IMG/VR virus record: IMGVR_UViG_3300020178_000002
Location: 62,001 to 126,000 of that record
Strand: one strand, 5' to 3'
Length of the DNA: 64,000 nucleotides
Source of the DNA: a virus
Below, piece by piece: positions 1 to 64,000 of this stretch. Under the pieces are notes generated by a model, which did no database searches, had not been told where the DNA came from, and saw only the letters and a program-made list of their open reading frames with translations. How positions within the stretch are numbered: position 1 is the first letter of the stretch; every line of letters starts with the position of its first letter. Made by a program: the position numbers and the translations under genes.

Positions 1-3000
1 GAAGTCTTTAACAATTTCGCTAAATCTTTAGCTCTGCTTTCTTCTGATGCTCTAAATAAATCAGGATAGTCTTGTCCCAGCTTTTCCATATGCTTAGTTG
101 CAATCTCTGCAGCAAGTCTTCTCGCTTTAATATTCTTAGTATTTCCAGGTATAGTCTCTAGCTTTGAGCTATCCTCTAAGGGCTGTCCATTCAGGTAAAA
201 ATCAGAGGGGTAACCTGTAGGTATCTTGTTCCTTTGTCTAAATACAAAAGGTCTTATTTGAGCAAGGGTGGAAGTAGGCTTATATTTTTTAGTGATAGTT
301 GTAGTTAAGACATTAATTAAGTTAGTCCGAAAAGAGTTACCAAAGCTATCACTAGACTCCCAAGCAGTGGGGTCTAGCTTTCTTCCTACCTCGACCTCTT
401 TTTGCTCTATTGTTTGATTGACTTGGAATGTTAAAGTTTTGATGTCTTTTGTAGGAACATATTCAAAGCCATTTGTATATAAGGTTCTGGTGTTAATCCC
501 TGCTACGACTTTTCCTCTTTCTTCTTTAACAAGCACATTGTCTTTTCCATGAAGTGGGTCGGAAACAACCATACTGATCCTTGTCGGGTCTGCAATGCCT
601 GGAGGGTCAAACCTTAAATCTGGAACAACACCCTCTGTTTCTTCACTGACTGAAGGGATATATGGTCCTTGATGCTCTCTACTAGGATGTGAACAAGAAT
701 AGTATCTGTAATAGCCAGGTAGGTGAGGGGCAAAGCTACTTTTCTTGTTATCAAGCTGTCTTAGTATGTCAGCTAAATTAAGACCATCATCTTGACCTTG
801 GTTTTGATCTGTTTGTTTTCTTAGTTCTAGTATCAAGTCATAGAGAGTAAAGGTGGGGTCACTACCATTATTTGTTAGACCTTCAAGAGCCTTCTTAAAT
901 TCTTTCTCTGCACTTTCTAGTATTCTTTTAGCTTTAGCTTCGTTTGTAGAAGCAAGTTTACCTTTACCTAGTAGCTTTGAAGCTTTTTCCCTAGCAGATC
1001 TTTTTCTAGAGGCTGCCTTTTCTAAAGCAGATTCCCCTAATATGATACTCTTAGACTTGGCTTGCTTTTTACTTATTCTGTTAGTTACGACTCGACCATT
1101 TTTCAGCTTTCGTAAATAAGGAGATCTTTCTTTCTCTAAGCCTAGAGTTCCCTCTCTTCTTCCTATTTTAAAAGTCCATGGGCCTTCAAATAAACTACCA
1201 CCTTCTACTGTCTTTATAATGCCATACCTTTTACCCTCAATAAGAAGCATGTTTCTATATGCCTGTCTAGCCTCTGTTCCAAGATAACCCATGTTCTGGT
1301 ACTCGATAGCATTTTTAAATGCTTCAGGGCTCATTTTAAAGGGGTCTAGAGCCATGACTACATTAGGGAAGCCTATTCTCTTTTTAACTGTGATTTTCTC
1401 TCCATAACTATTCTCCCTAGATTCAGTAGCATAGATGCTTTTCTCTGGAAGACTTGTATCTGCAAGATCGACAGCTTCAGAAGGGTTTTCTGCATAGCTG
1501 ACTTCAGTTCGACCAGGTGGGATAAACTTTTTCCTTTGGGCAGAGAGTGTCAATCCTGTAGTACACTCACCACCATAAGAAAAGTTATGAGAAACAGATT
1601 CAACATAATAGAAGCAATCATTCTCTTCTACATAGATAGGATAACCTGGCTTTAATTCTGGTCTTAGAGGAATAGTTATGCTGCAACCCTCTGTTGCTTT
1701 GTTAGCATTATCTAAAGCAACTACAGAAGCATAGAATGCTTTTCGAGCGGAATTGTAGAATGTTGTGTCAAAGGACAGGCTCTTCCATCCATACTTGGCA
1801 ACAAGCTTGTAGTCTACATACATTCCTTTTACACCCCATTCACCTTCAAGGTTAGTTCCCTTTAAGTTCCTAAAAGGACCACCAGAACAAATGACATAGG
1901 TAAATTCGGGTTCATTGTGTTCATAACTGATAGATATAGTGTCTTCTCTATTAATCCTATATATTCTATCTTCACTCGTATCCATATTATACATAGGGGG
2001 TTTGAATACAAGATCTCCATCCATATCTTGATAAAACTCATATCCTACTTTTTCAGCAACTTCTTGAGCTAAACTCAACTTACTGCTGAACTGTGACTCC
2101 CAAAAGTTAACCTGTCCTAATGAACCAAGATCAGTAATGAAGCTCTGTAGAGATAAGATATTAACAGCATCTTCTTTTTCACCTATGATAGAAGGAAGCT
2201 GTCTAACATCTAAAGTACGCAAGGTTCTACCTTGAGGGTCATGTGCTATGAACCCAGCTTTCATTAAGTTTGAAAGAGCACCTTTTTTAGCTTTACTATG
2301 TGGCTTAAGCTGTTCCTTAACAACTTTCTTAAATTCATTGTCCCTACCCTCAGGAGTAGTGTCCACCAAGATACTTTGCTCTAAAAGTGTGTAAGCCCTA
2401 CCAGAAGCACCGAACATTCTTAAACCATAAAGACCATTGCCCCACCTATTTTCTAGGTATCTTAAGTAAAGAGAATACTTTTGTTGCCCTGTTGAGATTT
2501 TACTAAGTAAGTTGTTCTTCTTTTGGAGAGCAAAGCCTGTACCCTCTGGAGAACCACCAGTGTCTCTATAAAGGTCATATATAATTTGGTGGGCTGTCAT
2601 ATTTGTATATACATGACCATTTAAACTAATAGACCCTCTAGCTTCTTTAGGGTTTGCAGCAAAGAATCCCTGTTCAGTATTTATCATCTGGCTATTCCAC
2701 ATACTTAAGATGTTGTTTGTGGAAATACTAATAGAATAAGAGTTGTCTTTATTGTCAATGCTCACAGCACTAATGAAACCATGAAAGACAGGATAATAAG
2801 GTCTGGTTTCAATGCTATTTAAATCAATCTCTTCACTACCCTCTCCCGTAGAAAGTGTTGCAACTGCACTATCTGCTTTCAGAGAAAGGTCTTTAGTCTT
2901 AAAAAACCCCCTAAAAAAGACTTTAATCTCAATGCCTGTTTCAAGAATGAATTTACCATCAACATAGACAACATCCCCATAACTTTTTGGGATGACTAAG

Positions 3001-3224
3001 TTAATGCTACAACTAGCTCCACCACTATCAATCCCACCACCTACTGAAACAGAAGTTATGAAAGAAGAGAAATCTATTTTATTTTTGCAAGTAGGACAGC
3101 CTGGTAATGTCGTATTTCCATTAAACTGAACAATGGCATCTGGTGTCCATGATACAACTGTCCTATATTTATTCTGTATGTCTAGTGACCAAGATCCTGC
3201 AAATGGCCTTTTATCTACTTTCAT
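1..3224 (-). CDS. Tail hub-like structural protein (3' end outside window)
   Basis: An open frame runs from the ATG at 3224 (AAAGGA Shine-Dalgarno just upstream) off the left edge, giving at least 1074 residues. Around residue 540 the protein reads YYVESVSHNFSYGG followed by a beta-strand ending in LTLSAQR. This layout resembles the beta-barrel domain of phage hub proteins of the gp27/gpD/VgrG type, where the residue pattern precedes the tail-tip spike. The second half is rich in Lys/Ala helices and then low-complexity polar sequence. It is the last gene seen in the minus-strand tail operon after tape measure and two tail-tip proteins, the usual position of a hub. Seen: sequence and position. 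Inferred: hub role. A baseplate or tail-tip protein of another kind is possible. Confidence 0.6.
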   Translation of the reverse strand, partial: MKVDKRPFAGSWSLDIQNKYRTVVSWTPDAIVQFNGNTTLPGCPTCKNKIDFSSFITSVSVGGGIDSGGASCSINLVIPKSYGDVVYVDGKFILETGIEIKVFFRGFFKTKDLSLKADSAVATLSTGEGSEEIDLNSIETRPYYPVFHGFISAVSIDNKDNSYSISISTNNILSMWNSQMINTEQGFFAANPKEARGSISLNGHVYTNMTAHQIIYDLYRDTGGSPEGTGFALQKKNNLLSKISTGQQKYSLYLRYLENRWGNGLYGLRMFGASGRAYTLLEQSILVDTTPEGRDNEFKKVVKEQLKPHSKAKKGALSNLMKAGFIAHDPQGRTLRTLDVRQLPSIIGEKEDAVNILSLQSFITDLGSLGQVNFWESQFSSKLSLAQEVAEKVGYEFYQDMDGDLVFKPPMYNMDTSEDRIYRINREDTISISYEHNEPEFTYVICSGGPFRNLKGTNLEGEWGVKGMYVDYKLVAKYGWKSLSFDTTFYNSARKAFYASVVALDNANKATEGCSITIPLRPELKPGYPIYVEENDCFYYVESVSHNFSYGGECTTGLTLSAQRKKFIPPGRTEVSYAENPSEAVDLADTSLPEKSIYATESRENSYGEKITVKKRIGFPNVVMALDPFKMSPEAFKNAIEYQNMGYLGTEARQAYRNMLLIEGKRYGIIKTVEGGSLFEGPWTFKIGRREGTLGLEKERSPYLRKLKNGRVVTNRISKKQAKSKSIILGESALEKAASRKRSAREKASKLLGKGKLASTNEAKAKRILESAEKEFKKALEGLTNNGSDPTFTLYDLILELRKQTDQNQGQDDGLNLADILRQLDNKKSSFAPHLPGYYRYYSCSHPSREHQGPYIPSVSEETEGVVPDLRFDPPGIADPTRISMVVSDPLHGKDNVLVKEERGKVVAGINTRTLYTNGFEYVPTKDIKTLTFQVNQTIEQKEVEVGRKLDPTAWESSDSFGNSFRTNLINVLTTTITKKYKPTSTLAQIRPFVFRQRNKIPTGYPSDFYLNGQPLEDSSKLETIPGNTKNIKARRLAAEIATKHMEKLGQDYPDLFRASEESRAKDLAKLLKT

Positions 3225-3235
3225 TTTTAGATCCT

Positions 3236-4252
3236 TTAACTAAAGTCATAATCATCTTCTTGAGGTTGCAACTCTTGAGAAGCATCCTTTTCCAAAACAG
3301 ATTTCTTAGTATTGAACAAATTAGGTGTAGGCTCATGCATAGGTAGCAAGAAGTTTCTAGTTTCAAAACCTTCTTGAGTATGTTTGTAAACTTCAAAATC
3401 CATTGAGAATTCGATGCCACCATTTTGTTGGCTTTCTCCAACAGAAAAACTTAGAGAAGTTATTCTACCTGTCCACCTTTGACCATCATAATATATGCTT
3501 TGAGTACCAACAGCATGGTTTGCCCTACTTCTCCCAAGTACATCACGAATCGCAGCACTGTTTCTATAAACAGCAAGGATGTTCATGAGCTGTCTCCACC
3601 CAGCACTGTCTCTCCTTGAAGCAAATTGTAAACCTGTCAACCCTGATACATTACCATTTATATCTACAAGCTCTCTTCTAGCCCTACCTGCTATAAAAGC
3701 ACCTATGGTACAGCTTATTTGTATCTTTACAATTTGCTCTCCCCACCTATAAAAGACAAATCCATACCTCGTGGACTCAGAGAAGTTTTGAACGCTCTCA
3801 TAAGAAAATCCCATTGTAGTTGGGTTTATTAAAAAAACAATTGGAGGTGTTGCTCTGATTTGTCTGTCTTGAGTGGCAATAGATATAAGTTGATCTCTAT
3901 CAACAAGACCTGCATCCACCCTTGACTCTAGCCCATTAACTCTGCCACCTCTTATAGGAGATTTTGCAAATGTAGGGATTCTAGGGCTGTACTTTAAATC
4001 CTCATAAGACCTTATCCCTGCCATTCCAGGAGAAGAATATCTAGCACCACTAAAAGGCTTCTTCTTCCCTGATTTAACATAGTCACCCATAAAAGGTGCA
4101 TCTATTGTTAAAACAAAAGGAGACATAGATCTAAGATGCTGTTGATTTGTAGGATCTAAAGGAATTGTCCCATCGTTGTCTTCTGGGAATAAGAAAAAGT
4201 CTTCAGAAGTAGGAAGCTGAAGAAAAGGCTGTGTGTCTATGGTAGCTTTCAT
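3236..4252 (-). CDS. Tail-tip/baseplate protein, paralog A
   Basis: A protein of 338 residues, started by ATG with GGAGG eight bases upstream. The C-terminal two thirds align by eye with the neighbouring 200-residue product. Shared elements are NPxxxxxxY near the domain start, F/YYRWGxxxxxxxxS then GAFI, TGL, RRD, a helix with LLA/NILAVYxNxxxIxD, and a closing WxGxxxSFSV segment. The first 120 residues are specific to this copy and Pro/Arg rich. Position between tape measure and hub suggests a tail-completion or hub-connector protein of the kind that closes the tube at the distal end. The paralogy is seen; the exact role is inferred. Eleven bases separate its stop from the next gene. Confidence 0.6.
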   Translation of the reverse strand: MKATIDTQPFLQLPTSEDFFLFPEDNDGTIPLDPTNQQHLRSMSPFVLTIDAPFMGDYVKSGKKKPFSGARYSSPGMAGIRSYEDLKYSPRIPTFAKSPIRGGRVNGLESRVDAGLVDRDQLISIATQDRQIRATPPIVFLINPTTMGFSYESVQNFSESTRYGFVFYRWGEQIVKIQISCTIGAFIAGRARRELVDINGNVSGLTGLQFASRRDSAGWRQLMNILAVYRNSAAIRDVLGRSRANHAVGTQSIYYDGQRWTGRITSLSFSVGESQQNGGIEFSMDFEVYKHTQEGFETRNFLLPMHEPTPNLFNTKKSVLEKDASQELQPQEDDYDFS

Positions 4253-4254
4253 TA

Positions 4255-4857
4255 TTAAAGCCTCCTAATAGATTGACTTCTTACACCATGATATTCTCTC
4301 TCAACCTGCATAGCGAGACTTACCTTAAACTGATAAGGAGTGGTTGCATCGTCTGTCACACTGAAAGATTGAAACCAGCCAAACCAAGTACCACCATCAA
4401 AGGTCACTTTAATCTTACCCTGTAAGACAATTTGACCGATACTGTCATAAATAGACCCATTGCTATGGAACATCGCTAAAAGGTCTAAATACTTGTCATA
4501 AGTAATAGTATCTCTACGAGTACCACCTATGTTAGTACCACCCTCTTCTAAAGCAACAGGTCCTGTGATAGCACTTAAGCCTGTATAGGGTCTAATAAAA
4601 GCACCAGAAGCAACATCTATACTCAAAGTGGTAGGTTCATCCCCCCAATAGTATTCAACAAAACCATGTAGTGTCTGACTCATAGACCTTTGTTTTGTGT
4701 ACTTGTATTCTATTTGCTCTGGGTTTGCGTGTAGAGTCAGCTTTATGTCATCTGGCAATAAAGAAGTCATCCCATCAGGACTAACAATATCAAAGATAAA
4801 AGGTCTTATTCCTAAGTTAGCATTTTCAATGTCTTTAGTTATGTGAGATTTTATCAT
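4255..4857 (-). CDS. Tail-tip/baseplate protein, paralog B
   Basis: A protein of 200 residues. Its ATG overlaps the stop of the tape-measure gene in an ATGA tetranucleotide, pointing to translational coupling, with AGGGA upstream. It is a shorter version of the downstream paralog: NPEQIEYKYT, YYWGDEPTTLSID, SGAFI, RRD, LLAMFHSNGSIYD and WFGWFQSFSV follow in the same order. The domain seems beta-rich without catalytic motifs. The tandem pair next to the tape measure suggests two related rings at the tube end. I cannot name a family with confidence. Confidence 0.6.
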   Translation of the reverse strand: MIKSHITKDIENANLGIRPFIFDIVSPDGMTSLLPDDIKLTLHANPEQIEYKYTKQRSMSQTLHGFVEYYWGDEPTTLSIDVASGAFIRPYTGLSAITGPVALEEGGTNIGGTRRDTITYDKYLDLLAMFHSNGSIYDSIGQIVLQGKIKVTFDGGTWFGWFQSFSVTDDATTPYQFKVSLAMQVEREYHGVRSQSIRRL

Positions 4858-7800
4858 TTGCTATATCCCTGAACAGAGTTCTTGAGTTTATTTATTTCTC
4901 TAACTACTTCTTGAGCAACTGCTTCTGGATTCTTAGCACCATTAACAGAAATGTTAGCATTGATAGTATTGCCACCAAGCATATTCTGTATAGGACCATT
5001 GTCCTTGAAAGCCATTACGGAGTCTTTGCTATTTATTGGATATATTTTTCCTTTAGAATAGAACCCATCGTTAAGCTTGACTCCCATTTCTAGCAGTTGG
5101 CTACCTGTATATCCATATCCCTCAAGGTCTGCTCTTGCTATGTTTCGCTGGTTAATTCTCTTTGCAAGCTCAGTTGAGCTCTCATTGTCTCCATATTTCA
5201 AGCCGATGGTACTTGCTAAGGTTTTTAATTTGCTTCTCTTTTCTACTTCCAAAGCTAACTCAGCAGCTCTCTTTGCCTCTTTTTCTTTTTCTTGCTTTAT
5301 AGAGCCATCTTTCATTATGGCTTTCTCTTCCTCTACAGCAGACTTCTTTGAATTATTTGGTTCACCAGCTTCAGCAAGTATCTCAAGGTATTTGTTTGAG
5401 TCTTCCATCGCATTTAGAGTTTGATTGCCTTCTTTAGTCTCTGATTCATATGCTACTGTCTGCCCACCTTTTAGATACATATCACCTTTTTTAGTATAGC
5501 CAGCTCTTGCTGCCAACTCTTCTGTACTAGCCACATGAACTTCCCCAGCTACCATTGTAGCACCAGCTTTTTTCCTCTCTCGGGCGATGTCTGCATCGAA
5601 CTTCTTTTGAGACTCACTTTTTTCACTTGAGTAAACTTTGGTGGCTTTCATTGCCTCCATTGCAGAATTGTTTCTAAGACTTGCTGTAGTTTGCTTCCCA
5701 TCAAAGCTATAAGTGTTAAGAACTTTAATCTGCTCTGAGACTACCCTGCTTGCTCGATTCAGATCTTCAAAATCTTTTTGCTCTTGTGCTAACTTATCTT
5801 TAAGAAACTGTTTTTTCTTGGGGTCTTTAGTTCGAGCTAATTCAGCCTCAGTTTTAGAAAGAGATTTATGCTTCTCTCTAGTTCTTTCTATTATGCCTTC
5901 TTTTCTAGAGTTAAGATCTGTAATGAGGTCTTTTTTGAGAGCTTTTGTTTCCTCAGATTCGTCAGAGCCTTTTGAAAAACTCCAGCTAACTAAAGACATA
6001 AGAGCACTAGAGATGTCCATTAAGATCTGTCCAAGATATGCATTGATCTTATCAGCAACACTTACAGTGGCACTAACCTGTTCTCTCAATAGTTGTTCTT
6101 GAGTGAGATCAGCTTTTCCACTTTTGTTAATAGTTTCACTCTGGGCTAAAATAAAAGTAGAGATGTCATCCACCAGAGCCCCCGATTTAGTCATCAGCTT
6201 TCCATCTTTAGTTTTTAGACCCATGTTGGCTAGTCTTTCTTCATCTTCTTTTGAAATGTCTTTTTTCTTTGCCAACCTTTTCGCAGTACGAAGTTGACCT
6301 TTATAAACCTCTTGCAAGTCTTCAAATTGTTGCATTTGATCTTTATTCAAGTCAGTGAACTTCATCATTTGTTCTTTTTCTAGATCAGACATTGTAGCTA
6401 GAGTCCTACCTCCTAGATGAGTTTCAAGTCTTGCATATTGTGCAGCTAGACCAGCACCTGCACCCATAGCATCTAAACCCTCTGAAATATCTGTCCTACT
6501 TGCATTCTTATCAGCACCCAGAGCGAGGTCTATAGTATTTGAAAGCTCTCTACCTAAACCTGCTGTTTCTTCACGCTCTGCTAACTCTCCAAGTATATCT
6601 TCTATCTGTGTTTGCGACATATTTTGAATTGACTTAATAAGACCTTCATTGCTAGTAGTATCTATCTTAGCTTTGTTTAAGATACTCATTCCTTTTTCAC
6701 TTTTACCAAAAGTCCCCAATAAAGCATCCGCAGATCTTTTGGCTTCTGCATCCAATATTTTCTTTAACTTTTTAGGGTTCGTAAGCATTTGTCTTTTTAT
6801 TTGCTCGAGATAACCCTCTGATTTTAAGTTAGCTATATTACTAAGGAAGCCAGAGACTCCATCTGGACCAACGATCTTACCTAATCTTATAAATAAAGAA
6901 CCTGCTTCTTTGCTTCTTAGATTCATATTATCAAGAGTGCTTGTTAAGTTTTTAACTTTTTCATAGAAGTTGTTAGTAGAATATCCAGTTTGAATTGCCA
7001 TATCTCTAATATCAGCAAAGTCACTTACCATGCTTTTCAATGCTGACCCATCTTTTATAGAGACACCTATTTCATAAGCAAAAGACTCTGCTCTGCTAAC
7101 AGCTTCCTCCATAGTAATGCCCATCAAGACTGATGACTCTTTAAGCTTGACCATTTGATTTTGCATTGCTTTAATGCCTTGCTCACCACCACCCAGAGCT
7201 CTAAATCCTAAATTTGCAGCGTCTAAAGATCCAGCTAGACTTACAACCTCATCACTAGTCATCCCTAAAGTGTTTAAGAAAGACCCTCTGGTAAATGCTT
7301 TTCTAACATCTTTTAGACTTCCTGCCAGATCTCCTTGTTTGACAGCCATCATGTCTGTAGCCGAGATACCTTCAAGGAGAGACTTGTTCATATCTTTAAC
7401 TTTGCCTTCAGCCATCACAAAGAGTGAAACAACAGCAGCAAGTCCACCACCTACCACGGCAAATACTTTGGCGAGTTTTGCCAAAGAAGCTGCAGCTTTC
7501 ATAAAGCCTTTTGCTTTAGTATCATCTGTTTCTTGAGATGCCTTTTGCTCTAACTTCCCAGCTTGTAAGCTTGCGAAATTACTTAAAGACCCAAATAAAC
7601 TTTTAGGTAGATCAGAGAGGTCGCTAACTTTACTCTCTAAGAGATCCATCCCTTTGTTAAGAGAGCCCATTAATTTTTCTTCAAAGATATAACCAGCTTT
7701 ACCAAGTTCTTCAACTTTTGCTTTTCTGTCTTCAAGATCTTGCATATATGCTTGGCTTGATTTCTCAAGCAACTTATTATATTCGACAATTTCTTTTTTG

Positions 7801-8153
7801 CTTTGTTTTTGCCTATCTGCAATGGTCTTAAAAGATGAGGTCACACTAGCAAGTTGTGCTTTGGCAGCGTTTAATGCCACCTCGTCACCCTCCCTTTTTG
7901 CTTTTTTGGACATTTTCTGAAACTTGTCGACCTGATTCATCATCAATTTAAGCTGGCTATCTAAGCTATCCCCAAAGCCTTTTAACATTCTAGTTTGGGC
8001 TTCGTTATTTCGATCTGATGCTTTGCTTTGAAGATCTCTGATTTCACCAGCAATCTCTGCAGCTTCTTTCATGGAGTCTACAGATTTCTTAAAGACATCT
8101 GTCTTTGCAGCTTTATCTAAGGATTCAAAAAGCTTTGTGTAGTCTGTAGCCAT
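4854..8153 (-). CDS. Tail tape measure protein
   Basis: A protein of 1099 residues, mostly alpha-helical and rich in Lys, Glu, Ala and Ser, with long charged coiled-coil stretches in residues 1-220 and 700-950. A clear hydrophobic segment lies at about 230-248 (VFAVVGGGLAAVVSLFVMA) and the C-terminus is Gly/Asn rich. Length, helical composition, a central membrane-like segment, and position directly after two small chaperone-like genes and before tail-tip genes are the standard signature of tape measure proteins. Such proteins set tail length and enter the host envelope on ejection. At the usual 1.4-1.5 angstrom per residue the tail would be near 150-160 nm (inference from the family rule). 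No lysozyme or peptidase motif was recognised. Confidence 0.88.
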   Translation of the reverse strand: MATDYTKLFESLDKAAKTDVFKKSVDSMKEAAEIAGEIRDLQSKASDRNNEAQTRMLKGFGDSLDSQLKLMMNQVDKFQKMSKKAKREGDEVALNAAKAQLASVTSSFKTIADRQKQSKKEIVEYNKLLEKSSQAYMQDLEDRKAKVEELGKAGYIFEEKLMGSLNKGMDLLESKVSDLSDLPKSLFGSLSNFASLQAGKLEQKASQETDDTKAKGFMKAAASLAKLAKVFAVVGGGLAAVVSLFVMAEGKVKDMNKSLLEGISATDMMAVKQGDLAGSLKDVRKAFTRGSFLNTLGMTSDEVVSLAGSLDAANLGFRALGGGEQGIKAMQNQMVKLKESSVLMGITMEEAVSRAESFAYEIGVSIKDGSALKSMVSDFADIRDMAIQTGYSTNNFYEKVKNLTSTLDNMNLRSKEAGSLFIRLGKIVGPDGVSGFLSNIANLKSEGYLEQIKRQMLTNPKKLKKILDAEAKRSADALLGTFGKSEKGMSILNKAKIDTTSNEGLIKSIQNMSQTQIEDILGELAEREETAGLGRELSNTIDLALGADKNASRTDISEGLDAMGAGAGLAAQYARLETHLGGRTLATMSDLEKEQMMKFTDLNKDQMQQFEDLQEVYKGQLRTAKRLAKKKDISKEDEERLANMGLKTKDGKLMTKSGALVDDISTFILAQSETINKSGKADLTQEQLLREQVSATVSVADKINAYLGQILMDISSALMSLVSWSFSKGSDESEETKALKKDLITDLNSRKEGIIERTREKHKSLSKTEAELARTKDPKKKQFLKDKLAQEQKDFEDLNRASRVVSEQIKVLNTYSFDGKQTTASLRNNSAMEAMKATKVYSSEKSESQKKFDADIARERKKAGATMVAGEVHVASTEELAARAGYTKKGDMYLKGGQTVAYESETKEGNQTLNAMEDSNKYLEILAEAGEPNNSKKSAVEEEKAIMKDGSIKQEKEKEAKRAAELALEVEKRSKLKTLASTIGLKYGDNESSTELAKRINQRNIARADLEGYGYTGSQLLEMGVKLNDGFYSKGKIYPINSKDSVMAFKDNGPIQNMLGGNTINANISVNGAKNPEAVAQEVVREINKLKNSVQGYSK

Positions 8154-8164
8154 AAGTACCTTCT

Positions 8165-9199
8165 TTAAATTGTGGGTAGTTTCCTGTTTGAGACTTTATC
8201 CATGAGAGAAGTGTTTTCGGATTTAACAAGTTCTCTTGCGTTCAGATACTTATTAGAAAGAAGCATATCATATTCTTCTCCCTCGTTGACCTGAACAGCT
8301 TTTTTAGATTTAACAATCTGATCAATCTCGGTATCAGAGAAAGCTCTAAGAGGTGAAACCATAGATAAACTATTCAGGTTGTCTTTCATCTCTTGGTATT
8401 GGCTTTCTTGGTTAGAAACAAACTTCCGACCATTCCTAAGAAACTCATTTAGCTTTTCTTTGTATTCTCTGATTTTAATATCGTGTTCGTCTTCAACACC
8501 CTCAACCCAGTTATAGTACTCTTTTTGCATATCCTCAGTGATTTTAGATTCTGCATCTTCTCTTTGAATTGCGATGCCTTGTTCAGCTTTTTTTAAGACC
8601 TCTTCTCTATACTTTTCTTCTTTATCTCTTCTTTGTTCCCAATCTTTTTGTACTTTCTTAACCCCTTTAGGGTTCATAGCAGATGCTTCAAAGAAAGTTC
8701 GACTCCATGCATCCTCGACTTGTTCTTTTCTATCTTCAACTTCGTTAAAGCTTATCCACTGCATATGGATTTCACTAAGTTCATTTTTATATGGCATCTT
8801 AAACCCAAATTTGATTGAGTGATTCCACCTTCTCCAGAGATACCTTGAGGTTGAGGTGTAGCAAAAAGCTTCAAAAAAGGTAGATAGCTCGCTGTGTTTT
8901 TCTACAACTTTCCAAAAGTGAGGCATAATCCTTCTTTTGATTTTAGGACATGCCTTAATCTCTTTGAGAAAAGAATAATTGAGGGATTGAGGTATCTCAA
9001 AACCTGCAATGGATTCTAAGCAAACAGCAAGTAAGAAATCTTCTTGATCACTACCTACATCACTGTAATTCAGACTTCTGGAGTAGTCTTCTGGATTAGG
9101 TACTCTGAAAGAGTATTTAGAACCTTTGCAGGTTAGAACCAACCCCTGCCCACCAGTGGATATGTAGTAATATAAGTCATCATAAAACAGTTTGCTCAT
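8165..9199 (-). CDS. Putative tail assembly chaperone, second gene
   Basis: A protein of 344 residues with an N-terminal alpha/beta part and a long charged coiled coil at about 150-270. It begins inside the last 20 bases of the upstream 183-residue gene, in a +1 frame, and has no good Shine-Dalgarno of its own, so coupled re-initiation is likely. In lambda and many phages two overlapping genes just upstream of the tape measure encode chaperones G and GT made by a programmed -1 slip. Here the frames are not related by -1 and I see no convincing slippery heptamer, so a separate start is the simpler reading. The assignment rests on position. Confidence 0.5.
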   Translation of the reverse strand: MSKLFYDDLYYYISTGGQGLVLTCKGSKYSFRVPNPEDYSRSLNYSDVGSDQEDFLLAVCLESIAGFEIPQSLNYSFLKEIKACPKIKRRIMPHFWKVVEKHSELSTFFEAFCYTSTSRYLWRRWNHSIKFGFKMPYKNELSEIHMQWISFNEVEDRKEQVEDAWSRTFFEASAMNPKGVKKVQKDWEQRRDKEEKYREEVLKKAEQGIAIQREDAESKITEDMQKEYYNWVEGVEDEHDIKIREYKEKLNEFLRNGRKFVSNQESQYQEMKDNLNSLSMVSPLRAFSDTEIDQIVKSKKAVQVNEGEEYDMLLSNKYLNARELVKSENTSLMDKVSNRKLPTI

Positions 9200-9731
9200 T
9201 GGAATCTTCTGAAATAGAGTCTAGATTTTGTGCTCGAACAATTTCTTCAGCTCTTTGCTTGAGTTGCTCAGAAGTAGCTTCAGTATCTTCAACATTTAAC
9301 TTTAAAGACTCATCCATCTCGGATTCGATTTCTTCAGAGAGTGTAGTATAAGCTTCAAAGATTTTAGAGATAACAGGCCGACTCCAACTTTCTATGATCT
9401 TCAAAACAGCTTCTTGTCGAGAGATCTTAATAGGAACACCAGAAGCTGTTTTTTCTCCAGTCTCTAGGTCTTTAAGGTTTCTTAAGTCCATAGAGTTTAC
9501 TTGAACAATAGCCCTAGACAAGGTTTCTCGTCTAAAGACATCTGCAAACTCCATAGCAAAAGAAGCATCTTCTGTAATGTCTGGAAGAAGCTTTTGAACT
9601 TCTGTCTCTTCAATAGGTGTTAATATTCTAAGAGTGACAGAAGTACCAACAAGGCTAATTGTTTTTTCTTTTTTACACATCTCTGTTAAAGGAGACATGA
9701 GTTCTTTTAACTCAGATAGATTTAGGCTCAT
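9180..9731 (-). CDS. Putative tail assembly chaperone, first gene
   Basis: A protein of 183 residues, helical and acidic in its C-terminal third. The N-terminal half contains VTLRILTPIEETEVQKLLP followed by helices with RETLSRAIVQVN and a later IIESWSRPVISKIFEAY. This pattern of a short beta start, a TP-E-E helix and a C-terminal helical bundle fits phage tail chaperones that coat the tape measure before tube assembly. It sits between tube and tape measure genes, as expected. It could instead be a small tail-completion protein. Confidence 0.55.
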   Translation of the reverse strand: MSLNLSELKELMSPLTEMCKKEKTISLVGTSVTLRILTPIEETEVQKLLPDITEDASFAMEFADVFRRETLSRAIVQVNSMDLRNLKDLETGEKTASGVPIKISRQEAVLKIIESWSRPVISKIFEAYTTLSEEIESEMDESLKLNVEDTEATSEQLKQRAEEIVRAQNLDSISEDSNEQTVL

Positions 9732-9756
9732 ATTTTATATTATCCTGTATTTTTTA

Positions 9757-9772
9757 AGGGAACGGCTTCCCT
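9757..9772 (-). promoter_or_regulatory. Stem-loop between tube and chaperone genes
   Basis: AGGGAA and TTCCCT form a six-base-pair stem around a four-base loop. It lies between the abundant tail tube gene and the scarce chaperone gene, but no U-run follows on either strand, so it is a weak terminator at most. An RNA-processing or mRNA-stabilising role is equally possible. Confidence 0.35.
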
Positions 9773-9797
9773 ATTGTACCACTTTAAATCTTAAATC

Positions 9798-10664
9798 TTA
9801 GGGAAGATTAAGGTTTGCAGGAACTTGAGCAGCCGCTGCCGCTGCTACAACAGGATTAACAGGGTTAGCTGGTTGCTCTCCACCAAAGTTTCTGTCTGCA
9901 CCTACTGTAAGTGAGTTACCACCTAGTCCAGAATAGATGATAGAAGCTCCTTGACCCAATGTAGGATCATTACCTGTAGCCATGAACTCACCATATGTAG
10001 AGTAAAGGTCATGCACATCTGTAACACTAGCACTGCAAGATTGACCTATGATACCACCATCTGTGGTCATAGAACCAAATGCAACTTCTGTAAGCCAGCA
10101 AGCCTCAAAGTATGTGATAATTGCTTTGTGCTTTTGAGAAGGGTTACCACTTGAATCTTTATATTGGTCACCACCAGATGCATTTTGAGCACTAAAGTCA
10201 ATGTCTTTAAGACCCTCAGAAGTAAGACCCTCTGCTTCTTGGTCAGCAGTAGTAGAAAGAACAATCTGTTGCTCAATATCAAAAGGCCATCTATGTTGTT
10301 GGAGTGTACGAACAGGACCATCTACACCACCTGCATAACCAAATGCTTGGTGACCATTTGATAGATATAGGAGGGTTCTCTCCATACTAACAGAGACAAC
10401 ACCTGTCACACCAGGTACAAGTTCTGCGATCTGATCACCAAAACCAATACCTCTAACCTCAGTTACATCCCTAGAACTAGAGCCAGCATCAAAAGAGTTT
10501 ACAACACCGATTTGATAAAGAAGACCCTCATCACCACCATACACAGGTGTGAGAATACGAACTTTTTGAGAGATAACAGCCCTAGTGTTAGGGCTTGAGT
10601 TGTATTTATAAAGAGAAGAAGTGCCTTGCACCCCAGCATTAGGGTTTCTATCTGTATTTCCCAT
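9798..10664 (-). CDS. Tail tube protein
   Basis: A protein of 288 residues, rich in Gly, Ser, Thr and Val, with beta-strand patterns (VRILTPVYGG, VPGVTGVVSVSMERTLLYLSNG, ITYFEACWLTEVAFGS) and an Ala/Pro tail. It has the look of a tail tube subunit and lies first in the tube, chaperone, tape measure order. The start chosen is the ATG at 10664, preceded by GGAGAA at good spacing. The upstream in-frame ATG at 10700 has no ribosome site and falls within a TATAAATG element that may be the promoter. Related baseplate or tube-initiator proteins share the fold, so a minor tube role cannot be excluded. Confidence 0.72.
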   Translation of the reverse strand: MGNTDRNPNAGVQGTSSLYKYNSSPNTRAVISQKVRILTPVYGGDEGLLYQIGVVNSFDAGSSSRDVTEVRGIGFGDQIAELVPGVTGVVSVSMERTLLYLSNGHQAFGYAGGVDGPVRTLQQHRWPFDIEQQIVLSTTADQEAEGLTSEGLKDIDFSAQNASGGDQYKDSSGNPSQKHKAIITYFEACWLTEVAFGSMTTDGGIIGQSCSASVTDVHDLYSTYGEFMATGNDPTLGQGASIIYSGLGGNSLTVGADRNFGGEQPANPVNPVVAAAAAAQVPANLNLP

Positions 10665-10697
10665 TGAACTTTCTCCATTTATGATTGAGTTGTAATT

Positions 10698-10705
10698 CAT
10701 TTATA
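10698..10705 (-). promoter_or_regulatory. T4-late-like promoter element of tail operon
   Basis: The minus strand reads TATAAATG, one base from the T4 late consensus TATAAATA. It lies about 34 bases upstream of the tail tube start, leaving room for a short leader with GGAGAA. There is no obvious -35 box. The region to 10742 is the divergent spacer to the plus-strand operon. Confidence 0.45.
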
Positions 10706-10742
10706 TTAAGCTTATAAAGAAACTATTAGAGGAGATACTGCT

Positions 10743-11435
10743 ATGGGTTATGGTTTGATTGCTGCAAAGAAGAAGAAAAAGAAAAGAAAAAAAGATCCCA
10801 AGTATGTTCATGACAAATACAAAGAGATATTAGACAATCAGAAAGAAAAGGATGAGGGCAAGGCTAAAGCAGTGGCTTGGTCTATTTACTGTAAGTATAA
10901 GAATCCTGAAAGCCCTAGATGTAGCAAGAAGCCCTCAGAATACCTAACCAAGAAAGCATATAGCTCTCCACAAGAAGAAAATATGTACAGAAAGAGAGCA
11001 CAGCTTGTAGGTTCGATTTTAGATCAATTCGTGAGCGAAGCACTTCTAAAGTCTTATGACATCATTGAACAAGAGTCCAATTCAAAGTATGTGGAAGAGC
11101 TAGCTCTTTATATGTGGACTAGAGGGCAAATACCTCATTCTTTGGTGAGCATTAGCTCTGAAGCTAAGACTCTAGGCTCTATCTCTAATGAGATACACAG
11201 AGAAAAAAAGCCTTCCAGACTACCTACGAGAGAAGAAAAGAGAGAAGTATACAAGATTCTCCGCAAGGTCTTCATCTCCATCTATAAGGATTCATCTGTT
11301 AAAGTTTGGGCGAAGCTCTACAATGTAATTGGAGACTTAAATCTTACAATCATTCAACTAGAGATATTATCTTATGATAACAAGGTCAACACACCTAGCC
11401 TTTATAGTGATTTACTTGGGATTATTCTTGGTTAA
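10743..11435 (+). CDS. Lysine-rich N-terminus protein of unknown function
   Basis: A protein of 230 residues, started by ATG with GAGGAG eight bases upstream. Residues 9-18 are almost all Lys/Arg, followed by a conserved-looking block AVAWSIYCKYKNPESPRC and PSEYLTKK, then a helical C-terminal part with hydrophobic end. The basic stretch suggests binding to nucleic acid or membrane. The Cys-containing block resembles a short motif seen at the start of other phage proteins, but I cannot name it. It stands divergent from the tail operon and ahead of the SNF2 helicase operon, with 48 bases between. Function unknown. Confidence 0.6.
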   Translation: MGYGLIAAKKKKKKRKKDPKYVHDKYKEILDNQKEKDEGKAKAVAWSIYCKYKNPESPRCSKKPSEYLTKKAYSSPQEENMYRKRAQLVGSILDQFVSEALLKSYDIIEQESNSKYVEELALYMWTRGQIPHSLVSISSEAKTLGSISNEIHREKKPSRLPTREEKREVYKILRKVFISIYKDSSVKVWAKLYNVIGDLNLTIIQLEILSYDNKVNTPSLYSDLLGIILG

Positions 11436-11483
11436 GGTTCAATAATTTTATAACAAAGGTATTCTATAAATAAAGGAGTACCT

Positions 11484-13088
11484 ATGTTAGATGATGAACG
11501 AATAAAGAAAACAGTTGAGAAGCTTAGGCAGATTCGGGCTAAAGAAGATTTAAAGCCCCCACCTTGCTCAATACTCAACACACACCTGCCTAATGGAGCT
11601 GAACTAAAACTAAGACAGTATCAGATTCAAGGTATTTTACACCTTCTGGCAATGCCGAGATTTGTTCTAGGGGATGATACAGGTTTGGGAAAAACCCTAC
11701 AAACAATCGCTGCTTTGTCTTATGTCTGGGATAAGAATCCAAACATAGCTGCTGTTATATGCACCACTAAGTCAGCAGTGGGGCAATGGGAGAGTGAATT
11801 TGATAAGTTCACCAATGGTGTGACAGTATTCAAGTGTTTGGGTACAAAGAAAAAGAGAGAGAAGATTCACAAAGAGTATCAACTTTTTGAAGGTCCAAAA
11901 GCTCTGATCATGGGGTACAGAACAGCAGTAATGGACTTTCAACACCTACAACATATGGTAGGTCATGTAATGGTATTTGATGAAGCCACAAACTTTAAAA
12001 ATGACAGAGCACAAGTACATCAAGTATGTAAACACTTGGCTGGTTCAGCAGAGAAAGTTTGGTCTTTATCTGCGACAATCATTAAAAATAGACTCATGGA
12101 AGCATGGGCTATTTATCAAGTAACTGTACCTGGATTGTTTTCAAATAAGACTCACTTTATGAGAGAGTATTGCATCACTAGAGAACAAAGCATAAAAGGC
12201 TCTAGGAGAAAGATACAGATTGTTGTTGGACACAGGAAGCGTGATATAGAAGCCTTTAGAGAGGTGATAGACCCTTTCTTTATTGGTCGCCCTAAGCATG
12301 AGGTTGCTAAAGAACTTCCTTTGCTTACAACTAAGATTTTAGAATGTGAGCTGAACAAGACCCAGAAAGCCAAGTATAAAGAAGCATTAGAAGGTATTCT
12401 TGAGACTATTGATGCTGAGACAGGTGAGGTTGTAGAAAAAGAAGTATCTAAGCTCACAGCAGTCACAATCTGTCAGCAGATAGTGAATCACCCAGCATTG
12501 ATAGATTGTGATGGAGATTCTAGCAAACTTGAGAGTCTTCTAGATCTTTTAACAAACGAGTTAGAGGGCGAGAAGATTATTATCTTTAGTAGGCTTCGTA
12601 AAATGGTAGACATTATGGAAGCTGAAATTGAGGCTAAGGGTATCAAGACTTGTCGTATCACAGGAGCTGAAAATGGAGACCAGAGACTTGCTAGTCAAAA
12701 GGCTTTCCAAGACCCAGAGAATGAAACTAAGGTTTGTTTGATTACAATGGCTGCTGCTGAAGGTGTGAACTTACAGCTAGCTAAAGCTGTTGTTTTTTAT
12801 GACACTCCTTGGTCTGCTGGAGACTATCTACAGATCATAGGTCGAATGATTCGCATTGGGTCTATACATGACAAGGTTTTCAGTTACCATGTTTGTGCTA
12901 AGAAGACTATTGATGAGAGGGTTATGAAGACCCTTAAAGCTAAGATGGGCTTGATAGAAGCTGTCTTAGGTAAGCGTTTGAAAGAAGAAGGTGAGTCTGA
13001 CGAGGTATTAGAGGTTGGTCAATCAGAGTTATCAGACATTTTTGATGGCCTTCTTGAAGATGCGAATGAGATCATAAAGGTGAAGTAA
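11484..13088 (+). CDS. SNF2-family DNA helicase/translocase
   Basis: A protein of 534 residues. Superfamily 2 motifs are visible in order: Q-like LRQYQIQG near 43-50, Walker A GDDTGLGKT at about 63-71, DEAT box (VFDEATNF) at 165-171 in place of DEAH, SAT (SLSAT) near 194-198, and motif VI QIIGRMIRIGS near 455. The two RecA-like lobes and compact size match phage SNF2/UvsW-type remodelers, which move along duplex DNA, reverse forks or clear bound proteins. Its stop overlaps the start of the first methyltransferase (TAATG), so the three genes form one translationally coupled cassette. AAAGGAG precedes the ATG. Confidence 0.9.
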   Translation: MLDDERIKKTVEKLRQIRAKEDLKPPPCSILNTHLPNGAELKLRQYQIQGILHLLAMPRFVLGDDTGLGKTLQTIAALSYVWDKNPNIAAVICTTKSAVGQWESEFDKFTNGVTVFKCLGTKKKREKIHKEYQLFEGPKALIMGYRTAVMDFQHLQHMVGHVMVFDEATNFKNDRAQVHQVCKHLAGSAEKVWSLSATIIKNRLMEAWAIYQVTVPGLFSNKTHFMREYCITREQSIKGSRRKIQIVVGHRKRDIEAFREVIDPFFIGRPKHEVAKELPLLTTKILECELNKTQKAKYKEALEGILETIDAETGEVVEKEVSKLTAVTICQQIVNHPALIDCDGDSSKLESLLDLLTNELEGEKIIIFSRLRKMVDIMEAEIEAKGIKTCRITGAENGDQRLASQKAFQDPENETKVCLITMAAAEGVNLQLAKAVVFYDTPWSAGDYLQIIGRMIRIGSIHDKVFSYHVCAKKTIDERVMKTLKAKMGLIEAVLGKRLKEEGESDEVLEVGQSELSDIFDGLLEDANEIIKVK

Positions 13089-13888
13089 TGGAAAACCAGA
13101 TTTTTAATGAGTCCTGTTTGGACACCATGAGCCGAATGGAAGACAACTCCATAGACTTAGTGGTTACTAGCCCTCCCTACGACAATCTTAGAAGCTACGA
13201 TAATGACGTAGATCAAACTTGGGGAGAGTCCGTTTGGAAGCCGATTATCTCAGAGTTGAGTAGAGTTCTAGCAGAAGGTGGGGTTATCGTTTGGGTTGTG
13301 GGAGATGCTACAATTGATGGTTCAGAGACAGGAAGCTCATTTAAACAAGCTCTCTATTTCATGGAGTGTGGACTTAACCTTTATGACACAATGATTTGGG
13401 AGAAAACAGGAACACCATTTCCTTCACAGGTGAGATACAATGGGATCTTTGAATATATGTTTGTTTTTTCTAAAGGCAAACCAAACACTTTCAACCCCTT
13501 AAAGAAGCCCAATAAGACAGCAGGCCAATACCGGAAGAATAGGACTTTCCGACAAAAAGACGGTGGGTTCTCGGAGGGTAAAGAGCTATCGGTTTCGGAA
13601 GAAAGTAATAGGAATAACATATGGGTCATTAAGAATGGCTTTAACAGGTCATCTAAAGATAAATATGCTTTTGACCATCCTGCCATATTCCCAGAAAACC
13701 TAGCTCACGATCATATTATCTCTTGGTCTAACGAGGGAGACTTAATTTACGACCCATTCTTAGGTTCAGGTACTACAGCTAAGATGTGCAAGATCACTAA
13801 GAGAAAATACATTGGATCAGAGATTAGTGAAGATTATTTCAAGATCGCACTTAAGAGGATCGAAGAAGCACAGGAGTATTTCTTTTAA
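13088..13888 (+). CDS. Beta-class DNA methyltransferase, tandem copy 1
   Basis: A protein of 266 residues. The catalytic motif TSPPY (27-31) precedes the SAM-binding motif DPFLGSGTT (222-230), the order of beta-class amino-methyltransferases. SPPY is common in N4-cytosine enzymes but also occurs in N6-adenine enzymes, so the base is not settled. Residues 105-195 lie where the target recognition domain sits and differ strongly from the adjacent copy, whereas both ends are almost identical. The ATG overlaps the helicase stop. No restriction endonuclease is visible beside it, so self-protection against host restriction is the likely role. Confidence 0.9.
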   Translation: MENQIFNESCLDTMSRMEDNSIDLVVTSPPYDNLRSYDNDVDQTWGESVWKPIISELSRVLAEGGVIVWVVGDATIDGSETGSSFKQALYFMECGLNLYDTMIWEKTGTPFPSQVRYNGIFEYMFVFSKGKPNTFNPLKKPNKTAGQYRKNRTFRQKDGGFSEGKELSVSEESNRNNIWVIKNGFNRSSKDKYAFDHPAIFPENLAHDHIISWSNEGDLIYDPFLGSGTTAKMCKITKRKYIGSEISEDYFKIALKRIEEAQEYFF

Positions 13889-14691
13889 TGGAAAACCAGA
13901 TTTTTAATGAGTCCTGTTTGGACACCATGGGCAGAATGGAAGACAACTCCATAGACTTAGTGGTTACTAGCCCTCCCTACGATAATCTTAGAACCTATGA
14001 TAATGATGTAGATCAAACTTGGGGGGAATCCGTTTGGAAGCCGATTATCAAAGAGCTGGCTAGGGTTATCAAAGATGGAGGGGTTATCGTTTGGATTGTG
14101 AACGATGCAACAGTAGATGGTTCAGAGACAGGTTCTAGTTTCAAACAAGCCATTTATTTCATGGAGTGTGGGCTTAACCTTACGGACACTATGATTTGGG
14201 ATAAAGGGTCAAATGGTGCTGTAGGGAATAATAAGATTTATTGGCAGTCTTTTGAATATATGTTCGTCTTTTCTAAGGGTTCTCCTGCGACAATTAACTT
14301 AATAAAAGACAGGAAAAATAAGAGGGTAGAGAAGAAGAACAAGGGTACAAAAAGAATGAAAGATGGAGAGCTTATTCCCATCACAAAAGGGTCATACGGA
14401 GATTTCGGTAGGAGAACCAACATTTGGTCATACTTAACAGGCAGAGGACATTCAACTTTAGATGTGTATGCCTTTGAACACCCTGCTACATTTCCCGAAA
14501 ACCTAGCTCACGATCATATTGTTTCTTGGTCTAATGAGGGAGATGTGGTTTACGATCCATTCTTGGGTTCGGGCACTACAGCTAAAATGTCTAAGATGAC
14601 CAAGAGAAAATATATAGGGTCTGAGATTAGTGAAGATTATTTCAAGATCGCACTTAAGAGAATCGAAGAATCACAGGAATACCTATTTTGA
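13888..14691 (+). CDS. Beta-class DNA methyltransferase, tandem copy 2
   Basis: A protein of 267 residues, a tandem duplicate of the preceding gene, with TSPPY at 27-31 and DPFLGSGTT near 223-231. The first 42 bases of both genes are identical and most of the next 120 differ only at scattered, mainly synonymous positions. The central part diverges, with a Lys/Arg-rich KDRKNKRVEKKNKG stretch here, implying a different recognition sequence. The ATG shares one base with the previous stop (TAATG). The gene ends 11 bases before a large hairpin. Confidence 0.9.
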   Translation: MENQIFNESCLDTMGRMEDNSIDLVVTSPPYDNLRTYDNDVDQTWGESVWKPIIKELARVIKDGGVIVWIVNDATVDGSETGSSFKQAIYFMECGLNLTDTMIWDKGSNGAVGNNKIYWQSFEYMFVFSKGSPATINLIKDRKNKRVEKKNKGTKRMKDGELIPITKGSYGDFGRRTNIWSYLTGRGHSTLDVYAFEHPATFPENLAHDHIVSWSNEGDVVYDPFLGSGTTAKMSKMTKRKYIGSEISEDYFKIALKRIEESQEYLF

Positions 14692-14694
14692 TGC

Positions 14695-14763
14695 AAAAAA
14701 AAAGGTCTAGCTTTCGAGGGGCATTTGGTGAAAACAACACCAGCCCCCCTTTTGCTAGACCTT
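14695..14763 (-). terminator. Nested hairpin, minus-strand terminator
   Basis: Arms AAGGTCTAGC (14702-14711) and GCTAGACCTT (14754-14763) enclose further pairings GGGGC/GCCCC (14718-14722 with 14743-14747) and TGGTG/CACCA (14726-14730 with 14738-14742) around a seven-base loop. On the minus strand the outer stem is followed by nine U residues (14695-14703), so it should end transcription from the 15-16 kb minus operon. Plus-strand transcripts from the methyltransferases also fold here but lack the U-run. Confidence 0.7.
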
Positions 14764-14838
14764 ACTAAAGAAGAATACTTAGTCCTATTTAAAAGACCAG
14801 ATTCCTAGTAAAGAATGGGATTACATTCAGAAAAGACT

Positions 14839-15138
14839 TTAATCTGGGTCAATCATTTGAACCTTACGATTAAAGCCTGGTACATGGAACTTACACCATT
14901 CCCATGCTTCGAGTTCTTTAGCTACACCCTCTTTTCCTTCGAGACAGTTACGAAGGAAGTTGAGTCGGACACCAAGATCACCATGATTCTTTAAAAAAGT
15001 AAGGTTATCTATTTCTTCTAGTGTAGCTTTCTCAACAGCTTCTTTTAGAACCTTGAGTTCATCCTTATTGACAAGGAAAATAACTTGGTTATTTACACCG
15101 AACACATCGTTTAAAAGTTTTAATGCTTCTTTATTCAT
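14839..15138 (-). CDS. Small protein of unknown function
   Basis: A protein of 99 residues, helical, with hydrophobic beta segment NQVIFLVNKD and acidic helices. The ATG at 15138 is preceded by GGAAAGAG; a TTG five codons upstream is less likely because it would overlap that ribosome site. It is the last gene of the minus operon before the terminator. I do not recognise it. Confidence 0.6.
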   Translation of the reverse strand: MNKEALKLLNDVFGVNNQVIFLVNKDELKVLKEAVEKATLEEIDNLTFLKNHGDLGVRLNFLRNCLEGKEGVAKELEAWEWCKFHVPGFNRKVQMIDPD

Positions 15139-15140
15139 AC

Positions 15141-15347
15141 TTACTCTTTCCAAGGTGGTAAGAAATCAAAGTTTGAGTTTCCTTGTTCAAGGGCAATTCT
15201 TTCTTGTCTGCGACACTCTGGATAATCTGGTCGCCTTTGTTCATTTTCTCTGCACTTAGGGCAGATTTTTTGTTGATTATACCATGAAGTATAAGAAACA
15301 TTCCCTAACTCTTGGTCACATCTGTCACATACTCTAAAACTTGGCAA
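15141..15347 (-). CDS. Small zinc-ribbon protein
   Basis: A protein of 68 residues with CDRC at 7-10 and CPKC at 29-32, a typical four-cysteine zinc ribbon, then an Arg/Glu-rich tail. It starts with TTG at 15347, preceded by AAGGA at good spacing. It overlaps the 3' end of the next upstream gene by 14 bases. The role is unknown; such small ribbons often bind nucleic acid or partner proteins. Confidence 0.65.
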   Translation of the reverse strand: MPSFRVCDRCDQELGNVSYTSWYNQQKICPKCRENEQRRPDYPECRRQERIALEQGNSNFDFLPPWKE

Positions 15348-15630
15348 GGTACTGTCCTTCCTGTGCGATACAAGTTAAGTGGTCAAGAGCCTCAACAGTA
15401 AAGCCTGTTTTGATAGCTGCTTGATTCTCTAGGTCTTGGATAATAACTTGAAGCTCAGAGTTCTTCATACCATTAGCTGGCAGATAACTGTTATTTCCAC
15501 CTCGACCCTTATTTGAAACATGAATAAAAGGTTTATTCTTGTGAAGCAAAACAGCTTCCCATGCAACTCCTTTAGGAGTTTCTCTCATTTTTAGGTCTGT
15601 TAGTTTTAAGTCTTTTAGCTTTACCTTCAT
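15334..15630 (-). CDS. Small protein of unknown function
   Basis: A protein of 98 residues beginning MKVKLKDLKLTDLK, with GVAWEAVLLHKNKPFIHVSN followed by the loop KGRGGNNSYLP. The layout, short beta-strands around a Gly-Asn loop, suggests a small all-beta or alpha/beta phage protein. GGAG precedes the ATG. It overlaps the next gene by 14 bases. Function not known to me. Confidence 0.6.
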   Translation of the reverse strand: MKVKLKDLKLTDLKMRETPKGVAWEAVLLHKNKPFIHVSNKGRGGNNSYLPANGMKNSELQVIIQDLENQAAIKTGFTVEALDHLTCIAQEGQYLAKF

Positions 15631-15636
15631 AGGACT

Positions 15637-15948
15637 TTACTCCTTTAGATCTGTGTAAAACTTTAGACAGTTTCCAGACAGTCCACCTGGGAGAGTATCT
15701 CCAACTTTAACTCCTTGCCAAGGTGACATATCGTTGTTGAGGTAAATAACTTTCCACCTCGCCCGATAACCATCGCTGTTTTGTTCGTTCAAGATTTTAC
15801 CTGTGCTTTGTACATGTACGATAAGAGTTTCTCCAGAGAAACATTTCATCTCTGCTGAAGCACCATATTGTCGGTAGGAGTCAAACTCCGCATCTGTACA
15901 ACCTACACCTGCAAGTACCGCTAACCCAATAATAATTTTCTTAATCAT
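15637..15948 (-). CDS. Putative lipoprotein
   Basis: A protein of 103 residues. The N-terminus MIKKIIIGLAVLAGVGC is a lipoprotein signal with lipobox AGVGC and predicted lipidated Cys17. The mature part contains two further cysteines that could form a disulfide and a beta-rich SGETLIVHVQSTG segment. The ATG overlaps the stop of the preceding membrane protein (ATGA), so the two are coupled. Inner-membrane plus lipoprotein pairs can be spanins, but neither partner has the long coiled coil usual in that role; an envelope or exclusion function is also possible. Confidence 0.65.
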   Translation of the reverse strand: MIKKIIIGLAVLAGVGCTDAEFDSYRQYGASAEMKCFSGETLIVHVQSTGKILNEQNSDGYRARWKVIYLNNDMSPWQGVKVGDTLPGGLSGNCLKFYTDLKE

Positions 15949-16331
15949 AGTTTTAATCCTTTTTTGTTTAAATGCTCAACTCGGGTCTCACACTTACTGT
16001 TTTTTGTTTGAGTGATTAGATCTGCTTGCCCAACTGGTAGTTTGAGCCCATACTGATCTGTGTAGTAGTCAAGGTTCTTTAAGAAAACCCATCCTGTGGG
16101 GGCTTCCCATTGAACCCCATTAGCTGATACTACTATCTCTGGGTCATTCGTATATGCGTAAAACACACGATCACGCAGACCTTTGTAGCAAGAAATAGTA
16201 TGATATTGCTCAGTAGTCTTCTGAACAGTTTCTACCTGTTGTGTGCTAAAAGCAACTAAGACCAAGAGAAGTAATACAAACAGACCTTGAAATAGCTTAG
16301 ATTGTGTTATTCTTTTTAATTTTTCTAACAA
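15945..16331 (-). CDS. Membrane-anchored periplasmic protein
   Basis: A protein of 128 residues with one N-terminal membrane segment at about 14-30 (LFQGLFVLLLLVLVAFS) and a soluble, probably periplasmic C-terminal domain with two cysteines. The start is TTG at 16331, with AAAGGA seven bases upstream; no other start fits. The ribosome site is part of a perfect 12-base inverted repeat described separately, implying that translation depends on where the mRNA begins. It is coupled to the following lipoprotein gene. Function unknown. Confidence 0.65.
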   Translation of the reverse strand: MLEKLKRITQSKLFQGLFVLLLLVLVAFSTQQVETVQKTTEQYHTISCYKGLRDRVFYAYTNDPEIVVSANGVQWEAPTGWVFLKNLDYYTDQYGLKLPVGQADLITQTKNSKCETRVEHLNKKGLKL

Positions 16332-16340
16332 CTTTAATTC

Positions 16341-16381
16341 CTTTCATTCGATTTTTATATACTTATATTATCGAATGAAAG
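16341..16381 (-). promoter_or_regulatory. Hairpin hiding a ribosome site, with promoter in its loop
   Basis: Perfect 12-base arms at 16341-16352 and 16370-16381 (minus strand CTTTCATTCGAT and ATCGAATGAAAG) flank a 17-base loop containing TATAAGTATA (16367 to 16358). The downstream arm supplies part of the AAAGGA ribosome site of the TTG-started gene. RNA from upstream would fold and hide the site; RNA initiated at the loop promoter would begin at about the downstream arm and stay open. T4 genes e, soc and 49 use this layout. Structure is seen, regulation inferred. Confidence 0.65.
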
Positions 16382-16397
16382 AGGGGGGGAGTGACTT

Positions 16398-16568
16398 TTA
16401 ATAGTGACCTATAGAAAAAACAATCCAACCAAAGACAACACAAATAAAAGCTTCCTTGAACTTCTCAACTCTTTCTTCATGTGTCTCTTGCTCGAAGATT
16501 TGAGATCTTATTTTATAGGCATACAGAAAGATGCAAAAAGAAACAACATCAGCTATAAAGGTGTACAT
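16398..16568 (-). CDS. Small two-helix membrane protein
   Basis: An open frame of 56 residues, ATG at 16568 and TAA at 16398. Two hydrophobic helices (about 4-20, FIADVVSFCIFLYAY, and 41-54, FICVVFGWIVFSIG) flank a charged middle with FEQETHEERVEKFKEA. Charge and hydrophobic pattern look genuinely coding, and the frame fills what would otherwise be the largest gap in the window. The ribosome site is weak (AAAGAATGATCCT). It is read in the same direction as the downstream lipoprotein and membrane genes. A holin, antiholin or exclusion peptide is conceivable; no family is recognised. Confidence 0.55.
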   Translation of the reverse strand: MYTFIADVVSFCIFLYAYKIRSQIFEQETHEERVEKFKEAFICVVFGWIVFSIGHY

Positions 16569-16629
16569 AGGATCATTCTTTTTAATCTATTTATATGCAA
16601 TCTCTTAACAGAAGATAAGGAGAGGCTCT

Positions 16630-18114
16630 ATGGACAGCACAATAACAGATTTAGAATATGATTCAAACTTTAACTTATGGGTTGGAACAAGCCCTGTTAA
16701 AGTAGATGGTAAAGAAAACCCAATAGGGTATTGGACATTGAAGTCATGGAGAGATATGTCTCCTAAGAAAGAGATGAAGAGTAAAGAGAATGAAGTAAGA
16801 AAGCAGTTTGCAGATAAGAAGTTTTTAGAGTTTAAGAGAGCAATAGAAGCAAAAAAGAAGTCTGAATCTGGTGAGGATATCTCGGACATAGATCTTTCTG
16901 GTTTACCTGAAGATGTTCAAGTTGGAATAAAGCAAGAGATTCCCTTAGACCAAGTTAAAAAGATTACTAGGAGAAAGAACTATGGAATCCCCTCCAAGTT
17001 TTATTTCGAGAATAACCTGCATCTGTCAAAAGAAATGTCAGAGGAAGCGATAGATAAGCTTGCTGAGGAACTCAAAAAGATGATGGTGTTTCCTACAAGA
17101 CAAAGAAGCATGGTAAGAACTAAAATATTACCTTACTTAGGAACAGGTGTTCCTTCTACATATTGGAAGTTTGTGTCAAAGATTGCAGATTCTTATTTAG
17201 CTCGCACTACAGATAAGATGGATGAGCTTTTCCTTAACAAGTTTGACGAGATGGCTTTTGGCAAAACACCAGAGGAAAGACAAGAGATTAAGAAAAGAAT
17301 TGAAACTCTAAGAAAGAGCAACCCAGAGGTCATTTCTAGGAACTTTTTTACAGTAGTTCAAACTGCAATAAGTTGGATTGCCATTCCACTTGCTTTTCTT
17401 GGAACAATTAAAAAGTTCACAGGCTTAACAGGTTTCTTATTTAGAATAGCCACTAAGATGGCCCCTGTTCTTGCTTCTTCATTGAAGGGTCTAGCAGCTC
17501 TTTATGCTGGCTGTTTTCTAGGGGTTGTGGTTCTTGGTAGTACAGTCTTTAAGTTTTTCCATACCGACCATGTTGAAAATAAAAAGAAGCAACAAAGAAA
17601 AAAGAAGGACTCAGATCCTAATGAATACCTAGCCTTTGATACACTAGCTTATCAAGTATATAGTGGTGTTGTTATTCCAGAAGACATCACAGCACATTTT
17701 CAAAAAGAGCTAGACTTTATAATGTATACAGACTCTGGAACAGAGGAACAAAGAAAAAAGAGTATTCTCGACCTATGGAAAAGATTTGACTTGAATGTTC
17801 GTTCTTCTATTGAAAAGGGTATCTATCTTAGAAAAGAAGAAGAAGGCTCTGGTTTAACTATCTTTGACGACCCTGATCTTAGGTCTAATCGTAGAGCGAG
17901 TGTAAAACCAAAAGTAGACCCTTTCTTTACAAAGTTCTATATGATAGTCAAGAATATAGAAGCAGAGGAAAAAGTCGAAGAAGCTCTTGCGAGTCCTGAA
18001 TTCAAAGACATTGCAAAAGATGTTATGAAAGGCAAGGTTAAGATTCCTCCACAGTTAGCTAAAATGACAGCTAACTTGTTGGCTTTAGAAGCTAAATCTC
18101 TTACCCAAAGTTGA
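16630..18114 (+). CDS. Large membrane-associated protein of unknown function
   Basis: A protein of 494 residues, ATG preceded by AAGGAG. The N-terminal half is charged and helical. Two or three hydrophobic stretches lie in the middle (VVQTAISWIAIPLAFLG near 245-260 and ALYAGCFLGVVVLGSTVF near 295-315), followed by a very basic KKKQQRKKK patch and a charged C-terminal region. This charged, central membrane, charged plan recurs in several unrelated-looking genes here. It ends 14 bases inside the convergent lipoprotein gene. Function unknown; an ejected virion protein is one possibility (inference). Confidence 0.6.
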   Translation: MDSTITDLEYDSNFNLWVGTSPVKVDGKENPIGYWTLKSWRDMSPKKEMKSKENEVRKQFADKKFLEFKRAIEAKKKSESGEDISDIDLSGLPEDVQVGIKQEIPLDQVKKITRRKNYGIPSKFYFENNLHLSKEMSEEAIDKLAEELKKMMVFPTRQRSMVRTKILPYLGTGVPSTYWKFVSKIADSYLARTTDKMDELFLNKFDEMAFGKTPEERQEIKKRIETLRKSNPEVISRNFFTVVQTAISWIAIPLAFLGTIKKFTGLTGFLFRIATKMAPVLASSLKGLAALYAGCFLGVVVLGSTVFKFFHTDHVENKKKQQRKKKDSDPNEYLAFDTLAYQVYSGVVIPEDITAHFQKELDFIMYTDSGTEEQRKKSILDLWKRFDLNVRSSIEKGIYLRKEEEGSGLTIFDDPDLRSNRRASVKPKVDPFFTKFYMIVKNIEAEEKVEEALASPEFKDIAKDVMKGKVKIPPQLAKMTANLLALEAKSLTQS

Positions 18115-18427
18115 ATGGATTTGGACTAGGGATTTTGTAGTCTCCCATAGCACCATCTGACCCTGCTTCTGACCCAGCTTCTTCAACAGTAGAATCTGAC
18201 CCAGCTTCTTCAACAGTAGAATCTGACCCTGCTTCTTCAACAGTAGCATCTGACCCAGCTTCTTCAACAGTAGCATCTGATTCCTCTGGTTCAATTTCAG
18301 CATCTTCTTCTCTAACTTCCATATCTAAAGAGACTTCTTCAACTTCAGAATCAGTTTTCTTAATAGGTTTTGCAGATTCTTCTCCACAAGCAGTTAGAAC
18401 AAGAATAAATAGAATTAAGTATCTCAT
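18101..18427 (-). CDS. Repeat-containing lipoprotein
   Basis: A protein of 108 residues. MRYLILFILVLTAC is a lipoprotein signal with lipidated Cys14. The mature part is strongly acidic and includes four copies of a nine-residue unit SDATVEEAG, then a short Gly/Asn/Pro tail. The start at 18427 is preceded by GGAAGGAG; an upstream in-frame ATG at 18448 would place that site inside the gene. The repeats may act as a flexible surface spacer. It could be an exclusion or lysis-related lipoprotein; no domain is recognised. Confidence 0.65.
   Translation of the reverse strand: MRYLILFILVLTACGEESAKPIKKTDSEVEEVSLDMEVREEDAEIEPEESDATVEEAGSDATVEEAGSDSTVEEAGSDSTVEEAGSEAGSDGAMGDYKIPSPNPFNFG
18177..18284. 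repeat. Four 27-base tandem repeats in lipoprotein gene
   Basis: Units begin at 18177, 18204, 18231 and 18258. They differ from each other by one to four bases and encode the SDATVEEAG/SDSTVEEAG repeats in frame, so copy number can change without breaking the gene. Confidence 0.9.
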
Positions 18428-18555
18428 GGGTTGCTCCTTCCAAGGCAAAAAAATAGGTTGAGACTACAACGCTTTTTAGAGTATTTAAGACCTATGAATT
18501 TTTAGTCTCTTTATAGCCTCTTTAAAGAGAACAATTAACTTAAAAGGAAAAAGCT

Positions 18556-19041
18556 ATGAGAAGAATCACAGCATCCGAGAAAATCGCCCAGCTTGAAAAG
18601 AGAGTCGCTCAACTTGAAAAAGAAAGCTTTGACTTAAAGCAGATTCCAGATTGGCTCTTTGGAAGAGTGGATTCTAAAATGGAAGACCTTCATACACAAC
18701 TTAACTACAACTTCAAAAATCTTTTTGGAAACAAGGTTAAAATCACCTATCCTGTTAAACAACAGATCAAAAACCCTTTTAATGTTTCACAAGCTAAGTA
18801 TGTAGGTAAGCTCATTGTTGGTCGTGAACACATTAACTACACTGTTCTTGTTCTTAACAACTCTAAAATCCAACTCGAGGGACTCAACCCTTTCTCACCA
18901 GAGCAGTTCTATAAGTCTTCTAACTTTGTTTTCTACATCTCTAACAAGAAGGTTGTTTCTTCAAGAGACATTACCTCTGTTGCTTCTTTAGAAGCTATTG
19001 TAGATGCTATTGAAGCTAAGTACTCTCATATCTTAGCCTAA
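18556..19041 (+). CDS. Tagged small protein (shared N-terminal helix), copy 1
   Basis: A protein of 161 residues. Residues 1-25 read MRRITASEKIAQLEKRVAQL then EKES, an amphipathic heptad helix shared with four other proteins in this window. The rest, with beta pattern KYVGKLIVGREHINYTVLVLNN and a C-terminal helix, looks similar in layout to the 155-residue product at 46461-46928 but unlike the membrane paralogs carrying the same tag. AAAAGGA precedes the ATG. Its stop overlaps that of the convergent ParB-like gene by four bases. The tag may be a targeting peptide (inference). Confidence 0.65.
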   Translation: MRRITASEKIAQLEKRVAQLEKESFDLKQIPDWLFGRVDSKMEDLHTQLNYNFKNLFGNKVKITYPVKQQIKNPFNVSQAKYVGKLIVGREHINYTVLVLNNSKIQLEGLNPFSPEQFYKSSNFVFYISNKKVVSSRDITSVASLEAIVDAIEAKYSHILA

Positions 19042-19487
19042 ACCCCATCTAAAGGGTGTCTTAAAGAATGATGTGAAGGCTTACTTGATTTGAAGTAGGC
19101 TTCCATTATTCTTACTAGGTCAGAATTTGTCCATGCAATACCATCATTAGATTCTTCTGGTTTTGGTTCTACTACTTCAGGCTCAAAAGGCATTTCTGAA
19201 AGAACTATTGCATGGACATTCTTCCTACCTTGTGCAATAGCTTTTATAGCTCTATGGCAACCATCTATAATATTTCCATTGTGTACTAAGATAGGGAATG
19301 AGAGATCAGCTTCCAATACTCTTCCTATATGATCACACAGGTGTGTCTGACCCCAGAACCATTTTTGTAAAAAAGAGTCTGGTATAGACCATTCAACGAA
19401 TGTTTGGTCTTTCGTCATCTCCCAAAGTTTTTTTACTTCCCATTGGTAAGTCACACCATTTTCAGTGTGGGAATAAGTATGTCCCAT
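19038..19487 (-). CDS. ParB/sulfiredoxin-like domain protein
   Basis: A protein of 149 residues. The central block FPILVHNGNIIDGCHRAIKA followed by GRKNVHAIVL carries the IDGxHR signature of the ParB/Srx fold, in which the Arg region binds a phosphate or nucleotide; Cys and His sit next to it here. The family includes DNA-binding, nuclease and CTPase members, and phage versions are mostly uncharacterised. The C-terminal tail is acidic, then His/Ser rich. GGAG upstream overlaps the end of the preceding 592-residue gene. The fold is a fair call, the activity unknown. Confidence 0.6.
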   Translation of the reverse strand: MGHTYSHTENGVTYQWEVKKLWEMTKDQTFVEWSIPDSFLQKWFWGQTHLCDHIGRVLEADLSFPILVHNGNIIDGCHRAIKAIAQGRKNVHAIVLSEMPFEPEVVEPKPEESNDGIAWTNSDLVRIMEAYFKSSKPSHHSLRHPLDGV

Positions 19488-19491
19488 GTGT

Positions 19492-21270
19492 TTACTCCAT
19501 GCTAGAGAGCATCTCTAAGTTTGCTTTTAATCTTCTTCTGTAACTAGGGTCTCTTTTAACCCTACTAGCAATTCTTTGCAGAGCTGCTTTTTTGTTTCCT
19601 TTGAACTTCTTTTTAATAAAGTCAGCAACGATACCAACAGTCTTAATGCCTTGACTAAAGAGGTATTTAACTAGCCAACCTAGTAGTATAAAAGGTTCTG
19701 ATGCGATTGCAAAGAGAATACCTACCAAAGCAGTAATAAAAGAAGCAGAGCTTAAAAGGATAGATAAAGTAGTAGATCCTAATACAACACCCATTTTTCT
19801 TAGGTGTGAAGCTGTAAACTTAGCATTTGTTAGCAATGCAAAGATGGCTACAAAAACAATGAACCCACCAGCAGAAGTTGCAGCACCCATTAGCACTGTT
19901 TTTGCAGAAAGAGCTTTACCTGTAAAGAGGAAACTCTTAAGGTAAGGCCAGATAAGCTTAAAAGCAGCTATTTTCAGCCCAACAAAAATTGATTTAACTG
20001 CTAATATCTTAGTGTCTGGCAACAAAGATAGATACTTCATTATCTCAGAATACTTGCGAATAGAGTACATCAAAACAATTTGTGCTTTAGAAGAAGGCTC
20101 TTTGAAGTTTGGTATTTCGTGTAGGCTAAATTTACCTTTTTGTACAGACTTGTACTCATCATACTTTCTTCTAAGCTCAAACAACTCTCCTTTTAGCAAA
20201 GCCTCATCTGCTCTATTGTCAGCCAGCTCAATCTTCTCTTCTAGTTCTCTAATTTGCATAGCTACAGATTCAAACTTTGAATTATTCTCAGCTACAACTT
20301 CTCTGTACTTTTGAGAAATTGTACTTTTAATGTCTTTCATATCTTCAAAGCTAGTAGTAAGAAACCATCCTTCTTTTAGATTTATATACTCATCTAACAA
20401 AGAAAGGTACTCTTTGTAGTTTGGATCAAAGCCAAAAAATTTCTCTAGACGTTCAAATGGTATATTTGCAGCCATAGCTACTTCGCCTAGAGTTTTTGCT
20501 TTAACTAAAGTAACGACATTATCCGCCCAGATTGCAGGATTCCTTTGAGGGTCAAATTCATCTAAAACCATCTGTGCGAAAGGGTTGTGCTCTGCCATTT
20601 TCTTTACTGTCTTTGGAGTATACTCAACAAACATAGGCCAAAGAGAGCCTAAGTGTATTTTTTTATTCAAGACAGCTCCAATCAAGTACTTAACCTTAGC
20701 AACCATTCCCTTATCTATCTTCTTGCTTGCTTTTTCAGAGATGTCATTAATGACAGTAGCAGTAGCATCTAAAACTACTTTCTCTTTATCAGAAGCAAGT
20801 CTTCTATTGTCAGACATAAGGTGTGCAAGAATTAAGTTATTCATACTAGCTTTTTTACTGTGTTTCATTTTCCAAGACTTCCATTTGCTATGTGCAGGAC
20901 TAGATTTGAGTGAGGGGTCATGCCCCCAATTTCTGAGACTGATTTCCCATTTGGACATTCCAGAGCCCTTAATAGGTTGTCCTGGTTTGCCACCTAACAT
21001 ACGAGAGTTAAAACCATTCTCCTGAGCAGCATTATCAAAGTCTTGAGCTGTCCATTTGTCGAATGGCTTCGACTTTCTTCTCTTTATTCTGTGAAAAGAG
21101 TCATAGCCAGATTGTATATCACCAGCTTCTTCTGCTTCTTCTCTATTAATTGAAGCAAGAAGCCTATCATCATTCTTTGCCCATGAGTCTAAAGACTTCT
21201 GACTCATGTTTATAAGTGACTTCCACTTATTGTAGATTTCTTTTTTTTCTTCTGGTGATCTTTTGGCCAT
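19492..21270 (-). CDS. Large multi-span membrane protein
   Basis: A protein of 592 residues. Residues 1-135 are soluble and basic, with the block NGFNSRMLGG and SGMSKWEISLRNWGHDP, which looks like a conserved short domain. A long charged coiled coil follows, then three to five hydrophobic spans at about 405-540 (for example GGFIVFVAIFALL and LVGILFAIASEPFILLGWLV). The C-terminus is highly basic, with AALQRIASRVKRDP. AAGGAGG precedes the ATG, downstream of a late-promoter-like palindrome. It shares the charged/membrane/charged design of other genes here and may be a virion protein inserted into the host membrane (inference). Confidence 0.6.
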   Translation of the reverse strand: MAKRSPEEKKEIYNKWKSLINMSQKSLDSWAKNDDRLLASINREEAEEAGDIQSGYDSFHRIKRRKSKPFDKWTAQDFDNAAQENGFNSRMLGGKPGQPIKGSGMSKWEISLRNWGHDPSLKSSPAHSKWKSWKMKHSKKASMNNLILAHLMSDNRRLASDKEKVVLDATATVINDISEKASKKIDKGMVAKVKYLIGAVLNKKIHLGSLWPMFVEYTPKTVKKMAEHNPFAQMVLDEFDPQRNPAIWADNVVTLVKAKTLGEVAMAANIPFERLEKFFGFDPNYKEYLSLLDEYINLKEGWFLTTSFEDMKDIKSTISQKYREVVAENNSKFESVAMQIRELEEKIELADNRADEALLKGELFELRRKYDEYKSVQKGKFSLHEIPNFKEPSSKAQIVLMYSIRKYSEIMKYLSLLPDTKILAVKSIFVGLKIAAFKLIWPYLKSFLFTGKALSAKTVLMGAATSAGGFIVFVAIFALLTNAKFTASHLRKMGVVLGSTTLSILLSSASFITALVGILFAIASEPFILLGWLVKYLFSQGIKTVGIVADFIKKKFKGNKKAALQRIASRVKRDPSYRRRLKANLEMLSSME

Positions 21271-21284
21271 AAGACACCTCCTTA

Positions 21285-21318
21285 CACTACCTTATTTATA
21301 CTTATAAATAGATTAGTG
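21285..21318 (-). promoter_or_regulatory. Palindromic T4-late-like promoter
   Basis: Minus strand reads CACTA, then TATTTATA AG TATAAATA, then TAGTG: two nested inverted repeats. TATAAATA at 21300-21293 matches the T4 late -10 consensus exactly and lies about 23 bases before the ATG at 21270, with AAGGAGG between. A TATAAGTATA core (21306-21297), also found at three other sites, overlaps it. Confidence 0.5.
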
Positions 21319-21726
21319 ATAAGTGATGTGGTTGTACCCATGAATTAAGTCTGGAAAAAGATCCATGATGTCTAAAGATTGGATATTAACTGCTTCAGCT
21401 ACATCTTCAAGATTACAAGAAATAGCACTAGGGTAGTTGCTACTTTTGTCGTATAGCACACCAATGACTTTTCTGTTCCCTATAATATCTTGAATTAAAA
21501 ACCAGATGTAAACAAAATCTGAGTTGAGCATTTTTTTGTTTACAAATTTAACCCACTCCTCATTACTTCCCAGAAGAAGCTCTATGTTTTCATAATCTTC
21601 TTCTGTATAATAAGCGTGTGGTGGCATAGTAGTTAAATCTACACCTTTCTCTATAGCAATCCTTGCGTGGTTCTGCATAAAAGAGATACATGAGTTAAGT
21701 AATTTATTATGGAGGATGTTTGACAT
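21313..21726 (-). CDS. Unknown protein, start overlaps divergent gene
   Basis: A protein of 137 residues from ATG 21726, or 156 from a TTG at 21783 that lacks a good ribosome site. Sequence is globular, with EEDYENIELLLGSNEEWVKF and a C-terminal DIMDLFPDLIHGYN. The ATG overlaps the ATG of the divergent plus-strand gene in a CATG palindrome, so each gene's ribosome site lies inside the other's frame. No family recognised. Confidence 0.55.
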   Translation of the reverse strand: MSNILHNKLLNSCISFMQNHARIAIEKGVDLTTMPPHAYYTEEDYENIELLLGSNEEWVKFVNKKMLNSDFVYIWFLIQDIIGNRKVIGVLYDKSSNYPSAISCNLEDVAEAVNIQSLDIMDLFPDLIHGYNHITYH

Positions 21727-21970
21727 GAAGCCCAAACCTTTCAAATCTAAAGAATATATTGTTGAGTTTAAAAAATATGGCAACCTGATATCTCAGTTGC
21801 GTAATGTTCTTTCTTCTTATAGAAATAGCAGTAGCTTATGGGAAAACAATGACCTATTAAACCAAACTAAGAGATGTCAGAAAGAATTAGATTCTCTGAT
21901 GGGTATGATAAGCAGTATTGAAAAGAAAGAATCAGCCAGACTAAGGAAAGAGAAAAATGCCAACTTATAA
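21725..21970 (+). CDS. Small coiled-coil protein
   Basis: A protein of 81 residues, ATG at 21725 preceded by GGAGG at nine bases. It is helical and charged (KRCQKELDSLMGMISSIEKKES). It overlaps the FmdB-like gene downstream by 14 bases and heads a short plus-strand run. Function unknown. Confidence 0.5.
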   Translation: MKPKPFKSKEYIVEFKKYGNLISQLRNVLSSYRNSSSLWENNDLLNQTKRCQKELDSLMGMISSIEKKESARLRKEKNANL

Positions 21971-22142
21971 CTACAGGTGCAAAAAAGAAGAGTGCAAACA
22001 CGAGTTTGAAAAAATGCACAAGATGAATGACCCTAAGCCTGACTGTCCTAAGTGTAAAGAACCAGACCCAGAGAAGCTAATTTCTAAGAGTGGTACTTTT
22101 ATACTAAAGGGCAAAGGCTGGTTTAATACAGGTGGCTACTAG
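21957..22142 (+). CDS. FmdB-like zinc-ribbon protein
   Basis: A protein of 61 residues starting MPTYNYRC, followed by C-E-F spacing and CPKC, then ISKSGTFILKGKGW and a C-terminal GGY. This is the pattern of the FmdB/CxxC_CxxC_SSSS regulatory family (short zinc ribbon, then FxLKGxGW). Family members are common in bacteria and phages, with proposed but unproven regulatory roles. Overlaps both neighbours. Confidence 0.8.
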   Translation: MPTYNYRCKKEECKHEFEKMHKMNDPKPDCPKCKEPDPEKLISKSGTFILKGKGWFNTGGY

Positions 22143-22465
22143 TGAGACCTTACCTATTCCCTATCTTCTTACTTTGCGTGTCAAATGTGATATTCTGGTT
22201 TAAGGGGAACTCAAAAGAGCTTTTCGGTCTTGATTGGAGTCCTTTTAAGTGGTGGCTTTTTACAAGCCTATTTACTAATTATATGACCTTAACTGCATGG
22301 TGGAAGCTAATCCAGCTAGGGGATGTTTGGAAAGCTGGAGTTGTTTGGGGCTTGGTGAGTTTGACAACAGACCTCTTACTGAACACTGCATATTTTGGAT
22401 TTAATTGGAAAGGCATACTTGCATTGTGTTTATGTGCAATAGCAGCCTTAATTGCTCATAGTTAG
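22142..22465 (+). CDS. Small multi-span membrane protein
   Basis: A protein of 107 residues starting with GTG that shares a base with the previous stop (TAGTG). Four hydrophobic segments are visible (about 3-17, 34-52, 63-82, 88-104), rich in Trp and Leu. Size and topology recall one half of a small transporter of the DMT type, but no diagnostic motif is present. Role unknown; translational coupling to the FmdB-like gene is likely. Confidence 0.55.
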   Translation: MRPYLFPIFLLCVSNVIFWFKGNSKELFGLDWSPFKWWLFTSLFTNYMTLTAWWKLIQLGDVWKAGVVWGLVSLTTDLLLNTAYFGFNWKGILALCLCAIAALIAHS

Positions 22466-22475
22466 TTTATTTATA

Positions 22476-22504
22476 CTTTGCTGTAGGCAACAAGTGCAGC
22501 AAAG
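22476..22504 (+). promoter_or_regulatory. Hairpin covering topoisomerase ribosome site
   Basis: CTTTGCTG (22476-22483) pairs perfectly with CAGCAAAG (22497-22504) around a 13-base loop. The right arm contains most of the AAAGG ribosome site (22501-22505) of the topoisomerase ATG at 22514, so folded RNA would limit translation. No TATAAG element lies in the loop. Confidence 0.5.
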
Positions 22505-22513
22505 GTGTTGAAG

Positions 22514-23851
22514 ATGACTACTAAGAAGAAAAAGATTAAAGAAAAGAAACAGCTTGCCTTTCAAAAAAAGTCAGCAGCCGCTTTTAGAGCTTTAGGGAGA
22601 GCTGTTTATAGACATAGGCACAAAGCTAGGAAAAAGTACCCTAGCAGGTCAAATGAGTCGTTTAAGAAAAGAGGTAGATGGCTTATCCGCTTTCTGGATA
22701 AAGAACCTAAGACCATAGAATTTCTTGATACCTTTATTGGAACAGAAGATATGAATCCTCGAACAAAAGGTTGGAGAAGAAAAGTCTTAGAGCTTCTCTC
22801 TCTTTACCTTTTAAACAAGATCACATTGAGAGAAGCCTCTAAACTATTTGTGCCTATAGCTGCTAAGTCTTATGAAGTTGTTGCTTTAAACAAACAGCAA
22901 AATAAGATTCAAAAAACATTGCCACCAGAGATCATGGCCTTTTTGCCTAGCTCTATTGTTGTAGAAGTAGACAAAAACAACAACATCAAGGGCATCAATG
23001 ATATGTTTGTAAATGATACATATACATTGAAGGAAAAAATAAAGACCCAGAAGAAGCTAGTTTACCGATACAACACTATTGTTAAGCAAGTAAAGAAAGA
23101 TATGAAATCCAGAGATGAGATTACTAAGCTCTGTGCTTTAGTTACTTCCATCATAATGGAAACAGGCATTAGACCTGGAAAGATTGGTAATAGTGCTGTC
23201 AAGATTATAGAAGACAAGAAGATAGAAGTAGAGACTTTTGGAGCTGTTTCTCTCAATGCAGACCATGTGTCTTTTGTTAAAGACAACTTTGCAGAATTAA
23301 AGTTTGTAGGTAAGAAGGGTGGCTTGAACACAGCATCTCTCAAAGACTCAGATGTGATCAAAGTTTTAAAAGACTATGTAGATAACTCATTGAAGTCTGG
23401 TTCTAAGTACATATTTACAACTAGAGATGGTGAACAGTTTGATTACAAAGACCTTTCAAGCTACTTTAGGAAGAACTTTAAGGGCTTTAAAATCACAGAC
23501 TTTAGAAAGCTAAGAGCTACTAGAACTGTTTTTGAGGTTCTTAAAGATGAAAGAAGAAATATGCTAGGCAGGATCAAAGAGATTGCGTCTGGTGAGGTTG
23601 AGTCTATCAAAGCTAAAGCTACCGAAGAGATTGTTAAAACAATAGAATTGGCTCACCAGCAGGCACAGGCTGCCTTGAGTCACATGGATTCAAGCACAAC
23701 TCAAGATGCTTATATTAACCCTCAGGTTCTCTTACGCTTCTTAAGCACTGCAAAGATAGAGTCTTCTTTTAGAGACTATATCATGCAAGGCAAAACAAAG
23801 TTCAGATTTGATCCTATGATGTTTGTTAAAGAAGCTGAGAAGCTGGCATAA
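22514..23851 (+). CDS. DNA topoisomerase IB-like protein
   Basis: A protein of 445 residues. After a basic N-terminus and helical region come the motifs of the TopIB/tyrosine recombinase fold. IMETGIRPGKIG supplies Arg near 220, FVGKKGG the active Lys near 267, TDFRKLRAT the second Arg near 331-334, LSHMDSS a His near 390, and DAYINP the candidate nucleophile Tyr near 400. Spacing His to Tyr (10) and the YINP ending match TopIB (SYIHP) better than integrases. Such enzymes relax supercoils through a 3'-phosphotyrosine. ATG at 22514 has AAAGG eight bases upstream. The 3' end overlaps a convergent gene by 26 bases. Confidence 0.78.
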   Translation: MTTKKKKIKEKKQLAFQKKSAAAFRALGRAVYRHRHKARKKYPSRSNESFKKRGRWLIRFLDKEPKTIEFLDTFIGTEDMNPRTKGWRRKVLELLSLYLLNKITLREASKLFVPIAAKSYEVVALNKQQNKIQKTLPPEIMAFLPSSIVVEVDKNNNIKGINDMFVNDTYTLKEKIKTQKKLVYRYNTIVKQVKKDMKSRDEITKLCALVTSIIMETGIRPGKIGNSAVKIIEDKKIEVETFGAVSLNADHVSFVKDNFAELKFVGKKGGLNTASLKDSDVIKVLKDYVDNSLKSGSKYIFTTRDGEQFDYKDLSSYFRKNFKGFKITDFRKLRATRTVFEVLKDERRNMLGRIKEIASGEVESIKAKATEEIVKTIELAHQQAQAALSHMDSSTTQDAYINPQVLLRFLSTAKIESSFRDYIMQGKTKFRFDPMMFVKEAEKLA

Positions 23852-24332
23852 GCTTTATAGGTTCTACATCAGAAGCCCAATGGTTTCTAATTGAGTTAAT
23901 GATATAGTGACCATGCTCTACTTTATTGACCTTAATATCTCCATGAGTTGAATTGGTATAGATCATATACCTTGCTCTGGGTACGTCATCAAATAGGATG
24001 TCTGTTAAAACTGTGTCAACTTCAAGACTATCTATAAAAAAAGAAAAGTATGTTGTGATCTCAGCTTTAGGTAAAGAAGGATGGCTCATAACCACAGAGT
24101 GATACCTATATTCTTTGTTAGCAGAAATATCTTTTTGATCCTCTGTTGTCTTGACAAATTCGTAACCCATTTCAAGCATTAGACTTTGATAAAAACTCGT
24201 TGTGTTTGCTAAAAACAAGTACATCTGAACTTCATAATCATCACCAACAGCATTTGAGAAGCTAATAATAGGGTCTGGGATATTTATGTTCATAATCCTT
24301 TGACCATTTGAAACTTGTGTATAATTATCCAT
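23826..24332 (-). CDS. Unknown protein
   Basis: A protein of 168 residues, ATG preceded by GAGGT. It overlaps the upstream 202-residue gene by eight bases, so the pair is coupled. Mixed alpha/beta sequence with DDYEVQMYLFLAN and EHGHYIINSIRNHW; no membrane span or catalytic motif found. The end is embedded in the topoisomerase gene on the other strand. Function unknown. Confidence 0.55.
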   Translation of the reverse strand: MDNYTQVSNGQRIMNINIPDPIISFSNAVGDDYEVQMYLFLANTTSFYQSLMLEMGYEFVKTTEDQKDISANKEYRYHSVVMSHPSLPKAEITTYFSFFIDSLEVDTVLTDILFDDVPRARYMIYTNSTHGDIKVNKVEHGHYIINSIRNHWASDVEPIKLMPASQLL

Positions 24333-24933
24333 TTGTTAACCTCACAAAAGCTCTAGGAATCCAATATGATTCAGACTGTCTGAGCATAGTCTGAAAATCT
24401 TCTTCGGACATGTCTGTAGGAGTTCCACCATCCCAGCCATAATAGTTGGCTTTCAAAGCATAGGGTGTAATAGGTGGCATAGATTCATCATTGTCTGGAT
24501 ATGCATTTATGCTTATTAGTTCCCAATTATCTGCACGAGGCTCTAGCTCATTGTCACCTGTTATAGAAAGGGCTAATGAGTTGTAGAAAATCAACCCTAC
24601 TTTTTGAGCTTGGGGTTTCTGACTACGAAGAACTTCCCTGTAAGGTCTCGGTTCTTCACCTTCTACTCTAGACCTAATTCCCTCAAAGACTTCTTCATCT
24701 TCTTGTATTAAACAAACTGCTGAATAAAAGTGTTGGCTTAGGTTTTCTGGGAGAGTAGCAACGAGGACTCTACCACCTTCATTGTGGTTTAATGGTAGAT
24801 ATCCTTCTCTTGTTTCAGCAACTAGTAAGAGATTAGCCACTTCCTCTAAGGGGAGTGTAGAGTGAGATAGGGGTGCTTCTGCGGTGTGTCTTTTAGCAAA
24901 GCTATTTACAGCAATCTTGTTTATAGTAGTCAA
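24325..24933 (-). CDS. DUF3228-like protein
   Basis: A protein of 202 residues starting with TTG, preceded by AAAGGA at good spacing. The segments LISINAYPDNDESMPPIT, the following aromatic helix, then GGTPTDMSEEDFQ and ESYW recall the conserved end of DUF3228 proteins (MPPxTxxRN, GGTxxxYSxEExxxxxxxW). No activity is known for that family. A TATAAGTATA palindrome lies about 65 bases upstream. Confidence 0.5.
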   Translation of the reverse strand: MTTINKIAVNSFAKRHTAEAPLSHSTLPLEEVANLLLVAETREGYLPLNHNEGGRVLVATLPENLSQHFYSAVCLIQEDEEVFEGIRSRVEGEEPRPYREVLRSQKPQAQKVGLIFYNSLALSITGDNELEPRADNWELISINAYPDNDESMPPITPYALKANYYGWDGGTPTDMSEEDFQTMLRQSESYWIPRAFVRLTNG

Positions 24934-24995
24934 TTAAATTTCCTTTTGTGTAATATAATACCTAATCTAATGTGTTTTTTTTCTTAGATCGAACA

Positions 24996-25007
24996 CTATA
25001 CTTATAG
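24996..25007 (-). promoter_or_regulatory. TATAAGTATA promoter-like palindrome
   Basis: CTATAAGTATAG, directly after the stop of the Ntn-hydrolase gene and about 65 bases before the TTG start at 24933. The same core occurs at 16358-16367 and 21297-21306, and as TATAAGTA at 58648-58655. Confidence 0.4.
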
Positions 25008-25008
25008 A

Positions 25009-26430
25009 TTACTCTAAAGAAGTTCCTTTAATTTCTTTAATCTTATCAGAGATTTTTTTGAGGTACTTATCCGTAGTAGCCTCTATGCTTTTTAGTTCTA
25101 TACCTGTAAACTCAAAATACTGCATAGCTTCTTCATTATCTAATAGCTGTTTAGCTACCTCTGATGTACTGATTTCACCTTGGTAATTCTCACCTTCTTC
25201 ATTGGTTATATAGCACAAACAAAGCTCTCCTTGAGGGTTTTCCTTTGTGAAAACATAACATTTATCTCTGATATAGGTTGAGGAGCTAGGGTCTGATGGT
25301 TTGTAGCCCTCTCTCTTATCAATTTCCTCTAAGACTTTTTGAGCATGTTCAATAGGGTACTCTAAAAGCATACCTTCCATATACCCATATGGCTTAGTTC
25401 CAAGTACAAGATGTTTTCTTCCTGTGCTATATATGTTGAAAGACCTTGATAGGTTATTAACATGGCCTCTTCTCTTTTTTGTGATTAGCTCTGGAAAGAT
25501 AGGTTCATACATAAGAGAGCCATAGACGAAAACCTTTAGAGTGTTTTCATGTGGGGCCATTAGAGGAATGTCTAACTTATTTTTTTCTAGGTTTGACAGA
25601 GTGACTTCACCCTCATCATTTAGATAAATACGCTTAACACAAAACTTACATTTCTCTTTGCCCTTGAAGTGTTTCTCATAGCCCTCATAAATACTATCTT
25701 CATCTATTAGGATTACAGTCATTCTTTTATACACAGGGTCTAATATGATCTGATTAGAAGTGAACATATTGTCTGTCTTTCTAACCACATTAAAAGGATT
25801 ATGTATGTCCTTTATTCTTTGAGTATAAAGCTTTTTGACTAGATCCATTGGAGATCTTTTGTAGGATTGCATTGCTTTCAATGCAGTATTGTATCTCGTT
25901 TCAGAAGATTCCCTATCTTCACCCTCAAGGTAGCCTGCGTCTGGGTGTCTAATACCGTGATTAGTTCTAACAAAGTGTTTATCTGTAATCTCCTCAACCT
26001 TTGGAGAATGCAAGCTTGTTTGTTCTACAATAAAAGTGTTCTTACCATCCGTGATAATATTATGACCTCTAACACCATTCCTATGGTGTGTCATTACATG
26101 AAGTGCTTCTAAAAGAGAATTACACTCTAAAGCCTTTAGAAACCTCCAAGCATCTCCTGAGAATCTGTTTCTATCTCCAGGTCTTTTTTTCTTACCCTCT
26201 TTTTCATCAGAGATTACAGCAAGAGCAGCATTTGTTATTGCAATACCATGCTCATTAATGCCCTCTACCCAGCCCGATATAGTATCTTGGAAATAAAGTA
26301 TTTCAGTGCCATTTTCAGCCCTTACATGGTATATCTTAAAAGTAGGGACATAGTTCCTATCTCTATTTTTGAACACTATCTTTCTATTTCCTACTTCAGT
26401 GAGTGCAATCACACAAGCGTTTTTATCCAT
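25009..26430 (-). CDS. Ntn-hydrolase / gamma-glutamylcyclotransferase fusion
   Basis: A protein of 473 residues. Residues 1-245 resemble C45/NRDE-type Ntn hydrolases: Cys6 as candidate nucleophile, KNRDRNY at 21-27, GINEHGIAITNAAL at 58-70, GHNIITDG, and VRTNHG near 154-159. Residues 298-440 resemble GGCT/AIG2-like enzymes: VFVYGSL at 300-306, YGYMEGMLLEYP, and the acidic catalytic signature DKREGY with Glu374. A CKFC pair lies in the linker. The first family cleaves amide bonds, the second forms 5-oxoproline from gamma-glutamyl amines, so both may act on one conjugate. Five residues before Cys6 would need removal for a true N-terminal nucleophile. AAAGGA precedes the ATG. Confidence 0.75.
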   Translation of the reverse strand: MDKNACVIALTEVGNRKIVFKNRDRNYVPTFKIYHVRAENGTEILYFQDTISGWVEGINEHGIAITNAALAVISDEKEGKKKRPGDRNRFSGDAWRFLKALECNSLLEALHVMTHHRNGVRGHNIITDGKNTFIVEQTSLHSPKVEEITDKHFVRTNHGIRHPDAGYLEGEDRESSETRYNTALKAMQSYKRSPMDLVKKLYTQRIKDIHNPFNVVRKTDNMFTSNQIILDPVYKRMTVILIDEDSIYEGYEKHFKGKEKCKFCVKRIYLNDEGEVTLSNLEKNKLDIPLMAPHENTLKVFVYGSLMYEPIFPELITKKRRGHVNNLSRSFNIYSTGRKHLVLGTKPYGYMEGMLLEYPIEHAQKVLEEIDKREGYKPSDPSSSTYIRDKCYVFTKENPQGELCLCYITNEEGENYQGEISTSEVAKQLLDNEEAMQYFEFTGIELKSIEATTDKYLKKISDKIKEIKGTSLE

Positions 26431-26532
26431 AGTGGGAATCCTTTGTTTTTATATCTCTATAGGATAAAGGTATATAACAATTACAATACGAGGCGAGAAA
26501 TGAGACACTCAAACCAAAGACAGGAGCATGAT

Positions 26533-26910
26533 ATGGGTGCTGGTATTATGCTTACTTGCAAGAAAAAAGTTTTAATACTCAAAAGGGCTAACTACAAGAA
26601 AGATCCTTTTGCAGGATATTGGAACTTTCCAGGTGGTAAAACAGATAACACTGAATCTGCATATGAAACAGCCCTTCGAGAAACCTTTGAAGAAACAGGC
26701 TTTGAAGAAAGAGACATTAAGATCTATAAACATGTAGAAAGCAGAGGCTACACAATGTTTATAGGTGTTCTTGATGAAGAGTATATGCCTGTTCTTGATG
26801 AAGAACACACAGACTACAAATGGGTAGATATTGAAGAAGTAAGAAACTATATCTTACACCCAAAAGATGAAAGGTGCTTCAAGAAGTATCTTGCTAGCAA
26901 GAAGAAATAA
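26533..26910 (+). CDS. Nudix hydrolase
   Basis: A protein of 125 residues. A complete Nudix box runs from Gly35 to Phe57: G-x5-E41-x7-R49-E50-T-F-E53-E54-T-G56-F57. PFAGYWNFPGG upstream of it is typical of MutT-like members. These enzymes hydrolyse nucleoside diphosphates linked to another group (oxidised dNTPs, caps, NAD-type molecules); the substrate cannot be read here. The start at 26533 has AGGAG six bases upstream; ATG 26500 is possible. A longer frame running left is antisense to the Ntn-hydrolase gene. Its stop abuts the convergent gene with no spacer. Confidence 0.88.
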   Translation: MGAGIMLTCKKKVLILKRANYKKDPFAGYWNFPGGKTDNTESAYETALRETFEETGFEERDIKIYKHVESRGYTMFIGVLDEEYMPVLDEEHTDYKWVDIEEVRNYILHPKDERCFKKYLASKKK

Positions 26911-27975
26911 CTACCAGACTTGGAAGTGAACTCCTAAAGACCAAGTGTTAGTTCCATCAGATCCTGCTACCCAACCGAGACCAGGTGCTAGGTTTAGGTT
27001 CTTACCTAGCAAATAAGGATGCCATGTTGCTTTTGCCCCCAAGAAAACATTTGAGGGAGTGATAACACCATTAGCACCTATTCTGTATTGGCCTTTCTGG
27101 AAGTTAAGTAAACTTGCTCCGATGGAAAGCCCAAATTCATTCGCTTGATAAGTACTGCCTACCAAAAGACTAGGTTCAAAAAGTTTTAACAAAGTAGAGT
27201 TCTGAGCATCTTTTTTAGGTACATATATGAGCTTACTGTCAAGGTTAGGGTCGCCTTTTATGAGCTTGCTTTCAAGACCTGGTATTGGAACAAAATTGCC
27301 TTCTTGAACATAGCCACCTAATACATGAATCCCTTGATTCTGAACAGCACCAGAACCCAATCTTGATTGATCTTCACCATATGTGATGGCTACAACTTTA
27401 AAGGCTAAGTTAAGGTCAATGCTTCCAAGACCTTTCCATAGATTCAGAGAAGAGAATCTAGCTAGTGGTTTGCCATTTACTTGATAAGGAGACTCCCATT
27501 CAAAAGTGAATGGGGTACATTTATCTGGGTGGTCAGAGCATCTAGTTATATCTAGTCCGTCTACACCTTTCCAAGACGGGGGTGGTGCTGTTTTTTCTTT
27601 TACAGTCCTACCTATTTTCCCAATCCCTTTTTTAATCCTACCCTCCATACCTAAAACTCTTTGAGAGATACTATCTACCCTAGCACCTGTTTCTTTTGTG
27701 TATTTGTAAATAGCATCTTGTGTTCTTTGGTCTAGATTCGAAATAATCTTTGAAGATTGTTCTTCTAGCTCTTTCCTTGAAACCATTTGAGATTTAACAA
27801 CATTAATCTCATCTCTGGTCTCTGACAAGATTCTAGCAGTCTTACTTAACTCTCCATTCATTTGTTTCTGAATAGTGTTGTCTAACTGACTTATCTTATA
27901 GGTCATCCATGCATTGTTAGCAAGAGAGAGTGTGAGCAGACCTGAAGCTATATATGCTGCTATTTTAATATCCAT
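26911..27975 (-). CDS. Membrane-anchored coiled-coil protein with beta-rich end
   Basis: A protein of 354 residues. An N-terminal signal-anchor (about 5-24, IAAYIASGLLTLSLA) is followed by a coiled coil at 25-110, a Pro-rich hinge, and a 200-residue beta-rich domain ending in the aromatic VHFQVW. Alternating strands such as NEFGLSIGASLLNF and IGANGVITPSNVFLGAKATW give an outer-membrane or beta-sandwich impression. The ATG at 27975 has AAAGGA nearby; upstream ATGs lie in the divergent spacer. An envelope-spanning role is plausible but unproven. Confidence 0.55.
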   Translation of the reverse strand: MDIKIAAYIASGLLTLSLANNAWMTYKISQLDNTIQKQMNGELSKTARILSETRDEINVVKSQMVSRKELEEQSSKIISNLDQRTQDAIYKYTKETGARVDSISQRVLGMEGRIKKGIGKIGRTVKEKTAPPPSWKGVDGLDITRCSDHPDKCTPFTFEWESPYQVNGKPLARFSSLNLWKGLGSIDLNLAFKVVAITYGEDQSRLGSGAVQNQGIHVLGGYVQEGNFVPIPGLESKLIKGDPNLDSKLIYVPKKDAQNSTLLKLFEPSLLVGSTYQANEFGLSIGASLLNFQKGQYRIGANGVITPSNVFLGAKATWHPYLLGKNLNLAPGLGWVAGSDGTNTWSLGVHFQVW

Positions 27976-28019
27976 TTTATTGTCCTTTGTCTTAGGCATC
28001 ATTAAAAAAGAGGTATATA

Positions 28020-28868
28020 ATGAATAAAATATCAACACAAGAAATTAGAAAGCTTGAAATTAGGATAGCAAGGTTAGAGAAGGAGTCCAAGATTCTTGAT
28101 TGGTTGAAGTCTATCCCTATAAACCTACTCTCTAAGATTCAAGACTCCTTTGGAGAAATTTCTTCTCTTTTAAAGCTTACCTTAAAAAAGAATAAGGAAA
28201 GTATCTTAGAGGGCTTAGTTAAGTTCTTAGAAGTTAGAGTCAGCAGTGCATTAGATAAATCTCTTATGTCTGGATACCCTATTAGGTTTTATATCACTAA
28301 TTTTGACCCAAACAATCCTATGAACTCTGAAGCCCAGCTTATGGTTAAAGAAGTAGGTGGTGAGTTAAAATCTTATGAAGCTACTATCCGAGATATGCCA
28401 TCAATGCTTAAAGATGTTGAGGGTCTACCCCCTAGCATAGATAAAGATATTAAAGGTGCATATATTTCATGGTGGAAAGACTTTGAAGAAGAACTAAAAA
28501 TGCTTCGTGAAGGAAGGATGAGTAGGTCTACGGATTTGAAATCTTTCTGGAACAGAATCAAAGGTGCAAGTAAGTTTCTTTACAGGTTCTTGAGAGTTGT
28601 CTACAGCTTTAAATGGGCTTATGAAGTGTTCTCTTTAGTTGTGATGTTTACAACCCTAATGCCTTTGGCAGAAGTTGCACCAGAAAGAGGGAAGACCCTC
28701 ACTTATCTAGGTGTTGGTAAGATGATCTTAAACATATTTGAAAAGGTTCTTCGCAGAAGAAAAGTAAATATGGATCTCTTTGATGAGCTTGCAGCTAAAA
28801 AAGCATCTTCTCACCCTTACCCATATTGTAATAGCTTAGTCTCTCATTACGAAAGGGTTTGCAAGTGA
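28020..28868 (+). CDS. Tagged membrane protein, paralog 1
   Basis: A protein of 282 residues. Residues 3-23, ending RKLEIRIARLEKES, are a divergent version of the shared N-terminal helix. It is paralogous to the 292-residue protein at 29547-30425: common landmarks are DIKGAYISWWKD near 143-154, a membrane segment near 200-218 and RRRKVNMDLFDEL near 250-262. GAGG precedes the ATG. The stop overlaps the GTG of the next tagged gene (GTGA). Function unknown; joint presence of a tag and a membrane segment suggests delivery into or through a membrane. Confidence 0.65.
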   Translation: MNKISTQEIRKLEIRIARLEKESKILDWLKSIPINLLSKIQDSFGEISSLLKLTLKKNKESILEGLVKFLEVRVSSALDKSLMSGYPIRFYITNFDPNNPMNSEAQLMVKEVGGELKSYEATIRDMPSMLKDVEGLPPSIDKDIKGAYISWWKDFEEELKMLREGRMSRSTDLKSFWNRIKGASKFLYRFLRVVYSFKWAYEVFSLVVMFTTLMPLAEVAPERGKTLTYLGVGKMILNIFEKVLRRRKVNMDLFDELAAKKASSHPYPYCNSLVSHYERVCK

Positions 28869-28936
28869 GGCAACTAACAGCATCACAGAAAATCGCTATC
28901 CTTGAGAACAGAGTAGCTCAACTTGAAAAACAAGCA
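28865..28936 (+). repeat. Tag module DNA, copy A
   Basis: 72 bases encoding the N-terminal tag; six differences from 29547-29618, all silent except the GTG/ATG start. Similarity stops abruptly just downstream. Confidence 0.85.
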
Positions 28937-29494
28937 ATGCTTGAAAGCATCTTAGCTAAGATAAAAAGCAAGTTGTCCCGATTCAAGCCCCTTAAGGTAG
29001 CTCAACATGTGGCCAAAGACTCTAAAATGACAGTGGGGAAGTTTGAAGCCTTAGCAAAAGCGAATCCAAAGGAACTTAAAGAGTTAAAGAAAGCTGTGAG
29101 GTCTTCTAATCCTCAAACCTCTATTTTAAAGCTATTAGACATTTACAATAATAAAGAAAATGCAATCTATTTGAAAAGTGTATATGGGATAGATCTTGAG
29201 TCTCAAGAAAGAACAAAGAATGCAAGGAAGCTAGTTCAGCTCAACAGTCTGCCTGACTTTGCTCTCTATTTTGGTAGTATCATAGCCTTTTTTATTTGTG
29301 ATTTCGTTGTTGAGCTTTTATTTGACTATCTCCTTGAACTGATAGCTGAAGATCTCGAGAAATCAGACAATGTATTCAGGAAACTTAAACGTGCTTGCCT
29401 CTACTTGATCTTAGCACCTACTATGGGATTACACATACTACTTTCTGGGATCAAAGAAGGGCTGAAAGCAATGAACCCTTTTGCGTTTTTTTAA
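28865..29494 (+). CDS. Tagged membrane protein, copy with near-identical tag
   Basis: A protein of 209 residues, GTG start at 28865 overlapping the previous stop by four bases and preceded by AAAGGG. Its first 24 residues are identical to those of the gene at 29547-30425, at about 92% DNA identity, but the remainder is unrelated to it: a basic helical region, then hydrophobic helices near 138-160 (FALYFGSIIAFFICDFVVELL) and 178-195 (LYLILAPTMGLHILL). The abrupt loss of similarity after the tag implies module shuffling. Function unknown. Confidence 0.65.
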   Translation: MRQLTASQKIAILENRVAQLEKQAMLESILAKIKSKLSRFKPLKVAQHVAKDSKMTVGKFEALAKANPKELKELKKAVRSSNPQTSILKLLDIYNNKENAIYLKSVYGIDLESQERTKNARKLVQLNSLPDFALYFGSIIAFFICDFVVELLFDYLLELIAEDLEKSDNVFRKLKRACLYLILAPTMGLHILLSGIKEGLKAMNPFAFF

Positions 29495-29546
29495 TAACTG
29501 TTTTATAGTCCACACCACTTTAGACAAATCGAAGAAAGAATAAACC

Positions 29547-29618
29547 ATGAGACAACTAACAGCATCACAAAAAATCGCTATTCTTGAGAACAGAGTGGCT
29601 CAACTTGAAAAGCAAGCA
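29547..29618 (+). repeat. Tag module DNA, copy B
   Basis: Second copy of the 72-base tag module, about 92% identical to 28865-28936. Confidence 0.85.
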
Positions 29619-30425
29619 ATCATTCAAATGATTAAGAATCTGGGAATGAACTGGTTTAAACCTCTAATTGCAGCAGCTCAAGACCTTGTGTCCACTTTCA
29701 AGGGGTCAATTATAAGTAATAGAGATACTTTTGCTTCTGCTGCTGAAATGAACTTACAGGCGAGACTGACCGAAGCTCTCCAAAGAAATATGTTTTTTGG
29801 GAAAACCACATCAATAAGTGTTGAAAAATTTGATGCTAAAAACCCAGTAAACTCTGTTTTGAAAGTCTCCTATTCTGTAAATGGAGAACCCAGGTTTCTT
29901 GATTTCACTCTGAGTTCTGTACAGAAAATTAGAGAGATTGACAGTAAAACCCAAAAAGACATTATGGGAGCATATGTTTCATGGTGGAAAGATTGGGGTG
30001 ATTCTCTGGATATTGTAATCAATGGCAAATCTCCATCAAAAAGTATGGTTCAGAGCGTAATTGATTTTTTCTCTAGGAAGTTTAAGTTCCTTGGGAGATT
30101 GCTTTCTGCACTAGTTAAATTTGGAACAAAAATAAGAACCCTAACCCTGATCCCTACTTTAGTAGCATCTTTAATAGTTTGCCTTTGTGGACCTCTCGGC
30201 CTAGTTGTTGGTAGTACTGTAGCTATGAACCAAATTGGGTTAATGACACTACCAAAAGTTGTAGACATGATTCTTAAGATGATTGAGGGTGCTTTCAGAA
30301 GAAGAAAAGTAAACATTGATAAGTTCAATGAAATAATTGGCAAACAAGCATCTGTGAATAAGTATGCAAGTAAATACCCACACACATATTCTATGTTATT
30401 AAGACTTGAGGGTGCTGGAGTCTAA
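29547..30425 (+). CDS. Tagged membrane protein, paralog 2
   Basis: A protein of 292 residues. The N-terminal tag (TASQKIAILENRVAQLEKQA) is identical to that of the preceding gene, whereas the body is paralogous to 28020-28868: MGAYVSWWKDWGD, a hydrophobic hairpin at about 207-235 (LIPTLVASLIVCLCGPLGLVVG) and FRRRKVNIDKFNEI. The C-terminal region has KQASVNKYASKYP. So tag and body have separate histories. The ribosome site is weak (GAAAGAA). Confidence 0.65.
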   Translation: MRQLTASQKIAILENRVAQLEKQAIIQMIKNLGMNWFKPLIAAAQDLVSTFKGSIISNRDTFASAAEMNLQARLTEALQRNMFFGKTTSISVEKFDAKNPVNSVLKVSYSVNGEPRFLDFTLSSVQKIREIDSKTQKDIMGAYVSWWKDWGDSLDIVINGKSPSKSMVQSVIDFFSRKFKFLGRLLSALVKFGTKIRTLTLIPTLVASLIVCLCGPLGLVVGSTVAMNQIGLMTLPKVVDMILKMIEGAFRRRKVNIDKFNEIIGKQASVNKYASKYPHTYSMLLRLEGAGV

Positions 30426-30426
30426 T

Positions 30427-31053
30427 ATGAACCAGAGAGACATAAAGAATATCAGAGAAGATCTTGATCGAATTGAAAGTAAATACCAAGTCTTAGGGAG
30501 TGCTATGAACAACCCTAAGTACAGTTGGAACTTCTATTCAATTGAAGATCTTAAAGACATCCTTAAAGAGGTTGATTCTTTCCATAAAGCAGATCTTCAA
30601 AAAGCACAGTCTTGGGCTAATATAGAGCTTAATAGAATATCTACTCCAGGTAGCTTTGGGATTGATCAACTTAACTTTGGATGGCATGACCTTATTTACA
30701 AAACAAATAAGGTTTTGATGATCAAAGAATATCTCCCTGAACTTATTAAAAAAAGAGAGCGAGATAGAGATGAAGTTCTTGAGGACATCAAAGATGTAAG
30801 AGAGCTTGTTGCTAAATCATACGAAAGCGACAGTGATCCTTTGGTTAGATTAAGTCTTGAAAGACTCACTAAGAAGATAACAAGACTCAAACCAGTATTT
30901 AAAGATGTCACTGAAGAAATGAGCGAGTTAAAAAGAGACTTAGAGAGGGCTCAAGAGTTCCTACCTAAAGTTAAAAATAAGCTTAGAAAGTGGTTTAGGT
31001 TAGCAGACCAACAAGCTAGTATAAGAGTGGCTAGTAGACACCTCAAAAAATAA
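30427..31053 (+). CDS. Coiled-coil protein of unknown function
   Basis: A protein of 208 residues, ATG at 30427 with GGAG upstream inside the end of the previous gene. It is almost entirely charged helix with predicted coiled coils (LIKKRERDRDEVLEDIKDV, EEMSELKRDLERAQEFLP) and ends in RVASRHLKK, a basic stretch like short motifs at the ends of other proteins here. It closes the run of tagged genes before the DNA polymerase. No family recognised. Confidence 0.6.
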   Translation: MNQRDIKNIREDLDRIESKYQVLGSAMNNPKYSWNFYSIEDLKDILKEVDSFHKADLQKAQSWANIELNRISTPGSFGIDQLNFGWHDLIYKTNKVLMIKEYLPELIKKRERDRDEVLEDIKDVRELVAKSYESDSDPLVRLSLERLTKKITRLKPVFKDVTEEMSELKRDLERAQEFLPKVKNKLRKWFRLADQQASIRVASRHLKK

Positions 31054-31118
31054 CACTCTTTGCTTGCCTCTTATCTTATAATAGAAAGTAACTATTAAGA
31101 TTTGAGACAAGGAGAGAT

Positions 31119-33719
31119 ATGTTTAATGATATGCTTGCAGAGCTACTCAGACCTACAATCAACCCAAAAGGTTGGATGAAGGACTGTGAGCTACTACTAG
31201 GAACTGAAAGTAATCTTGAAGAATGTATTCAAGAATGTATGAATGCACCTGATGGTGTGTATGGCTTAGACCTTGAAACAACAGGGTTAGACAATCGTGT
31301 ATTTAATGGTGTCACCAGAGACAAGATTGTGGGTGTCTGTCTTGCCCCTCATAAAGATAAAGGCTACTACTTCCCTCTTGCCCATGCGGAGGGGTCAAAA
31401 CACAATATCTCATGGAGAGTTATGGGGGATGCCCTCAAGCGTTTGTTTGATCTTGAAGTAAAGTCAGACCCTGTGTTCCATAATGCTTCTTTTGACCAAG
31501 AGTTTCTTGAGTTCAATGGGTATGTAGACAGGCTAGGCAAAGAGAGATGGGACAATCAAAAGAGGTGGCATGATACGCTTATTATCAAGTATCTTCTCAA
31601 CCCAAGAGAAAAGGGTGGTCGTGGTTTAAAGCATCTTTCTAAAGTATTGCTTGAAAGAGAGATGATTGAGCTTGAAGACCTAATGCCAGATGCTGTGGAT
31701 AAAAACTATTCTACTTTAGACCCTAGCTGGGATCCCTGTGTTTTATATGCATCAGCAGATGCCATGAACACAGTTGGAATCTTCAACATTCTGAACAAAG
31801 AGTATGAAGAAGATACAGCTCACACTAAGTTCATCTACAACCTTGAGAAGAAAACTTTGTTATGTACTCGTTGGATGATGAGGAATAGGGTTCATGTAGA
31901 CAGGAAAACAGCACTCAAGTTTTGTCAAGAGGGTCAAGAGCTTTGGTTCAATGCATTGCTTGAAGTATATGAGGGTGCTAAAGACATACTTGGTCGAGAC
32001 ATTACTCCAAACTATGTTCGTATCTTAAAAGGTGACATTAAAGGTCTGAATCTTTTCAACCACATGGAAGTAGAGGGTGCAAGCTATAAGACTCGAGTGG
32101 ATGAAGCTCGTAAGGAAGCAAACAGACTACACCCAGACACAAAAGAAACTATCACTAAGCCTGTTAAGAGGTTAAGTAGCGATAAGTTTAAAAAGGCAGA
32201 AGGCTTTGAAGATGTAGACTTCCCTTTAACCTATGATATTCTTTCACCTCAACAGTTAGGTCTGTTGTTTAGAGAGTTAGATGTTCCAGGTCTGATGGTC
32301 ACGGAGAAGTCTGGTCAAGTAGCGACAGGGAAAGATGCTATTGATTCTGTGATTGAGGAAGCCTCTGAGGGATTCCCATTCATGGCAAAGATTAAAACCT
32401 TCCGAGAGCTTGGTAAAGCATTGGGTCAGTACCTTATTCCATTCGTAGAAGATGTAGGTCCAGATGGCACACTCAAACCTAAGTTTGATCAGTTTTCTGC
32501 TGACACAGGTCGCTTTTCTTGCAAGACAAACAGTAGACCTTGGAAAGTCAAAGATGGTGGTTGTCGTGTACCATTTCAAGGTATTCCAGCCACCTATGAC
32601 AAGAACAAGCCTAAATGCATATCTAAAATGAGACAGTGTATCTCTGTAAGGGATGACAACTATTGGTTAGCGGCCATTGACTATGCAGGTGTGGAATTAA
32701 GGTTGGTGACTAACCTATCTAAAGAGCCTAAGTGGATTGATGCTTTCTTCTCTTGTTCTGAATGTGGAAAGAAATATCAGCAAGAGCTTGGTGACGATGG
32801 CTTTGTTATTGCACCACCAAGTCTTTGTTCATGTGGTTCAGATAAGATTGGTGATCTTCACACAGGTACTGCTGTTGCTTTCTATGGAGAGGGTTCAAAG
32901 AAGCAAGACAATTGGAAAGTCCTTCGTGGTAATGGTAAGGCTTGTAATTTTGCCCTTTGTTATGGTGGTACAGGCAAGGCTGTTCAAAGGTCTATTGGCT
33001 GTGACGCTAAAGAGGGTGATGAAAAGTACAGAGTCTTTACCAAGACTTACTCTGGACTTACAGGTTGGTGGTCTCAACAACATAAGTTTGCTCGAAAGGC
33101 AGGTTATGTGAAAACTGCTATGGGCAGAGTACAGCCTTTACCAGACATCAACTCTGATCAGTTTAGGTTTAAGAGTAAAGATGAACGAAAGGCATTGAAC
33201 GGACCGATTCAAGGAACAAGTGCAGATGTTACCAAGTTAGCTATGGCTCTCATTTATGAGAATGTCCAAAAGCGAGGTTGGGAAGATAAGCTGTTAATGG
33301 TTTTAACAGTCCATGACGAAATTGTATTTGAGATCCACAAAGACATTCTTAAAGAGGCTATTGAAATGATTTCAGACCTTATGACTAAGAACAATGTGGT
33401 TCAAAAAATGAATTGGCCTATTCCATTACTTGTAGACGTTGAGTTAGGTAAGGATTGGACTGTTCCTTATGACTTGAAGGACATTATGCAAGCAGATGGA
33501 GACCCAGAGCTTGTTAAAATATTTGAGGGAGAGAAGCCTGAAGAGGTTGTCGAGACAGTAGAAGCTGTGGAAGTACCTACTATTTTAACATTTGAGGTAT
33601 TGAGCCTTGATGAAGAAACAGCAGATAAAATTGCTGAGTGGATTAAAGAAAGAAAACTACTCAATGATGAGTGGGATGTGTCCTACGAGGGCAGATCAGT
33701 AAAAGTATTATTTGAATAA
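31119..33719 (+). CDS. Family A DNA polymerase with 3'-5' exonuclease
   Basis: A protein of 866 residues. Exonuclease motifs: DLETTG (51-56), HNASFD (121-126) and YASAD (210-214). Polymerase motifs: A with DYAGVELR (Asp521), B with R603-x3-K607-x7-Y615-G616, C with VHDE (731-734). Phe611 occupies the position that in E. coli Pol I (Phe762) disfavours ddNTPs. Between motif A and the conserved HTGTA helix is a four-cysteine insertion (CSEC at 546-549, CSC at 570-572), probably a zinc ribbon, not part of the classic fold. No 5' nuclease domain. About 75 acidic extra residues follow the fold. Likely the replicative polymerase; AAGGAG precedes the ATG. Confidence 0.95.
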   Translation: MFNDMLAELLRPTINPKGWMKDCELLLGTESNLEECIQECMNAPDGVYGLDLETTGLDNRVFNGVTRDKIVGVCLAPHKDKGYYFPLAHAEGSKHNISWRVMGDALKRLFDLEVKSDPVFHNASFDQEFLEFNGYVDRLGKERWDNQKRWHDTLIIKYLLNPREKGGRGLKHLSKVLLEREMIELEDLMPDAVDKNYSTLDPSWDPCVLYASADAMNTVGIFNILNKEYEEDTAHTKFIYNLEKKTLLCTRWMMRNRVHVDRKTALKFCQEGQELWFNALLEVYEGAKDILGRDITPNYVRILKGDIKGLNLFNHMEVEGASYKTRVDEARKEANRLHPDTKETITKPVKRLSSDKFKKAEGFEDVDFPLTYDILSPQQLGLLFRELDVPGLMVTEKSGQVATGKDAIDSVIEEASEGFPFMAKIKTFRELGKALGQYLIPFVEDVGPDGTLKPKFDQFSADTGRFSCKTNSRPWKVKDGGCRVPFQGIPATYDKNKPKCISKMRQCISVRDDNYWLAAIDYAGVELRLVTNLSKEPKWIDAFFSCSECGKKYQQELGDDGFVIAPPSLCSCGSDKIGDLHTGTAVAFYGEGSKKQDNWKVLRGNGKACNFALCYGGTGKAVQRSIGCDAKEGDEKYRVFTKTYSGLTGWWSQQHKFARKAGYVKTAMGRVQPLPDINSDQFRFKSKDERKALNGPIQGTSADVTKLAMALIYENVQKRGWEDKLLMVLTVHDEIVFEIHKDILKEAIEMISDLMTKNNVVQKMNWPIPLLVDVELGKDWTVPYDLKDIMQADGDPELVKIFEGEKPEEVVETVEAVEVPTILTFEVLSLDEETADKIAEWIKERKLLNDEWDVSYEGRSVKVLFE

Positions 33720-33729
33720 GGAGGGACAA

Positions 33730-34503
33730 ATGAAAGTTGAATTAGATGGTGGAAATATCACACTTTATCATGGAGACTGCACCGAAGTATTGAAGTCCCT
33801 ATCTCCAAACAGCGTAGAGGTTGCAGTTACATCACCTCCTTATAATCTTCACCTTGAGGGTGCTGAATACTCCAAATCTAAAACCGCTATGGCATGGAAT
33901 AAGAAGTATGAAGATTGGTATGATGACAATATGTCAGAGTGGATGTATCAAGGGTGGCAACAAAGCGTAGTGCATGAACTGGTGAGAGTTTGTAGAAGTA
34001 GCGTATTCTACAACCACAAGATCAGATATGCATACCATCCTCGCAACAAAGAAAGAAACCTTACAAACATATACCACCCTATGGATTGGCTGAACAAGTT
34101 TCCTATCTGGTGCGAAATCATCTGGGATAGGTGTGGTATAGGTCACCCCTGTGGTCGGTATCACATCCAGACCGAAAAGATCTATCAGATAGGCAAACCT
34201 TGTAAATGGGATAACAAAGATGGTCTGACCAACATTTGGAAGATCCCTCCATCAAAGAATAAAGGTCATGTGTGTACCTTCCCAGAAAAGCTGGTGGACA
34301 ACTGCATATTACCTACGACAGAAAAAGGTGACATAGTGATAGATCCTTTTCTGGGGTCTGGTACTACTGGGGTAGTCGCTGTTCAAAGAGGTCGTAAATT
34401 CATCGGGATAGAGAAAAATGAAAAGTTTTTTGAATTAGCTCTAAAAAACATAGAGGACGAGATTAAGAAAAGAGATTCATCTCTGTTCTTCTATGAGGGC
34501 TAA
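33730..34503 (+). CDS. Beta-class DNA methyltransferase
   Basis: A protein of 257 residues with TSPPY at 34-38 and DPFLGSGTTG at 205-214, the beta-class order. It begins with the ITLYHGDCTEVL element typical of this class. It is clearly distinct from the tandem pair at 13-14.7 kb in its centre (His/Trp rich, PMDWLNKFPIWCEIIWDR). The ATG at 33730 has GGAGG six bases upstream, at the polymerase stop; an upstream in-frame ATG at 33712 is less likely. Co-expression with the polymerase suggests modification of newly made DNA. Confidence 0.9.
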   Translation: MKVELDGGNITLYHGDCTEVLKSLSPNSVEVAVTSPPYNLHLEGAEYSKSKTAMAWNKKYEDWYDDNMSEWMYQGWQQSVVHELVRVCRSSVFYNHKIRYAYHPRNKERNLTNIYHPMDWLNKFPIWCEIIWDRCGIGHPCGRYHIQTEKIYQIGKPCKWDNKDGLTNIWKIPPSKNKGHVCTFPEKLVDNCILPTTEKGDIVIDPFLGSGTTGVVAVQRGRKFIGIEKNEKFFELALKNIEDEIKKRDSSLFFYEG

Positions 34504-34553
34504 TAAAGAAAGAAGTTATCTAAAAAAGAATAAAATTTAAGGAGGAAAGTATT

Positions 34554-34811
34554 ATGGGTAGAGGTGGTAGAAATAAAACCCCAGCAGAGAGGGCTTTAGA
34601 AGTAATTTGTACTATGGCAGGGATTCCTTTTTCAGAGTTCGAGCAACTCTTGAAAAAGTCACAGGGAGACAGAGCCAGAGAAAGGGATTTCCCAGAGTCA
34701 TCTTATGAGATGGTGAGGAAATCTTATTTTAATAACTCTTCTATATCGAAAGATGAGTGGAGAAAGCTATTTCAGCACTGTAAAGAACCTAAAAGCAACT
34801 TTGGAAAATAG
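34554..34811 (+). CDS. Small basic protein
   Basis: A protein of 85 residues, preceded by a strong AAGGAGG. Residues 1-12 are Gly/Arg rich, and a helix with PAERALEVICTMAGIPFSEF follows. Three bases separate it from the next gene. Function unknown. Confidence 0.55.
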   Translation: MGRGGRNKTPAERALEVICTMAGIPFSEFEQLLKKSQGDRARERDFPESSYEMVRKSYFNNSSISKDEWRKLFQHCKEPKSNFGK

Positions 34812-34813
34812 AC

Positions 34814-35122
34814 ATGACAGATAGTTTTAAAGATGAGATAGAACTTCATGCGGAAGAAAATGGGCTTTCATACCATGATGCAATCTTGGATTTGGTAGCT
34901 AAAGAAAACATGATGAGTAAAGACAGAGTAATTGCTGTGGGTTTCAGCACTCATAAAGCAATGTCTCACCTGATATACAATACATGGTCTGACTTTAGGT
35001 CTTTTTCTTTAGCTTTTAATAATCTCATTCTGGCTAAATATGTTAAGCCTGCAAGATATAATAGGACTATTAGTCAAAGTTCAATGAGAAGTCTTTACAT
35101 GAACGCTAAAAGAGCAAATTAA
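34814..35122 (+). CDS. Small protein of unknown function
   Basis: A protein of 102 residues starting MTDSFKDEIELHAEENGLSY. It is helical throughout; the HDAILDLVAKENMM helix is faintly like phage late-transcription coactivators, but too little matches to claim it. The stop overlaps that of the convergent ClpP-like gene in TTAA. Confidence 0.5.
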   Translation: MTDSFKDEIELHAEENGLSYHDAILDLVAKENMMSKDRVIAVGFSTHKAMSHLIYNTWSDFRSFSLAFNNLILAKYVKPARYNRTISQSSMRSLYMNAKRAN

Positions 35123-35763
35123 GTTCTCTCATACTTTATAATTTCATCTACAAGGCCAAGCTCAAGGCACTTCTCTGGGTTCATCCACAGATCCCTTTTA
35201 AGAAGTTCTTTGAGCTTTTTCTTTTTGAGCTTGGTGTGCTTCAAGTAGATAGACTCTAACATTTCCATGAGTGAGTCCATAGATTCTTTCTCATCTACAA
35301 GATTCCCATAAGTACCCCAGACACCTGTACTTACTTGGTGAATAAGCATAAAGCTGTGTTCTGTGATGTGTCTTTGAGCACCAACACAAGACATGATAGT
35401 TGCAGCACTCGCAGCAGATCCTTCTACATAAGTGAAGACAGGAACTTCTGATTCTAGGATATGACTAGCACCAGCAAGTCCTGAGAATGCACACCCACCA
35501 CCAGAGTTTATGTGTAAGTGGATAGGTGGGATAGAGGGTAGGCTTAGGTCAGTCATAAGATTAACAATCTGTTGACCTACACTCCTGATAGCAATCCCAA
35601 CTTCCATTACAGACTTTGGGGTGATGTCTGCATAGAGGTAAATGTGGTTATCAGAGATAGTGATGTCACCTTGGTAATTACCCTCTTGAGAACCTGCATA
35701 TACTTGTCCCTCTGAGTTTTCATAAACTCTGCGGTTTGTTGGTCTGTTTAGATACTTATTCAT
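35119..35763 (-). CDS. ClpP-like serine protease
   Basis: A protein of 214 residues with the ClpP/crotonase fold. LHINSGGGCAFSG forms the oxyanion region (84-95), GSAAS places catalytic Ser119, FMLIHQ gives His142, and the RDLWMNPEKCLELGLVDEI end gives Asp191. All three catalytic residues are present, so it should be active. Phage ClpP-like enzymes serve as prohead proteases or as partners of host Clp ATPases; no capsid gene is nearby, so neither is proven. ATG 35763 has GAGGTG upstream and overlaps the preceding stop (ATGA). Confidence 0.88.
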   Translation of the reverse strand: MNKYLNRPTNRRVYENSEGQVYAGSQEGNYQGDITISDNHIYLYADITPKSVMEVGIAIRSVGQQIVNLMTDLSLPSIPPIHLHINSGGGCAFSGLAGASHILESEVPVFTYVEGSAASAATIMSCVGAQRHITEHSFMLIHQVSTGVWGTYGNLVDEKESMDSLMEMLESIYLKHTKLKKKKLKELLKRDLWMNPEKCLELGLVDEIIKYERT

Positions 35764-36182
35764 ACAGTCACCTCTCTTATGATGTGGTAACCTTCTAGCC
35801 AAGCAATGACTAAAGGTCTGAGTAATGGGTTTGTTATTGGGGAGAAGCAATCAGGCATCTTTCTATTTCCCATTTGACACTTTTTCTTATCGAATGAGAG
35901 GCAGACGTTTTGCTCATCACAATCTTTAGGTACTTTTAGCATTTTTAAGCACCCATTTGGCTCTCTAAGCCCAGAGTTTAACAAAGGAGTACAATCACCC
36001 CTAGAGGCTCTGTCTATTGTCTCTATTTCGATTTCTGGAATCAATGAGGACATTTCAAGCTCCGAGATTTCATAGTATGCCCCCCAGTTGTTTTCTGTGG
36101 GTATAATTCTAGCAATCCGAACCTCACCCCATGTAGGATCAAAAAATCTGCTGAATATAATGCCATCTCTTCTATAAGTCAT
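35760..36182 (-). CDS. Unknown cysteine-containing protein
   Basis: A protein of 140 residues, preceded by AAGGGGG. The N-terminal half is beta-rich (GEVRIARIIPTENNWGAYY); the C-terminal half has a cysteine cluster (CLKMLKVPKDCDEQNVC, then KKKCQMG and PDCF) that may bind metal. It is coupled to the ClpP-like gene by an ATGA overlap, so it could be an adaptor or substrate for it (inference from coupling only). Confidence 0.55.
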   Translation of the reverse strand: MTYRRDGIIFSRFFDPTWGEVRIARIIPTENNWGAYYEISELEMSSLIPEIEIETIDRASRGDCTPLLNSGLREPNGCLKMLKVPKDCDEQNVCLSFDKKKCQMGNRKMPDCFSPITNPLLRPLVIAWLEGYHIIREVTV

Positions 36183-36231
36183 AGATGCAACCCCCTTATT
36201 TTAATTAACAGACAAGATTTAAGGATTATTA

Positions 36232-36828
36232 ATGTCAGAAATTGAGCCTCGTTTAGTTGTTTTAGAAGGAAGTGACCGAGTTTATGAGACTTTCGTTAAG
36301 CCATACCTTTCTAAGTTTAAGTCAGTTTCTTTAACAAATGAAGATGTTAAAAAACTAAAAGACAAGGTAGAAGCGATCAAGAAAGTAAAAGAAAAAGAAT
36401 ACTGGTTTGATTCAGGGTCTATGGAAAAGAGATGGATGACAGGTTGGGGTGGAGAACTTGCTGTTGAAAAGTATCTGGGCTTGAAAGTTGCAGACTTCAC
36501 TATTGGCAAAGCATACAACTATGCTTACTCTGACTTAAAAGAAGCAGGGTATGATGTAGGTGTTAAAACCTGTAATGAGGGAGACTTCCCTTTATTAAAA
36601 AAGCCTAGTGTATCTAGTCAAATCAATACTGAGATCTTTGTGATGAAAAGAGATGATCTTAATTATTTGATTTGTGGTCTTGGTTCTCGAGAAGTTTTGA
36701 ACAACCCAAAAAACTATTCTTCGCTTCTTGTAAGAAGCCCTTCTGTTAGACATAAAGCCTGCTTCTATAGGTTTGATCTATTGAAGCATGACTTTAGCCT
36801 TGAAGATCTTAGAGAGTATTGTTCTTAA
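36232..36828 (+). CDS. Possible PD-(D/E)XK-like nuclease-fold protein
   Basis: A protein of 198 residues, with AAGGA before the ATG. The core GGELAVEKYLGL (Glu75), then YSDLKEAGYDVGVKTCNEGDFPLL resembles the restriction-endonuclease fold pattern of E, D and xVK in a beta hairpin. However, the acidic residue directly before VK is Gly, so the motif is imperfect and activity is uncertain. The gene end overlaps the convergent RecD2-like gene by 20 bases. It could be an inactive fold member. Confidence 0.45.
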   Translation: MSEIEPRLVVLEGSDRVYETFVKPYLSKFKSVSLTNEDVKKLKDKVEAIKKVKEKEYWFDSGSMEKRWMTGWGGELAVEKYLGLKVADFTIGKAYNYAYSDLKEAGYDVGVKTCNEGDFPLLKKPSVSSQINTEIFVMKRDDLNYLICGLGSREVLNNPKNYSSLLVRSPSVRHKACFYRFDLLKHDFSLEDLREYCS

Positions 36829-38893
36829 ATCTTCTACTTAGTCCAGAGAACCCGTGATTCTTTTTTTGATTGTAAACACAAGTAGCTAAAGCACCAGAAT
36901 CACCCACAAGGTATACTTCATCTTTCGCTCTTGTTATAGCAGTATATAGTAAAGACCTTTGCAATAAGTTAGAGCTACAGCTACTGACTAAAGGCATGAT
37001 AATAAGGTCATACTCCAGACCTTGGCTTTTATGTACAGTGGTAGCATAAGCAAGTCTTAAGATTTTCGATACTTGGTCTCTAGGGATAGAAACTATTTGA
37101 TCTTGCACACCTTTAATCAGAACATCAACAGAGCTTTTGTTAATGCCACAAATACGACCAACATCTCCATTAAAGACCTCTAAGTCATATTCATTCTTGG
37201 TGATCATTACTCGGTCACCCTCTCTCAAGGTGTCTTTTCCAATTTTTAAACGAGAGCCTCCAATGTCAGGATTGAGAACAGACCTCAACTCTTTGTTTAA
37301 GTTGGTCACACCTAACAGGCCATGATGTGTAGGGCTTATAACATGAAAGTCCACATCATCTATATGGAAGTCTCTACAAAGAGAGATGATAGCTTCTAGT
37401 GCTTTTTGTTCTGACTCTTTCTCTAAAAAGTGAAACTCAGTATTACTTTGGGGAGTGATTCCATTATGAACATCATGTGCTGCTTGTGTGACTCCAGAGC
37501 CTTCACCTTGTCTAAAGACTTCCACAAGGTGTGTTCTTGGTACACTTTGACTTTCAATAATATCGGAAAGAACAAAGCCAGCACCTACAGGTGGTAGCTG
37601 TGCAATGTCTCCAACCATAATAACTCTACACTTAGGTGCTATCCCTCTCATCATTCTCCACATGAGGTGAAGATCTACCATAGAGGACTCATCAATAATC
37701 AGAACAGTTTCTGTTCTAGGGTTATTAATGTGATGTTTCCAGATTTCAGCTCTAGGGTTTACTTTTGTTAGGATAGGTTTTAGGTTTTCTGATTCTTCTT
37801 CTTTTTTAATTCCCTCATAGTCTGACTTCTTTTCATCAGATTCAGAGGGCTGACCTGCACCAAAAGCTCTATGTATAGTTACAGCTTTAACACCTGAGAG
37901 TATGGTAGCTCTTTTTGCAGCGATTCCTGTGGGTGCGACAAGTAAGATTTGTTCTTGGTAATCAATTAGGATTTTGCAGATAGTAGACAAGATAGTTGTT
38001 TTACCTGTACCAGGCAAACCTGTGACTATAGAGAAAGGTTCAGTGATTCCTTGTCTTATTGCATTAACTTGAGTGTCTGTAAGATTGTATCTAGTATAGC
38101 TCTTTATTTCTTCATCAGAGATTTCGATTCCAGATTGCTTTCTAACAGGAGAAGTGACTAAGCTTGCTACTTCTTCTTCCATTTGATGATAAGCGGGCAA
38201 ATAAAGGCATTTCTTGCTCTCATTCCTATCAATAATCATCTTTGGAGGGTCACACTCGACCATTTCTTTTATGCACTTTGCAATTTCAGTAGGTTCAGTG
38301 ATTCCTGTAAGTAGAGAAGCATCTCTAAAAACAGTATTACTATCTAAGAAACAGTTGCCTTGTTGTACTCCTTGAGCCATAGACCAGAAGATGCAGGCTT
38401 GAACTCTATATGGGTTAGTGATGTTATACTTATCTTCCATAAGAGTTTTAGCAATAGCATCAGCACCTTGAAAAGAAACACCTTTGTAAACAAGATACCA
38501 AGGATTTTCTTTAATCATATCAGGATTGCTTTTGATTTCTCTCCACAAGCTATTGATGATACTAACAGGTATGCCAGAATCTACAAGAGAGCTAATAAGT
38601 TCTAATGAGGATTCCATTTCTGGGTTAGACCACTCAGCCCATTGGGTGAGAGCAGTTCCTTTTAGAAACTTTGGGTTAATAGGGTTTCGAGAGATCTCAA
38701 GAACAGGCTTATTGTTTTTATCTAGCTTTCGTTTGCCTGAAAAAGTAAAGACAGAGCCACTAGAAACAGGTCCTACAACATTTCCTTTAACAACAATAGG
38801 TTCTGTTCCTATTTCTGAAGCTACAATACACCTAAGAATATAATAAGGTGGGTTTGCAAATATTTGGCTTAAAACTTTACTGGCATAATACAT
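36809..38893 (-). CDS. RecD2-like DNA helicase
   Basis: A protein of 694 residues of superfamily 1B. An N-terminal helical region with KENPWYLVYKGVSFQGADAIA (helix-hairpin-helix type, as in RecD2) is followed by Walker A GLPGTGKTT near 292-300, DESSMVD (motif II), GDIAQLPPVG (motif III), VHKSQGLEYD (motif V) and YTAITRAKDEVYLVGD (motif VI). It should move 5' to 3' on single-stranded DNA, like T4 Dda or RecD2, in replication restart or recombination. ATG 38893 is preceded by AAGGAG; a further upstream start is unlikely. It overlaps the gene before it by 17 bases. Confidence 0.92.
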   Translation of the reverse strand: MYYASKVLSQIFANPPYYILRCIVASEIGTEPIVVKGNVVGPVSSGSVFTFSGKRKLDKNNKPVLEISRNPINPKFLKGTALTQWAEWSNPEMESSLELISSLVDSGIPVSIINSLWREIKSNPDMIKENPWYLVYKGVSFQGADAIAKTLMEDKYNITNPYRVQACIFWSMAQGVQQGNCFLDSNTVFRDASLLTGITEPTEIAKCIKEMVECDPPKMIIDRNESKKCLYLPAYHQMEEEVASLVTSPVRKQSGIEISDEEIKSYTRYNLTDTQVNAIRQGITEPFSIVTGLPGTGKTTILSTICKILIDYQEQILLVAPTGIAAKRATILSGVKAVTIHRAFGAGQPSESDEKKSDYEGIKKEEESENLKPILTKVNPRAEIWKHHINNPRTETVLIIDESSMVDLHLMWRMMRGIAPKCRVIMVGDIAQLPPVGAGFVLSDIIESQSVPRTHLVEVFRQGEGSGVTQAAHDVHNGITPQSNTEFHFLEKESEQKALEAIISLCRDFHIDDVDFHVISPTHHGLLGVTNLNKELRSVLNPDIGGSRLKIGKDTLREGDRVMITKNEYDLEVFNGDVGRICGINKSSVDVLIKGVQDQIVSIPRDQVSKILRLAYATTVHKSQGLEYDLIIMPLVSSCSSNLLQRSLLYTAITRAKDEVYLVGDSGALATCVYNQKKNHGFSGLSRRFKNNTL

Positions 38894-39377
38894 CTTGGTT
38901 CTCCTTCCACCAACTTCTAAAGCCATTTATAAAGGGATTAAATAATTCATCAAGACAACCTACATCAAGACAATCTATAAGGTACTCAAATGGATATATG
39001 TCCTCAAAGACCCTCCATGCAAAACTATAACAGGATTCTTGAGGTACGACTGTTAAGACTTCAACCTTTATCTTTTTATTTTCTTTTAGACAGAACCTAT
39101 CTAGTTGCCATCTTTTGTAGCTTGCAATCTTTTCTTCCCATCTTTTATCTAAATAAAGGTTTCGAATCCAAGTCTCATCAATATCATTTATGCTATTGAG
39201 AGGGGGCGATAAAGAGGGCGATTTTTCTTCTCGGATGAAATTTAATTCTTCCATAGTAGAAGCAATGGCTTTTTCTATAGGTAATATCCCATTAGTATGG
39301 TTTACAAACCCATCTTCCATTAAGATTGGGATGGCCTCTTTAAGACCCCCAGAGTTTTTAGTGAATAGCATATACAA
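38877..39377 (-). CDS. Unknown protein upstream of RecD2-like helicase
   Basis: A protein of 166 residues (TTG at 39377 with AAGGA six bases upstream, or ATG two codons later). Aromatic-rich C-terminal part with CYSFAWRVFEDIYPFEYL and FINGFRSWW. It is coupled to the helicase by overlap. No family recognised. Confidence 0.55.
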   Translation of the reverse strand: MYMLFTKNSGGLKEAIPILMEDGFVNHTNGILPIEKAIASTMEELNFIREEKSPSLSPPLNSINDIDETWIRNLYLDKRWEEKIASYKRWQLDRFCLKENKKIKVEVLTVVPQESCYSFAWRVFEDIYPFEYLIDCLDVGCLDELFNPFINGFRSWWKENQDVLCQ

Positions 39378-39412
39378 TTATTGTCCTTAAAAAGTGTGTG
39401 CTTTAATCCCTA

Positions 39413-39424
39413 ATCTTATAAGAT
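39413..39424. promoter_or_regulatory. Divergent promoter-like palindrome
   Basis: ATCTTATAAGAT is a perfect palindrome midway between divergent genes starting at 39377 (minus) and 39454 (plus). It offers TATAAG on both strands at 30-40 bases from each start, so one site may serve both directions or bind a regulator. Confidence 0.35.
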
Positions 39425-39453
39425 AGGAAACTTAACAAGGAGATAAATTAAAC

Positions 39454-40155
39454 ATGGTATGTAAAAAGTGCAATGGCTTTGGGTACATTCAAAGTGACGA
39501 TGGTCATATGGGAATCCCACGAGCAATTCAATGTGAATGTAAGATTAAAAAAGCCCTAGCAGACCAAGCTGAAAGAGCATGGGCAAATTTAAGTCTAGTC
39601 CCTGTAAAGAAAAGCTCTCCACTGAGTAAGTTGTTCTCTAAGAACCTTGTAATATCTTCAGAGAAAGACATTTTAAGGATGCATTTAAGAACCTGCTTTG
39701 CAAAGCAGAATAGACCCTCTCACTTTTACAAAGTCATTGGTGACCACACTCTAATGTCAGCTTGGCTAGGAAGTATGCATGTGCAAGGGATTGCAGTTGC
39801 TGACCCAGATTTCCAAAGAGAGTTAAAAGTTTATTCTCTTGAAGACCTAGCAGAGTCTCCACAATTATTAGTTGTAAGACTTGGTACTAAGATGGCAAGA
39901 AATTCTGCTATGCCAGAAGTCTTGGTAGAGGCCATTGAAATTAGAGAACACTTAAACAAGCCTACTTGGTTGGTAGAAGAACCATATAAACCTCTTGAAG
40001 AAGGACATCTTTCATGGAGTCCAACTTTAGAGGATATGATTGAGACTTGGGAGAAGGTTATCCTAACCACCCCAGAGGGGAAAAAGACAAAGCAAAAAAC
40101 AGGTAGTGGTAGAACAACTACATCTTTAGGAAGCCATAAGAGGGTTAAGCTGTAA
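39454..40155 (+). CDS. Putative replicative helicase loader with zinc finger
   Basis: A protein of 233 residues. CKKCNGFGY (3-11) plus CECK (27-30) form a DnaJ-like zinc finger, as at the start of some phage DnaC/DnaI-type loaders. The rest has an AAA-like rhythm (PQLLVVRLGTKMARN; PTWLVEEPY) but no Walker A, so it may be a non-ATPase relative. It lies directly upstream of the DnaB-like gene and overlaps it (TAATG). Role inferred mostly from context. Confidence 0.55.
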   Translation: MVCKKCNGFGYIQSDDGHMGIPRAIQCECKIKKALADQAERAWANLSLVPVKKSSPLSKLFSKNLVISSEKDILRMHLRTCFAKQNRPSHFYKVIGDHTLMSAWLGSMHVQGIAVADPDFQRELKVYSLEDLAESPQLLVVRLGTKMARNSAMPEVLVEAIEIREHLNKPTWLVEEPYKPLEEGHLSWSPTLEDMIETWEKVILTTPEGKKTKQKTGSGRTTTSLGSHKRVKL

Positions 40156-41675
40156 TGAGTAATATTTTAAGAAGTATTGTTCCATCACCAAGTTCTGGTG
40201 ATAATGAAAAACTAATGTACCAAAACTTTATTACTTTGAGGGAGTCTGTCTTAAGATTCGATATGCCCTCTGATGTAAATATTTATGAGTACATCAAAGA
40301 CTTTAGTCAAAAGCATGGTCACTTACCTAATGCTAAAAGTATTCGAGATTACTTTGAGCAAAACCAGAGCTTTGATGAAGCGGATAGGATACAGCAGATA
40401 AGTACACAAAGTGTTGCTTATCGAGGTGACTTTATCTCTCTAATAGAAAAGTCTGTTGAAGAGGGTAGGCTTACTAATCTAGCTTCTATGCTTGCTGATG
40501 CTAAGATGATAGCTAAGTCAGGTCTTGAAATTAAAGAGGGTAAGACTAAGAGAACTCTAAAAGGTGCAAGGGATGCTAGTAATCACCTCTTGAACCAGAT
40601 CTCAAAAATCAACACACCTACTTTTGGTAGTCGTATTGGTGGAGAAGCACTTAGTGATGGTGATGACTTCTGGGATGCTTATGAGAAAGCTAAGAACAGT
40701 GAGTTAGACATCAGACCAATGACAGGATTATCTGTCATTGACAATGCTATTGGTGGTTTCAAAAAGAAAGAGCTTTATATCTTAGCAGCTTTTACAGGTC
40801 ACTTGAAATCAACTAGCTCTTTAAATTGGGTTTATAATCAAGCAATCTATGGTGGCACTAACACCATTTACTTCTCATTAGAGATGCACTACCCACAGTG
40901 TCGAAGGATTATCTACACCTACCACTCAATGCACCCTAAGTTTAGAAAGAAGCGTATTGCTTTAGGACTTCAAACAGGTCAGACAGATGTCTGTATAGAC
41001 CCTAAGAAGATTAAAGAGGGTACACTGACCAAAGACGAAGAGGCATTTATGAAAGAGGTTGTTAAAGATCTCAATGATGGTGTTAAGTCTGGTCAATATG
41101 GCTCACTTCGATTTGAAGTAGCTGACCCTAATTTGATGGACTTTACAGTTGAAGATTTAAGAGCAAGAGCAGAAGCGATTGCACAATCTGAGTCAGTAAA
41201 GATGATTGTAGTAGACCACGCTCTCTTGGTATCTCCTAGAAGATGGGTAGCTAGTACAACAGACAGGCTTAATGAGGTTATTCGTGACCTTAAAAAGACT
41301 GCTCTGGGCTTCAATAGAGGTGAGGGTATTCCTATTCTTTGCTTGTTCCAAATTAGTCGTGAGGGCTTCAAGTCAGCAGAAAAGAATGGTGGCTCTTATA
41401 ACCTAACTCACTTGAGTTATGCAAATGAAGCAGAGCGTTCTGCGGATGTGGTTATCTCAAGTTGGTTTGGTGAAGACATGAAGCAGAACTCACAGGTTAA
41501 GTATCAATGCCTAAAGTCTAGAGATCAAGCTCCTTTCGATAACTTTGAAGCTCAGATTTCATGGCCTGCTGGTCGAGTTCTTGATATGCCTTTACAGTTT
41601 CAATCTAGTACAGCCAAAAGCAAGCCTGCCCCTAAGGGAGATGCTTTAGATAAGATACTAGATGAGGAACTTTAA
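40155..41675 (+). CDS. DnaB-like replicative helicase
   Basis: A protein of 506 residues. The N-terminal part is helical; the C-terminal part is a RecA-type domain: MTGLSVIDNAIGGFKKKELYIL, then AFTGHLKSTSS (212-222) at the Walker A position, FSLEM, MIVVDHALLV as Walker B, CLFQISREG and RSADVVIS. The P-loop reads TGHLKST, lacking the Gly that normally precedes Lys. Everything else follows the DnaB family, which unwinds DNA ahead of the fork as a hexamer. It starts in overlap with the loader gene and ends in overlap with the next gene. Confidence 0.85.
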   Translation: MSNILRSIVPSPSSGDNEKLMYQNFITLRESVLRFDMPSDVNIYEYIKDFSQKHGHLPNAKSIRDYFEQNQSFDEADRIQQISTQSVAYRGDFISLIEKSVEEGRLTNLASMLADAKMIAKSGLEIKEGKTKRTLKGARDASNHLLNQISKINTPTFGSRIGGEALSDGDDFWDAYEKAKNSELDIRPMTGLSVIDNAIGGFKKKELYILAAFTGHLKSTSSLNWVYNQAIYGGTNTIYFSLEMHYPQCRRIIYTYHSMHPKFRKKRIALGLQTGQTDVCIDPKKIKEGTLTKDEEAFMKEVVKDLNDGVKSGQYGSLRFEVADPNLMDFTVEDLRARAEAIAQSESVKMIVVDHALLVSPRRWVASTTDRLNEVIRDLKKTALGFNRGEGIPILCLFQISREGFKSAEKNGGSYNLTHLSYANEAERSADVVISSWFGEDMKQNSQVKYQCLKSRDQAPFDNFEAQISWPAGRVLDMPLQFQSSTAKSKPAPKGDALDKILDEEL

Positions 41676-41986
41676 TGAGAAGAAAGAAAAATGATGACCT
41701 TTATTTCATTCAATCTGCAAAGACAGGGATGATTAAAATAGGAAGATCTAAGAACCCAGAAAAAAGACTGAAGCAACTCCAGACAGGCTCTCCAAATAAG
41801 CTTAAGCTTATAGCTTCTTTTAAAGAAGAGGGCTGGAGAGAGTCTGAACTCCATGAGCATTTAAGAGAGTGGAAAGTTAGAAGCAATGGAGAATGGTTTA
41901 CCTATGATTGTGTAGGTAATATACCCAAGCACTTCTATGAAAGAATAGAGTGGGGCTCTTTTGATGATTGGTGGGAGAGTCCTTAG
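41675..41986 (+). CDS. T5orf172/MUG113-like (GIY-YIG superfamily) protein
   Basis: A protein of 103 residues. LYFIQ, then MIKIGRSKNPEKRLKQLQTG, SPNKLKLIAS, ESELHEHL and GEWF follow the T5orf172/MUG113 domain, a compact GIY-YIG nuclease relative. The Arg-x-x-x-Leu helix and terminal Glu of the active site are present. Such genes in phages are thought to nick DNA or act as small mobile or regulatory nucleases; the target is unknown. The start overlaps the helicase stop (TAATG) and the stop overlaps a convergent gene by four bases. Confidence 0.82.
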   Translation: MRRKKNDDLYFIQSAKTGMIKIGRSKNPEKRLKQLQTGSPNKLKLIASFKEEGWRESELHEHLREWKVRSNGEWFTYDCVGNIPKHFYERIEWGSFDDWWESP

Positions 41987-42957
41987 TAAGTCTGGAACTT
42001 TTGTAAGAGGTGATCTCTTTTTTGTTCCGCAATCTTGCTTAGGGTTACTCCCATACACTTTTTGTTAAGATAATCCTCTATAGAAGAGATAAGCTTATTC
42101 TTAGCTAACTGCACTTCTTTAGAATATCTTTGCTCATTATATGGAGTCTCAAGCTCCCAATCTTTTAGGCTCTTTTCATAGAACTTCATATCTTGATTTC
42201 GTTTTTCCACCTTTTCTTTTGAAAGGTGGCTCTTAAATTGGTCTTCAATTTTTAAGAGAGTCTCTTCTGTGTCTCTTATAGCAACAAGAACAAACAAGAA
42301 GTTTTTCTTCTTAAAGATATCTCTTTGGACATAGAGAACTTTGTCATAGAATGCTCTTATTTCAAGACCAAACTTCTTTTTTATTACATCACTCAGATAT
42401 TTAATATTGGTGTACTTGCTGAAATTGCTTTCTAAGAACCCTATCCAAGTCTCTTCAAAGTCTCTCTTGTAAGAAGATATTTTCACATAGAGATTAGAAC
42501 TATTGTAAAGAGCAATCCTATAATCTTTAGGGTTTATTTTTAATGGGTTTAATGATTTGTTCAGATCTTCTATCTTCTCTAGTTCACTAATGTTGTATAG
42601 CTTCTCTATTATCTTTCTCACAGTTCGACTACCTAGAGATTTCTTTATAGCACCTGGTTTCTTTTCTTCAATCTTATTTAACATTTCTAATTCTTTAGAA
42701 ACGACCTTTGCTATTTTTATAGGCAGGTTTGAAACAAAGTCATCAGGATAAACAGAAGTTAGCCCCCCATAAGGACTTCTCTCATATTTGTAATACTGTC
42801 GGCCTATAACATCACCAGAGTTATTGTAAAGGTAGTCTCCTGCATAAATCCCCTTTTTTTTAGCTAGAGCGTCTACTTTCATTATATCAAGAGATGAGCC
42901 ATAGACCTCTAAAAAAGTACCTTCTCTTGTCTTAAAAGTTTTATATCTTATCTTCAT
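41983..42957 (-). CDS. Unknown protein
   Basis: A protein of 324 residues with GAAGGAG before the ATG. It is Lys-rich and mostly helical, with beta pieces at the start (KTREGTFLEVYGSS) and centre (KKKNFLFVLVAI) and a long charged C-terminal helix region. No membrane segment or catalytic motif is apparent. Function unknown. Confidence 0.6.
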   Translation of the reverse strand: MKIRYKTFKTREGTFLEVYGSSLDIMKVDALAKKKGIYAGDYLYNNSGDVIGRQYYKYERSPYGGLTSVYPDDFVSNLPIKIAKVVSKELEMLNKIEEKKPGAIKKSLGSRTVRKIIEKLYNISELEKIEDLNKSLNPLKINPKDYRIALYNSSNLYVKISSYKRDFEETWIGFLESNFSKYTNIKYLSDVIKKKFGLEIRAFYDKVLYVQRDIFKKKNFLFVLVAIRDTEETLLKIEDQFKSHLSKEKVEKRNQDMKFYEKSLKDWELETPYNEQRYSKEVQLAKNKLISSIEDYLNKKCMGVTLSKIAEQKRDHLLQKFQTY

Positions 42958-42997
42958 AACAGAACTCCTTCTTCAATCGAGTGTCATATAAAGAGTA

Positions 42998-45037
42998 TTA
43001 AGCGATTACAATGTAATTGACTTTAATACTTATTGAGCCATTACTGTAGTTTGCAATCCCTAAAACACTAGAATGGCCAGCAGCATCACTATACCTCAGT
43101 TGCAGGTAGCGTTTTGTCGCATACACAAAGGAAGCCCCAACATAAAGATAAGGACTCCCATCTATCTCCATAAAAGAGCTGGTGGAAGTCACAAAAGATA
43201 AGACTTTAACATTATCATATAGCAGATTCCCACTTGAGTCTATGGGGCTGTAAAGACCTGTGTAATCTTCTGTAGTCTCTGGATAGAAAAGGGTGTTTTC
43301 ATTATTATTTAGATGACCCATACGAATGTCTGTAGATCCTCCAGAATTATAAGTCACATCTTGAAAGAATAAAGGAATCACATCAACATGGTAGTTCAGA
43401 TTGATGTCAAAAGAAACAGACCCAGAACCTAAGATACTTATACCTAAAGCTCTCAATACATTATTAGCACCTAGAGCCATTAATTTGTTTGGTGCATCCG
43501 AGACAATAGCACTTGAAGATACTGTGACATTAGTACCAGCATCAATCTCCACACCAAGACCTGAAAGTGATACAGTATCTGTGGCTGTAGTAGTTATATT
43601 CTCTGCCGTAGTTTCAATCGAACCACTAACAGCAGAGAATTCAATCAAACCACTAGCAGCAGTAGTGGTCACACTTGGTGCTGTAATATTTATTTCATCA
43701 TCTCCAGTAACATCTACTGTGCGACCATCAATAGCAACAGAACCTCTCTTTTCTAAAATACTGTTGCCACTAACAGCACCACCTCGAATGGTCACAGAAC
43801 CTCCAAAGATACCACCATTGCCATTATTTAAACCTAAGAAGCTACCACCCTCAATCAATACATCTCCTGCATATGCAAAGTCACTATCCAAAAGAGAGAA
43901 ATCAAAGTCTTCAACAGCACCACCTCGAATAAAAACCTTTCCTTTAGTTGCTGCATCTTTAGAGGTAGGTTCATCAGCAGTACCAGCTCCGATAACAACA
44001 TCTCCAGGTGTGCCACTTAGATTTGAATCGCCACTGTAGATATGAATGTCACCACCACTTGAATCTGTAAATCCTGAAGCACCCTCTATGGTTAAACCAC
44101 CTGCTGTGCCACCAGAATAGTTATCGCCTACTTTTATATCTATATCTCCACCAATACCTTGATCTGTTTTACCTGTACCTATATTTATAGAGCCAGCAGT
44201 TCCACTATTTGAATTGCTAGTTTTGATAGAAAGGTCACCACTACTAGAAGAACCGTATAGTGAGCCTGTGAAACTACCTGTACTGATAGAAATACCACCT
44301 GTAAATTCACTAGGGTCTGTTCGATCTGAAGTGTGTAAATTAACACCAGACGCTCTACCTTTTATATCTACATAGTAGGCATCCATTGTAAGATTCCCAT
44401 AACCATAGGCTATTAAGTTAATGTAGCCACCCCAAGTTTCTGAATCTTGCAAACCATTGTTTGCTTTACCACCTAAAATATTAACATCTCCAGCTCTATT
44501 AAAGTAAGATCCATCGAGAGCCATATTGCCCCCTCTTACATCAATACGGCCTGGATCATCTCCTGTATTGTCACTTTGACCATAGATTAAGACATTTGCA
44601 TTCAAGCTTGTGTATGTAGGCTTAGGTACAGGGGAGATTAAAATATCATCTCCAGACCTAAGCTCTAGTCTTTCTTCACTTTGGACATATATGTGACCTC
44701 TTTCAGAGAGGGTAAGAGGAGTAGCATACTCTCCACTTTTAATAAGTATTCGACCAGAGCTAACTCCTGTACCAGAAATCAACTCTATTTTCCCACCGAC
44801 ACCGCCTGTTTTTGACTCTCCTGCATGCAATAGGATTTCACCCCCAGCACCATCAAAAGAGTCTCCAGATTCTAGGGTAATAATGCCACCATCTCCAAAA
44901 CCAGAGGCAGAGTTTATAAGTATACCTCTTTCAGAGCTTCCGAAAAGAGAAGCACTATCTATTGAGGGTTTAATAATTCGACCTCTTTGTTGAGACTGGT
45001 TGATTGAAACTTCTAAGGAATCTTTAGTTGAACTCAT
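42998..45037 (-). CDS. Beta-solenoid tail fibre-like protein
   Basis: A protein of 679 residues. Residues 40-440 consist of about 20-residue turns such as GGIITLESGDSFDGAGGEI and GDIHIYSGDSNLSG, with repeated GG-[ED]-I-x-[IL]-x-[SA]-G; this predicts a beta-helix. A low-complexity Thr/Ser/Val part follows (EINITAPSVTTTAASGLIEF), then a C-terminal 150-residue domain with aromatic residues that may trimerise or bind receptor. There is no signal peptide, so a virion fibre or spike is likelier than a host-exported adhesin. It is a lone minus-strand gene away from the tail operons. GAGAGG precedes the ATG. Confidence 0.65.
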   Translation of the reverse strand: MSSTKDSLEVSINQSQQRGRIIKPSIDSASLFGSSERGILINSASGFGDGGIITLESGDSFDGAGGEILLHAGESKTGGVGGKIELISGTGVSSGRILIKSGEYATPLTLSERGHIYVQSEERLELRSGDDILISPVPKPTYTSLNANVLIYGQSDNTGDDPGRIDVRGGNMALDGSYFNRAGDVNILGGKANNGLQDSETWGGYINLIAYGYGNLTMDAYYVDIKGRASGVNLHTSDRTDPSEFTGGISISTGSFTGSLYGSSSSGDLSIKTSNSNSGTAGSINIGTGKTDQGIGGDIDIKVGDNYSGGTAGGLTIEGASGFTDSSGGDIHIYSGDSNLSGTPGDVVIGAGTADEPTSKDAATKGKVFIRGGAVEDFDFSLLDSDFAYAGDVLIEGGSFLGLNNGNGGIFGGSVTIRGGAVSGNSILEKRGSVAIDGRTVDVTGDDEINITAPSVTTTAASGLIEFSAVSGSIETTAENITTTATDTVSLSGLGVEIDAGTNVTVSSSAIVSDAPNKLMALGANNVLRALGISILGSGSVSFDINLNYHVDVIPLFFQDVTYNSGGSTDIRMGHLNNNENTLFYPETTEDYTGLYSPIDSSGNLLYDNVKVLSFVTSTSSFMEIDGSPYLYVGASFVYATKRYLQLRYSDAAGHSSVLGIANYSNGSISIKVNYIVIA

Positions 45038-45129
45038 GTTAACCTCTCTTTTTTAGTATAGGCTTAATAAAAGACATAGTGATAGTTAATCTATTGCTTG
45101 TCACTTTTGCTAAATAAAGGAGTTCATCT

Positions 45130-46464
45130 ATGAGTAAATACAACGCTATAAGAGAAGAGAATGAAAAGTTTAATGCATGGATTCTTGAAGAAGAAGAGGC
45201 AGGTGGCTTCTTTGATCCTATAGAAGAAAGAAAAGTTAGGTTTTTTAATGAACTGAGTGAAGAAGGCAAGGAGAAAGCATACGAAGAATTTGAAGCTACC
45301 AAAGAAATCAAAGACATTAAAAGATATAGGGCTCTGGCATTTCAGGGCAAGCTTTTTGCTTTGCGGTGGTTGTTAAAAAGATCTAAGGATTTTGAAGAAT
45401 TTAAAGAGCCTTTAGAAAACAAAACCAAGAAATTAGATCTCAGTCCTAGTAAAGATCGAAGAACAAAAATCAAAGATATGACCCAGACCAAAGCAAGAGA
45501 CTTATACTTGGAAGATGTTATATTTGATGACTTAGACCTATCTTGGTCAGACTTCTCGGGTAGCACTCTAGTCAACTGTAGTTTTAATAACACAACACTG
45601 ACAGGTGCAAAGTTTGTAAACTGTTCTTTACAGATAGTAGACTTTGGTGGTGCAGACCTCACCTTAGTGGACTTCAAAAATGTGGATCTTCGAGCCACCA
45701 AGGACTTTGGTAAGGCAACAATTAAGCAAACCAACTTATCTGGTGCTGATGTTAGAGGTGTTGATCTAAGAGGTGCTGGAGAAAGTAAGGAAGATCTTTT
45801 CTATGTTAGTCCAACAACTAAATTTGATGTTACTAACAAAAAGCTGATTACTAAAGTGCCTATTTACATGGAGAAGTTTGATGTTCTGTTAAAAAACATA
45901 GAAGACCAAATCAATAAAGGAAAAGAAATTGGATATGATAAGTCTAAAGTCAAAGAACTAAAAAAATATCTTAATGAAAATACATTTAAGGTCTTCTATG
46001 GAGATAGGATATTAAAAGTACTAGACTACTACAAAAAAGAGCTTTCTTGGAGAAAACGCTTGCCAGATTCCTTTTTGCCTTTTTCTTATTCTTTTAAAGA
46101 CTTAAAGAAGTTCTTTAGGAACACTGACAGCCAAGTTAAGAATATGGTTAGCAAGATTAATCAAAAGATTGGCTCAAAGAGATATGTACTGACAGAGCCT
46201 GTTAATACTAACAGCCATACTAACAGATTAAAGGGCAAGATAGTCTATGGGGGAAATCTTTTAGGTTTATCTCAAACAGTGCCCTATTACATAATTGTAA
46301 ACATTGGAAATTCTGGCTTTGGCCTTAGAAGATTTTATACACCAGAGTCTTATATCTTCTGCATACCTCAAAAGAGTTGCTCATCCGAATTTGAAGAATT
46401 TGGTCAAAGAGAGCTAGGTACTATTGTTATGAAGATAGAAGACTTAATCTGGAGAGAACGTTAG
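45130..46464 (+). CDS. Pentapeptide-repeat protein
   Basis: A protein of 444 residues. An acidic helical N-terminus (1-95) is followed by pentapeptide repeats at about 125-215 (DLSWSDFSGSTLVNCSF, GAKFVNCSL, GADLTLVDF, TNLSGADVRGVDL), which build a right-handed square beta-helix. A 230-residue C-terminal region, basic and without a named domain, completes it. Some pentapeptide proteins mimic DNA and inhibit gyrase; whether this one does is unknown. AAAGGAG precedes the ATG; the stop overlaps the convergent tagged gene in TTAG. Confidence 0.8.
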   Translation: MSKYNAIREENEKFNAWILEEEEAGGFFDPIEERKVRFFNELSEEGKEKAYEEFEATKEIKDIKRYRALAFQGKLFALRWLLKRSKDFEEFKEPLENKTKKLDLSPSKDRRTKIKDMTQTKARDLYLEDVIFDDLDLSWSDFSGSTLVNCSFNNTTLTGAKFVNCSLQIVDFGGADLTLVDFKNVDLRATKDFGKATIKQTNLSGADVRGVDLRGAGESKEDLFYVSPTTKFDVTNKKLITKVPIYMEKFDVLLKNIEDQINKGKEIGYDKSKVKELKKYLNENTFKVFYGDRILKVLDYYKKELSWRKRLPDSFLPFSYSFKDLKKFFRNTDSQVKNMVSKINQKIGSKRYVLTEPVNTNSHTNRLKGKIVYGGNLLGLSQTVPYYIIVNIGNSGFGLRRFYTPESYIFCIPQKSCSSEFEEFGQRELGTIVMKIEDLIWRER

Positions 46465-46928
46465 TACTGATATAAAGCCATGATCTTTTGACGCTGGCGA
46501 GGTGTTCTAACGCTATTTTTGACGATAGTTTTAATGTTCTGGATGATGAATTTAGGGTTTTCAGAAGAGAAGTTAGGCACTACCACTAAATTAAATTGTT
46601 CTCTGGTGTATATACTTGTTAAGTAAACCCTTAGTAGGTCTTGCTCCTTATCAAGCTCTACATTAATAAACATAAGTTGTTGTCTATCATTTTTGATATG
46701 ACCTCGTGCCTCTAATTGGTATATTTTATTGGGCTTTTTGATGTAGCCATCATCACCTTTGGTGTTTGCAAGACCATAGTCTACCAGAGCATCTCCTGTT
46801 CCGTTAGCTATTGCCTTAAGGGTTTCTTTAATTTTATCTCCAAAAATGTCAAATAGTCCAGCTTCTTTTTCAAGCCTGGCGATTCTCATTTCAAGAGATC
46901 TGATTTGTTGTGCTGCTGTTCTTCTCAT
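46461..46928 (-). CDS. Tagged small protein, copy 5
   Basis: A protein of 155 residues from ATG 46928, with AGGAAAA upstream; an in-frame ATG ten codons earlier is less likely. Residues 1-25 read MRRTAAQQIRSLEMRIARLE then KEAG, the shared tag. The remainder has beta pattern QQLMFINVELDKEQDLLRVYLTS and a C-terminal helix with IIQNIKTIVKNSV, like the body of the 18556-19041 product. This minus-strand copy is 17 kb from the plus-strand cluster, so the tag is dispersed. Confidence 0.65.
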   Translation of the reverse strand: MRRTAAQQIRSLEMRIARLEKEAGLFDIFGDKIKETLKAIANGTGDALVDYGLANTKGDDGYIKKPNKIYQLEARGHIKNDRQQLMFINVELDKEQDLLRVYLTSIYTREQFNLVVVPNFSSENPKFIIQNIKTIVKNSVRTPRQRQKIMALYQY

Positions 46929-46982
46929 TTTACGTTTTCCTATCTGATAAAGATTCATTCCTTGTGGGACATAAAAGACATA

Positions 46983-48812
46983 TTAATATAAAGGTGTCTT
47001 TGCGACAGAGATTTCACGACTAGATGCTTTAACTTCTTCTTCTACAATGTCGATGATATCATCAACAACCAACTCTGAAGAGAGATCTCTTACTGCGTTG
47101 ACTACATTTTGTGGGATGCTAAAGAGTTTTTCTAACAGACCTGTACAAGTCACTATGTTTGATGTTGTCAACTCTTCTTCAAAGGTATGTGGCATAACAG
47201 ATAAGATCAAGCTCATACGAACACCCTCTGCCATAGGGATTGCAACAAGAGAGTAAGGGTAGCTCTTGTCACTATCTTTAAAGTAAGACTTTACCCTATC
47301 TTTGTAGATCCTATTAACAACAGAGAGTTGAATATCTCCCCTTTGCATTTCTTTTTCTCTGATGTTCAAATATATGTCAATATACTTCATCATTGTAGAT
47401 TTGAAGTTAGCAGGTGTAACTCCCATAGTAGTTATAGGCAAGCAGAGTTTGCAAGACTCCCACAAGGCTGCAATGTAATCCTCTGGCTCTGTGCTGTTCT
47501 CTGCAATATTTGCCATTGAAGTACCCCATTTTTTAGAGCTACTGTGCAGATCACCCTCAATCTTGATTCCCTGATAGGTGAATCCACCATTAACAGCCAA
47601 GAACAAGTTGACCCACTGAGGAATAGATTTGGTTCTCTTCCTCATTCTTTTTGCAAAGTCAGACTTTCCTTTTTTAACCTTTGTTTTAATCTTAGGGTTA
47701 AAGATTTTAGCATCTGCATCCATACAATTATCAACAAAAGAAGCAAAGAGCCTAAGTTGTCCAATGCTCATAAACTTGTATTTCTTAATGATCATTGGTG
47801 CAAGCTTCCTCGAAGACACCTCACTACAAGTCATTACTATATCTTGAACTATATCTTCATCCCATCTCTTAGCGATAAGCATAGCCCAATCTTCATCAAG
47901 CATTCTCCATACACTCGCAGACAAGAATAAGAGATCTTTCTTCTTTTGTAGCATATTTGCAGACATATTATATGTTGCGTTCTCTTTAAATGCCTTACCC
48001 TCTAAAGCTCTGGTGATAAGATTATCTACTTCTTTTTGAGCAACTAAAGGGTCTGTGCCATCAAAGAGTTCCATTTGGTCATAGACAGTTGTATTTGATG
48101 AGGTGTCCTCTATATTTTCAATTGGGTCACCATAAGCATTTTCGTCTGTGTTTAAGTCTACAATATATCTTTTCCTCTTTAAGTCACCTGGCATGATCTC
48201 TCGTTTGGTGAAGTGAGGACTTTTTGGGTCATATACTCTTCTAATATAATTGCCAACATACTTAATTGCAGATGCAATGTCTGTAAACTTACTAGGGTCT
48301 TTGTTGAGTCTGTACCAGACACCACCATTAAGCTCCATTTGAGTCTTACCAGCACTAGAGCGAGAAGCTTCAGGTTCGCTCTTATTTCTGCCATGAGGTA
48401 TTAAGAAATATCTAGAGAAAAGGTCTGTACCTAAGTCCATAAAAGAACCTCTAAATGTAGATGCTAATTTACTAAGCATAGTAGCCCATTCAGCACCACC
48501 AGAACCATTCCACTCATCCATAATCATCTTATCAAGAGAGCTGTCTCTTCTTCTTAATTGTCTTCTTAGCCCTCGAAAGTCCGAAGGTAAAGTAGAGTCT
48601 GTAGGTTCTAATTCTGTTTGACCAAGAGCGAATAAAGTGGACCATGCAGTGTAATAAAAGTACCTTTGAGAAGTCTCTTTATTAAAAGGGTCGCTAAGGT
48701 CTTTCAAAAAAGCTTCTTTAAGCCACATCTCTGAGGCTGCTTTGATGAGATTCTCTGAAGCTTGCTTATCTCTCTGGCTTATAATGTCAACTAACTTTAA
48801 ATATGGACTCAT
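46983..48812 (-). CDS. Unknown 609-residue protein
   Basis: A protein of 609 residues, AGGGAGGG before the ATG. It is helical and mixed charge. Near 180-275, YVGNYIRRVYDPKSPHF is followed by an acidic linker with GDPIENIED and then DPLVAQKEVDNLITRAL, an order loosely like the region 2 to linker part of sigma factors. The C-terminal half has KTKVKKGKSDFAKRMRKRTK and helices up to a Ser/Lys end. It stands divergent to the possible sigma-like gene at 48969. I do not recognise a family; a large virion protein is equally possible. Confidence 0.55.
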   Translation of the reverse strand: MSPYLKLVDIISQRDKQASENLIKAASEMWLKEAFLKDLSDPFNKETSQRYFYYTAWSTLFALGQTELEPTDSTLPSDFRGLRRQLRRRDSSLDKMIMDEWNGSGGAEWATMLSKLASTFRGSFMDLGTDLFSRYFLIPHGRNKSEPEASRSSAGKTQMELNGGVWYRLNKDPSKFTDIASAIKYVGNYIRRVYDPKSPHFTKREIMPGDLKRKRYIVDLNTDENAYGDPIENIEDTSSNTTVYDQMELFDGTDPLVAQKEVDNLITRALEGKAFKENATYNMSANMLQKKKDLLFLSASVWRMLDEDWAMLIAKRWDEDIVQDIVMTCSEVSSRKLAPMIIKKYKFMSIGQLRLFASFVDNCMDADAKIFNPKIKTKVKKGKSDFAKRMRKRTKSIPQWVNLFLAVNGGFTYQGIKIEGDLHSSSKKWGTSMANIAENSTEPEDYIAALWESCKLCLPITTMGVTPANFKSTMMKYIDIYLNIREKEMQRGDIQLSVVNRIYKDRVKSYFKDSDKSYPYSLVAIPMAEGVRMSLILSVMPHTFEEELTTSNIVTCTGLLEKLFSIPQNVVNAVRDLSSELVVDDIIDIVEEEVKASSREISVAKTPLY

Positions 48813-48873
48813 GTGTAATCCCTCCCTTGTCTACTCTTTCTTATAAAAGATTTACAAAAGATAACTGTACCCC

Positions 48874-48906
48874 TTGCTTTTTATTGATAAGTGTATATAA
48901 TCAATA
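48874..48906 (+). promoter_or_regulatory. Sigma70-like promoter with overlapping operator
   Basis: TTGCTT (48874-48879), 16-base spacer, TATAAT (48896-48901). A 7-base inverted repeat TATTGAT/ATCAATA (48882-48888 and 48900-48906) overlaps the -10 region, suggesting repressor control. A leader of about 60 bases with AAGGAG follows to the ATG at 48969. It is the best host-type promoter in the window. Confidence 0.65.
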
Positions 48907-48968
48907 ACACATCACGACAAAGTTCCGTTAGAACAAAGTCAAAGTTAAAGTAAAAACAAGGAGTGTAA

Positions 48969-49853
48969 ATGTTTAATATCTCGGTAGAGAGTACCCAACC
49001 TATTCTCAAAGAGTTGACTATTCTTAACATCCAGCCCTCATTCAATTTCCTCTATGAACTTGATTCTTTAAACAGAGAAGTCTCTAAATACAAGCTCTTT
49101 AAAAAGAGATCACGAAAGAGATTATCTGGCAATCCAACCAAAGCAAAAGAGCTTAATAGTTGGAATGAAACCCAGAAGTGGATTTTCGATGCTGAGTCAA
49201 ATCGGTTTGAGAAGATAAAGAACTTCTGTATCAAGACAGCCTCTAAGGATATCAAGACAGGTGACATCATCTATGACAACTATGAAGATTTCTTCATGGG
49301 ATGGGTCACAGACCTCTGTAAAAGAAACACCTTAGCTACAAAGATCAATAGCGGTGAGAAGATCAACAACTCAGTGCTTTATTGGTGGTACAGACAGTTT
49401 ATTCAGAGAGCTTCTATGAAGTCTGCACAAGATGCTCATTCAAGAGTTTATGGTGTTCGGACTCAAAGTGAAATCACCCATGAAAAGGTTCATGAACATG
49501 ATCTTGCTTACTTAGATGCTTCTGGCCTACAAGAAGCTAAAGTAGTCCACAAGTTTAATGAGGAAACAGGTTCTACAACAGGAGAGCCTGACTATTATGT
49601 TGATGAAGACCCTTATCAAAAGCTACACCTGCAAAGTGTGCATGCTTTTGTTAAAAAAGTTTTTTTGAGGTCTTATGGGAGTGTTGAAAAGACAGAGAAT
49701 AGATACCAGCTTTTCCTTGAAATCCTTGAAGGTAAAGGTGGTTATTCAAATCTTGAAGAATGGGCTGAGTCTCATGGTATTTCTATTAACAAGCTAAAGA
49801 AGCGTATCTCTCACATTGAAAGTCTTTTAAGTAAGCACAAAGACGAGATCTAA
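48969..49853 (+). CDS. Possible sigma-like transcription factor
   Basis: A protein of 294 residues. Central helices with YEDFFMGWVTDLCKRN and SVLYWWYRQFIQRASMKSA, then a basic turn (HSRVYGVRTQSE), an acidic linker (YYVDEDPYQ) and a C-terminal helix-turn-helix-like end (SNLEEWAESHGISINKLKKRI). These follow the order of sigma region 2, linker and region 4, as in small phage sigma factors such as T4 gp55. The match is by pattern only. It is monocistronic, with a sigma70-like promoter and a strong terminator of its own, as expected for a regulator timed separately. If correct it could direct the TATAAG/TATAAATA promoters. Confidence 0.42.
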   Translation: MFNISVESTQPILKELTILNIQPSFNFLYELDSLNREVSKYKLFKKRSRKRLSGNPTKAKELNSWNETQKWIFDAESNRFEKIKNFCIKTASKDIKTGDIIYDNYEDFFMGWVTDLCKRNTLATKINSGEKINNSVLYWWYRQFIQRASMKSAQDAHSRVYGVRTQSEITHEKVHEHDLAYLDASGLQEAKVVHKFNEETGSTTGEPDYYVDEDPYQKLHLQSVHAFVKKVFLRSYGSVEKTENRYQLFLEILEGKGGYSNLEEWAESHGISINKLKKRISHIESLLSKHKDEI

Positions 49854-49888
49854 TTCTTTACCAATGCCCTCTAAAACAATTTGCTTTT

Positions 49889-49930
49889 AAGCCCTGCTTC
49901 CCAGAAATGGAAGGCAGGGCTTTTTTTTTT
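49889..49930 (+). terminator. Strong rho-independent terminator
   Basis: AAGCCCTGC (49889-49897) pairs with GCAGGGCTT (49914-49922), with an inner TCC/GGA pairing, followed by ten T residues (49921-49930). It ends the sigma-like gene and reaches the stop of the convergent gene at 49929. Confidence 0.92.
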
Positions 49931-51554
49931 ACAAGAATTTTTTGAGGTTCTTAATCTCTGACTTTAAATTTTGTAGAGCACTTGAAGCAATATGCATCTT
50001 TTCAGAGGCAGCTTTACCTGCCTTTTGTTTCTGGTTTACAGACTTAACATACTTCTGAACCTGTGCCTTGATTTCAGCAACAGCTTTTTCCATTTCAGCC
50101 CTGTAGCCATCTGCATCAAAGTTCCCATCTTCATCAATAAACTGAGAAACAGCTAGTAGCTCATCTTTACCTATGTTCCCATAAAATTGAGCAAGGGCAT
50201 CTTCAAAGTTGACTTTAGCAGCAACTCTCATTGCATTGTCTACTGCATTACCTACTAAGAATGCACTACCACCAACAACTTTGCCTATACCTGAAATGCC
50301 TGCGTTGAAAGTGCCCCAAAGCAGACCCTCTGACACTTCTTTAGCTCCAATGGCAAGCTCTTTTGTAGCTTCAGCTATAGCTGACATAGCACTTTGCCTA
50401 CCTTTTGTGATTTCTTCACTAATCTTAGTCTGGCTTTCTTTATTGACACTATTTCCAAAAACTGCGGAGATTGCTTTCTTAACAGAGTTTGAGATTTTCT
50501 TGGTGTCAACTTGAGCAGCTTGACTAAAACCCTCAGAGAACGAATCTCGAGGGTCTCTAGTGCCATCTAGCATAGCTTTACCAATAGCTTTCGGTGCTTT
50601 ACCAAAGGCTGCTTGGATAGGAGTAGCGAGAGCTGGCCCCCATGTAGGTAAATGTTCAGAGCTTTTAACAACTTGATCAGTCCACCTTGTTTTGTTGTGT
50701 TTTTTCATAAACGCAACAGCTTTACTATTCAGAGGATGGTCTTTCTTTGATGCATAAGACCTAACAGTAGAAAGAGCTAAGTCTTTACCTTCAAATTGAA
50801 CTCTTTCAACTTTTTTTGGCTTAGATTCAGGCTTGCTTTTCGGTTTCTTTTTGTCTTTGCCAAAAATTGCAACTCTTTCATTATGTGCTTTTTTAATTCC
50901 GAAGAAGCCACCTATGTCTCTTTTAAAACGATTCCATTTATTACCAGCTATATTTGCAAGGCTGTCATTCTCTTCAACGACTTTACATAGCCTATCAAAT
51001 TCTGGCTCAAGCTCTCTAAATATGGGAAGCTCTAGTCTTCCTAAATTGTTTTTTTCTCGATATATGCCTTGTTTTATCTTATCAAGAGCATCAAAAGAAG
51101 AAGCTGTCTCTGCTTCTTCAGTCCAGCCTTTGATTAAATCCCTTACTCTCTTTAGCTTTTTAGTACGCTCTTTGACAATATCATCTATGGTAGTCTTAAT
51201 CTTATACAAGTCCTTTGCTTTATTTTGAACTCGACTATAATAGTGGTGGTGTAAAGAATTGTTTATAGCCTTAAGATCTATCTTCTTCATGGTATAAAAT
51301 ATGTTCTTCATATCTTTAGTTGATAGGTCTTCTGGACTATAAGTGCTAGAAAACATACCTTTACCATAAGACAAAACTTTGTAGTTAAGTTCTGACCATA
51401 TCTTCTCAACTTTATGACCATCCTCTATTAGCTTCTTGAGACTAGGCCACTTCTTATCAAAGTCAGCCCTATGTCTCTCTAAAGCTTCACCACTAGGCTG
51501 GTAAGGTAGTCTTTTCAAGTATTCATCAAATTCTATCTCTTTGTTAATATTCAT
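49929..51554 (-). CDS. Large helical protein, possible internal virion protein
   Basis: A protein of 541 residues, GAGG before the ATG. The first 200 residues are charged helices; a Lys/Pro stretch follows (KKKPKSKPESKPKK near 235-250). The C-terminal half alternates Ala/Gly-rich amphipathic helices (GTFNAGISGIGKVVGGSAFLVGN) that could associate with membrane, and ends in a charged coiled coil. No enzyme motif found. It starts the operon of GNAT-like, nuclease and holin-like genes in reverse: it is last in that transcript. Function unknown. Confidence 0.55.
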   Translation of the reverse strand: MNINKEIEFDEYLKRLPYQPSGEALERHRADFDKKWPSLKKLIEDGHKVEKIWSELNYKVLSYGKGMFSSTYSPEDLSTKDMKNIFYTMKKIDLKAINNSLHHHYYSRVQNKAKDLYKIKTTIDDIVKERTKKLKRVRDLIKGWTEEAETASSFDALDKIKQGIYREKNNLGRLELPIFRELEPEFDRLCKVVEENDSLANIAGNKWNRFKRDIGGFFGIKKAHNERVAIFGKDKKKPKSKPESKPKKVERVQFEGKDLALSTVRSYASKKDHPLNSKAVAFMKKHNKTRWTDQVVKSSEHLPTWGPALATPIQAAFGKAPKAIGKAMLDGTRDPRDSFSEGFSQAAQVDTKKISNSVKKAISAVFGNSVNKESQTKISEEITKGRQSAMSAIAEATKELAIGAKEVSEGLLWGTFNAGISGIGKVVGGSAFLVGNAVDNAMRVAAKVNFEDALAQFYGNIGKDELLAVSQFIDEDGNFDADGYRAEMEKAVAEIKAQVQKYVKSVNQKQKAGKAASEKMHIASSALQNLKSEIKNLKKFL

Positions 51555-51557
51555 ATC

Positions 51558-52064
51558 TTAGCCTCTAATTCTACGCTCATGTAGAAATATAACATCTCCA
51601 CTGCTGGGGTTTTTTCTAGCTAGAGACTTCCAGACTCTAATAGCTTTATCTGAAGTAGTTCTAGTATGACAATAGTTAGGAATAAAGAAGATAGGGATTC
51701 CAACATCCTCTCTTACTTTATTTGCAATGGTTTTATACATCAATATGCCACATTTTTTATTTCGATGCTCTTCATCTAGGTTAGATTCTGTTATCTCAAA
51801 AACAGGAATACCATTTTCCCATGTGCTTGCAGGGAAAGAATCGCTCCACAGTTCCCATAAGATTTCCATGTCCTCTTTGCATACAAAGTTATCGAAATCA
51901 GATACCTCTATATAGTGGAGAGCACCCTCGATAGAGCCTACTATTTCATCATTATGGATCAAATCAAAACCATGTGTTGCGTCATATCTTGTCCAATCTG
52001 TTTCTTCAATAGTGTACCTGTTTTTCTTAGCGTACCTGAGAGCTACTTTCTTTGCTAATCTCAT
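51558..52064 (-). CDS. GNAT-like protein, paralog 1
   Basis: A protein of 168 residues. It begins with a basic helix KKVALRYAKKN and matches the 167-residue protein at 53767-54270 in layout: a beta core, then I-E-(S/V) with a long helix (RNKKCGILMYKTIA), PIFFIPNYC, and the near-identical end RVWKSLARKNPSSGD. In the paralog the helix start reads GQGYGTKMY, the acetyl-CoA pyrophosphate loop of GNAT enzymes; here the loop is less canonical. It may be an inactive or altered acetyltransferase. The start overlaps the thermonuclease stop by four bases; GGGGG precedes it. Confidence 0.55.
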   Translation of the reverse strand: MRLAKKVALRYAKKNRYTIEETDWTRYDATHGFDLIHNDEIVGSIEGALHYIEVSDFDNFVCKEDMEILWELWSDSFPASTWENGIPVFEITESNLDEEHRNKKCGILMYKTIANKVREDVGIPIFFIPNYCHTRTTSDKAIRVWKSLARKNPSSGDVIFLHERRIRG

Positions 52065-52432
52065 CGTTTACCCCCATCGTATGATACAGCATGGCCTACA
52101 CGAATCATTTCATCATTTAAAGACTCACCTAGTTCTTCCATACCATCTTCGTAAATCCATATAACACCTAACCAGCGACCAAATTTGCCTTTCTTAACAG
52201 TGTTAATGACAATGGTCTTACCCTCGATACGAGATTTCAGGTAGTCCTTAGCAGCATACCCTCTCTCTTTTTCTTCAAGGTCTTTAGTTCTTATTTCAGG
52301 TGTGTTGATGCCAATCATGCGAACTTTGACTCTAGCAAAGTGCTTCATGCCTTGGTCAATCATGACTGTGATGGTATCTCCGTCATAGACCGAAAGTACC
52401 TCTGCTTTGTAATGATATAAGTTGAGAGCCAT
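52061..52432 (-). CDS. Staphylococcal nuclease-like thermonuclease
   Basis: A protein of 123 residues. DGDT (17-20), VRMIGINTPE (Arg38, Glu46) and KFGRWLG (Arg86) give the SNase catalytic triad of Arg, Glu, Arg. The calcium-binding Asp usually three before Glu is Asn43 here, as in several bacterial homologs, so metal dependence may differ. There is no signal peptide, so it would act inside the cell, perhaps on host DNA or RNA. TTAGGAG precedes the ATG; it is coupled to the GNAT-like gene. Confidence 0.85.
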   Translation of the reverse strand: MALNLYHYKAEVLSVYDGDTITVMIDQGMKHFARVKVRMIGINTPEIRTKDLEEKERGYAAKDYLKSRIEGKTIVINTVKKGKFGRWLGVIWIYEDGMEELGESLNDEMIRVGHAVSYDGGKR

Positions 52433-52480
52433 TCTATATCTCCTAAATGTTTTTCAATTGGAGATATAAATAGACTATGA

Positions 52481-52873
52481 CTAATCTTCTTTTTTGGGTT
52501 CTTCTGGCTTAGGTGTTTCTTCTAATGTAAGAGTGCTTTTAATCTTTTGCTTGAAGGCTTTAACAATATATGCATTTAAAACACCTGCACAAGCACCCAT
52601 CCATATATCTACCATTTGGAGTGGGTCAGATAGAGTGTATGCCACAAAAGCACCTGTTAAAACTGCAAAGGACCTTATAAAAGAGTCTGCCATACCATTG
52701 CAAAACTTCCACAAAAAAGGCTTCACAATTTGAGTGACTGCAAAGCTGATGATAGCTGCAATGAGAACAAGATAAAGATGACCCATATGAGGTTCTAAGG
52801 AGTTAGGTTCATTTGGGTTTACTTCTTTTGCTGTATGTATCTGGTGACCAGGTACAAAATGTTTATTGCTCAT
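52481..52873 (-). CDS. Candidate holin (three-span membrane protein)
   Basis: A protein of 130 residues. A polar N-terminus of about 30 residues is followed by three hydrophobic segments (about 32-52, 65-80, 88-108) and a charged, Pro/Glu/Lys-rich tail (PKPEEPKKED). This is the size and topology of class I-like phage holins. No endolysin gene was recognised nearby, so this remains a candidate. It overlaps the next upstream gene by four bases. Confidence 0.45.
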   Translation of the reverse strand: MSNKHFVPGHQIHTAKEVNPNEPNSLEPHMGHLYLVLIAAIISFAVTQIVKPFLWKFCNGMADSFIRSFAVLTGAFVAYTLSDPLQMVDIWMGACAGVLNAYIVKAFKQKIKSTLTLEETPKPEEPKKED

Positions 52874-53754
52874 ACAAGACCCCCATCTAAATGTACTTTT
52901 GGTTTACCATATTCATCTACAAGATTCTTTGTGTAGAGAGCATATAATTGAAAAGCAAATGCAGGGACTAAGATAGCATTCCAACCTATACTTAATGACT
53001 TAAGAATCCAGCCAGATGGAACAGAAGGGAATAGAATGCCGAAGACAAGACCTAAACCAGACTCTGGTAAGCTATCTATCAAATCTACCCAATCAATCAT
53101 CCCTAAAAGCCCTGTCAATATGTCAGTTATCTTCCAACTTATCTCTGAAACATTGATCCAGATAAACCAGAAAATATATGCTTTAGCAGGCCAAGTAATT
53201 AGCTTTAACAAAGGATGTTTTTTTGCAAAGTTATCAAGCCACTCCCCTATATTACGAGACTTACCTGTAATAGGTTTAACAAAAGAAGCCACCCACTTCC
53301 CAAGCTTTCCTGTATATCCACCATACTTGTTGATAATAGACTGAACTATCGAGGTGAACGTAGGGGCATCAGATGCATATAAGAACAAGAAGTGTATTAG
53401 CTTACTCTTTTTCTTTAGCTTATTAGCTGTAGCTCTCCACCAATCTTTGCCCCTATCAAGCAAAACTTGAAACTTTTTGGAGAGTTGCCAATACATATCA
53501 ATACCAGCAGTGATTCCCAACTTGTCTTTGAAAATCTGCCACAGGTTAGGGGCTTTTTGAAAGCCTTGATAGATCTCTTTAAGTTTCTTAACAAGAAGAC
53601 CTTTTTTGGTGTGACTGCCAAATCTTAAAATACCCTCTCCAAAGACGCTCAAAGACCTAACATCTAACTCTCTTGTCACAAGGCTTGATGTTTTACAATA
53701 TGAAGAAGACTTGATAGCCAGATAAGAGGCAGCTAGAGCTATTTCTTTACTCAT
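52870..53754 (-). CDS. Membrane-associated protein of unknown function
   Basis: A protein of 294 residues. It begins MSKEIALAASYLAIKSSSYC, then has a basic helical part, and hydrophobic regions near 190-215 (AKAYIFWFIWINVSEISW), 235-255 and 262-282. This again is the soluble-basic then membrane plan seen in several genes of the window. AAGGA precedes the ATG; the end overlaps the holin candidate (ATGA). Function unknown. Confidence 0.55.
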   Translation of the reverse strand: MSKEIALAASYLAIKSSSYCKTSSLVTRELDVRSLSVFGEGILRFGSHTKKGLLVKKLKEIYQGFQKAPNLWQIFKDKLGITAGIDMYWQLSKKFQVLLDRGKDWWRATANKLKKKSKLIHFLFLYASDAPTFTSIVQSIINKYGGYTGKLGKWVASFVKPITGKSRNIGEWLDNFAKKHPLLKLITWPAKAYIFWFIWINVSEISWKITDILTGLLGMIDWVDLIDSLPESGLGLVFGILFPSVPSGWILKSLSIGWNAILVPAFAFQLYALYTKNLVDEYGKPKVHLDGGLV

Positions 53755-53766
53755 TACAGATAATCC

Positions 53767-54270
53767 TTAAGGTCTTTTTAAGATAGCAATACAGTCACCA
53801 GAGGAAGGGTGGTTTTTAGCGAGGGAACTCCACACTCTTTTAGCATCTACACTAGTGCTCCCACCCTCATCATTACATTCCTGTGGAATGAAGATAAAAG
53901 GATTACTACCATTTCTATCCCATTGGAGTTTTGCATACATGAGATACATCTTAGTGCCATACCCTTGACCCTTAAGCTCTTGCTCTATCCTACTTCTATC
54001 GACTTCAACAATACGAATTCCTTTAGAGCTTTTCATTTGAGGGTACTTGTTTACAAGAACCATTATGTCGTCATAGCAAGCAAACCTTGTGATGTCAGGG
54101 TATATGTTATGATACCCTTCAACAATCCCTAAACGATTGCCATCACCAGACATGAGACTAACAGAAGCCAACTCTCCAAATGGAGGGTCTTTTTGATACT
54201 GCTTCATAAATGTTAGTTTTTGTTTAGCCATGTGCTTCATTGCAATTCTCTTTATAAGTTGTTTTTTCAT
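53767..54270 (-). CDS. GNAT-like protein, paralog 2
   Basis: A protein of 167 residues from ATG 54270, with GGGGG upstream; longer versions from 54306 lack a ribosome site. It begins with a basic helix (KKQLIKRIAMKHMAKQK) like its paralog at 51558-52064. The core has VDRSRIEQELKGQGYGTKMY, matching motif A of GNAT acetyltransferases (Q/R-x-x-G-x-G/A), PFIFIPQEC, and ends RVWSSLAKNHPSSGD. A substrate cannot be deduced. Confidence 0.6.
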   Translation of the reverse strand: MKKQLIKRIAMKHMAKQKLTFMKQYQKDPPFGELASVSLMSGDGNRLGIVEGYHNIYPDITRFACYDDIMVLVNKYPQMKSSKGIRIVEVDRSRIEQELKGQGYGTKMYLMYAKLQWDRNGSNPFIFIPQECNDEGGSTSVDAKRVWSSLAKNHPSSGDCIAILKRP

Positions 54271-54306
54271 ACAGCCCCCTATATGAAAAGGGTCTTCGAT
54301 AAACAA

Positions 54307-54347
54307 AATAAAAAAAGCCCTGCTCTCATTAAGAGAAACAGGGCTTT
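54307..54347 (-). terminator. Rho-independent terminator, minus strand
   Basis: CAGGGCTTT/AAAGCCCTG arms (54339-54347 and 54314-54322) with an inner CTCT/AGAG pairing; on the minus strand a U-rich run (54316 down to 54308) follows. It ends the Hc1-like gene transcript. The core stem matches the terminator at 49889-49930. Confidence 0.88.
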
Positions 54348-54416
54348 AAGAGACAGCTACTTCTACCCAATAGCAGAAGCACATCAGAAGCTCCTCAGAG
54401 TAAATGCATTCCCACA

Positions 54417-54605
54417 TTACTCTTCGTTCTTGCGAGCCTCCAGAACATCTTTTCGTACTTCCTTACAAGAAGCAATGACCTCTTGCATAGCCTTACGAAC
54501 TCTTGTTCCAGCAGACTTGTTTCCATTGTCTGTCTTTTGTGCATCCTCATTAAGGGCTGCTAGGGTACTTTGTAGTTGTGCAATCTTTGTTGTAATGTCA
54601 CTCAT
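54417..54605 (-). CDS. Histone H1/Hc1-like small DNA-binding protein
   Basis: A protein of 62 residues. A first helix (IAQLQSTLAALNEDAQK) is followed by DNGNKSAGTRVRKAMQEVIA and a Lys/Arg/Glu-rich end. The NKxAGTRxRKxxQE signature is that of small Hc1-like proteins of bacteria, related to histone H1 tails, which bind and compact DNA. AGGAGG gives an excellent ribosome site and a strong terminator follows, consistent with abundant, independent expression. The usual long Lys-rich tail of Hc1 is missing, so it is only the helical core. Confidence 0.7.
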   Translation of the reverse strand: MSDITTKIAQLQSTLAALNEDAQKTDNGNKSAGTRVRKAMQEVIASCKEVRKDVLEARKNEE

Positions 54606-54654
54606 TGTGAACCTCCTAATTTATGGTTTATATTTGATTATACCGATTGTGTAC

Positions 54655-55008
54655 TCAATCTTTATAGAAAAAGATCTCATGTCCCTCTAAAAATTTGAAC
54701 GTTTCTTTTTTAGTCTTGGAACTGTATTCTTTTACCAACAAAGGATTAATTTGTGACACCCAAAGTAGCAAGTCAGGTTTATGAGGTAGCTTAGTCCAAC
54801 CGATATAGATTAAACCATCTTCATCAAGCCAAACTCTCTCATGCCCTAAAGCTTTTCGATTAGTAAAAAGTATAACCAAGCCATTCTTCTCTACCCAAGC
54901 TTTAGACTTCTCTAAAGTTTCGGGGTCTTTATCATAGAACCCTCGTATATAAGAAGAGGGTAGTATGCAAGAAGGCTTGACTCTACGCTTATACTTTATT
55001 GGCTTCAT
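54655..55008 (-). CDS. Unknown protein
   Basis: A protein of 117 residues with a basic start (MKPIKYKRRVKPSC) and a mixed alpha/beta core (GLVILFTNRKALGHERVWLD, GLIYIGWTKLP). Its ATG shares a base with the stop of the preceding gene (TAATG), indicating coupling; its own ribosome site is weak. No family recognised. Confidence 0.55.
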   Translation of the reverse strand: MKPIKYKRRVKPSCILPSSYIRGFYDKDPETLEKSKAWVEKNGLVILFTNRKALGHERVWLDEDGLIYIGWTKLPHKPDLLLWVSQINPLLVKEYSSKTKKETFKFLEGHEIFFYKD

Positions 55009-55976
55009 TAATCTTTTTGAAAGGTTCTAGGGTTTACCTTAGAAAGTTCCTTCAAATCACCCATAGCATCCTCTACAAATACATTCTTATCTGGGATAAA
55101 GTCATCAAGGTCTTGGTTATCAACAAACATGTCTGTTGTTCCAGAGAGTACTTTCTTAAACCTAGCCCAAGCTTTCCCTCTCTTAAGGAATGCTTCTTTT
55201 GGATTGTAGTAGAAAAGTCCAATGACCCCAAGTGTCAAACCATATTTAAAGAGGAAGGTAGCTAAAGATGGGAAAACCATTCCTATCATGAAAGTCTTTA
55301 CAGCAGCAGATATAAAAGGACCTAAGCCTTTTGACTCACTGCCCCAATATTTTTTTGCAATAAGAGCATCTTTAACAGGGTTAATAGTATTCAAAGCTGC
55401 ATTAGCTACTTCAGAAATAGTTCTTGTACCGATATCTCTTCTTGCAACAGAAATAGCTCTAGCTTTTAACTCTGAAGAAGGCTGACCCTCATATCCCATT
55501 AAGTATTCTTCATAGAAAGGAGCTGTCTGGTAGAAAGAGCCAGAAACTTGAGTTGTGAGCTTTGCAAACTTTTTATTCTTAACTTTCCATGCAAGATAAG
55601 AAAGCAACTGTTCCTCATCTCTTTTAGGTTTTTCATTCTTCCTATCTAAAGCACCTCTTCTCCAAGAGTCATACATACCCTCAAGGAGTCTTTCAAAAGC
55701 AATCGCTCTAAAGAACTTAGTTAGGTGTGAAATGATAGGTGTGTATATGAATATAAACTTTGTAATCTTATGGAGAATGTTAGCAAAGAAAGTCCTAACA
55801 CCGACAATCTTAGCCACACCTGAGTCTATAAGATTTGTTATAAAGTTTTTAGCTTCCTTTATAGTAGTTGCTTCTTTGAACTGATAGTTAGCAATCCTAT
55901 AAAGGGTTCTTTTATCTTCCGAAGCAAACCTTAGATTTGCCTTGAAAACACTAGGGTCATCTAGAAAATTAATCAT
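55008..55976 (-). CDS. IANYQ-family membrane protein, copy 1
   Basis: A protein of 322 residues, paralogous to the next upstream gene. Shared: start MINFL, LYRIANYQ near 25-32, FITNLIDSGVAK, PIISHLTKFFR, MYDSWRRG, YEEYLMGYEGQ, RDIGTRTISEVANAA, and a membrane segment near 235-260 (FMIGMVFPSLATFLFKYGLTLG). GGAACT lies before the ATG, which overlaps the upstream gene by eight bases. Tandem duplication is clear; function unknown. Similar charged/membrane design to other genes here. Confidence 0.65.
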   Translation of the reverse strand: MINFLDDPSVFKANLRFASEDKRTLYRIANYQFKEATTIKEAKNFITNLIDSGVAKIVGVRTFFANILHKITKFIFIYTPIISHLTKFFRAIAFERLLEGMYDSWRRGALDRKNEKPKRDEEQLLSYLAWKVKNKKFAKLTTQVSGSFYQTAPFYEEYLMGYEGQPSSELKARAISVARRDIGTRTISEVANAALNTINPVKDALIAKKYWGSESKGLGPFISAAVKTFMIGMVFPSLATFLFKYGLTLGVIGLFYYNPKEAFLKRGKAWARFKKVLSGTTDMFVDNQDLDDFIPDKNVFVEDAMGDLKELSKVNPRTFQKD

Positions 55977-57033
55977 TATCTAGTTCCTTTCTTATATCCT
56001 CTAGCTCTTCCTCAGATGGATTTACAAGCTGACCTAAAGAGTTCGAAACAAACACATCTTTCCTCAAGACTTTTTTGCCTAGAACTTCTTCAAAGTTGGA
56101 CTCAAAGTATTTCTTATCTTTGAAAAGTTTAGAGAAATGTCTAACCACATAGCCTTTTTGGAAGAAAGCTTCTGAGCCACTGTAATAGAAAAACCCTAAA
56201 ATACCAAGAGGGATCATTCCTTTTAAAAGAAGCATTCCATAGCCCATCTCAACCACAACAATCCAGAGTATTGATTGAGGGAGAATTCTCCTTATAACAT
56301 CGTTTGTATAATTACTTTTAGTTATTTTAACTTGTTGTCCTGTTCCTCTTTGCAGCTTTTTGCCTGTATATGCCTCATTGTCTACCATATCTCGCATAAG
56401 CTGGAACATAGTATTAAAGATATTCAAAGAGTCAAAGGCAGCTTTAGCTACCTCAGAAACAGTTCTTGTACCAATATCTCTGTCTGTAACCATCTTAGCT
56501 CTAGCAGCAAGACTGTTCTCATCTTTACCCTCATAGCCCATTAAGTATTCTTCATAGAAAGGATCTGCCATATAGAAAGTGCCTTGAGATTTAACATAGG
56601 CACTTCGGAAGTGCCTGCCATTGAACATCTTGCTCTTTTTTATTCGATTGCTTAGATAAACACTCACAGCCTTTGCTGTTCTTTTTTTGTTGTTTATTTT
56701 GTCTTTAACACCCAACAGCCATGAATCATACATTGCACTTAAAAGTCTCTTATAAGCTACCTTTCTAAAGAAATTAGTAAGGTGCGAGATGACAGGTGTA
56801 GATAAAAAGAACTTTTTGGTCACAGCATGGATTGCATTGACTGTCTTCTGATAAAGGTTTTTAACCCAGATCACACCTGAAGATATAGCATTAGTTAGCC
56901 AGTTAGAGACCTTAGGCATTGAGTTTGCTTGTCTTAACTGATAGTTTGCAATCTTATATAAAGAAGACCTGTCAACAGAAGCAAGCTTGACTTGAGCAGA
57001 GAATTGCTCTGGAGAAGCAAGGAAATTAATCAT
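55969..57033 (-). CDS. IANYQ-family membrane protein, copy 2
   Basis: A protein of 354 residues, paralog of the downstream gene. LYKIANYQLRQANSMPKVSNW, PVISHLTNFFRKVAYKRLL, MYDSWLLG, YEEYLMGYEGK and RDIGTRTVSEVAKAAF mark the conserved core, and a hydrophobic region lies near 270-300 (ILWIVVVEMGYGMLLLKGMIPLGILGF). AAAGGG precedes the ATG. A palindrome upstream may control the pair. Function unknown. Confidence 0.65.
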   Translation of the reverse strand: MINFLASPEQFSAQVKLASVDRSSLYKIANYQLRQANSMPKVSNWLTNAISSGVIWVKNLYQKTVNAIHAVTKKFFLSTPVISHLTNFFRKVAYKRLLSAMYDSWLLGVKDKINNKKRTAKAVSVYLSNRIKKSKMFNGRHFRSAYVKSQGTFYMADPFYEEYLMGYEGKDENSLAARAKMVTDRDIGTRTVSEVAKAAFDSLNIFNTMFQLMRDMVDNEAYTGKKLQRGTGQQVKITKSNYTNDVIRRILPQSILWIVVVEMGYGMLLLKGMIPLGILGFFYYSGSEAFFQKGYVVRHFSKLFKDKKYFESNFEEVLGKKVLRKDVFVSNSLGQLVNPSEEELEDIRKELDND

Positions 57034-57053
57034 ATCTTTACCCTTTGAGTGTG

Positions 57054-57070
57054 TTATGTTGATAACATAA
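57054..57070. promoter_or_regulatory. Operator-like palindrome
   Basis: TTATGTT-GAT-AACATAA, perfect 7-base arms, 21-37 bases upstream of the membrane-protein start at 57033, with TATAAGCC just beyond on the minus strand. It may be a repressor site or a leader hairpin. Confidence 0.4.
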
Positions 57071-57087
57071 GGCTTATAAATGAATTA

Positions 57088-57627
57088 TTAGCCACCCATC
57101 TTAAACTTCCCACCAACAGCAACAGTTTTAGATACTGCCCAAGGGTCTTGGACTACAGGCTTTACCTCTTCTAAGTGACCCCCTAAGTTAAAGGATTGTG
57201 CAGGTGTGTTGAAGCTACTGTCTGCTTTTCTAGGCACTGCTTCCTGAACCTCTGGGGGCTGACAATCTTGTACTTCTATGGTAGGTTTAACCTCTATTAT
57301 AGTAGGCTTAACTTCTATCTTTGGTTCTTCTATATGAACCAAAGGTTGAGAACTAGACCCCCAAGTTTCACTCTGTTGCTCTTGGAAAACTTCTAAGTCT
57401 GCAATGCCTTCCCACCTAGAAGACTCTGATTGCTTGACTATATTTGGATTGTCTAGCAACCTATCTACCTGAGTTAGTATTCTCTTATCCCAAGAAGAAT
57501 AACCCCAACTCGCACGAACACACTCTCTATTCTTGCATTGAGAGCAAAAAATCTCTTCAAACTGTTGAGGGCTTAACTTAGAAGCCCCGTCATTGCATTC
57601 TATATAAAAATCTTTGCTTGGTTTCAT
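57088..57627 (-). CDS. Cysteine-motif protein with repeat-rich tail
   Basis: A protein of 179 residues. The block EEIFCSQCKNRECVRASWG (Cys28, 31, 36) followed by RILTQVDRLLDNP is a compact metal-binding segment; I have an impression of having seen it in other phages, without a named function. After residue 90 comes low-complexity Pro/Val/Glu sequence with IEVKPTIIEVKPTIEV repeats. GAGAGA lies before the ATG. Confidence 0.6.
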   Translation of the reverse strand: MKPSKDFYIECNDGASKLSPQQFEEIFCSQCKNRECVRASWGYSSWDKRILTQVDRLLDNPNIVKQSESSRWEGIADLEVFQEQQSETWGSSSQPLVHIEEPKIEVKPTIIEVKPTIEVQDCQPPEVQEAVPRKADSSFNTPAQSFNLGGHLEEVKPVVQDPWAVSKTVAVGGKFKMGG

Positions 57628-57671
57628 CTGGATCTCTCTTTCAAGTTATATCTCAGAATACCATAAAGAGC

Positions 57672-58028
57672 CTATAACGTAAAAGTAAGGTGTAAAAGAG
57701 AGCCTTTCTTTTTGTATGATAAAGTGTAGCCTTTTGGTGCAACGACACGCAAACCTTTTGCTTCCTGCTTTAAGAACACCTCTCCTACAAAAGAGCTTGA
57801 GCCAGAGCTAGTAAAACAGTCTTTAATCAGTAGTGTGTTTCCTTGCTTTTCATAAGTGACCCACTCTATAGGCTCATTGAAAGAGAGTATGATTGATATA
57901 GTCTTATCAGCAGAGACACGAACTGCCTCTGGGATAGTATATAAATAATTCTCATCAATACACCCAACCTCGGCTAAACTAACAGATAGAGGGAGAATTG
58001 TAAGTATGCAACATAGTAAATACTTCAT
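57672..58028 (-). CDS. Secreted (periplasmic) small protein
   Basis: A protein of 118 residues with a type I signal peptide (MKYLLCCILTILPLSVSLA, predicted cut after SLA) and a beta-rich mature domain with two cysteines that may pair (CIDENY and LLIKDCF). It starts in overlap with the SANT-like regulator (ATGA). It could modify the host envelope or block superinfection; no domain is recognised. Confidence 0.65.
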   Translation of the reverse strand: MKYLLCCILTILPLSVSLAEVGCIDENYLYTIPEAVRVSADKTISIILSFNEPIEWVTYEKQGNTLLIKDCFTSSGSSSFVGEVFLKQEAKGLRVVAPKGYTLSYKKKGSLLHLTFTL

Positions 58029-58618
58029 AGCAAGCCTTTCTTTAATCTTGCATGTTTTCTTCGAACAGCCAAAACACTTTTGTTTAAATGAGTGGAGATC
58101 TCAGCAAAAGAAGTACCTTTAGCTCTCTCTCTTAAGAGATAGTTTTCTTCTTTCCCTGTCCAACCTTTTTTATTAACATCTAGCCAGAGTCTATCTCTTT
58201 TATTTCTACATGCACTAGCAGGTCGGCCTATGGCTTTTGAAATATCTTCCCAAGATTGACCTTCAGAAACCATCTTAGAGAGCATCTCTATTTCATCTTC
58301 TGTCCAAGCATTGTATTCAAGGCTATAGCCCATCCTAGAAGCCTTTAATCGGATAGCTTTTTCTGACTTACCTAGAGATCTTGCAATACCTTTAGTTGAG
58401 CTTTTGTCATATATAGCTCTAGCTAGCTTTGCTTCCTCTTCCTCAGTCCATGTTCTCTCGCCTCTATGTGTCTTTCTGACCTTACTTTTTAAGCCGAGTT
58501 CTGACATTTTCTTCTTTACCCCAGATTCTCCTCTGCCAAGACTCTGAGCTACCTTGTGAATAGGGTAGATTTCAAGAAGAACTTCTAGCTTTAACAAATC
58601 CTCGCTTGACCACTTCAT
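58025..58618 (-). CDS. Four-repeat Myb/SANT-like DNA-binding protein
   Basis: A protein of 197 residues made almost wholly of four helix-turn-helix repeats beginning at Trp3, Trp57, Trp105 and Trp153. Each has W-(T/S)-x-(E/K) then an acidic helix and a final basic recognition helix (SGVKKKMSELG, KAIRLKASRMG, SACRNKRDRLW, LAVRRKHARLK). This is a SANT/Myb or GcrA-like series; multiple repeats favour DNA sequence recognition. Its ribosome site is inside a hairpin holding a promoter element, so expression is probably restricted to one phase of infection. Targets unknown. Confidence 0.75.
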   Translation of the reverse strand: MKWSSEDLLKLEVLLEIYPIHKVAQSLGRGESGVKKKMSELGLKSKVRKTHRGERTWTEEEEAKLARAIYDKSSTKGIARSLGKSEKAIRLKASRMGYSLEYNAWTEDEIEMLSKMVSEGQSWEDISKAIGRPASACRNKRDRLWLDVNKKGWTGKEENYLLRERAKGTSFAEISTHLNKSVLAVRRKHARLKKGLL

Positions 58619-58626
58619 TTTAAAAA

Positions 58627-58663
58627 CCTTTCTGTATAAGTATTTTCTACTTATAGAAAAAGG
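58627..58663 (-). promoter_or_regulatory. Second hairpin with embedded promoter element and ribosome site
   Basis: Minus strand arms CCTTTTTCTATAAGTA (58663-58648) and TACTTATACAGAAAGG (58642-58627) pair at 14 of 16 positions around a five-base loop. The upstream arm contains TATAAGTA, the downstream arm ends in the GAAAGG ribosome site for the ATG at 58618. Transcripts beginning about seven bases after the element would lack the upstream arm and be translatable, as at 16341-16381. Confidence 0.6.
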
Positions 58664-58679
58664 CTTTGAACCCTATTAA

Positions 58680-59567
58680 TTAAAGAGCAGTATTATCTTC
58701 TTCTCCATTAGGAACATCATCTAACAAACACTGATAAAGGCTAAGTGGATTCTTTAAAGCTAGAGGGTTGTTTAAATCGGGAACTCTTTTAGGGTAGTCT
58801 TCTTTAACATTGAAGAAGTTTAAATCTATGTTAGTGATGATATAACTCAAATGGTTATCTGCCAAGAGTTCTTTTTTGTCGAAAGTTTCTAGTGTAGCTA
58901 CGCTACCTGCAAGGGTGTTATACAAGATAACATCTCTTTCTTTCATAAGTTGCTCTCTAAGGTCACAAAGTTTAAGAATCCTAGCTTCTAGGTCATTCCT
59001 TAGCTGTGCAATCTCTTGTCTTATCCAACCTCTGGCTTTTGAAACTTGACCACCAACTTCATCAGCTTCTGGAAATACATTAACTTCTCCGCTACCTAAC
59101 TTTCGAGGAGAGTACTTCCATAAAGGAAGCCAACCTCTTTGGTCCACACCCCTAAAATCTTCTTCTTCCTGACCTTGAGGTGCAAGAACTCCACCATAAG
59201 GCTGGGTGAAAGAAACCTTTGTATCACCTACAGTCCAACCCTCATTAGAGTCATCTTCACCAACTTCTACAATTTTGTAGGAGTCTGGCATTAGGAACAT
59301 TGAGATATCAAAAGGATTTCCACCTTGTGCGATATATGCAACAAGAAGCTTACCTAGCGAGGTATCTCTATTAACACTAATGCCTGTCCTTTTTTCTGTC
59401 CTTTTACCATCAGCTTCTTCGTAAGTAATGGTGATATTACCTATCTTGTCTAGCTCTCTTTGGATATAGAGAAATCTATCTGGTACATTTTGTCTTTGGT
59501 TGAGTGCAAACCTTCTAAACTCAAGCCAAGAGCCTTTTCTAAACATACATGTCCAACCAAAACTCAT
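58680..59567 (-). CDS. Putative structural (baseplate-region) protein
   Basis: A protein of 295 residues, GGAGGAG before the ATG, which overlaps the upstream stop by one base. Opening MSFGWTCMFRKGSWLEFRRF, a beta-rich middle, and a helical segment near 175-215 (VSKARGWIRQEIAQLRNDL). It ends the right-hand structural operon. Assignment as virion protein rests on its coupled position after two large structural genes. Confidence 0.5.
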   Translation of the reverse strand: MSFGWTCMFRKGSWLEFRRFALNQRQNVPDRFLYIQRELDKIGNITITYEEADGKRTEKRTGISVNRDTSLGKLLVAYIAQGGNPFDISMFLMPDSYKIVEVGEDDSNEGWTVGDTKVSFTQPYGGVLAPQGQEEEDFRGVDQRGWLPLWKYSPRKLGSGEVNVFPEADEVGGQVSKARGWIRQEIAQLRNDLEARILKLCDLREQLMKERDVILYNTLAGSVATLETFDKKELLADNHLSYIITNIDLNFFNVKEDYPKRVPDLNNPLALKNPLSLYQCLLDDVPNGEEDNTAL

Positions 59568-61987
59568 TAGTCATCTCCTCCAATCATAAGCTTAAGAAGA
59601 TCTACCACAATATTAGGTAGGCCACCAGCTACAAGCATAGCACCTACTCCTACTCCATCATTTCCAATAGGAGGTTTGTTTTCTGATCTAGAAATAGCTG
59701 AAACTAAGGCATTTGTGCCATTTGTGATGTGGTAAGTTGCAAAGATACCTGTGGGTAAACTGAAGTTTAATATCGCATCTATCAGAGCTTTAATTTTTAA
59801 GATGATGAGCCTTAGCTCCTCAATTCGAATCTGAATCAACTTTATGTACTTTAAGATCTCATCAATTATTCCTTGAGTTGCATTAAAAAAGCGATCCAGA
59901 AAAGACTTAAAATCTTCAAAACCAGAGATAAGAGCAGACAAGTCTGTGTTCTCAAAAGGTCGATACTTATACCACTGACCTCCAAAAGAACCTGCAACTA
60001 CGGGAACTCCATAAAGTAAAATAGCACCATTCTCTACTATCTTCCTAGCTTGAGGCAATGAACCTATATAACTCTGTACTTTGTTCGACCCCTCAAGTAT
60101 AGAAATAAACCCTTGAGGGTATGTATCTACAATGATTTCATACTCTGCATATATCTCTATGTTATCCCAAATTTTTTCCAAATCCTCAAAAGAGGTATAA
60201 CCTTCAAACATATTCTCACCAAATTCAGTGAATATGCCTTCATACTCTGGAGTACTACTTTTGAAGTAACCATCCTCATTCCCACCACTGTCTTGGCTTT
60301 GAACTAAAACCTCAAAGAAAGAGAAAGGGAGTTGGTTAATCTCATCAATCAAATTTTGGTTTGCAGAAATAAAATCTGCTGCTGGAAGTGTTGTGTTTAA
60401 CAAAGATCTTTCAATGAAGCTTTCAAAGAACTCTAAAGTAATCTCTCTATCACCAAAAGTGCTTAATGAGTCATCATAAACTTTAGCCTTGATAGAACTA
60501 AGGAACTTTGCAGTCTCGCCATAAATCATCTCTTGATTGAAATAATACTTTTGAGCTTCTACACTTTCAAGATTACAAAGGTAATAGATTGTGTAAAACT
60601 CTCTTAAAGCTCTAAGAAAGTCAGACTTTTGTATTGTTGGTATGTCTATATGCTTTATCTCTGTAGGTTCAGACAAACCAAGCACCTCAACACCAGATAA
60701 TTGATAAGGGTCAATTAAATCTTCTTCCACCCCATTTACTTTTTTTAGGTTTGAATCTCTTACTGTCTCATAGAAAAGAGTCTGATCCTCTGGCTTATTG
60801 TATGAGTATACAGAGACATAATAATCATCTGCAAGTTTATTGCCTATCTTCATCTCTTCTAATGGTAAGTAAGCTTCAAAGTCTGGGTCATTTAAGAAGC
60901 CAAAAATCTCATTGTCTGGGACTTCTAGCGAATATACCCTATAAGCATCTTTAAGAGAGACTCCCTCGGCCTTGTTTAGATAGACATCTTCTTCTGCAAG
61001 AACAGCATACCTGTAATCTTCTGTCTTAAGATTAGAGTTTTTTACCTCTAAGCCAACAACTTCAGCATCGTCTGCAAGAGGCTGACTCTTACTTAAAACC
61101 AAAGGAAGTAAGTTTGCAGGTATTTGTCTAGGGTTTTCAATAAGCTTGACTTCTGTTTTAGAGTCCTGACCTTTCTCTCCCTCGTTGCTATCCAGAGTTC
61201 TGGTCTTTAAATACCCTATCTTCTCATTCTTGTTCCTAGTTGAGATCGCTATAAGGAACTCTTTTGGAGCTAAATAAGGTCTAGGGAAGAAAGGATTATC
61301 TGAGGGTTGACCTTTTAACTGCCATTTAACCTTAACACCATCTGGAAGACTATCTTCTGTAAAGCTACTCTTAAAGTCTACTTCGTACTTTAATAAGCCT
61401 CCCTTATAGAGAGATGTTTCTAAGTTTTTCGGAGAGGATGCTTTATCCTCATTACCACCTTTTTTCAAAAGAGCTAAGAGCTGGCTAATAGGCTTAATGA
61501 TATTTTTGTAGATGCCTTCAATACCTTCTAAACCAACCCCTGCAAAGAAGTTAATTGCAAAAAGGCTAGTATCAGCAGAAAAGTCTGGCCTTGTGTAATC
61601 ATCCTTATTTAAAAGCTTCTTTATAATTCTATCTTCGTATGCTGGATAGCCACCAAAGTATTGTGCAATGTCCTCTGTAAAACCCTTATCATAAGTATAA
61701 TAGAAGCCAGCTTTCTTGATGTCATTTATTAAAGATTCTAAGATAGAAAGTATAAGCTCTATTACAGGCTTAAGTGGGTTTGTTATATCTAGTAAGAAAG
61801 AAGCAATTAAATCTAAGACTGTGTTGACTAACTCAAAGCCTAACAAAATTACTTCAAAGACAGCATCTGTCTGCTGCTTTATTTCTTTAGATACTTTTGC
61901 AAGGTCACTTCTAGCTGGCCCAAAAGGGTCAAAGACACCCCAAGAGTCTCTTGATGGTTTTTTAAAAGCTTTATCTGAATCAGGCAT
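59567..61987 (-). CDS. Large putative baseplate/structural protein
   Basis: A protein of 806 residues. The N-terminus includes amphipathic helices with NPLKPVIELILSILESLINDI and KKAGFYYTYD, an arrangement I associate with large structural proteins of tailed phages. The central part is beta-rich and acidic. A C-terminal helical bundle (IKLIQIRIEELRLIILKIKALIDAIL) and Gly-rich end follow. GAGGAA precedes the ATG. The acidic, modular composition and neighbours support a baseplate or tail-fibre-network role. Confidence 0.55.
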   Translation of the reverse strand: MPDSDKAFKKPSRDSWGVFDPFGPARSDLAKVSKEIKQQTDAVFEVILLGFELVNTVLDLIASFLLDITNPLKPVIELILSILESLINDIKKAGFYYTYDKGFTEDIAQYFGGYPAYEDRIIKKLLNKDDYTRPDFSADTSLFAINFFAGVGLEGIEGIYKNIIKPISQLLALLKKGGNEDKASSPKNLETSLYKGGLLKYEVDFKSSFTEDSLPDGVKVKWQLKGQPSDNPFFPRPYLAPKEFLIAISTRNKNEKIGYLKTRTLDSNEGEKGQDSKTEVKLIENPRQIPANLLPLVLSKSQPLADDAEVVGLEVKNSNLKTEDYRYAVLAEEDVYLNKAEGVSLKDAYRVYSLEVPDNEIFGFLNDPDFEAYLPLEEMKIGNKLADDYYVSVYSYNKPEDQTLFYETVRDSNLKKVNGVEEDLIDPYQLSGVEVLGLSEPTEIKHIDIPTIQKSDFLRALREFYTIYYLCNLESVEAQKYYFNQEMIYGETAKFLSSIKAKVYDDSLSTFGDREITLEFFESFIERSLLNTTLPAADFISANQNLIDEINQLPFSFFEVLVQSQDSGGNEDGYFKSSTPEYEGIFTEFGENMFEGYTSFEDLEKIWDNIEIYAEYEIIVDTYPQGFISILEGSNKVQSYIGSLPQARKIVENGAILLYGVPVVAGSFGGQWYKYRPFENTDLSALISGFEDFKSFLDRFFNATQGIIDEILKYIKLIQIRIEELRLIILKIKALIDAILNFSLPTGIFATYHITNGTNALVSAISRSENKPPIGNDGVGVGAMLVAGGLPNIVVDLLKLMIGGDD

Positions 61988-62192
61988 CTCTATTCCTCAC
62001 TTTCCTTTTTTTCTTTTGAAGTAAAAGTAAGTCTTTCTTCTTCTCAAGATACTCTAAGTTCTCAATGTTCTTTTCAAGCTCCTCTGAAAAATGATCTTTG
62101 AGTTTAATTAGGTTTTCAAGCAAATCGCCTACTTGAGTACCCTCAAAGTTGACCTTAGTGCCCTCTGTCTGATTCCATTTATTCTCACTCAT
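61980..62192 (-). CDS. Small coiled-coil protein
   Basis: A protein of 70 residues, GGAGG before the ATG. Residues 18-62 form a continuous charged coiled coil (LKDHFSEELEKNIENLEYLE), ending in KKKRKVRNRD. It overlaps both large neighbours by eight bases. Probably a connector or assembly factor of the structural operon (inference). Confidence 0.55.
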   Translation of the reverse strand: MSENKWNQTEGTKVNFEGTQVGDLLENLIKLKDHFSEELEKNIENLEYLEKKKDLLLLQKKKRKVRNRDA

Positions 62193-64000
62193 CTATGTCC
62201 TCCAAAGCTTTTATGTCTGGGCTTGCCAGATCTATTCGAGAGAGCTTTTGTAAAGTACCCTCTACAGTATTAGTCCTTACCTTAATCCACCTGTTTCTCT
62301 TCTCTCTAGCTTCCATAATAGAAAGACCAGAATTAAACAGTGAAGGCATACCTGTCACTAAAGTATGACCCTCATTAAGCATTTGAGGGTCTTCTACTAG
62401 CAATCTTCTGTCTGGAACAGACAACATATCATCACTGAATGGGAATGAACCATCTCCAAGTATTGTCGAAATCAACAAATCATTTGAAGGGTGGGTGTTA
62501 TCATTAACCCCTACCTTATCAATCAAATCTTCTGCTTCATATAAAGCCCAAGTTTGTCTTTCTAAAGGTATAGAGTTAAATTGCCTAATCTTATCAGCCC
62601 AAGATAAGGTTCTCTCTCTAAAGAAGAAAACAAGAGCTGCTAAAGAATCATTAAGATAGGTCTTCCTCTTGTATATCTTGTAAGAGAATGGATGAATTGA
62701 ATTAGGGTTAGCTGTGTAAGTTCCATTTTCAATACCAGATGTCACCCTTAGTTCATTTGAACTCACACCATTAACCAATGGTAAGAAATAATCTTCTGGA
62801 TTATCATCTCCTGCATAAAACTCAACAGATATAGAGTTAGCTGTAAATGAAGTGATCTTATAAACACCTCTATTGTCATCCAAAGGACTAGGGCTACCAA
62901 ACACCCCCTGTGAGTCATCACCTAAAGGTGGCTGACCATACTCATCTAAAGTGTTCGGAAGCAAACCTTGAGGATCTATGATCAAGTAATATAACTCTTG
63001 ATCATCTGCATTTAAGAGAAGATTGAAATCTACATTGGTGTCTGTTAGCTCATTTACTTGGTCTACACTTATCCCATCTACAGGCTCTGATGAATACACC
63101 TCTTCAAAGCCATGTGAGATGAACTTCTCAAAAGACTGTATTTCAGGTACTAAACTATCCCTAACCTCTACTTTAAAGTAAGAATGCAGGTCTGAAAGAG
63201 AACCCGAAACGACCTTACCTAATAAGTAGGTGTCGTCTACCTCTGAAACTCTAAACTTAAGAGTTTCATTGTCCTCTTCATCAAAACACCTTACTATATC
63301 TCCGATAGATACTGTGTCTGTAAAGAGACCTATGTTAGTACCCTGACCACTATAATCAAAGTAGTCCTCAACAGAAGCTAACCTTATTAAATCTCCCACT
63401 CTGTCTATCTGGCTAACAATCCCATATCTTTCATCATAAAGGAATCTAAAGCCTGTTAAAGTAGTATGAAGCCTTGTAAATAATTCACTAAATCTTCTAA
63501 GCCTACGAACTACAAAACCTACTTCTTCATAACCTACCCAACCTGTAGTGCCACTCACTGTGTAATCAGAAAAAGTCTTAACTTGTGAAGTAGGGTCACC
63601 CAATAAAACAGGCTCTGTACCTCTGTAATCTCTCCATAATTCTGGGAAAGAATTGTCTAAGTAAATACCCCTATAACTATTCACTGTGAATGTTATAATG
63701 TCCTCTGGTGTTATAAAGGCTTCACCATAGTCATTCCCTGCACCATCTAAGATGGAAGCAAAAGAAGCAGACCATGAACCCCCAAAAAGAACCCTCAAAG
63801 TATAAAGACCTGAAACTATAAAACCATCATATATGCTTGAAAGAGAACTTGAAGTACCTGTTAAACCACCAGCTACTTGTAAAGAGTAGTCAAAAGAACC
63901 CTCTACATCAACAATATGCAAAGAGCTGACTAAAGAAGTCTTAAGGGTATCAAATGAAAACTTATGAATACCAGCAATGGTCTGACCAGCACTGTCTAAA
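62185..64000 (-). CDS. Large putative structural protein (5' end outside window)
   Basis: The frame continues past the right edge: upstream of the TTG at 63921, codons read LDSAGQTIAGIHKFSFDTL to position 64000, so the TTG is not the start. At least 605 residues are present, acidic and beta-rich, with RFRVSEVDDTYLLGKV and a helical part near the C-terminus (ERTLSWADKIRQFNSIPLER). It is the first gene seen of the right-hand structural operon. The sequence has the look of a baseplate or fibre-attachment protein, but no family is recognised. Confidence 0.55.
   Translation of the reverse strand, partial: LDSAGQTIAGIHKFSFDTLKTSLVSSLHIVDVEGSFDYSLQVAGGLTGTSSSLSSIYDGFIVSGLYTLRVLFGGSWSASFASILDGAGNDYGEAFITPEDIITFTVNSYRGIYLDNSFPELWRDYRGTEPVLLGDPTSQVKTFSDYTVSGTTGWVGYEEVGFVVRRLRRFSELFTRLHTTLTGFRFLYDERYGIVSQIDRVGDLIRLASVEDYFDYSGQGTNIGLFTDTVSIGDIVRCFDEEDNETLKFRVSEVDDTYLLGKVVSGSLSDLHSYFKVEVRDSLVPEIQSFEKFISHGFEEVYSSEPVDGISVDQVNELTDTNVDFNLLLNADDQELYYLIIDPQGLLPNTLDEYGQPPLGDDSQGVFGSPSPLDDNRGVYKITSFTANSISVEFYAGDDNPEDYFLPLVNGVSSNELRVTSGIENGTYTANPNSIHPFSYKIYKRKTYLNDSLAALVFFFRERTLSWADKIRQFNSIPLERQTWALYEAEDLIDKVGVNDNTHPSNDLLISTILGDGSFPFSDDMLSVPDRRLLVEDPQMLNEGHTLVTGMPSLFNSGLSIMEAREKRNRWIKVRTNTVEGTLQKLSRIDLASPDIKALEDIDE

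Follow-up and report, generated by a model that had tools for sequence, protein, structure and literature searches.

The internal proteins IPI-III of phage T4 carry an N-terminal capsid-targeting sequence (CTS) that is found on several divergent proteins, suffices to target foreign proteins, and is followed by a prohead-protease site common to the scaffold (PMC9026906). The first 30 residues of phage P1 DarB direct a reporter to the capsid (PMC9024508), and both this signal and the T4 IPIII CTS carried reporters into heads (PMC9026906, PMC9024508). In the jumbo phages phiKZ and SPN3US, N-terminal propeptides of head and ejection proteins are cut by the prohead protease (PMC10052503, PMC9026906), and T4 gp21 and SPN3US gp245 degrade core proteins and cleave both propeptides and themselves (PMC9026906, PMC10052503).

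Here, we analyzed an N-terminal helix that is most likely a cleavable cargo tag in a family of uncultured giant bacterial viruses; literature searches of open papers returned no account of it. Like the CTS of IPI-III, the tag is N-terminal on divergent proteins and followed by a protease site, here putative, that is common to the scaffold. The T4 CTS has ~10 residues and is cut after L/I-x-E, whereas the tag is a coiled-coil-like helix of ~20 residues with a predicted cut after [KR]-x-[A/S]; it has no sequence similarity to the CTS and would serve up to ~30 cargoes per genome. The P1 DarB signal has been described for one large anti-restriction protein, whereas the tag occurs on many small, unrelated proteins together with a recurrent cleavage motif. 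phiKZ and SPN3US cut after S/A-x-E or A-x-E, and the reports on them describe no common portable helix. The best reading is that the tag functions like the T4 IPIII and P1 DarB signals, is unrelated to them in sequence and cleavage specificity, and has far more cargo.

The window analyzed is a stretch of 64,000 nucleotides that comprises bases 62001-126000 of a 312,136-bp IMG/VR record. As proposed in the initial annotation, five ORFs in the window begin with the same helix; a profile built from the five tags gave E = 1.5e-12 to 8e-16 for these five, and the window holds no clear copies besides them. Three of the gene positions given earlier stand, and two were corrected: the third gene starts with a TTG at 28859 rather than at 28865, and the fifth gene runs on the minus strand from its tag Met at 46928. 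Tag 1 (MRRITASEKIAQLEKRVAQLEKES; 18556..18627, plus strand) begins a 161-aa orphan with a small predicted beta/alpha body (gene 18556-19041), and 40 nt before it is a late-type promoter match (TAGTCTCTTTATA; 18503..18515, plus strand; score 16.0). Tag 2 (MNKISTQEIRKLEIRIARLEKES; 28020..28088, plus strand) is on a 282-aa protein of the A3 family with a membrane-type body (gene 28020-28868), for which the A3 alignment predicts a C-terminal cleavage site, KKAS (28797..28808, plus strand). The end of this gene overlaps the TTG start of the gene with tag 3 (MQVRQLTASQKIAILENRVAQLEKQA; 28859..28936, plus strand), which encodes 211 aa (28859-29494) with a membrane-type body of a family other than A3. 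Tag 4 (MRQLTASQKIAILENRVAQLEKQA; 29547..29618, plus strand), with a late-type promoter match 39 nt upstream (TAACTGTTTTATA; 29495..29507, plus strand; score 11.5), belongs to a 292-aa paralogue of the 28020 protein (gene 29547-30425) with two predicted C-terminal cleavage sites, KQAS and KYAS (30342..30371, plus strand; family consensus KTAS). Tag 5 (MRRTAAQQIRSLEMRIARLEKEA; 46860..46928, minus strand) begins a protein of 155 aa counted from the tag Met (gene 46461-46928) and has a promoter match 41 nt before it (TATGTCTTTTATG; 46970..46982, minus strand; score 10.7).

To judge by its genes, the record is from a phage-G-like huge phage. Its major capsid protein (MCP) is of the phage-G type (PHROG 2522), with 38% identity to phage G gp27 (PDB 6wkk), 47% to Tunturi_5, and 89% to the MCP of LR745208, a 485-kb metagenomic phage, and the record has contractile tail genes for sheath and baseplate wedge proteins. 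At 176 to 182 kb of the record, the gene order is prohead protease, scaffold, a gene of 207 residues placed like that for the decoration protein of phage G, and MCP. The protease ORF (record 176745-178133; L024:14745-16130), located in the gap upstream of the scaffold, adjoins scaffold and MCP and shares 39% identity across 248 residues with Tunturi_5 gp331, annotated as a head maturation protease; a search of the genome for Pfam Peptidase_S78 gave no match. The scaffold was assigned from gene position together with its acidic, low-complexity sequence; it includes a conserved coiled-coil segment, LKAANARL. Thus, with a homologous MCP and a prohead protease beside the scaffold, the record has a head assembly module like that of phage G. 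Phage G (Bacillus/Lysinibacillus) and Tunturi_5 are of the same capsid lineage, but neither genome has a tag anywhere.

The tag consensus, S/T-A-S-E-[IV]-I-x-x-L-E-x-R-[IV]-A-x-L-E, describes a conserved amphipathic helix of ~20 residues. A search of the whole record with the five-tag profile, as the initial annotation had suggested, returned >20 further N-terminal copies, for about 28 clear copies and two degenerate ones, scattered over both strands, with two tagged genes directly downstream of the MCP gene. Among 12 capsid relatives, the profile matched nine, with up to 32 places in one 375-kb record, and gave no match in LR745208 or two fragments; in a second set of relatives, it found the tag in five of nine. 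Profile searches detected no copy in the phage G, Tunturi_5, or LR745208 genomes, and tblastn with the tag as query had no match among named phages. Because LR745208, G007, and G008 have the same capsid without the tag, the tag is accessory. We also scanned 2.9 million viral contigs with a 27-base DNA pattern of the clade consensus MRRSASE[IV]I and obtained 104 viral stretches, in which the tag continues in 83 of 84 distinct reads. When run over bacterial and archaeal genomes totaling 257 Gb, the same pattern had a single match, out of frame and with stops. The tag is thus not a chance match; by this pattern, it is restricted to phages and is not a general coiled coil of unrelated hosts, and the initial annotation had named such a general coiled coil as speaking against an address label. 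Of 12 tagged contigs tested, four contain this MCP type (93-98% identity), and the other eight, most of which are fragments, have no MCP of this type. ORFs were called mechanically, and since contigs may include near-duplicates of a single population, identical proteins were collapsed and the argument below is carried by families rather than counts.

Over all loci, there are 201 distinct tagged proteins, and in 191 of these the last Leu-Glu of the tag is followed by [KR]-x-[A/S], immediately in 136 and 1-13 residues on in the rest; about 10 have no such site nearby. In G000, K-E/Q-A-G/I/F or KxS often takes the place of KxAS behind the tag. The putative P1 residue is Ala in 135 and Ser in 56 proteins, and P1' is mainly Ser (70), Gly (38), or Ala (21). 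The predicted Ala/Ser differs from the Glu at this position in T4 and phiKZ and recalls the (A/S) sites of herpesvirus assemblin. The L-x-E-like sites attributed to the helix earlier were not borne out: [LI]xE occurs inside only 31 of the 201 tags and within the 13 residues after only 14, and LxE is not in excess in the scaffolds. Similarly, [SAG]xE, with which we tested for cuts of the phiKZ/SPN3US type (after S/A-x-E), lies within 13 aa of only 29 of the 201 tags.

An adjacent motif may partly reflect the heptad, with A/S at the 'a' position, and we therefore tested the 65 non-adjacent tags separately. In these cases, the helix usually ends in G, S, or N, and 39 have [KR]xA[SAGNT] within 13 residues compared to 2.0 expected from the bodies of the same tagged proteins (p = 3e-42); examples of such junctions are LEGRTAS, LEANLNRTAS, LEQSSVSTKKAS, and LEGGRKVAS. 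This result bears on another possibility, in which the tag is never removed and serves as a stable assembly or oligomerization helix: a short coiled coil would bring the tagged proteins into one complex, whether among themselves, on a membrane platform, or with a part of the tail. The heptad I--L---I--L with R at g and E at e permits dimers, an adjacent K-x-A/S fits the 'a' position, and AlphaFold2 continues the helix from the tag into the body of the 29547 protein (residues 6-57). A plain oligomerization tag does not predict that the site persists past helix breakers at spacings of 1-9 residues, nor that the same motif marks scaffold and protease, and we consider this explanation unlikely. 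The AlphaFold2 models of the 29547 (pLDDT 59) and 46461 (pLDDT 48) proteins are too weak for classification of the bodies, Foldseek gave no match at E<=0.001, and fold prediction was of no help with respect to tag docking.

In a ranking of untagged proteins by their excess of [KR]xAS, every genome examined, the tagless LR745208 among them, had the scaffold, the protease, or both near the top. Full-length scaffold homologues have 8-19 [KR]xA[SAGN] sites compared to 2.0-3.6 after shuffling, and several alignment columns keep the motif as the letters vary (KFAS/RRAS/RRAS/KKAS/RKAS/RKAS in one column). All protease homologues have RVAS, RIAS, or RIAG at residue 25, directly in front of the catalytic domain, and most have a second site near residue 270, just after this domain. 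The portals of six genomes have no such sites, and the tubes have almost none. Hence, a putative site of the same type is found at tag junctions, in the scaffold, and in the protease, and because the latter two show it, a [KR]-x-[A/S] specificity can be inferred from non-tagged proteins. With a full scaffold, a flanked catalytic domain, and an empty portal, the distribution of [KR]xA(S) has the pattern of prohead-protease sites, as reported for T4 gp21 and SPN3US gp245.

A promoter element, TAGTTTATTTATA, is located 40-50 nt before most tagged genes. The enrichment is sharpest in G001, in which 22 of 28 tagged genes have a score of 12 or more compared to 36 of 493 other genes (Fisher p = 4e-18). 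Of the five tags in the window, tags 1, 4, and 5 are preceded by a match, and the score is weak for tags 2 and 3, whose genes form the overlapping pair. The element also stands in front of the operons for baseplate, sheath, tube, and decoration-MCP and is absent before polA, dnaB, uvsX, and the clamp loader; from gene content, rather than expression, we infer that it is a late promoter. The promoter shared with virion operons argues against the idea that the tag directs proteins to another site in the infected cell, for example the inner membrane or a phage replication compartment, with another protease clipping them. Transmembrane-like segments in 21 of the 201 bodies would fit such an address, but most bodies lack them, and the site matches the prohead core and not a known host protease site, making this explanation very improbable. 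In G001, G002, and G009, the tagged genes have leader DNA in common that is missing from other late genes. Moreover, codons for the same residue in the tags agree at 0.48-0.65 compared to 0.28-0.39 expected from codon usage, to which special codon usage near start codons could contribute. These data suggest that promoter, leader, and tag spread together as a cassette.

By blastp (E<1e-4), the 201 tagged proteins fall into 138 body families and, thus, have a short N-terminal segment in common on otherwise divergent proteins, as in the T4-type CTS. Most bodies have no Pfam match; the rare matches are to a Cupin_8/JmjC enzyme, a WGR domain, and pentapeptide repeats. No structural PHROG was matched by the bodies, and PADLOC returned only four isolated weak matches. 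One body exists both with the tag (G005_160291 and G001_191203) and without it (G006_245812), at 46-54% identity, and the untagged ORF begins at the body itself. In the window, the bodies are less separate than the proposal of at least three unrelated groups had it: the 28020 and 29547 proteins are paralogues, and the 28859 protein has only the tag in common with them. Some tagged proteins are paralogues, as in a nine-member membrane family, but the notion that all form one fast-evolving paralogous family with the N-terminus merely its most conserved part was rejected, as barely credible, on the 138 body families, including the JmjC/Cupin_8 enzyme, the WGR protein, and pentapeptide repeats, and on homologues with and without the tag.

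Together, the 138 body families, the late-type promoter, and the putative site common to scaffold and protease lend good support to the core of the initial proposal of an undescribed, T4-like label for virion cargo, with the proposed L-x-E cut replaced by [KR]-x-[A/S] downstream of the helix. We hold with good confidence that the tag is a cleavable capsid-targeting prosequence that loads cargo into the head. As a capsid-targeting prosequence, it would act on proteins expressed together with the virion genes, its amphipathic helix docking them on the core of the prohead, with the scaffold as the probable partner. After prohead assembly, the phage prohead protease would cut directly downstream of the helix, after [KR]-x-[A/S], using the type of site through which it would also degrade the scaffold and process itself; the freed body would stay inside the head and enter the next host along with the ejected DNA. 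As a DNA cassette of late promoter, leader, and tag, the tag could move between genes, and new, mostly orphan proteins would become cargo. We lean slightly toward a further-reaching version, in which this mobile cassette makes arbitrary, often newly born genes head cargo, so that each virion of the clade would inject roughly 10-30 different proteins, set free by a prohead protease whose [KR]-x-[A/S] specificity has not been described before. The tag would be a sequence rule predicting from raw metagenomic DNA which ones among hundreds of orphan genes in these huge phages are head-carried and injected, and the cargo of uncultured phages would become listable and testable. Tag and protease are also a possible protein-loading module for engineered capsids, which could be tested.

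We made several additional observations. In the A3 membrane family (G000 151847-156669 and 9039-9935; window 28020-30425), a KTAS near the C-terminus is conserved, with a tail of 18 residues (YPxxxxxTRxLE) behind it; this KTAS is likely a second cut site. A large orthologous protein (G000 257191-259542, G001_8726, G002_129711, G005_142108, G006_306638, and W01_414655), of 783-1035 residues and 614 in LR745208, ranks high by [KR]xAS; with 6-10 sites, it is the most site-rich protein or nearly so in most genomes and is a candidate for another core protein or an ejection protein. A further modular N-terminal region of ~145 aa (KSLINMSQKSLDSW...NWGHDP.LKSSP) is kept in four genomes (window 19492-21270, minus strand; G001_156044; G005_204568; G006_246153) on bodies of different lengths, with a [KR]xAS site soon after it in three of the four, and is possibly another cargo-targeting domain. 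There are two topoisomerase IB-like proteins, at window 22505-23851 (plus strand) and G000 184900-186267 (Pfam Topoisom_I, 3.6e-17); the former and the G001 homologue are behind strong late-type promoter matches, so topoisomerase is possibly co-expressed with virion genes. A family of small proteins (108-168 aa) with a YTEVVNGKRDW-like N-terminal motif, not linked to the tag, is encoded at G000 141551-144828 (in tandem, 141-145 kb) and 160961 and at window 23826-24332 (minus strand). Finally, window 18101-18448 (minus strand) is a short lipoprotein-like ORF with tandem SD(A/S)TVEEAG repeats.

Follow-up and report, generated by a model that had tools for sequence, protein, structure and literature searches.

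A single open reading frame of a huge phage joins an Ntn amidohydrolase domain of the AAT/C45 type to a ChaC/GGACT-like gamma-glutamyl cyclotransferase (GGCT) domain. Both folds carry conserved catalytic-type residues, and the fusion is kept in related viruses. We propose, with a probability of about one half, that the product is a bifunctional small-molecule amidase, which would use two active sites on one chain to break down a gamma-glutamyl-type metabolite stepwise. The Ntn half is part of a phage enzyme family that is large and apparently undescribed, and many members of this family are not fused. This phage family and its leader signature draw as much interest as the fusion itself.

The fusion gene

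The gene was found in a stretch of 64,000 nucleotides (the window), which corresponds to positions 62001-126000 of a 312,136-base virus record (G000), a phage, where it is single-copy. It is a single intact reading frame of 473 amino acids at 25009-26430 on the minus strand, with an ATG start at 26430-26428 and a stop codon at 25011-25009. The hexamer AAAGGA, eight bases 5' of the ATG and within CAAAGGA at 26439-26445, looks like a good ribosome-binding site. All features of the gene given below are on the minus strand. A five-residue leader, M-D-K-N-A (26416-26430), precedes the Ntn domain, which covers residues 6 to about 285 (25576-26415); the GGCT domain covers residues about 297-470 (25021-25542).

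The initial annotation, made from the sequence alone, had described one polypeptide with an Ntn fold and a GGCT-like domain. This description was borne out by the Pfam profiles, the structural models, and the retention of the fusion. The motif positions it had listed (Cys6, NRDR 22-25, TNHG 156-159, YGSL 303-306, and Glu374) were all confirmed. The domain search it had recommended for the same fusion found seven distinct sequences that hold both halves in one frame. Independent contigs carry this fusion too, which excludes two genes joined by a sequencing error as well as a frameshift artefact.

Ntn hydrolase domain

The Pfam AAT profile (acyl-CoA:6-aminopenicillanic acid acyltransferase, PF03417) matched residues 14-218 with an E-value of 4e-8 (33.7 bits against a curated cut-off of 23.2), and it was also matched by 18 of 25 relatives at E<=0.01. 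The NCBIfam C45 model gave an E-value of 7e-13 and a score of 48.6, below its own curated cut-off of 85; the membership is thus in the broad AAT group and not in that curated subfamily. The choloylglycine hydrolase family (PF02275) was also considered, but at E<=0.001 nothing in the 312-kb record matched it.

A sequence search against solved structures gave chance matches only. An AlphaFold model of the window protein was built from 24 homologues (mean pLDDT 77). The Ntn half of this model matched isopenicillin-N acyltransferase (IAT, 2x1c) first in the PDB, with E 1.8e-8, followed by CV2077, choloylglycine hydrolases, and penicillin V acylases (PVA). When a non-fused relative was modelled (pLDDT 90), IAT was again the best match (2.9e-10, TM-score 0.64 of the query), and NAAA, PVA, and acid ceramidase were among the further matches. 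In both models the first strand comes directly after the invariant Cys, beginning at residue 7 in the window protein, as in Ntn hydrolases.

Ten residues are invariant in 25 relatives, at identities down to 27%: Cys6, R23, D24, R25, N59, N157, H158, R179, N214, and R217. The codon of Cys6, the putative N-terminal nucleophile, is at 26413-26415; the N22-R23-D24-R25 motif is encoded at 26356-26367, and the T156-N157-H158-G159 motif at 25954-25965. Judged from the alignment, the invariant Cys is accompanied by the likely supporting Asp, Asn, and Arg of the AAT/C45 Ntn hydrolases. The divergent fusion lineage (L230-L233) and some non-fused relatives start with Met-Cys, which is consistent with a leader removal that frees the amino group of the Cys. 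The Met-Cys start of the L230 lineage gives independent support for Cys6 as the N-terminal nucleophile.

Cyclotransferase domain

Pfam ChaC (PF04752) matched residues 300-433 with E 1.1e-8 (35.7 against a cut-off of 21). GGACT (PF06094) matched the same residues with E 5.7e-5 (24.1 against a cut-off of 22.8), and reached 1.5e-8 in the best member. The GGCT half of the model, part of which was modelled with low confidence, matched ChaC2 (6ky1, Foldseek 5e-7), yeast Gcg1, and human GGCT. Structure prediction, which had been suggested as a check, gave IAT as the best match of one half and ChaC2 as that of the other.

These matches raise the leading alternative to the gamma-glutamyl-conjugate reading, in which the substrates are glutathione-like thiols. 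The GGCT half would degrade glutathione or another gamma-glutamyl thiol, the Ntn half would act on a conjugate related to it or on a substrate of its own, and the host redox state would be altered or Cys and Gly recycled. ChaC is the top Pfam match of the C-terminal half, which among solved structures matches ChaC2 and yeast Gcg1 best. However, GGACT also exceeds its cut-off, so glutathione specificity does not follow, and one fusion member (L023) has lost Glu374. Such thiol depletion is possible but doubtful.

The window protein has both the YG[S/T]L loop, as YGSL 303-306 (25513-25524; the motif of the gamma-glutamyl binding loop in GGCT folds), and a catalytic-type Glu, Glu374 (25309-25311), the putative catalytic acid/base. 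Residues Y303, G304, R329, D371, and R373 are invariant across the seven fusions. The YG[S/T] loop is found in seven of seven, and Glu374 in six of seven; L023 has Arg at this position and keeps the whole GGCT domain. Conservation of the catalytic residues, another recommended check, thus held throughout for the Ntn half in 25 relatives, and for the GGCT half in 7/7 except at Glu374 (6/7).

The GGCT half might now be mainly a binding or structural appendage, with the Ntn half as the sole enzyme. The loss of the catalytic Glu in L023, the absence of the domain from most Ntn relatives, and the exchange of C-termini in L028, L094, and L098 would fit such a role. On the other hand, Glu374 is kept in the most divergent fusion, L230. 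For the close pair L025/L027, the dN/dS was about 0.07 for the Ntn half and 0.10 for the GGCT half (Nei-Gojobori count). Purifying selection thus acts on both halves, and the low value in the GGCT half also argues against an appendage, which we regard as unlikely.

Relatives and distribution

In L019-L027, from IMG/VR contigs of up to 375,691 bases, the fusion is kept with 48-60% identity along the full chain, and the divergent lineage L230-L233 shares 36% identity with the window protein. The Ntn half is found without GGCT in many viral contigs; one scan gave 203 relatives, of which the best 80 were retained, and further ones came from a second scan. In L028, L083, L094, and L098 the Ntn domain has different, unassigned partner domains on its C- or N-terminal side. 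The partner in L028 is a 245-residue C-terminal part without a Pfam match, and in L083 it is a long basic N-terminal part.

In a phylogenetic tree of the Ntn half, both fusion lineages share a well-supported group with L028 and L098, neither of which has GGCT. L028 and L098 are nested among the fusion lineages and carry other C-termini. On this tree the fusion label needs two changes, which could mean a single gain followed by replacements or a gain on two occasions. L230 is on a long branch, and its exact placement is unsure.

GGACT is confined to the fusion in all three large fusion phages examined. It had no match in 12 phage records that have the Ntn half without the fusion, so the Ntn reaction needs no GGCT partner.

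The whole protein was searched by tblastn against the annotated phages, and matches were found in the Chryseobacterium phages MA9V-1 and MA9V-2, in the Ntn half only. The GGCT half alone had no match in any annotated phage even at E<=1, and no plasmid matched the fusion protein. Among 395 Bacteroidota and 296 Actinomycetota genomes sampled, no fusion and no new member were found; two already known contigs matched, in the Ntn half only. A scan of bacterial genomes with a single protein gave nothing, and an alignment-based scan gave L098 and L099 alone, which may be contigs of phages or prophages. The initial annotation had known of no such fusion in phages, which agrees with its absence from the annotated phages, the plasmids, and the 691 bacterial genomes sampled. 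The fusion appears to be unreported within the collections searched. The two-enzyme protein is an addition found in no annotated phage, and it opens an unannotated phage amidase family that is widespread in metagenomic virus contigs and has two cultured members, in MA9V-1 and MA9V-2.

Leader and activation of the Ntn family

Outside the fusion clade, 53 distinct proteins were compared. A Glu stands directly before the catalytic Cys in 47 of them, and five start with Met-Cys. Leu or Ile occupies the third position before the Cys in 45 of the 48 leader-bearing proteins of this set. After clustering at 70% identity, (L/I)-x-E|C was found in 20 of 24 leader-bearing lineages; the positions farther upstream and the leader lengths vary. 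The T4 protease gp21 has been reported to cleave after L/I-X-E, and the internal proteins of T4 carry short N-terminal capsid-targeting leaders that are removed by gp21 (PMC9026906). Of 22 records that contain non-fused members, many being fragments, 16 encode a gp21-type protease (PF03420). The Chryseobacterium phages have FLNE|C (MA9V-1) and FINE|C (MA9V-2) before the Cys; a prohead core serine protease is annotated in MA9V-1, and PF03420 finds a match in MA9V-2. For virion proteins, the published description of MA9V-1 offers SDS-PAGE only, and a text search of that of MA9V-2 turned up no mass spectrometry.

These patterns, although indirect, speak well for the non-fused Ntn members being packaged zymogens that capsid maturation activates. 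The Ntn half would then represent a phage-specific zymogen family. In gp21-bearing phages the prohead protease would cut (L/I)-x-E|Cys in the maturing capsid, which would make the catalytic N-terminal Cys, and the active amidase would be injected with the DNA. The fusion phages would have a variant of this family, in which the leader differs and a cyclotransferase has been added. Reading this from sequence patterns, we consider it about as probable as its opposite. If it is true, virion maturation makes the catalytic residue of the enzyme, and its action is placed at the first moments of infection. The main alternative is that the leader of the non-fused proteins is removed by autoproteolysis with a preference for Glu; this leaves unexplained why the third residue before the Cys is constrained and the second is freer.

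The zymogen reading was compared with the wider leader repertoire of three phages. In G005, a gp21-bearing phage of 254 kb, [LI][LI]xE occurs 44 times against 11 expected (p 8e-14) when the first 25 residues are taken across all ORFs, and no over-representation is seen for control motifs with D, Q, or K at the end. A second gp21-bearing phage, G006, has a weak excess (21 against 10), and [LI][LI]xD is raised there too. The window phage has no excess (13 against 9.6). Dozens of ORFs in G005 (the record of L057, loci L191-L203) and G006 (L204-L218) have leaders like MKIIITENQFKRLINE or MKNLIRKILKE, ending in (L/I)xE. These ORFs may represent a large set of packaged, injected proteins.

The window protein and its close fusion clade lack the (L/I)-x-E motif; their leader reads M-x-K-x-[A/S]-C. 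The gp21-type protease PF03420 was not detected in the three large fusion phages, G000 and two others. Self-cleavage before Cys6 had been proposed as a point to check. The N-terminal exposure of Cys6 is expected, given its invariance and the Met-Cys start of the divergent fusion; the window clade would have to shed its five-residue leader for this.

A different N-terminal tag, approximately M-R-R-S-A-S-E-V-I-R-N-L-E-M-R-I-A-R-L-E-R/K-Q-A, recurs in 23 ORFs of G000 and 24 ORFs of the 376-kb relative G002, on proteins that otherwise differ. Tagged ORFs in the window are at 18556-19041, 28020-28868, 28859-29494, 29547-30425, and 46461-46958. Ten tagged proteins were searched against Pfam, with no match above the cut-off. 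The tag looks like a targeting leader, perhaps for packaging, in phages without a detectable gp21-type protease.

Genomic context

The fusion gene is surrounded by genes for proteins of no assigned function, a divergent NUDIX hydrolase (26500-26910, plus strand), and a type IB topoisomerase; the topoisomerase IB-like protein is at 22505-23851 (PF01028, 4e-15). The next gene downstream (24325-24933, minus strand) encodes 202 amino acids without a Pfam match, and is shared with G002, where it is not adjacent. Both this gene and the NUDIX gene are regarded here simply as neighbours of the fusion gene. Homologues of the window ORFs at 19038-19487 and 19492-21270 lie on either side of the fusion in G002. 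G000 and G002 have 185 ORFs in common, which places them in one group of huge phages. A few of their genes, at 15920-18670, 180564-181442, and other places of G000, are 92-99% identical, and the other shared proteins are mostly 30-70% identical. The highly identical genes suggest recent exchange or extreme constraint. The window also encodes a family A DNA polymerase (31119-33719). In the annotated collection it matches best, at 44% identity, the 485-kb record of an uncultured phage (LR745208.1); there the match falls into three pieces spread across 4.9 kb, which looks like an interrupted gene.

No common operon was found for the Ntn family, and its context varies by phage group. The counter-defence role raised in the initial annotation gained no support, since no defence or anti-defence match was given by PADLOC.

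The genes scanned near the fusion included no other gene of a gamma-glutamyl pathway, and Amidoligase_2 (PF12224) and RimK-type ATP-grasp (PF08443) are absent from the 312-kb record. These results bear on two other explanations. By the logic of butirosin biosynthesis (BtrH/BtrG), the Ntn half would transfer an acyl group that carries gamma-glutamyl to an amine, and the protecting gamma-glutamyl would be taken off by the GGCT half, so that a modified metabolite is made and none is destroyed. Enzymes of the AAT type act as acyltransferases and hydrolases alike, and the pairing of an acyltransferase with a cyclotransferase has a known functional precedent. However, neither a carrier protein nor a gamma-glutamyl ligase is among the nearby genes scanned, and the lack of RimK and Amidoligase_2 also makes such biosynthesis improbable. 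The fusion could also be a one-chain form of the peptidoglycan-modification cassette of RIO-1, phiEco32, and LUZ24-like phages, in which a glutamine amidotransferase accompanies GGCT. The profile matched by the Ntn half is AAT, not that of class II glutamine amidotransferases, and the missing amidoligase and RimK-type ATP-grasp largely refute this very improbable explanation.

Proposed function

For the stepwise breakdown of a gamma-glutamyl-type metabolite, which we take as the likeliest use of the protein, the following mechanism is proposed. Removal of the five-residue leader would expose Cys6, which would attack the amide of a small acyl conjugate. If active as predicted, the Ntn half would take off one amide-linked group, such as an N-acyl cap. 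The ChaC-like half would then cyclise the freed glutamate, and the gamma-glutamyl group would be released as 5-oxoproline via Glu374. The setting would be the metabolites of the infected cell, from which the phage might draw a benefit. IAT cuts the delta-(alpha-aminoadipyl) side chain off isopenicillin N, which is a close analogue of a gamma-glutamyl amide. The two folds could therefore plausibly meet on one substrate class, and a common substrate for both halves is presumed here.

The initial annotation had proposed consecutive steps on a gamma-glutamyl conjugate. This proposal fits the anatomy of the protein and is plausible; the lack of synthesis genes among the nearby genes scanned and the Arg of L023 at position 374 do not favour it. 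A strict two-step pathway, with its presumed order of steps, is also opposed by an Ntn family that thrives without GGCT and by the lack of a substrate clue in the genes scanned.

Comparison with known systems

The closest known systems share single features with the fusion. IAT (AAT PF03417, peptidase family C45; wider relatives PVA, choloylglycine hydrolase, NAAA, and acid ceramidase) has a like fold, with the AAT profile above its cut-off, and an N-terminal Cys nucleophile after a removable leader, the removal being predicted in the fusion. However, the identity to IAT in the structural alignments is only 14-19%, and the fusion has a phage-specific NRDR/RTNHG signature and an attached cyclotransferase and scores below the NCBIfam C45 cut-off. 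The ChaC/GGACT cyclotransferases (ChaC2 6ky1, yeast Gcg1, and human GGCT) have the YGSL loop, the REG motif with Glu374, the profiles, and the fold in common with the GGCT half; in contrast, the window GGCT is joined to an Ntn hydrolase, and one fusion member lacks the Glu.

In butirosin biosynthesis, the acyltransferase BtrH acts with the gamma-glutamyl cyclotransferase BtrG, as in the pairing of the fusion. BtrH has been described as papain-like and not Ntn (PMC2922099), and the BtrH/BtrG system is biosynthetic, unfused, and not from a phage. The peptidoglycan-modification cassette of RIO-1, phiEco32, and LUZ24-like phages comprises GGCT, class-II glutamine amidotransferase, amidoligases, and ATP-grasp (PMC5498523, PMC11945000). 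It also places GGCT beside an amide-handling enzyme in a phage, but as separate genes and with another partner family, and its amidoligase and RimK are not found in the 312-kb record. The leader end (L/I)-x-E of the T4 gp21 (S77) head substrates is lacking in the window fusion, whereas most non-fused relatives have it. The unannotated proteins MA9V1_182 and MA9V2_239 of the Chryseobacterium phages belong to the same Ntn family, with 33% identity over 239 residues; they differ from the fusion in having no GGCT domain and a leader that ends in (L/I)NE before the Cys.
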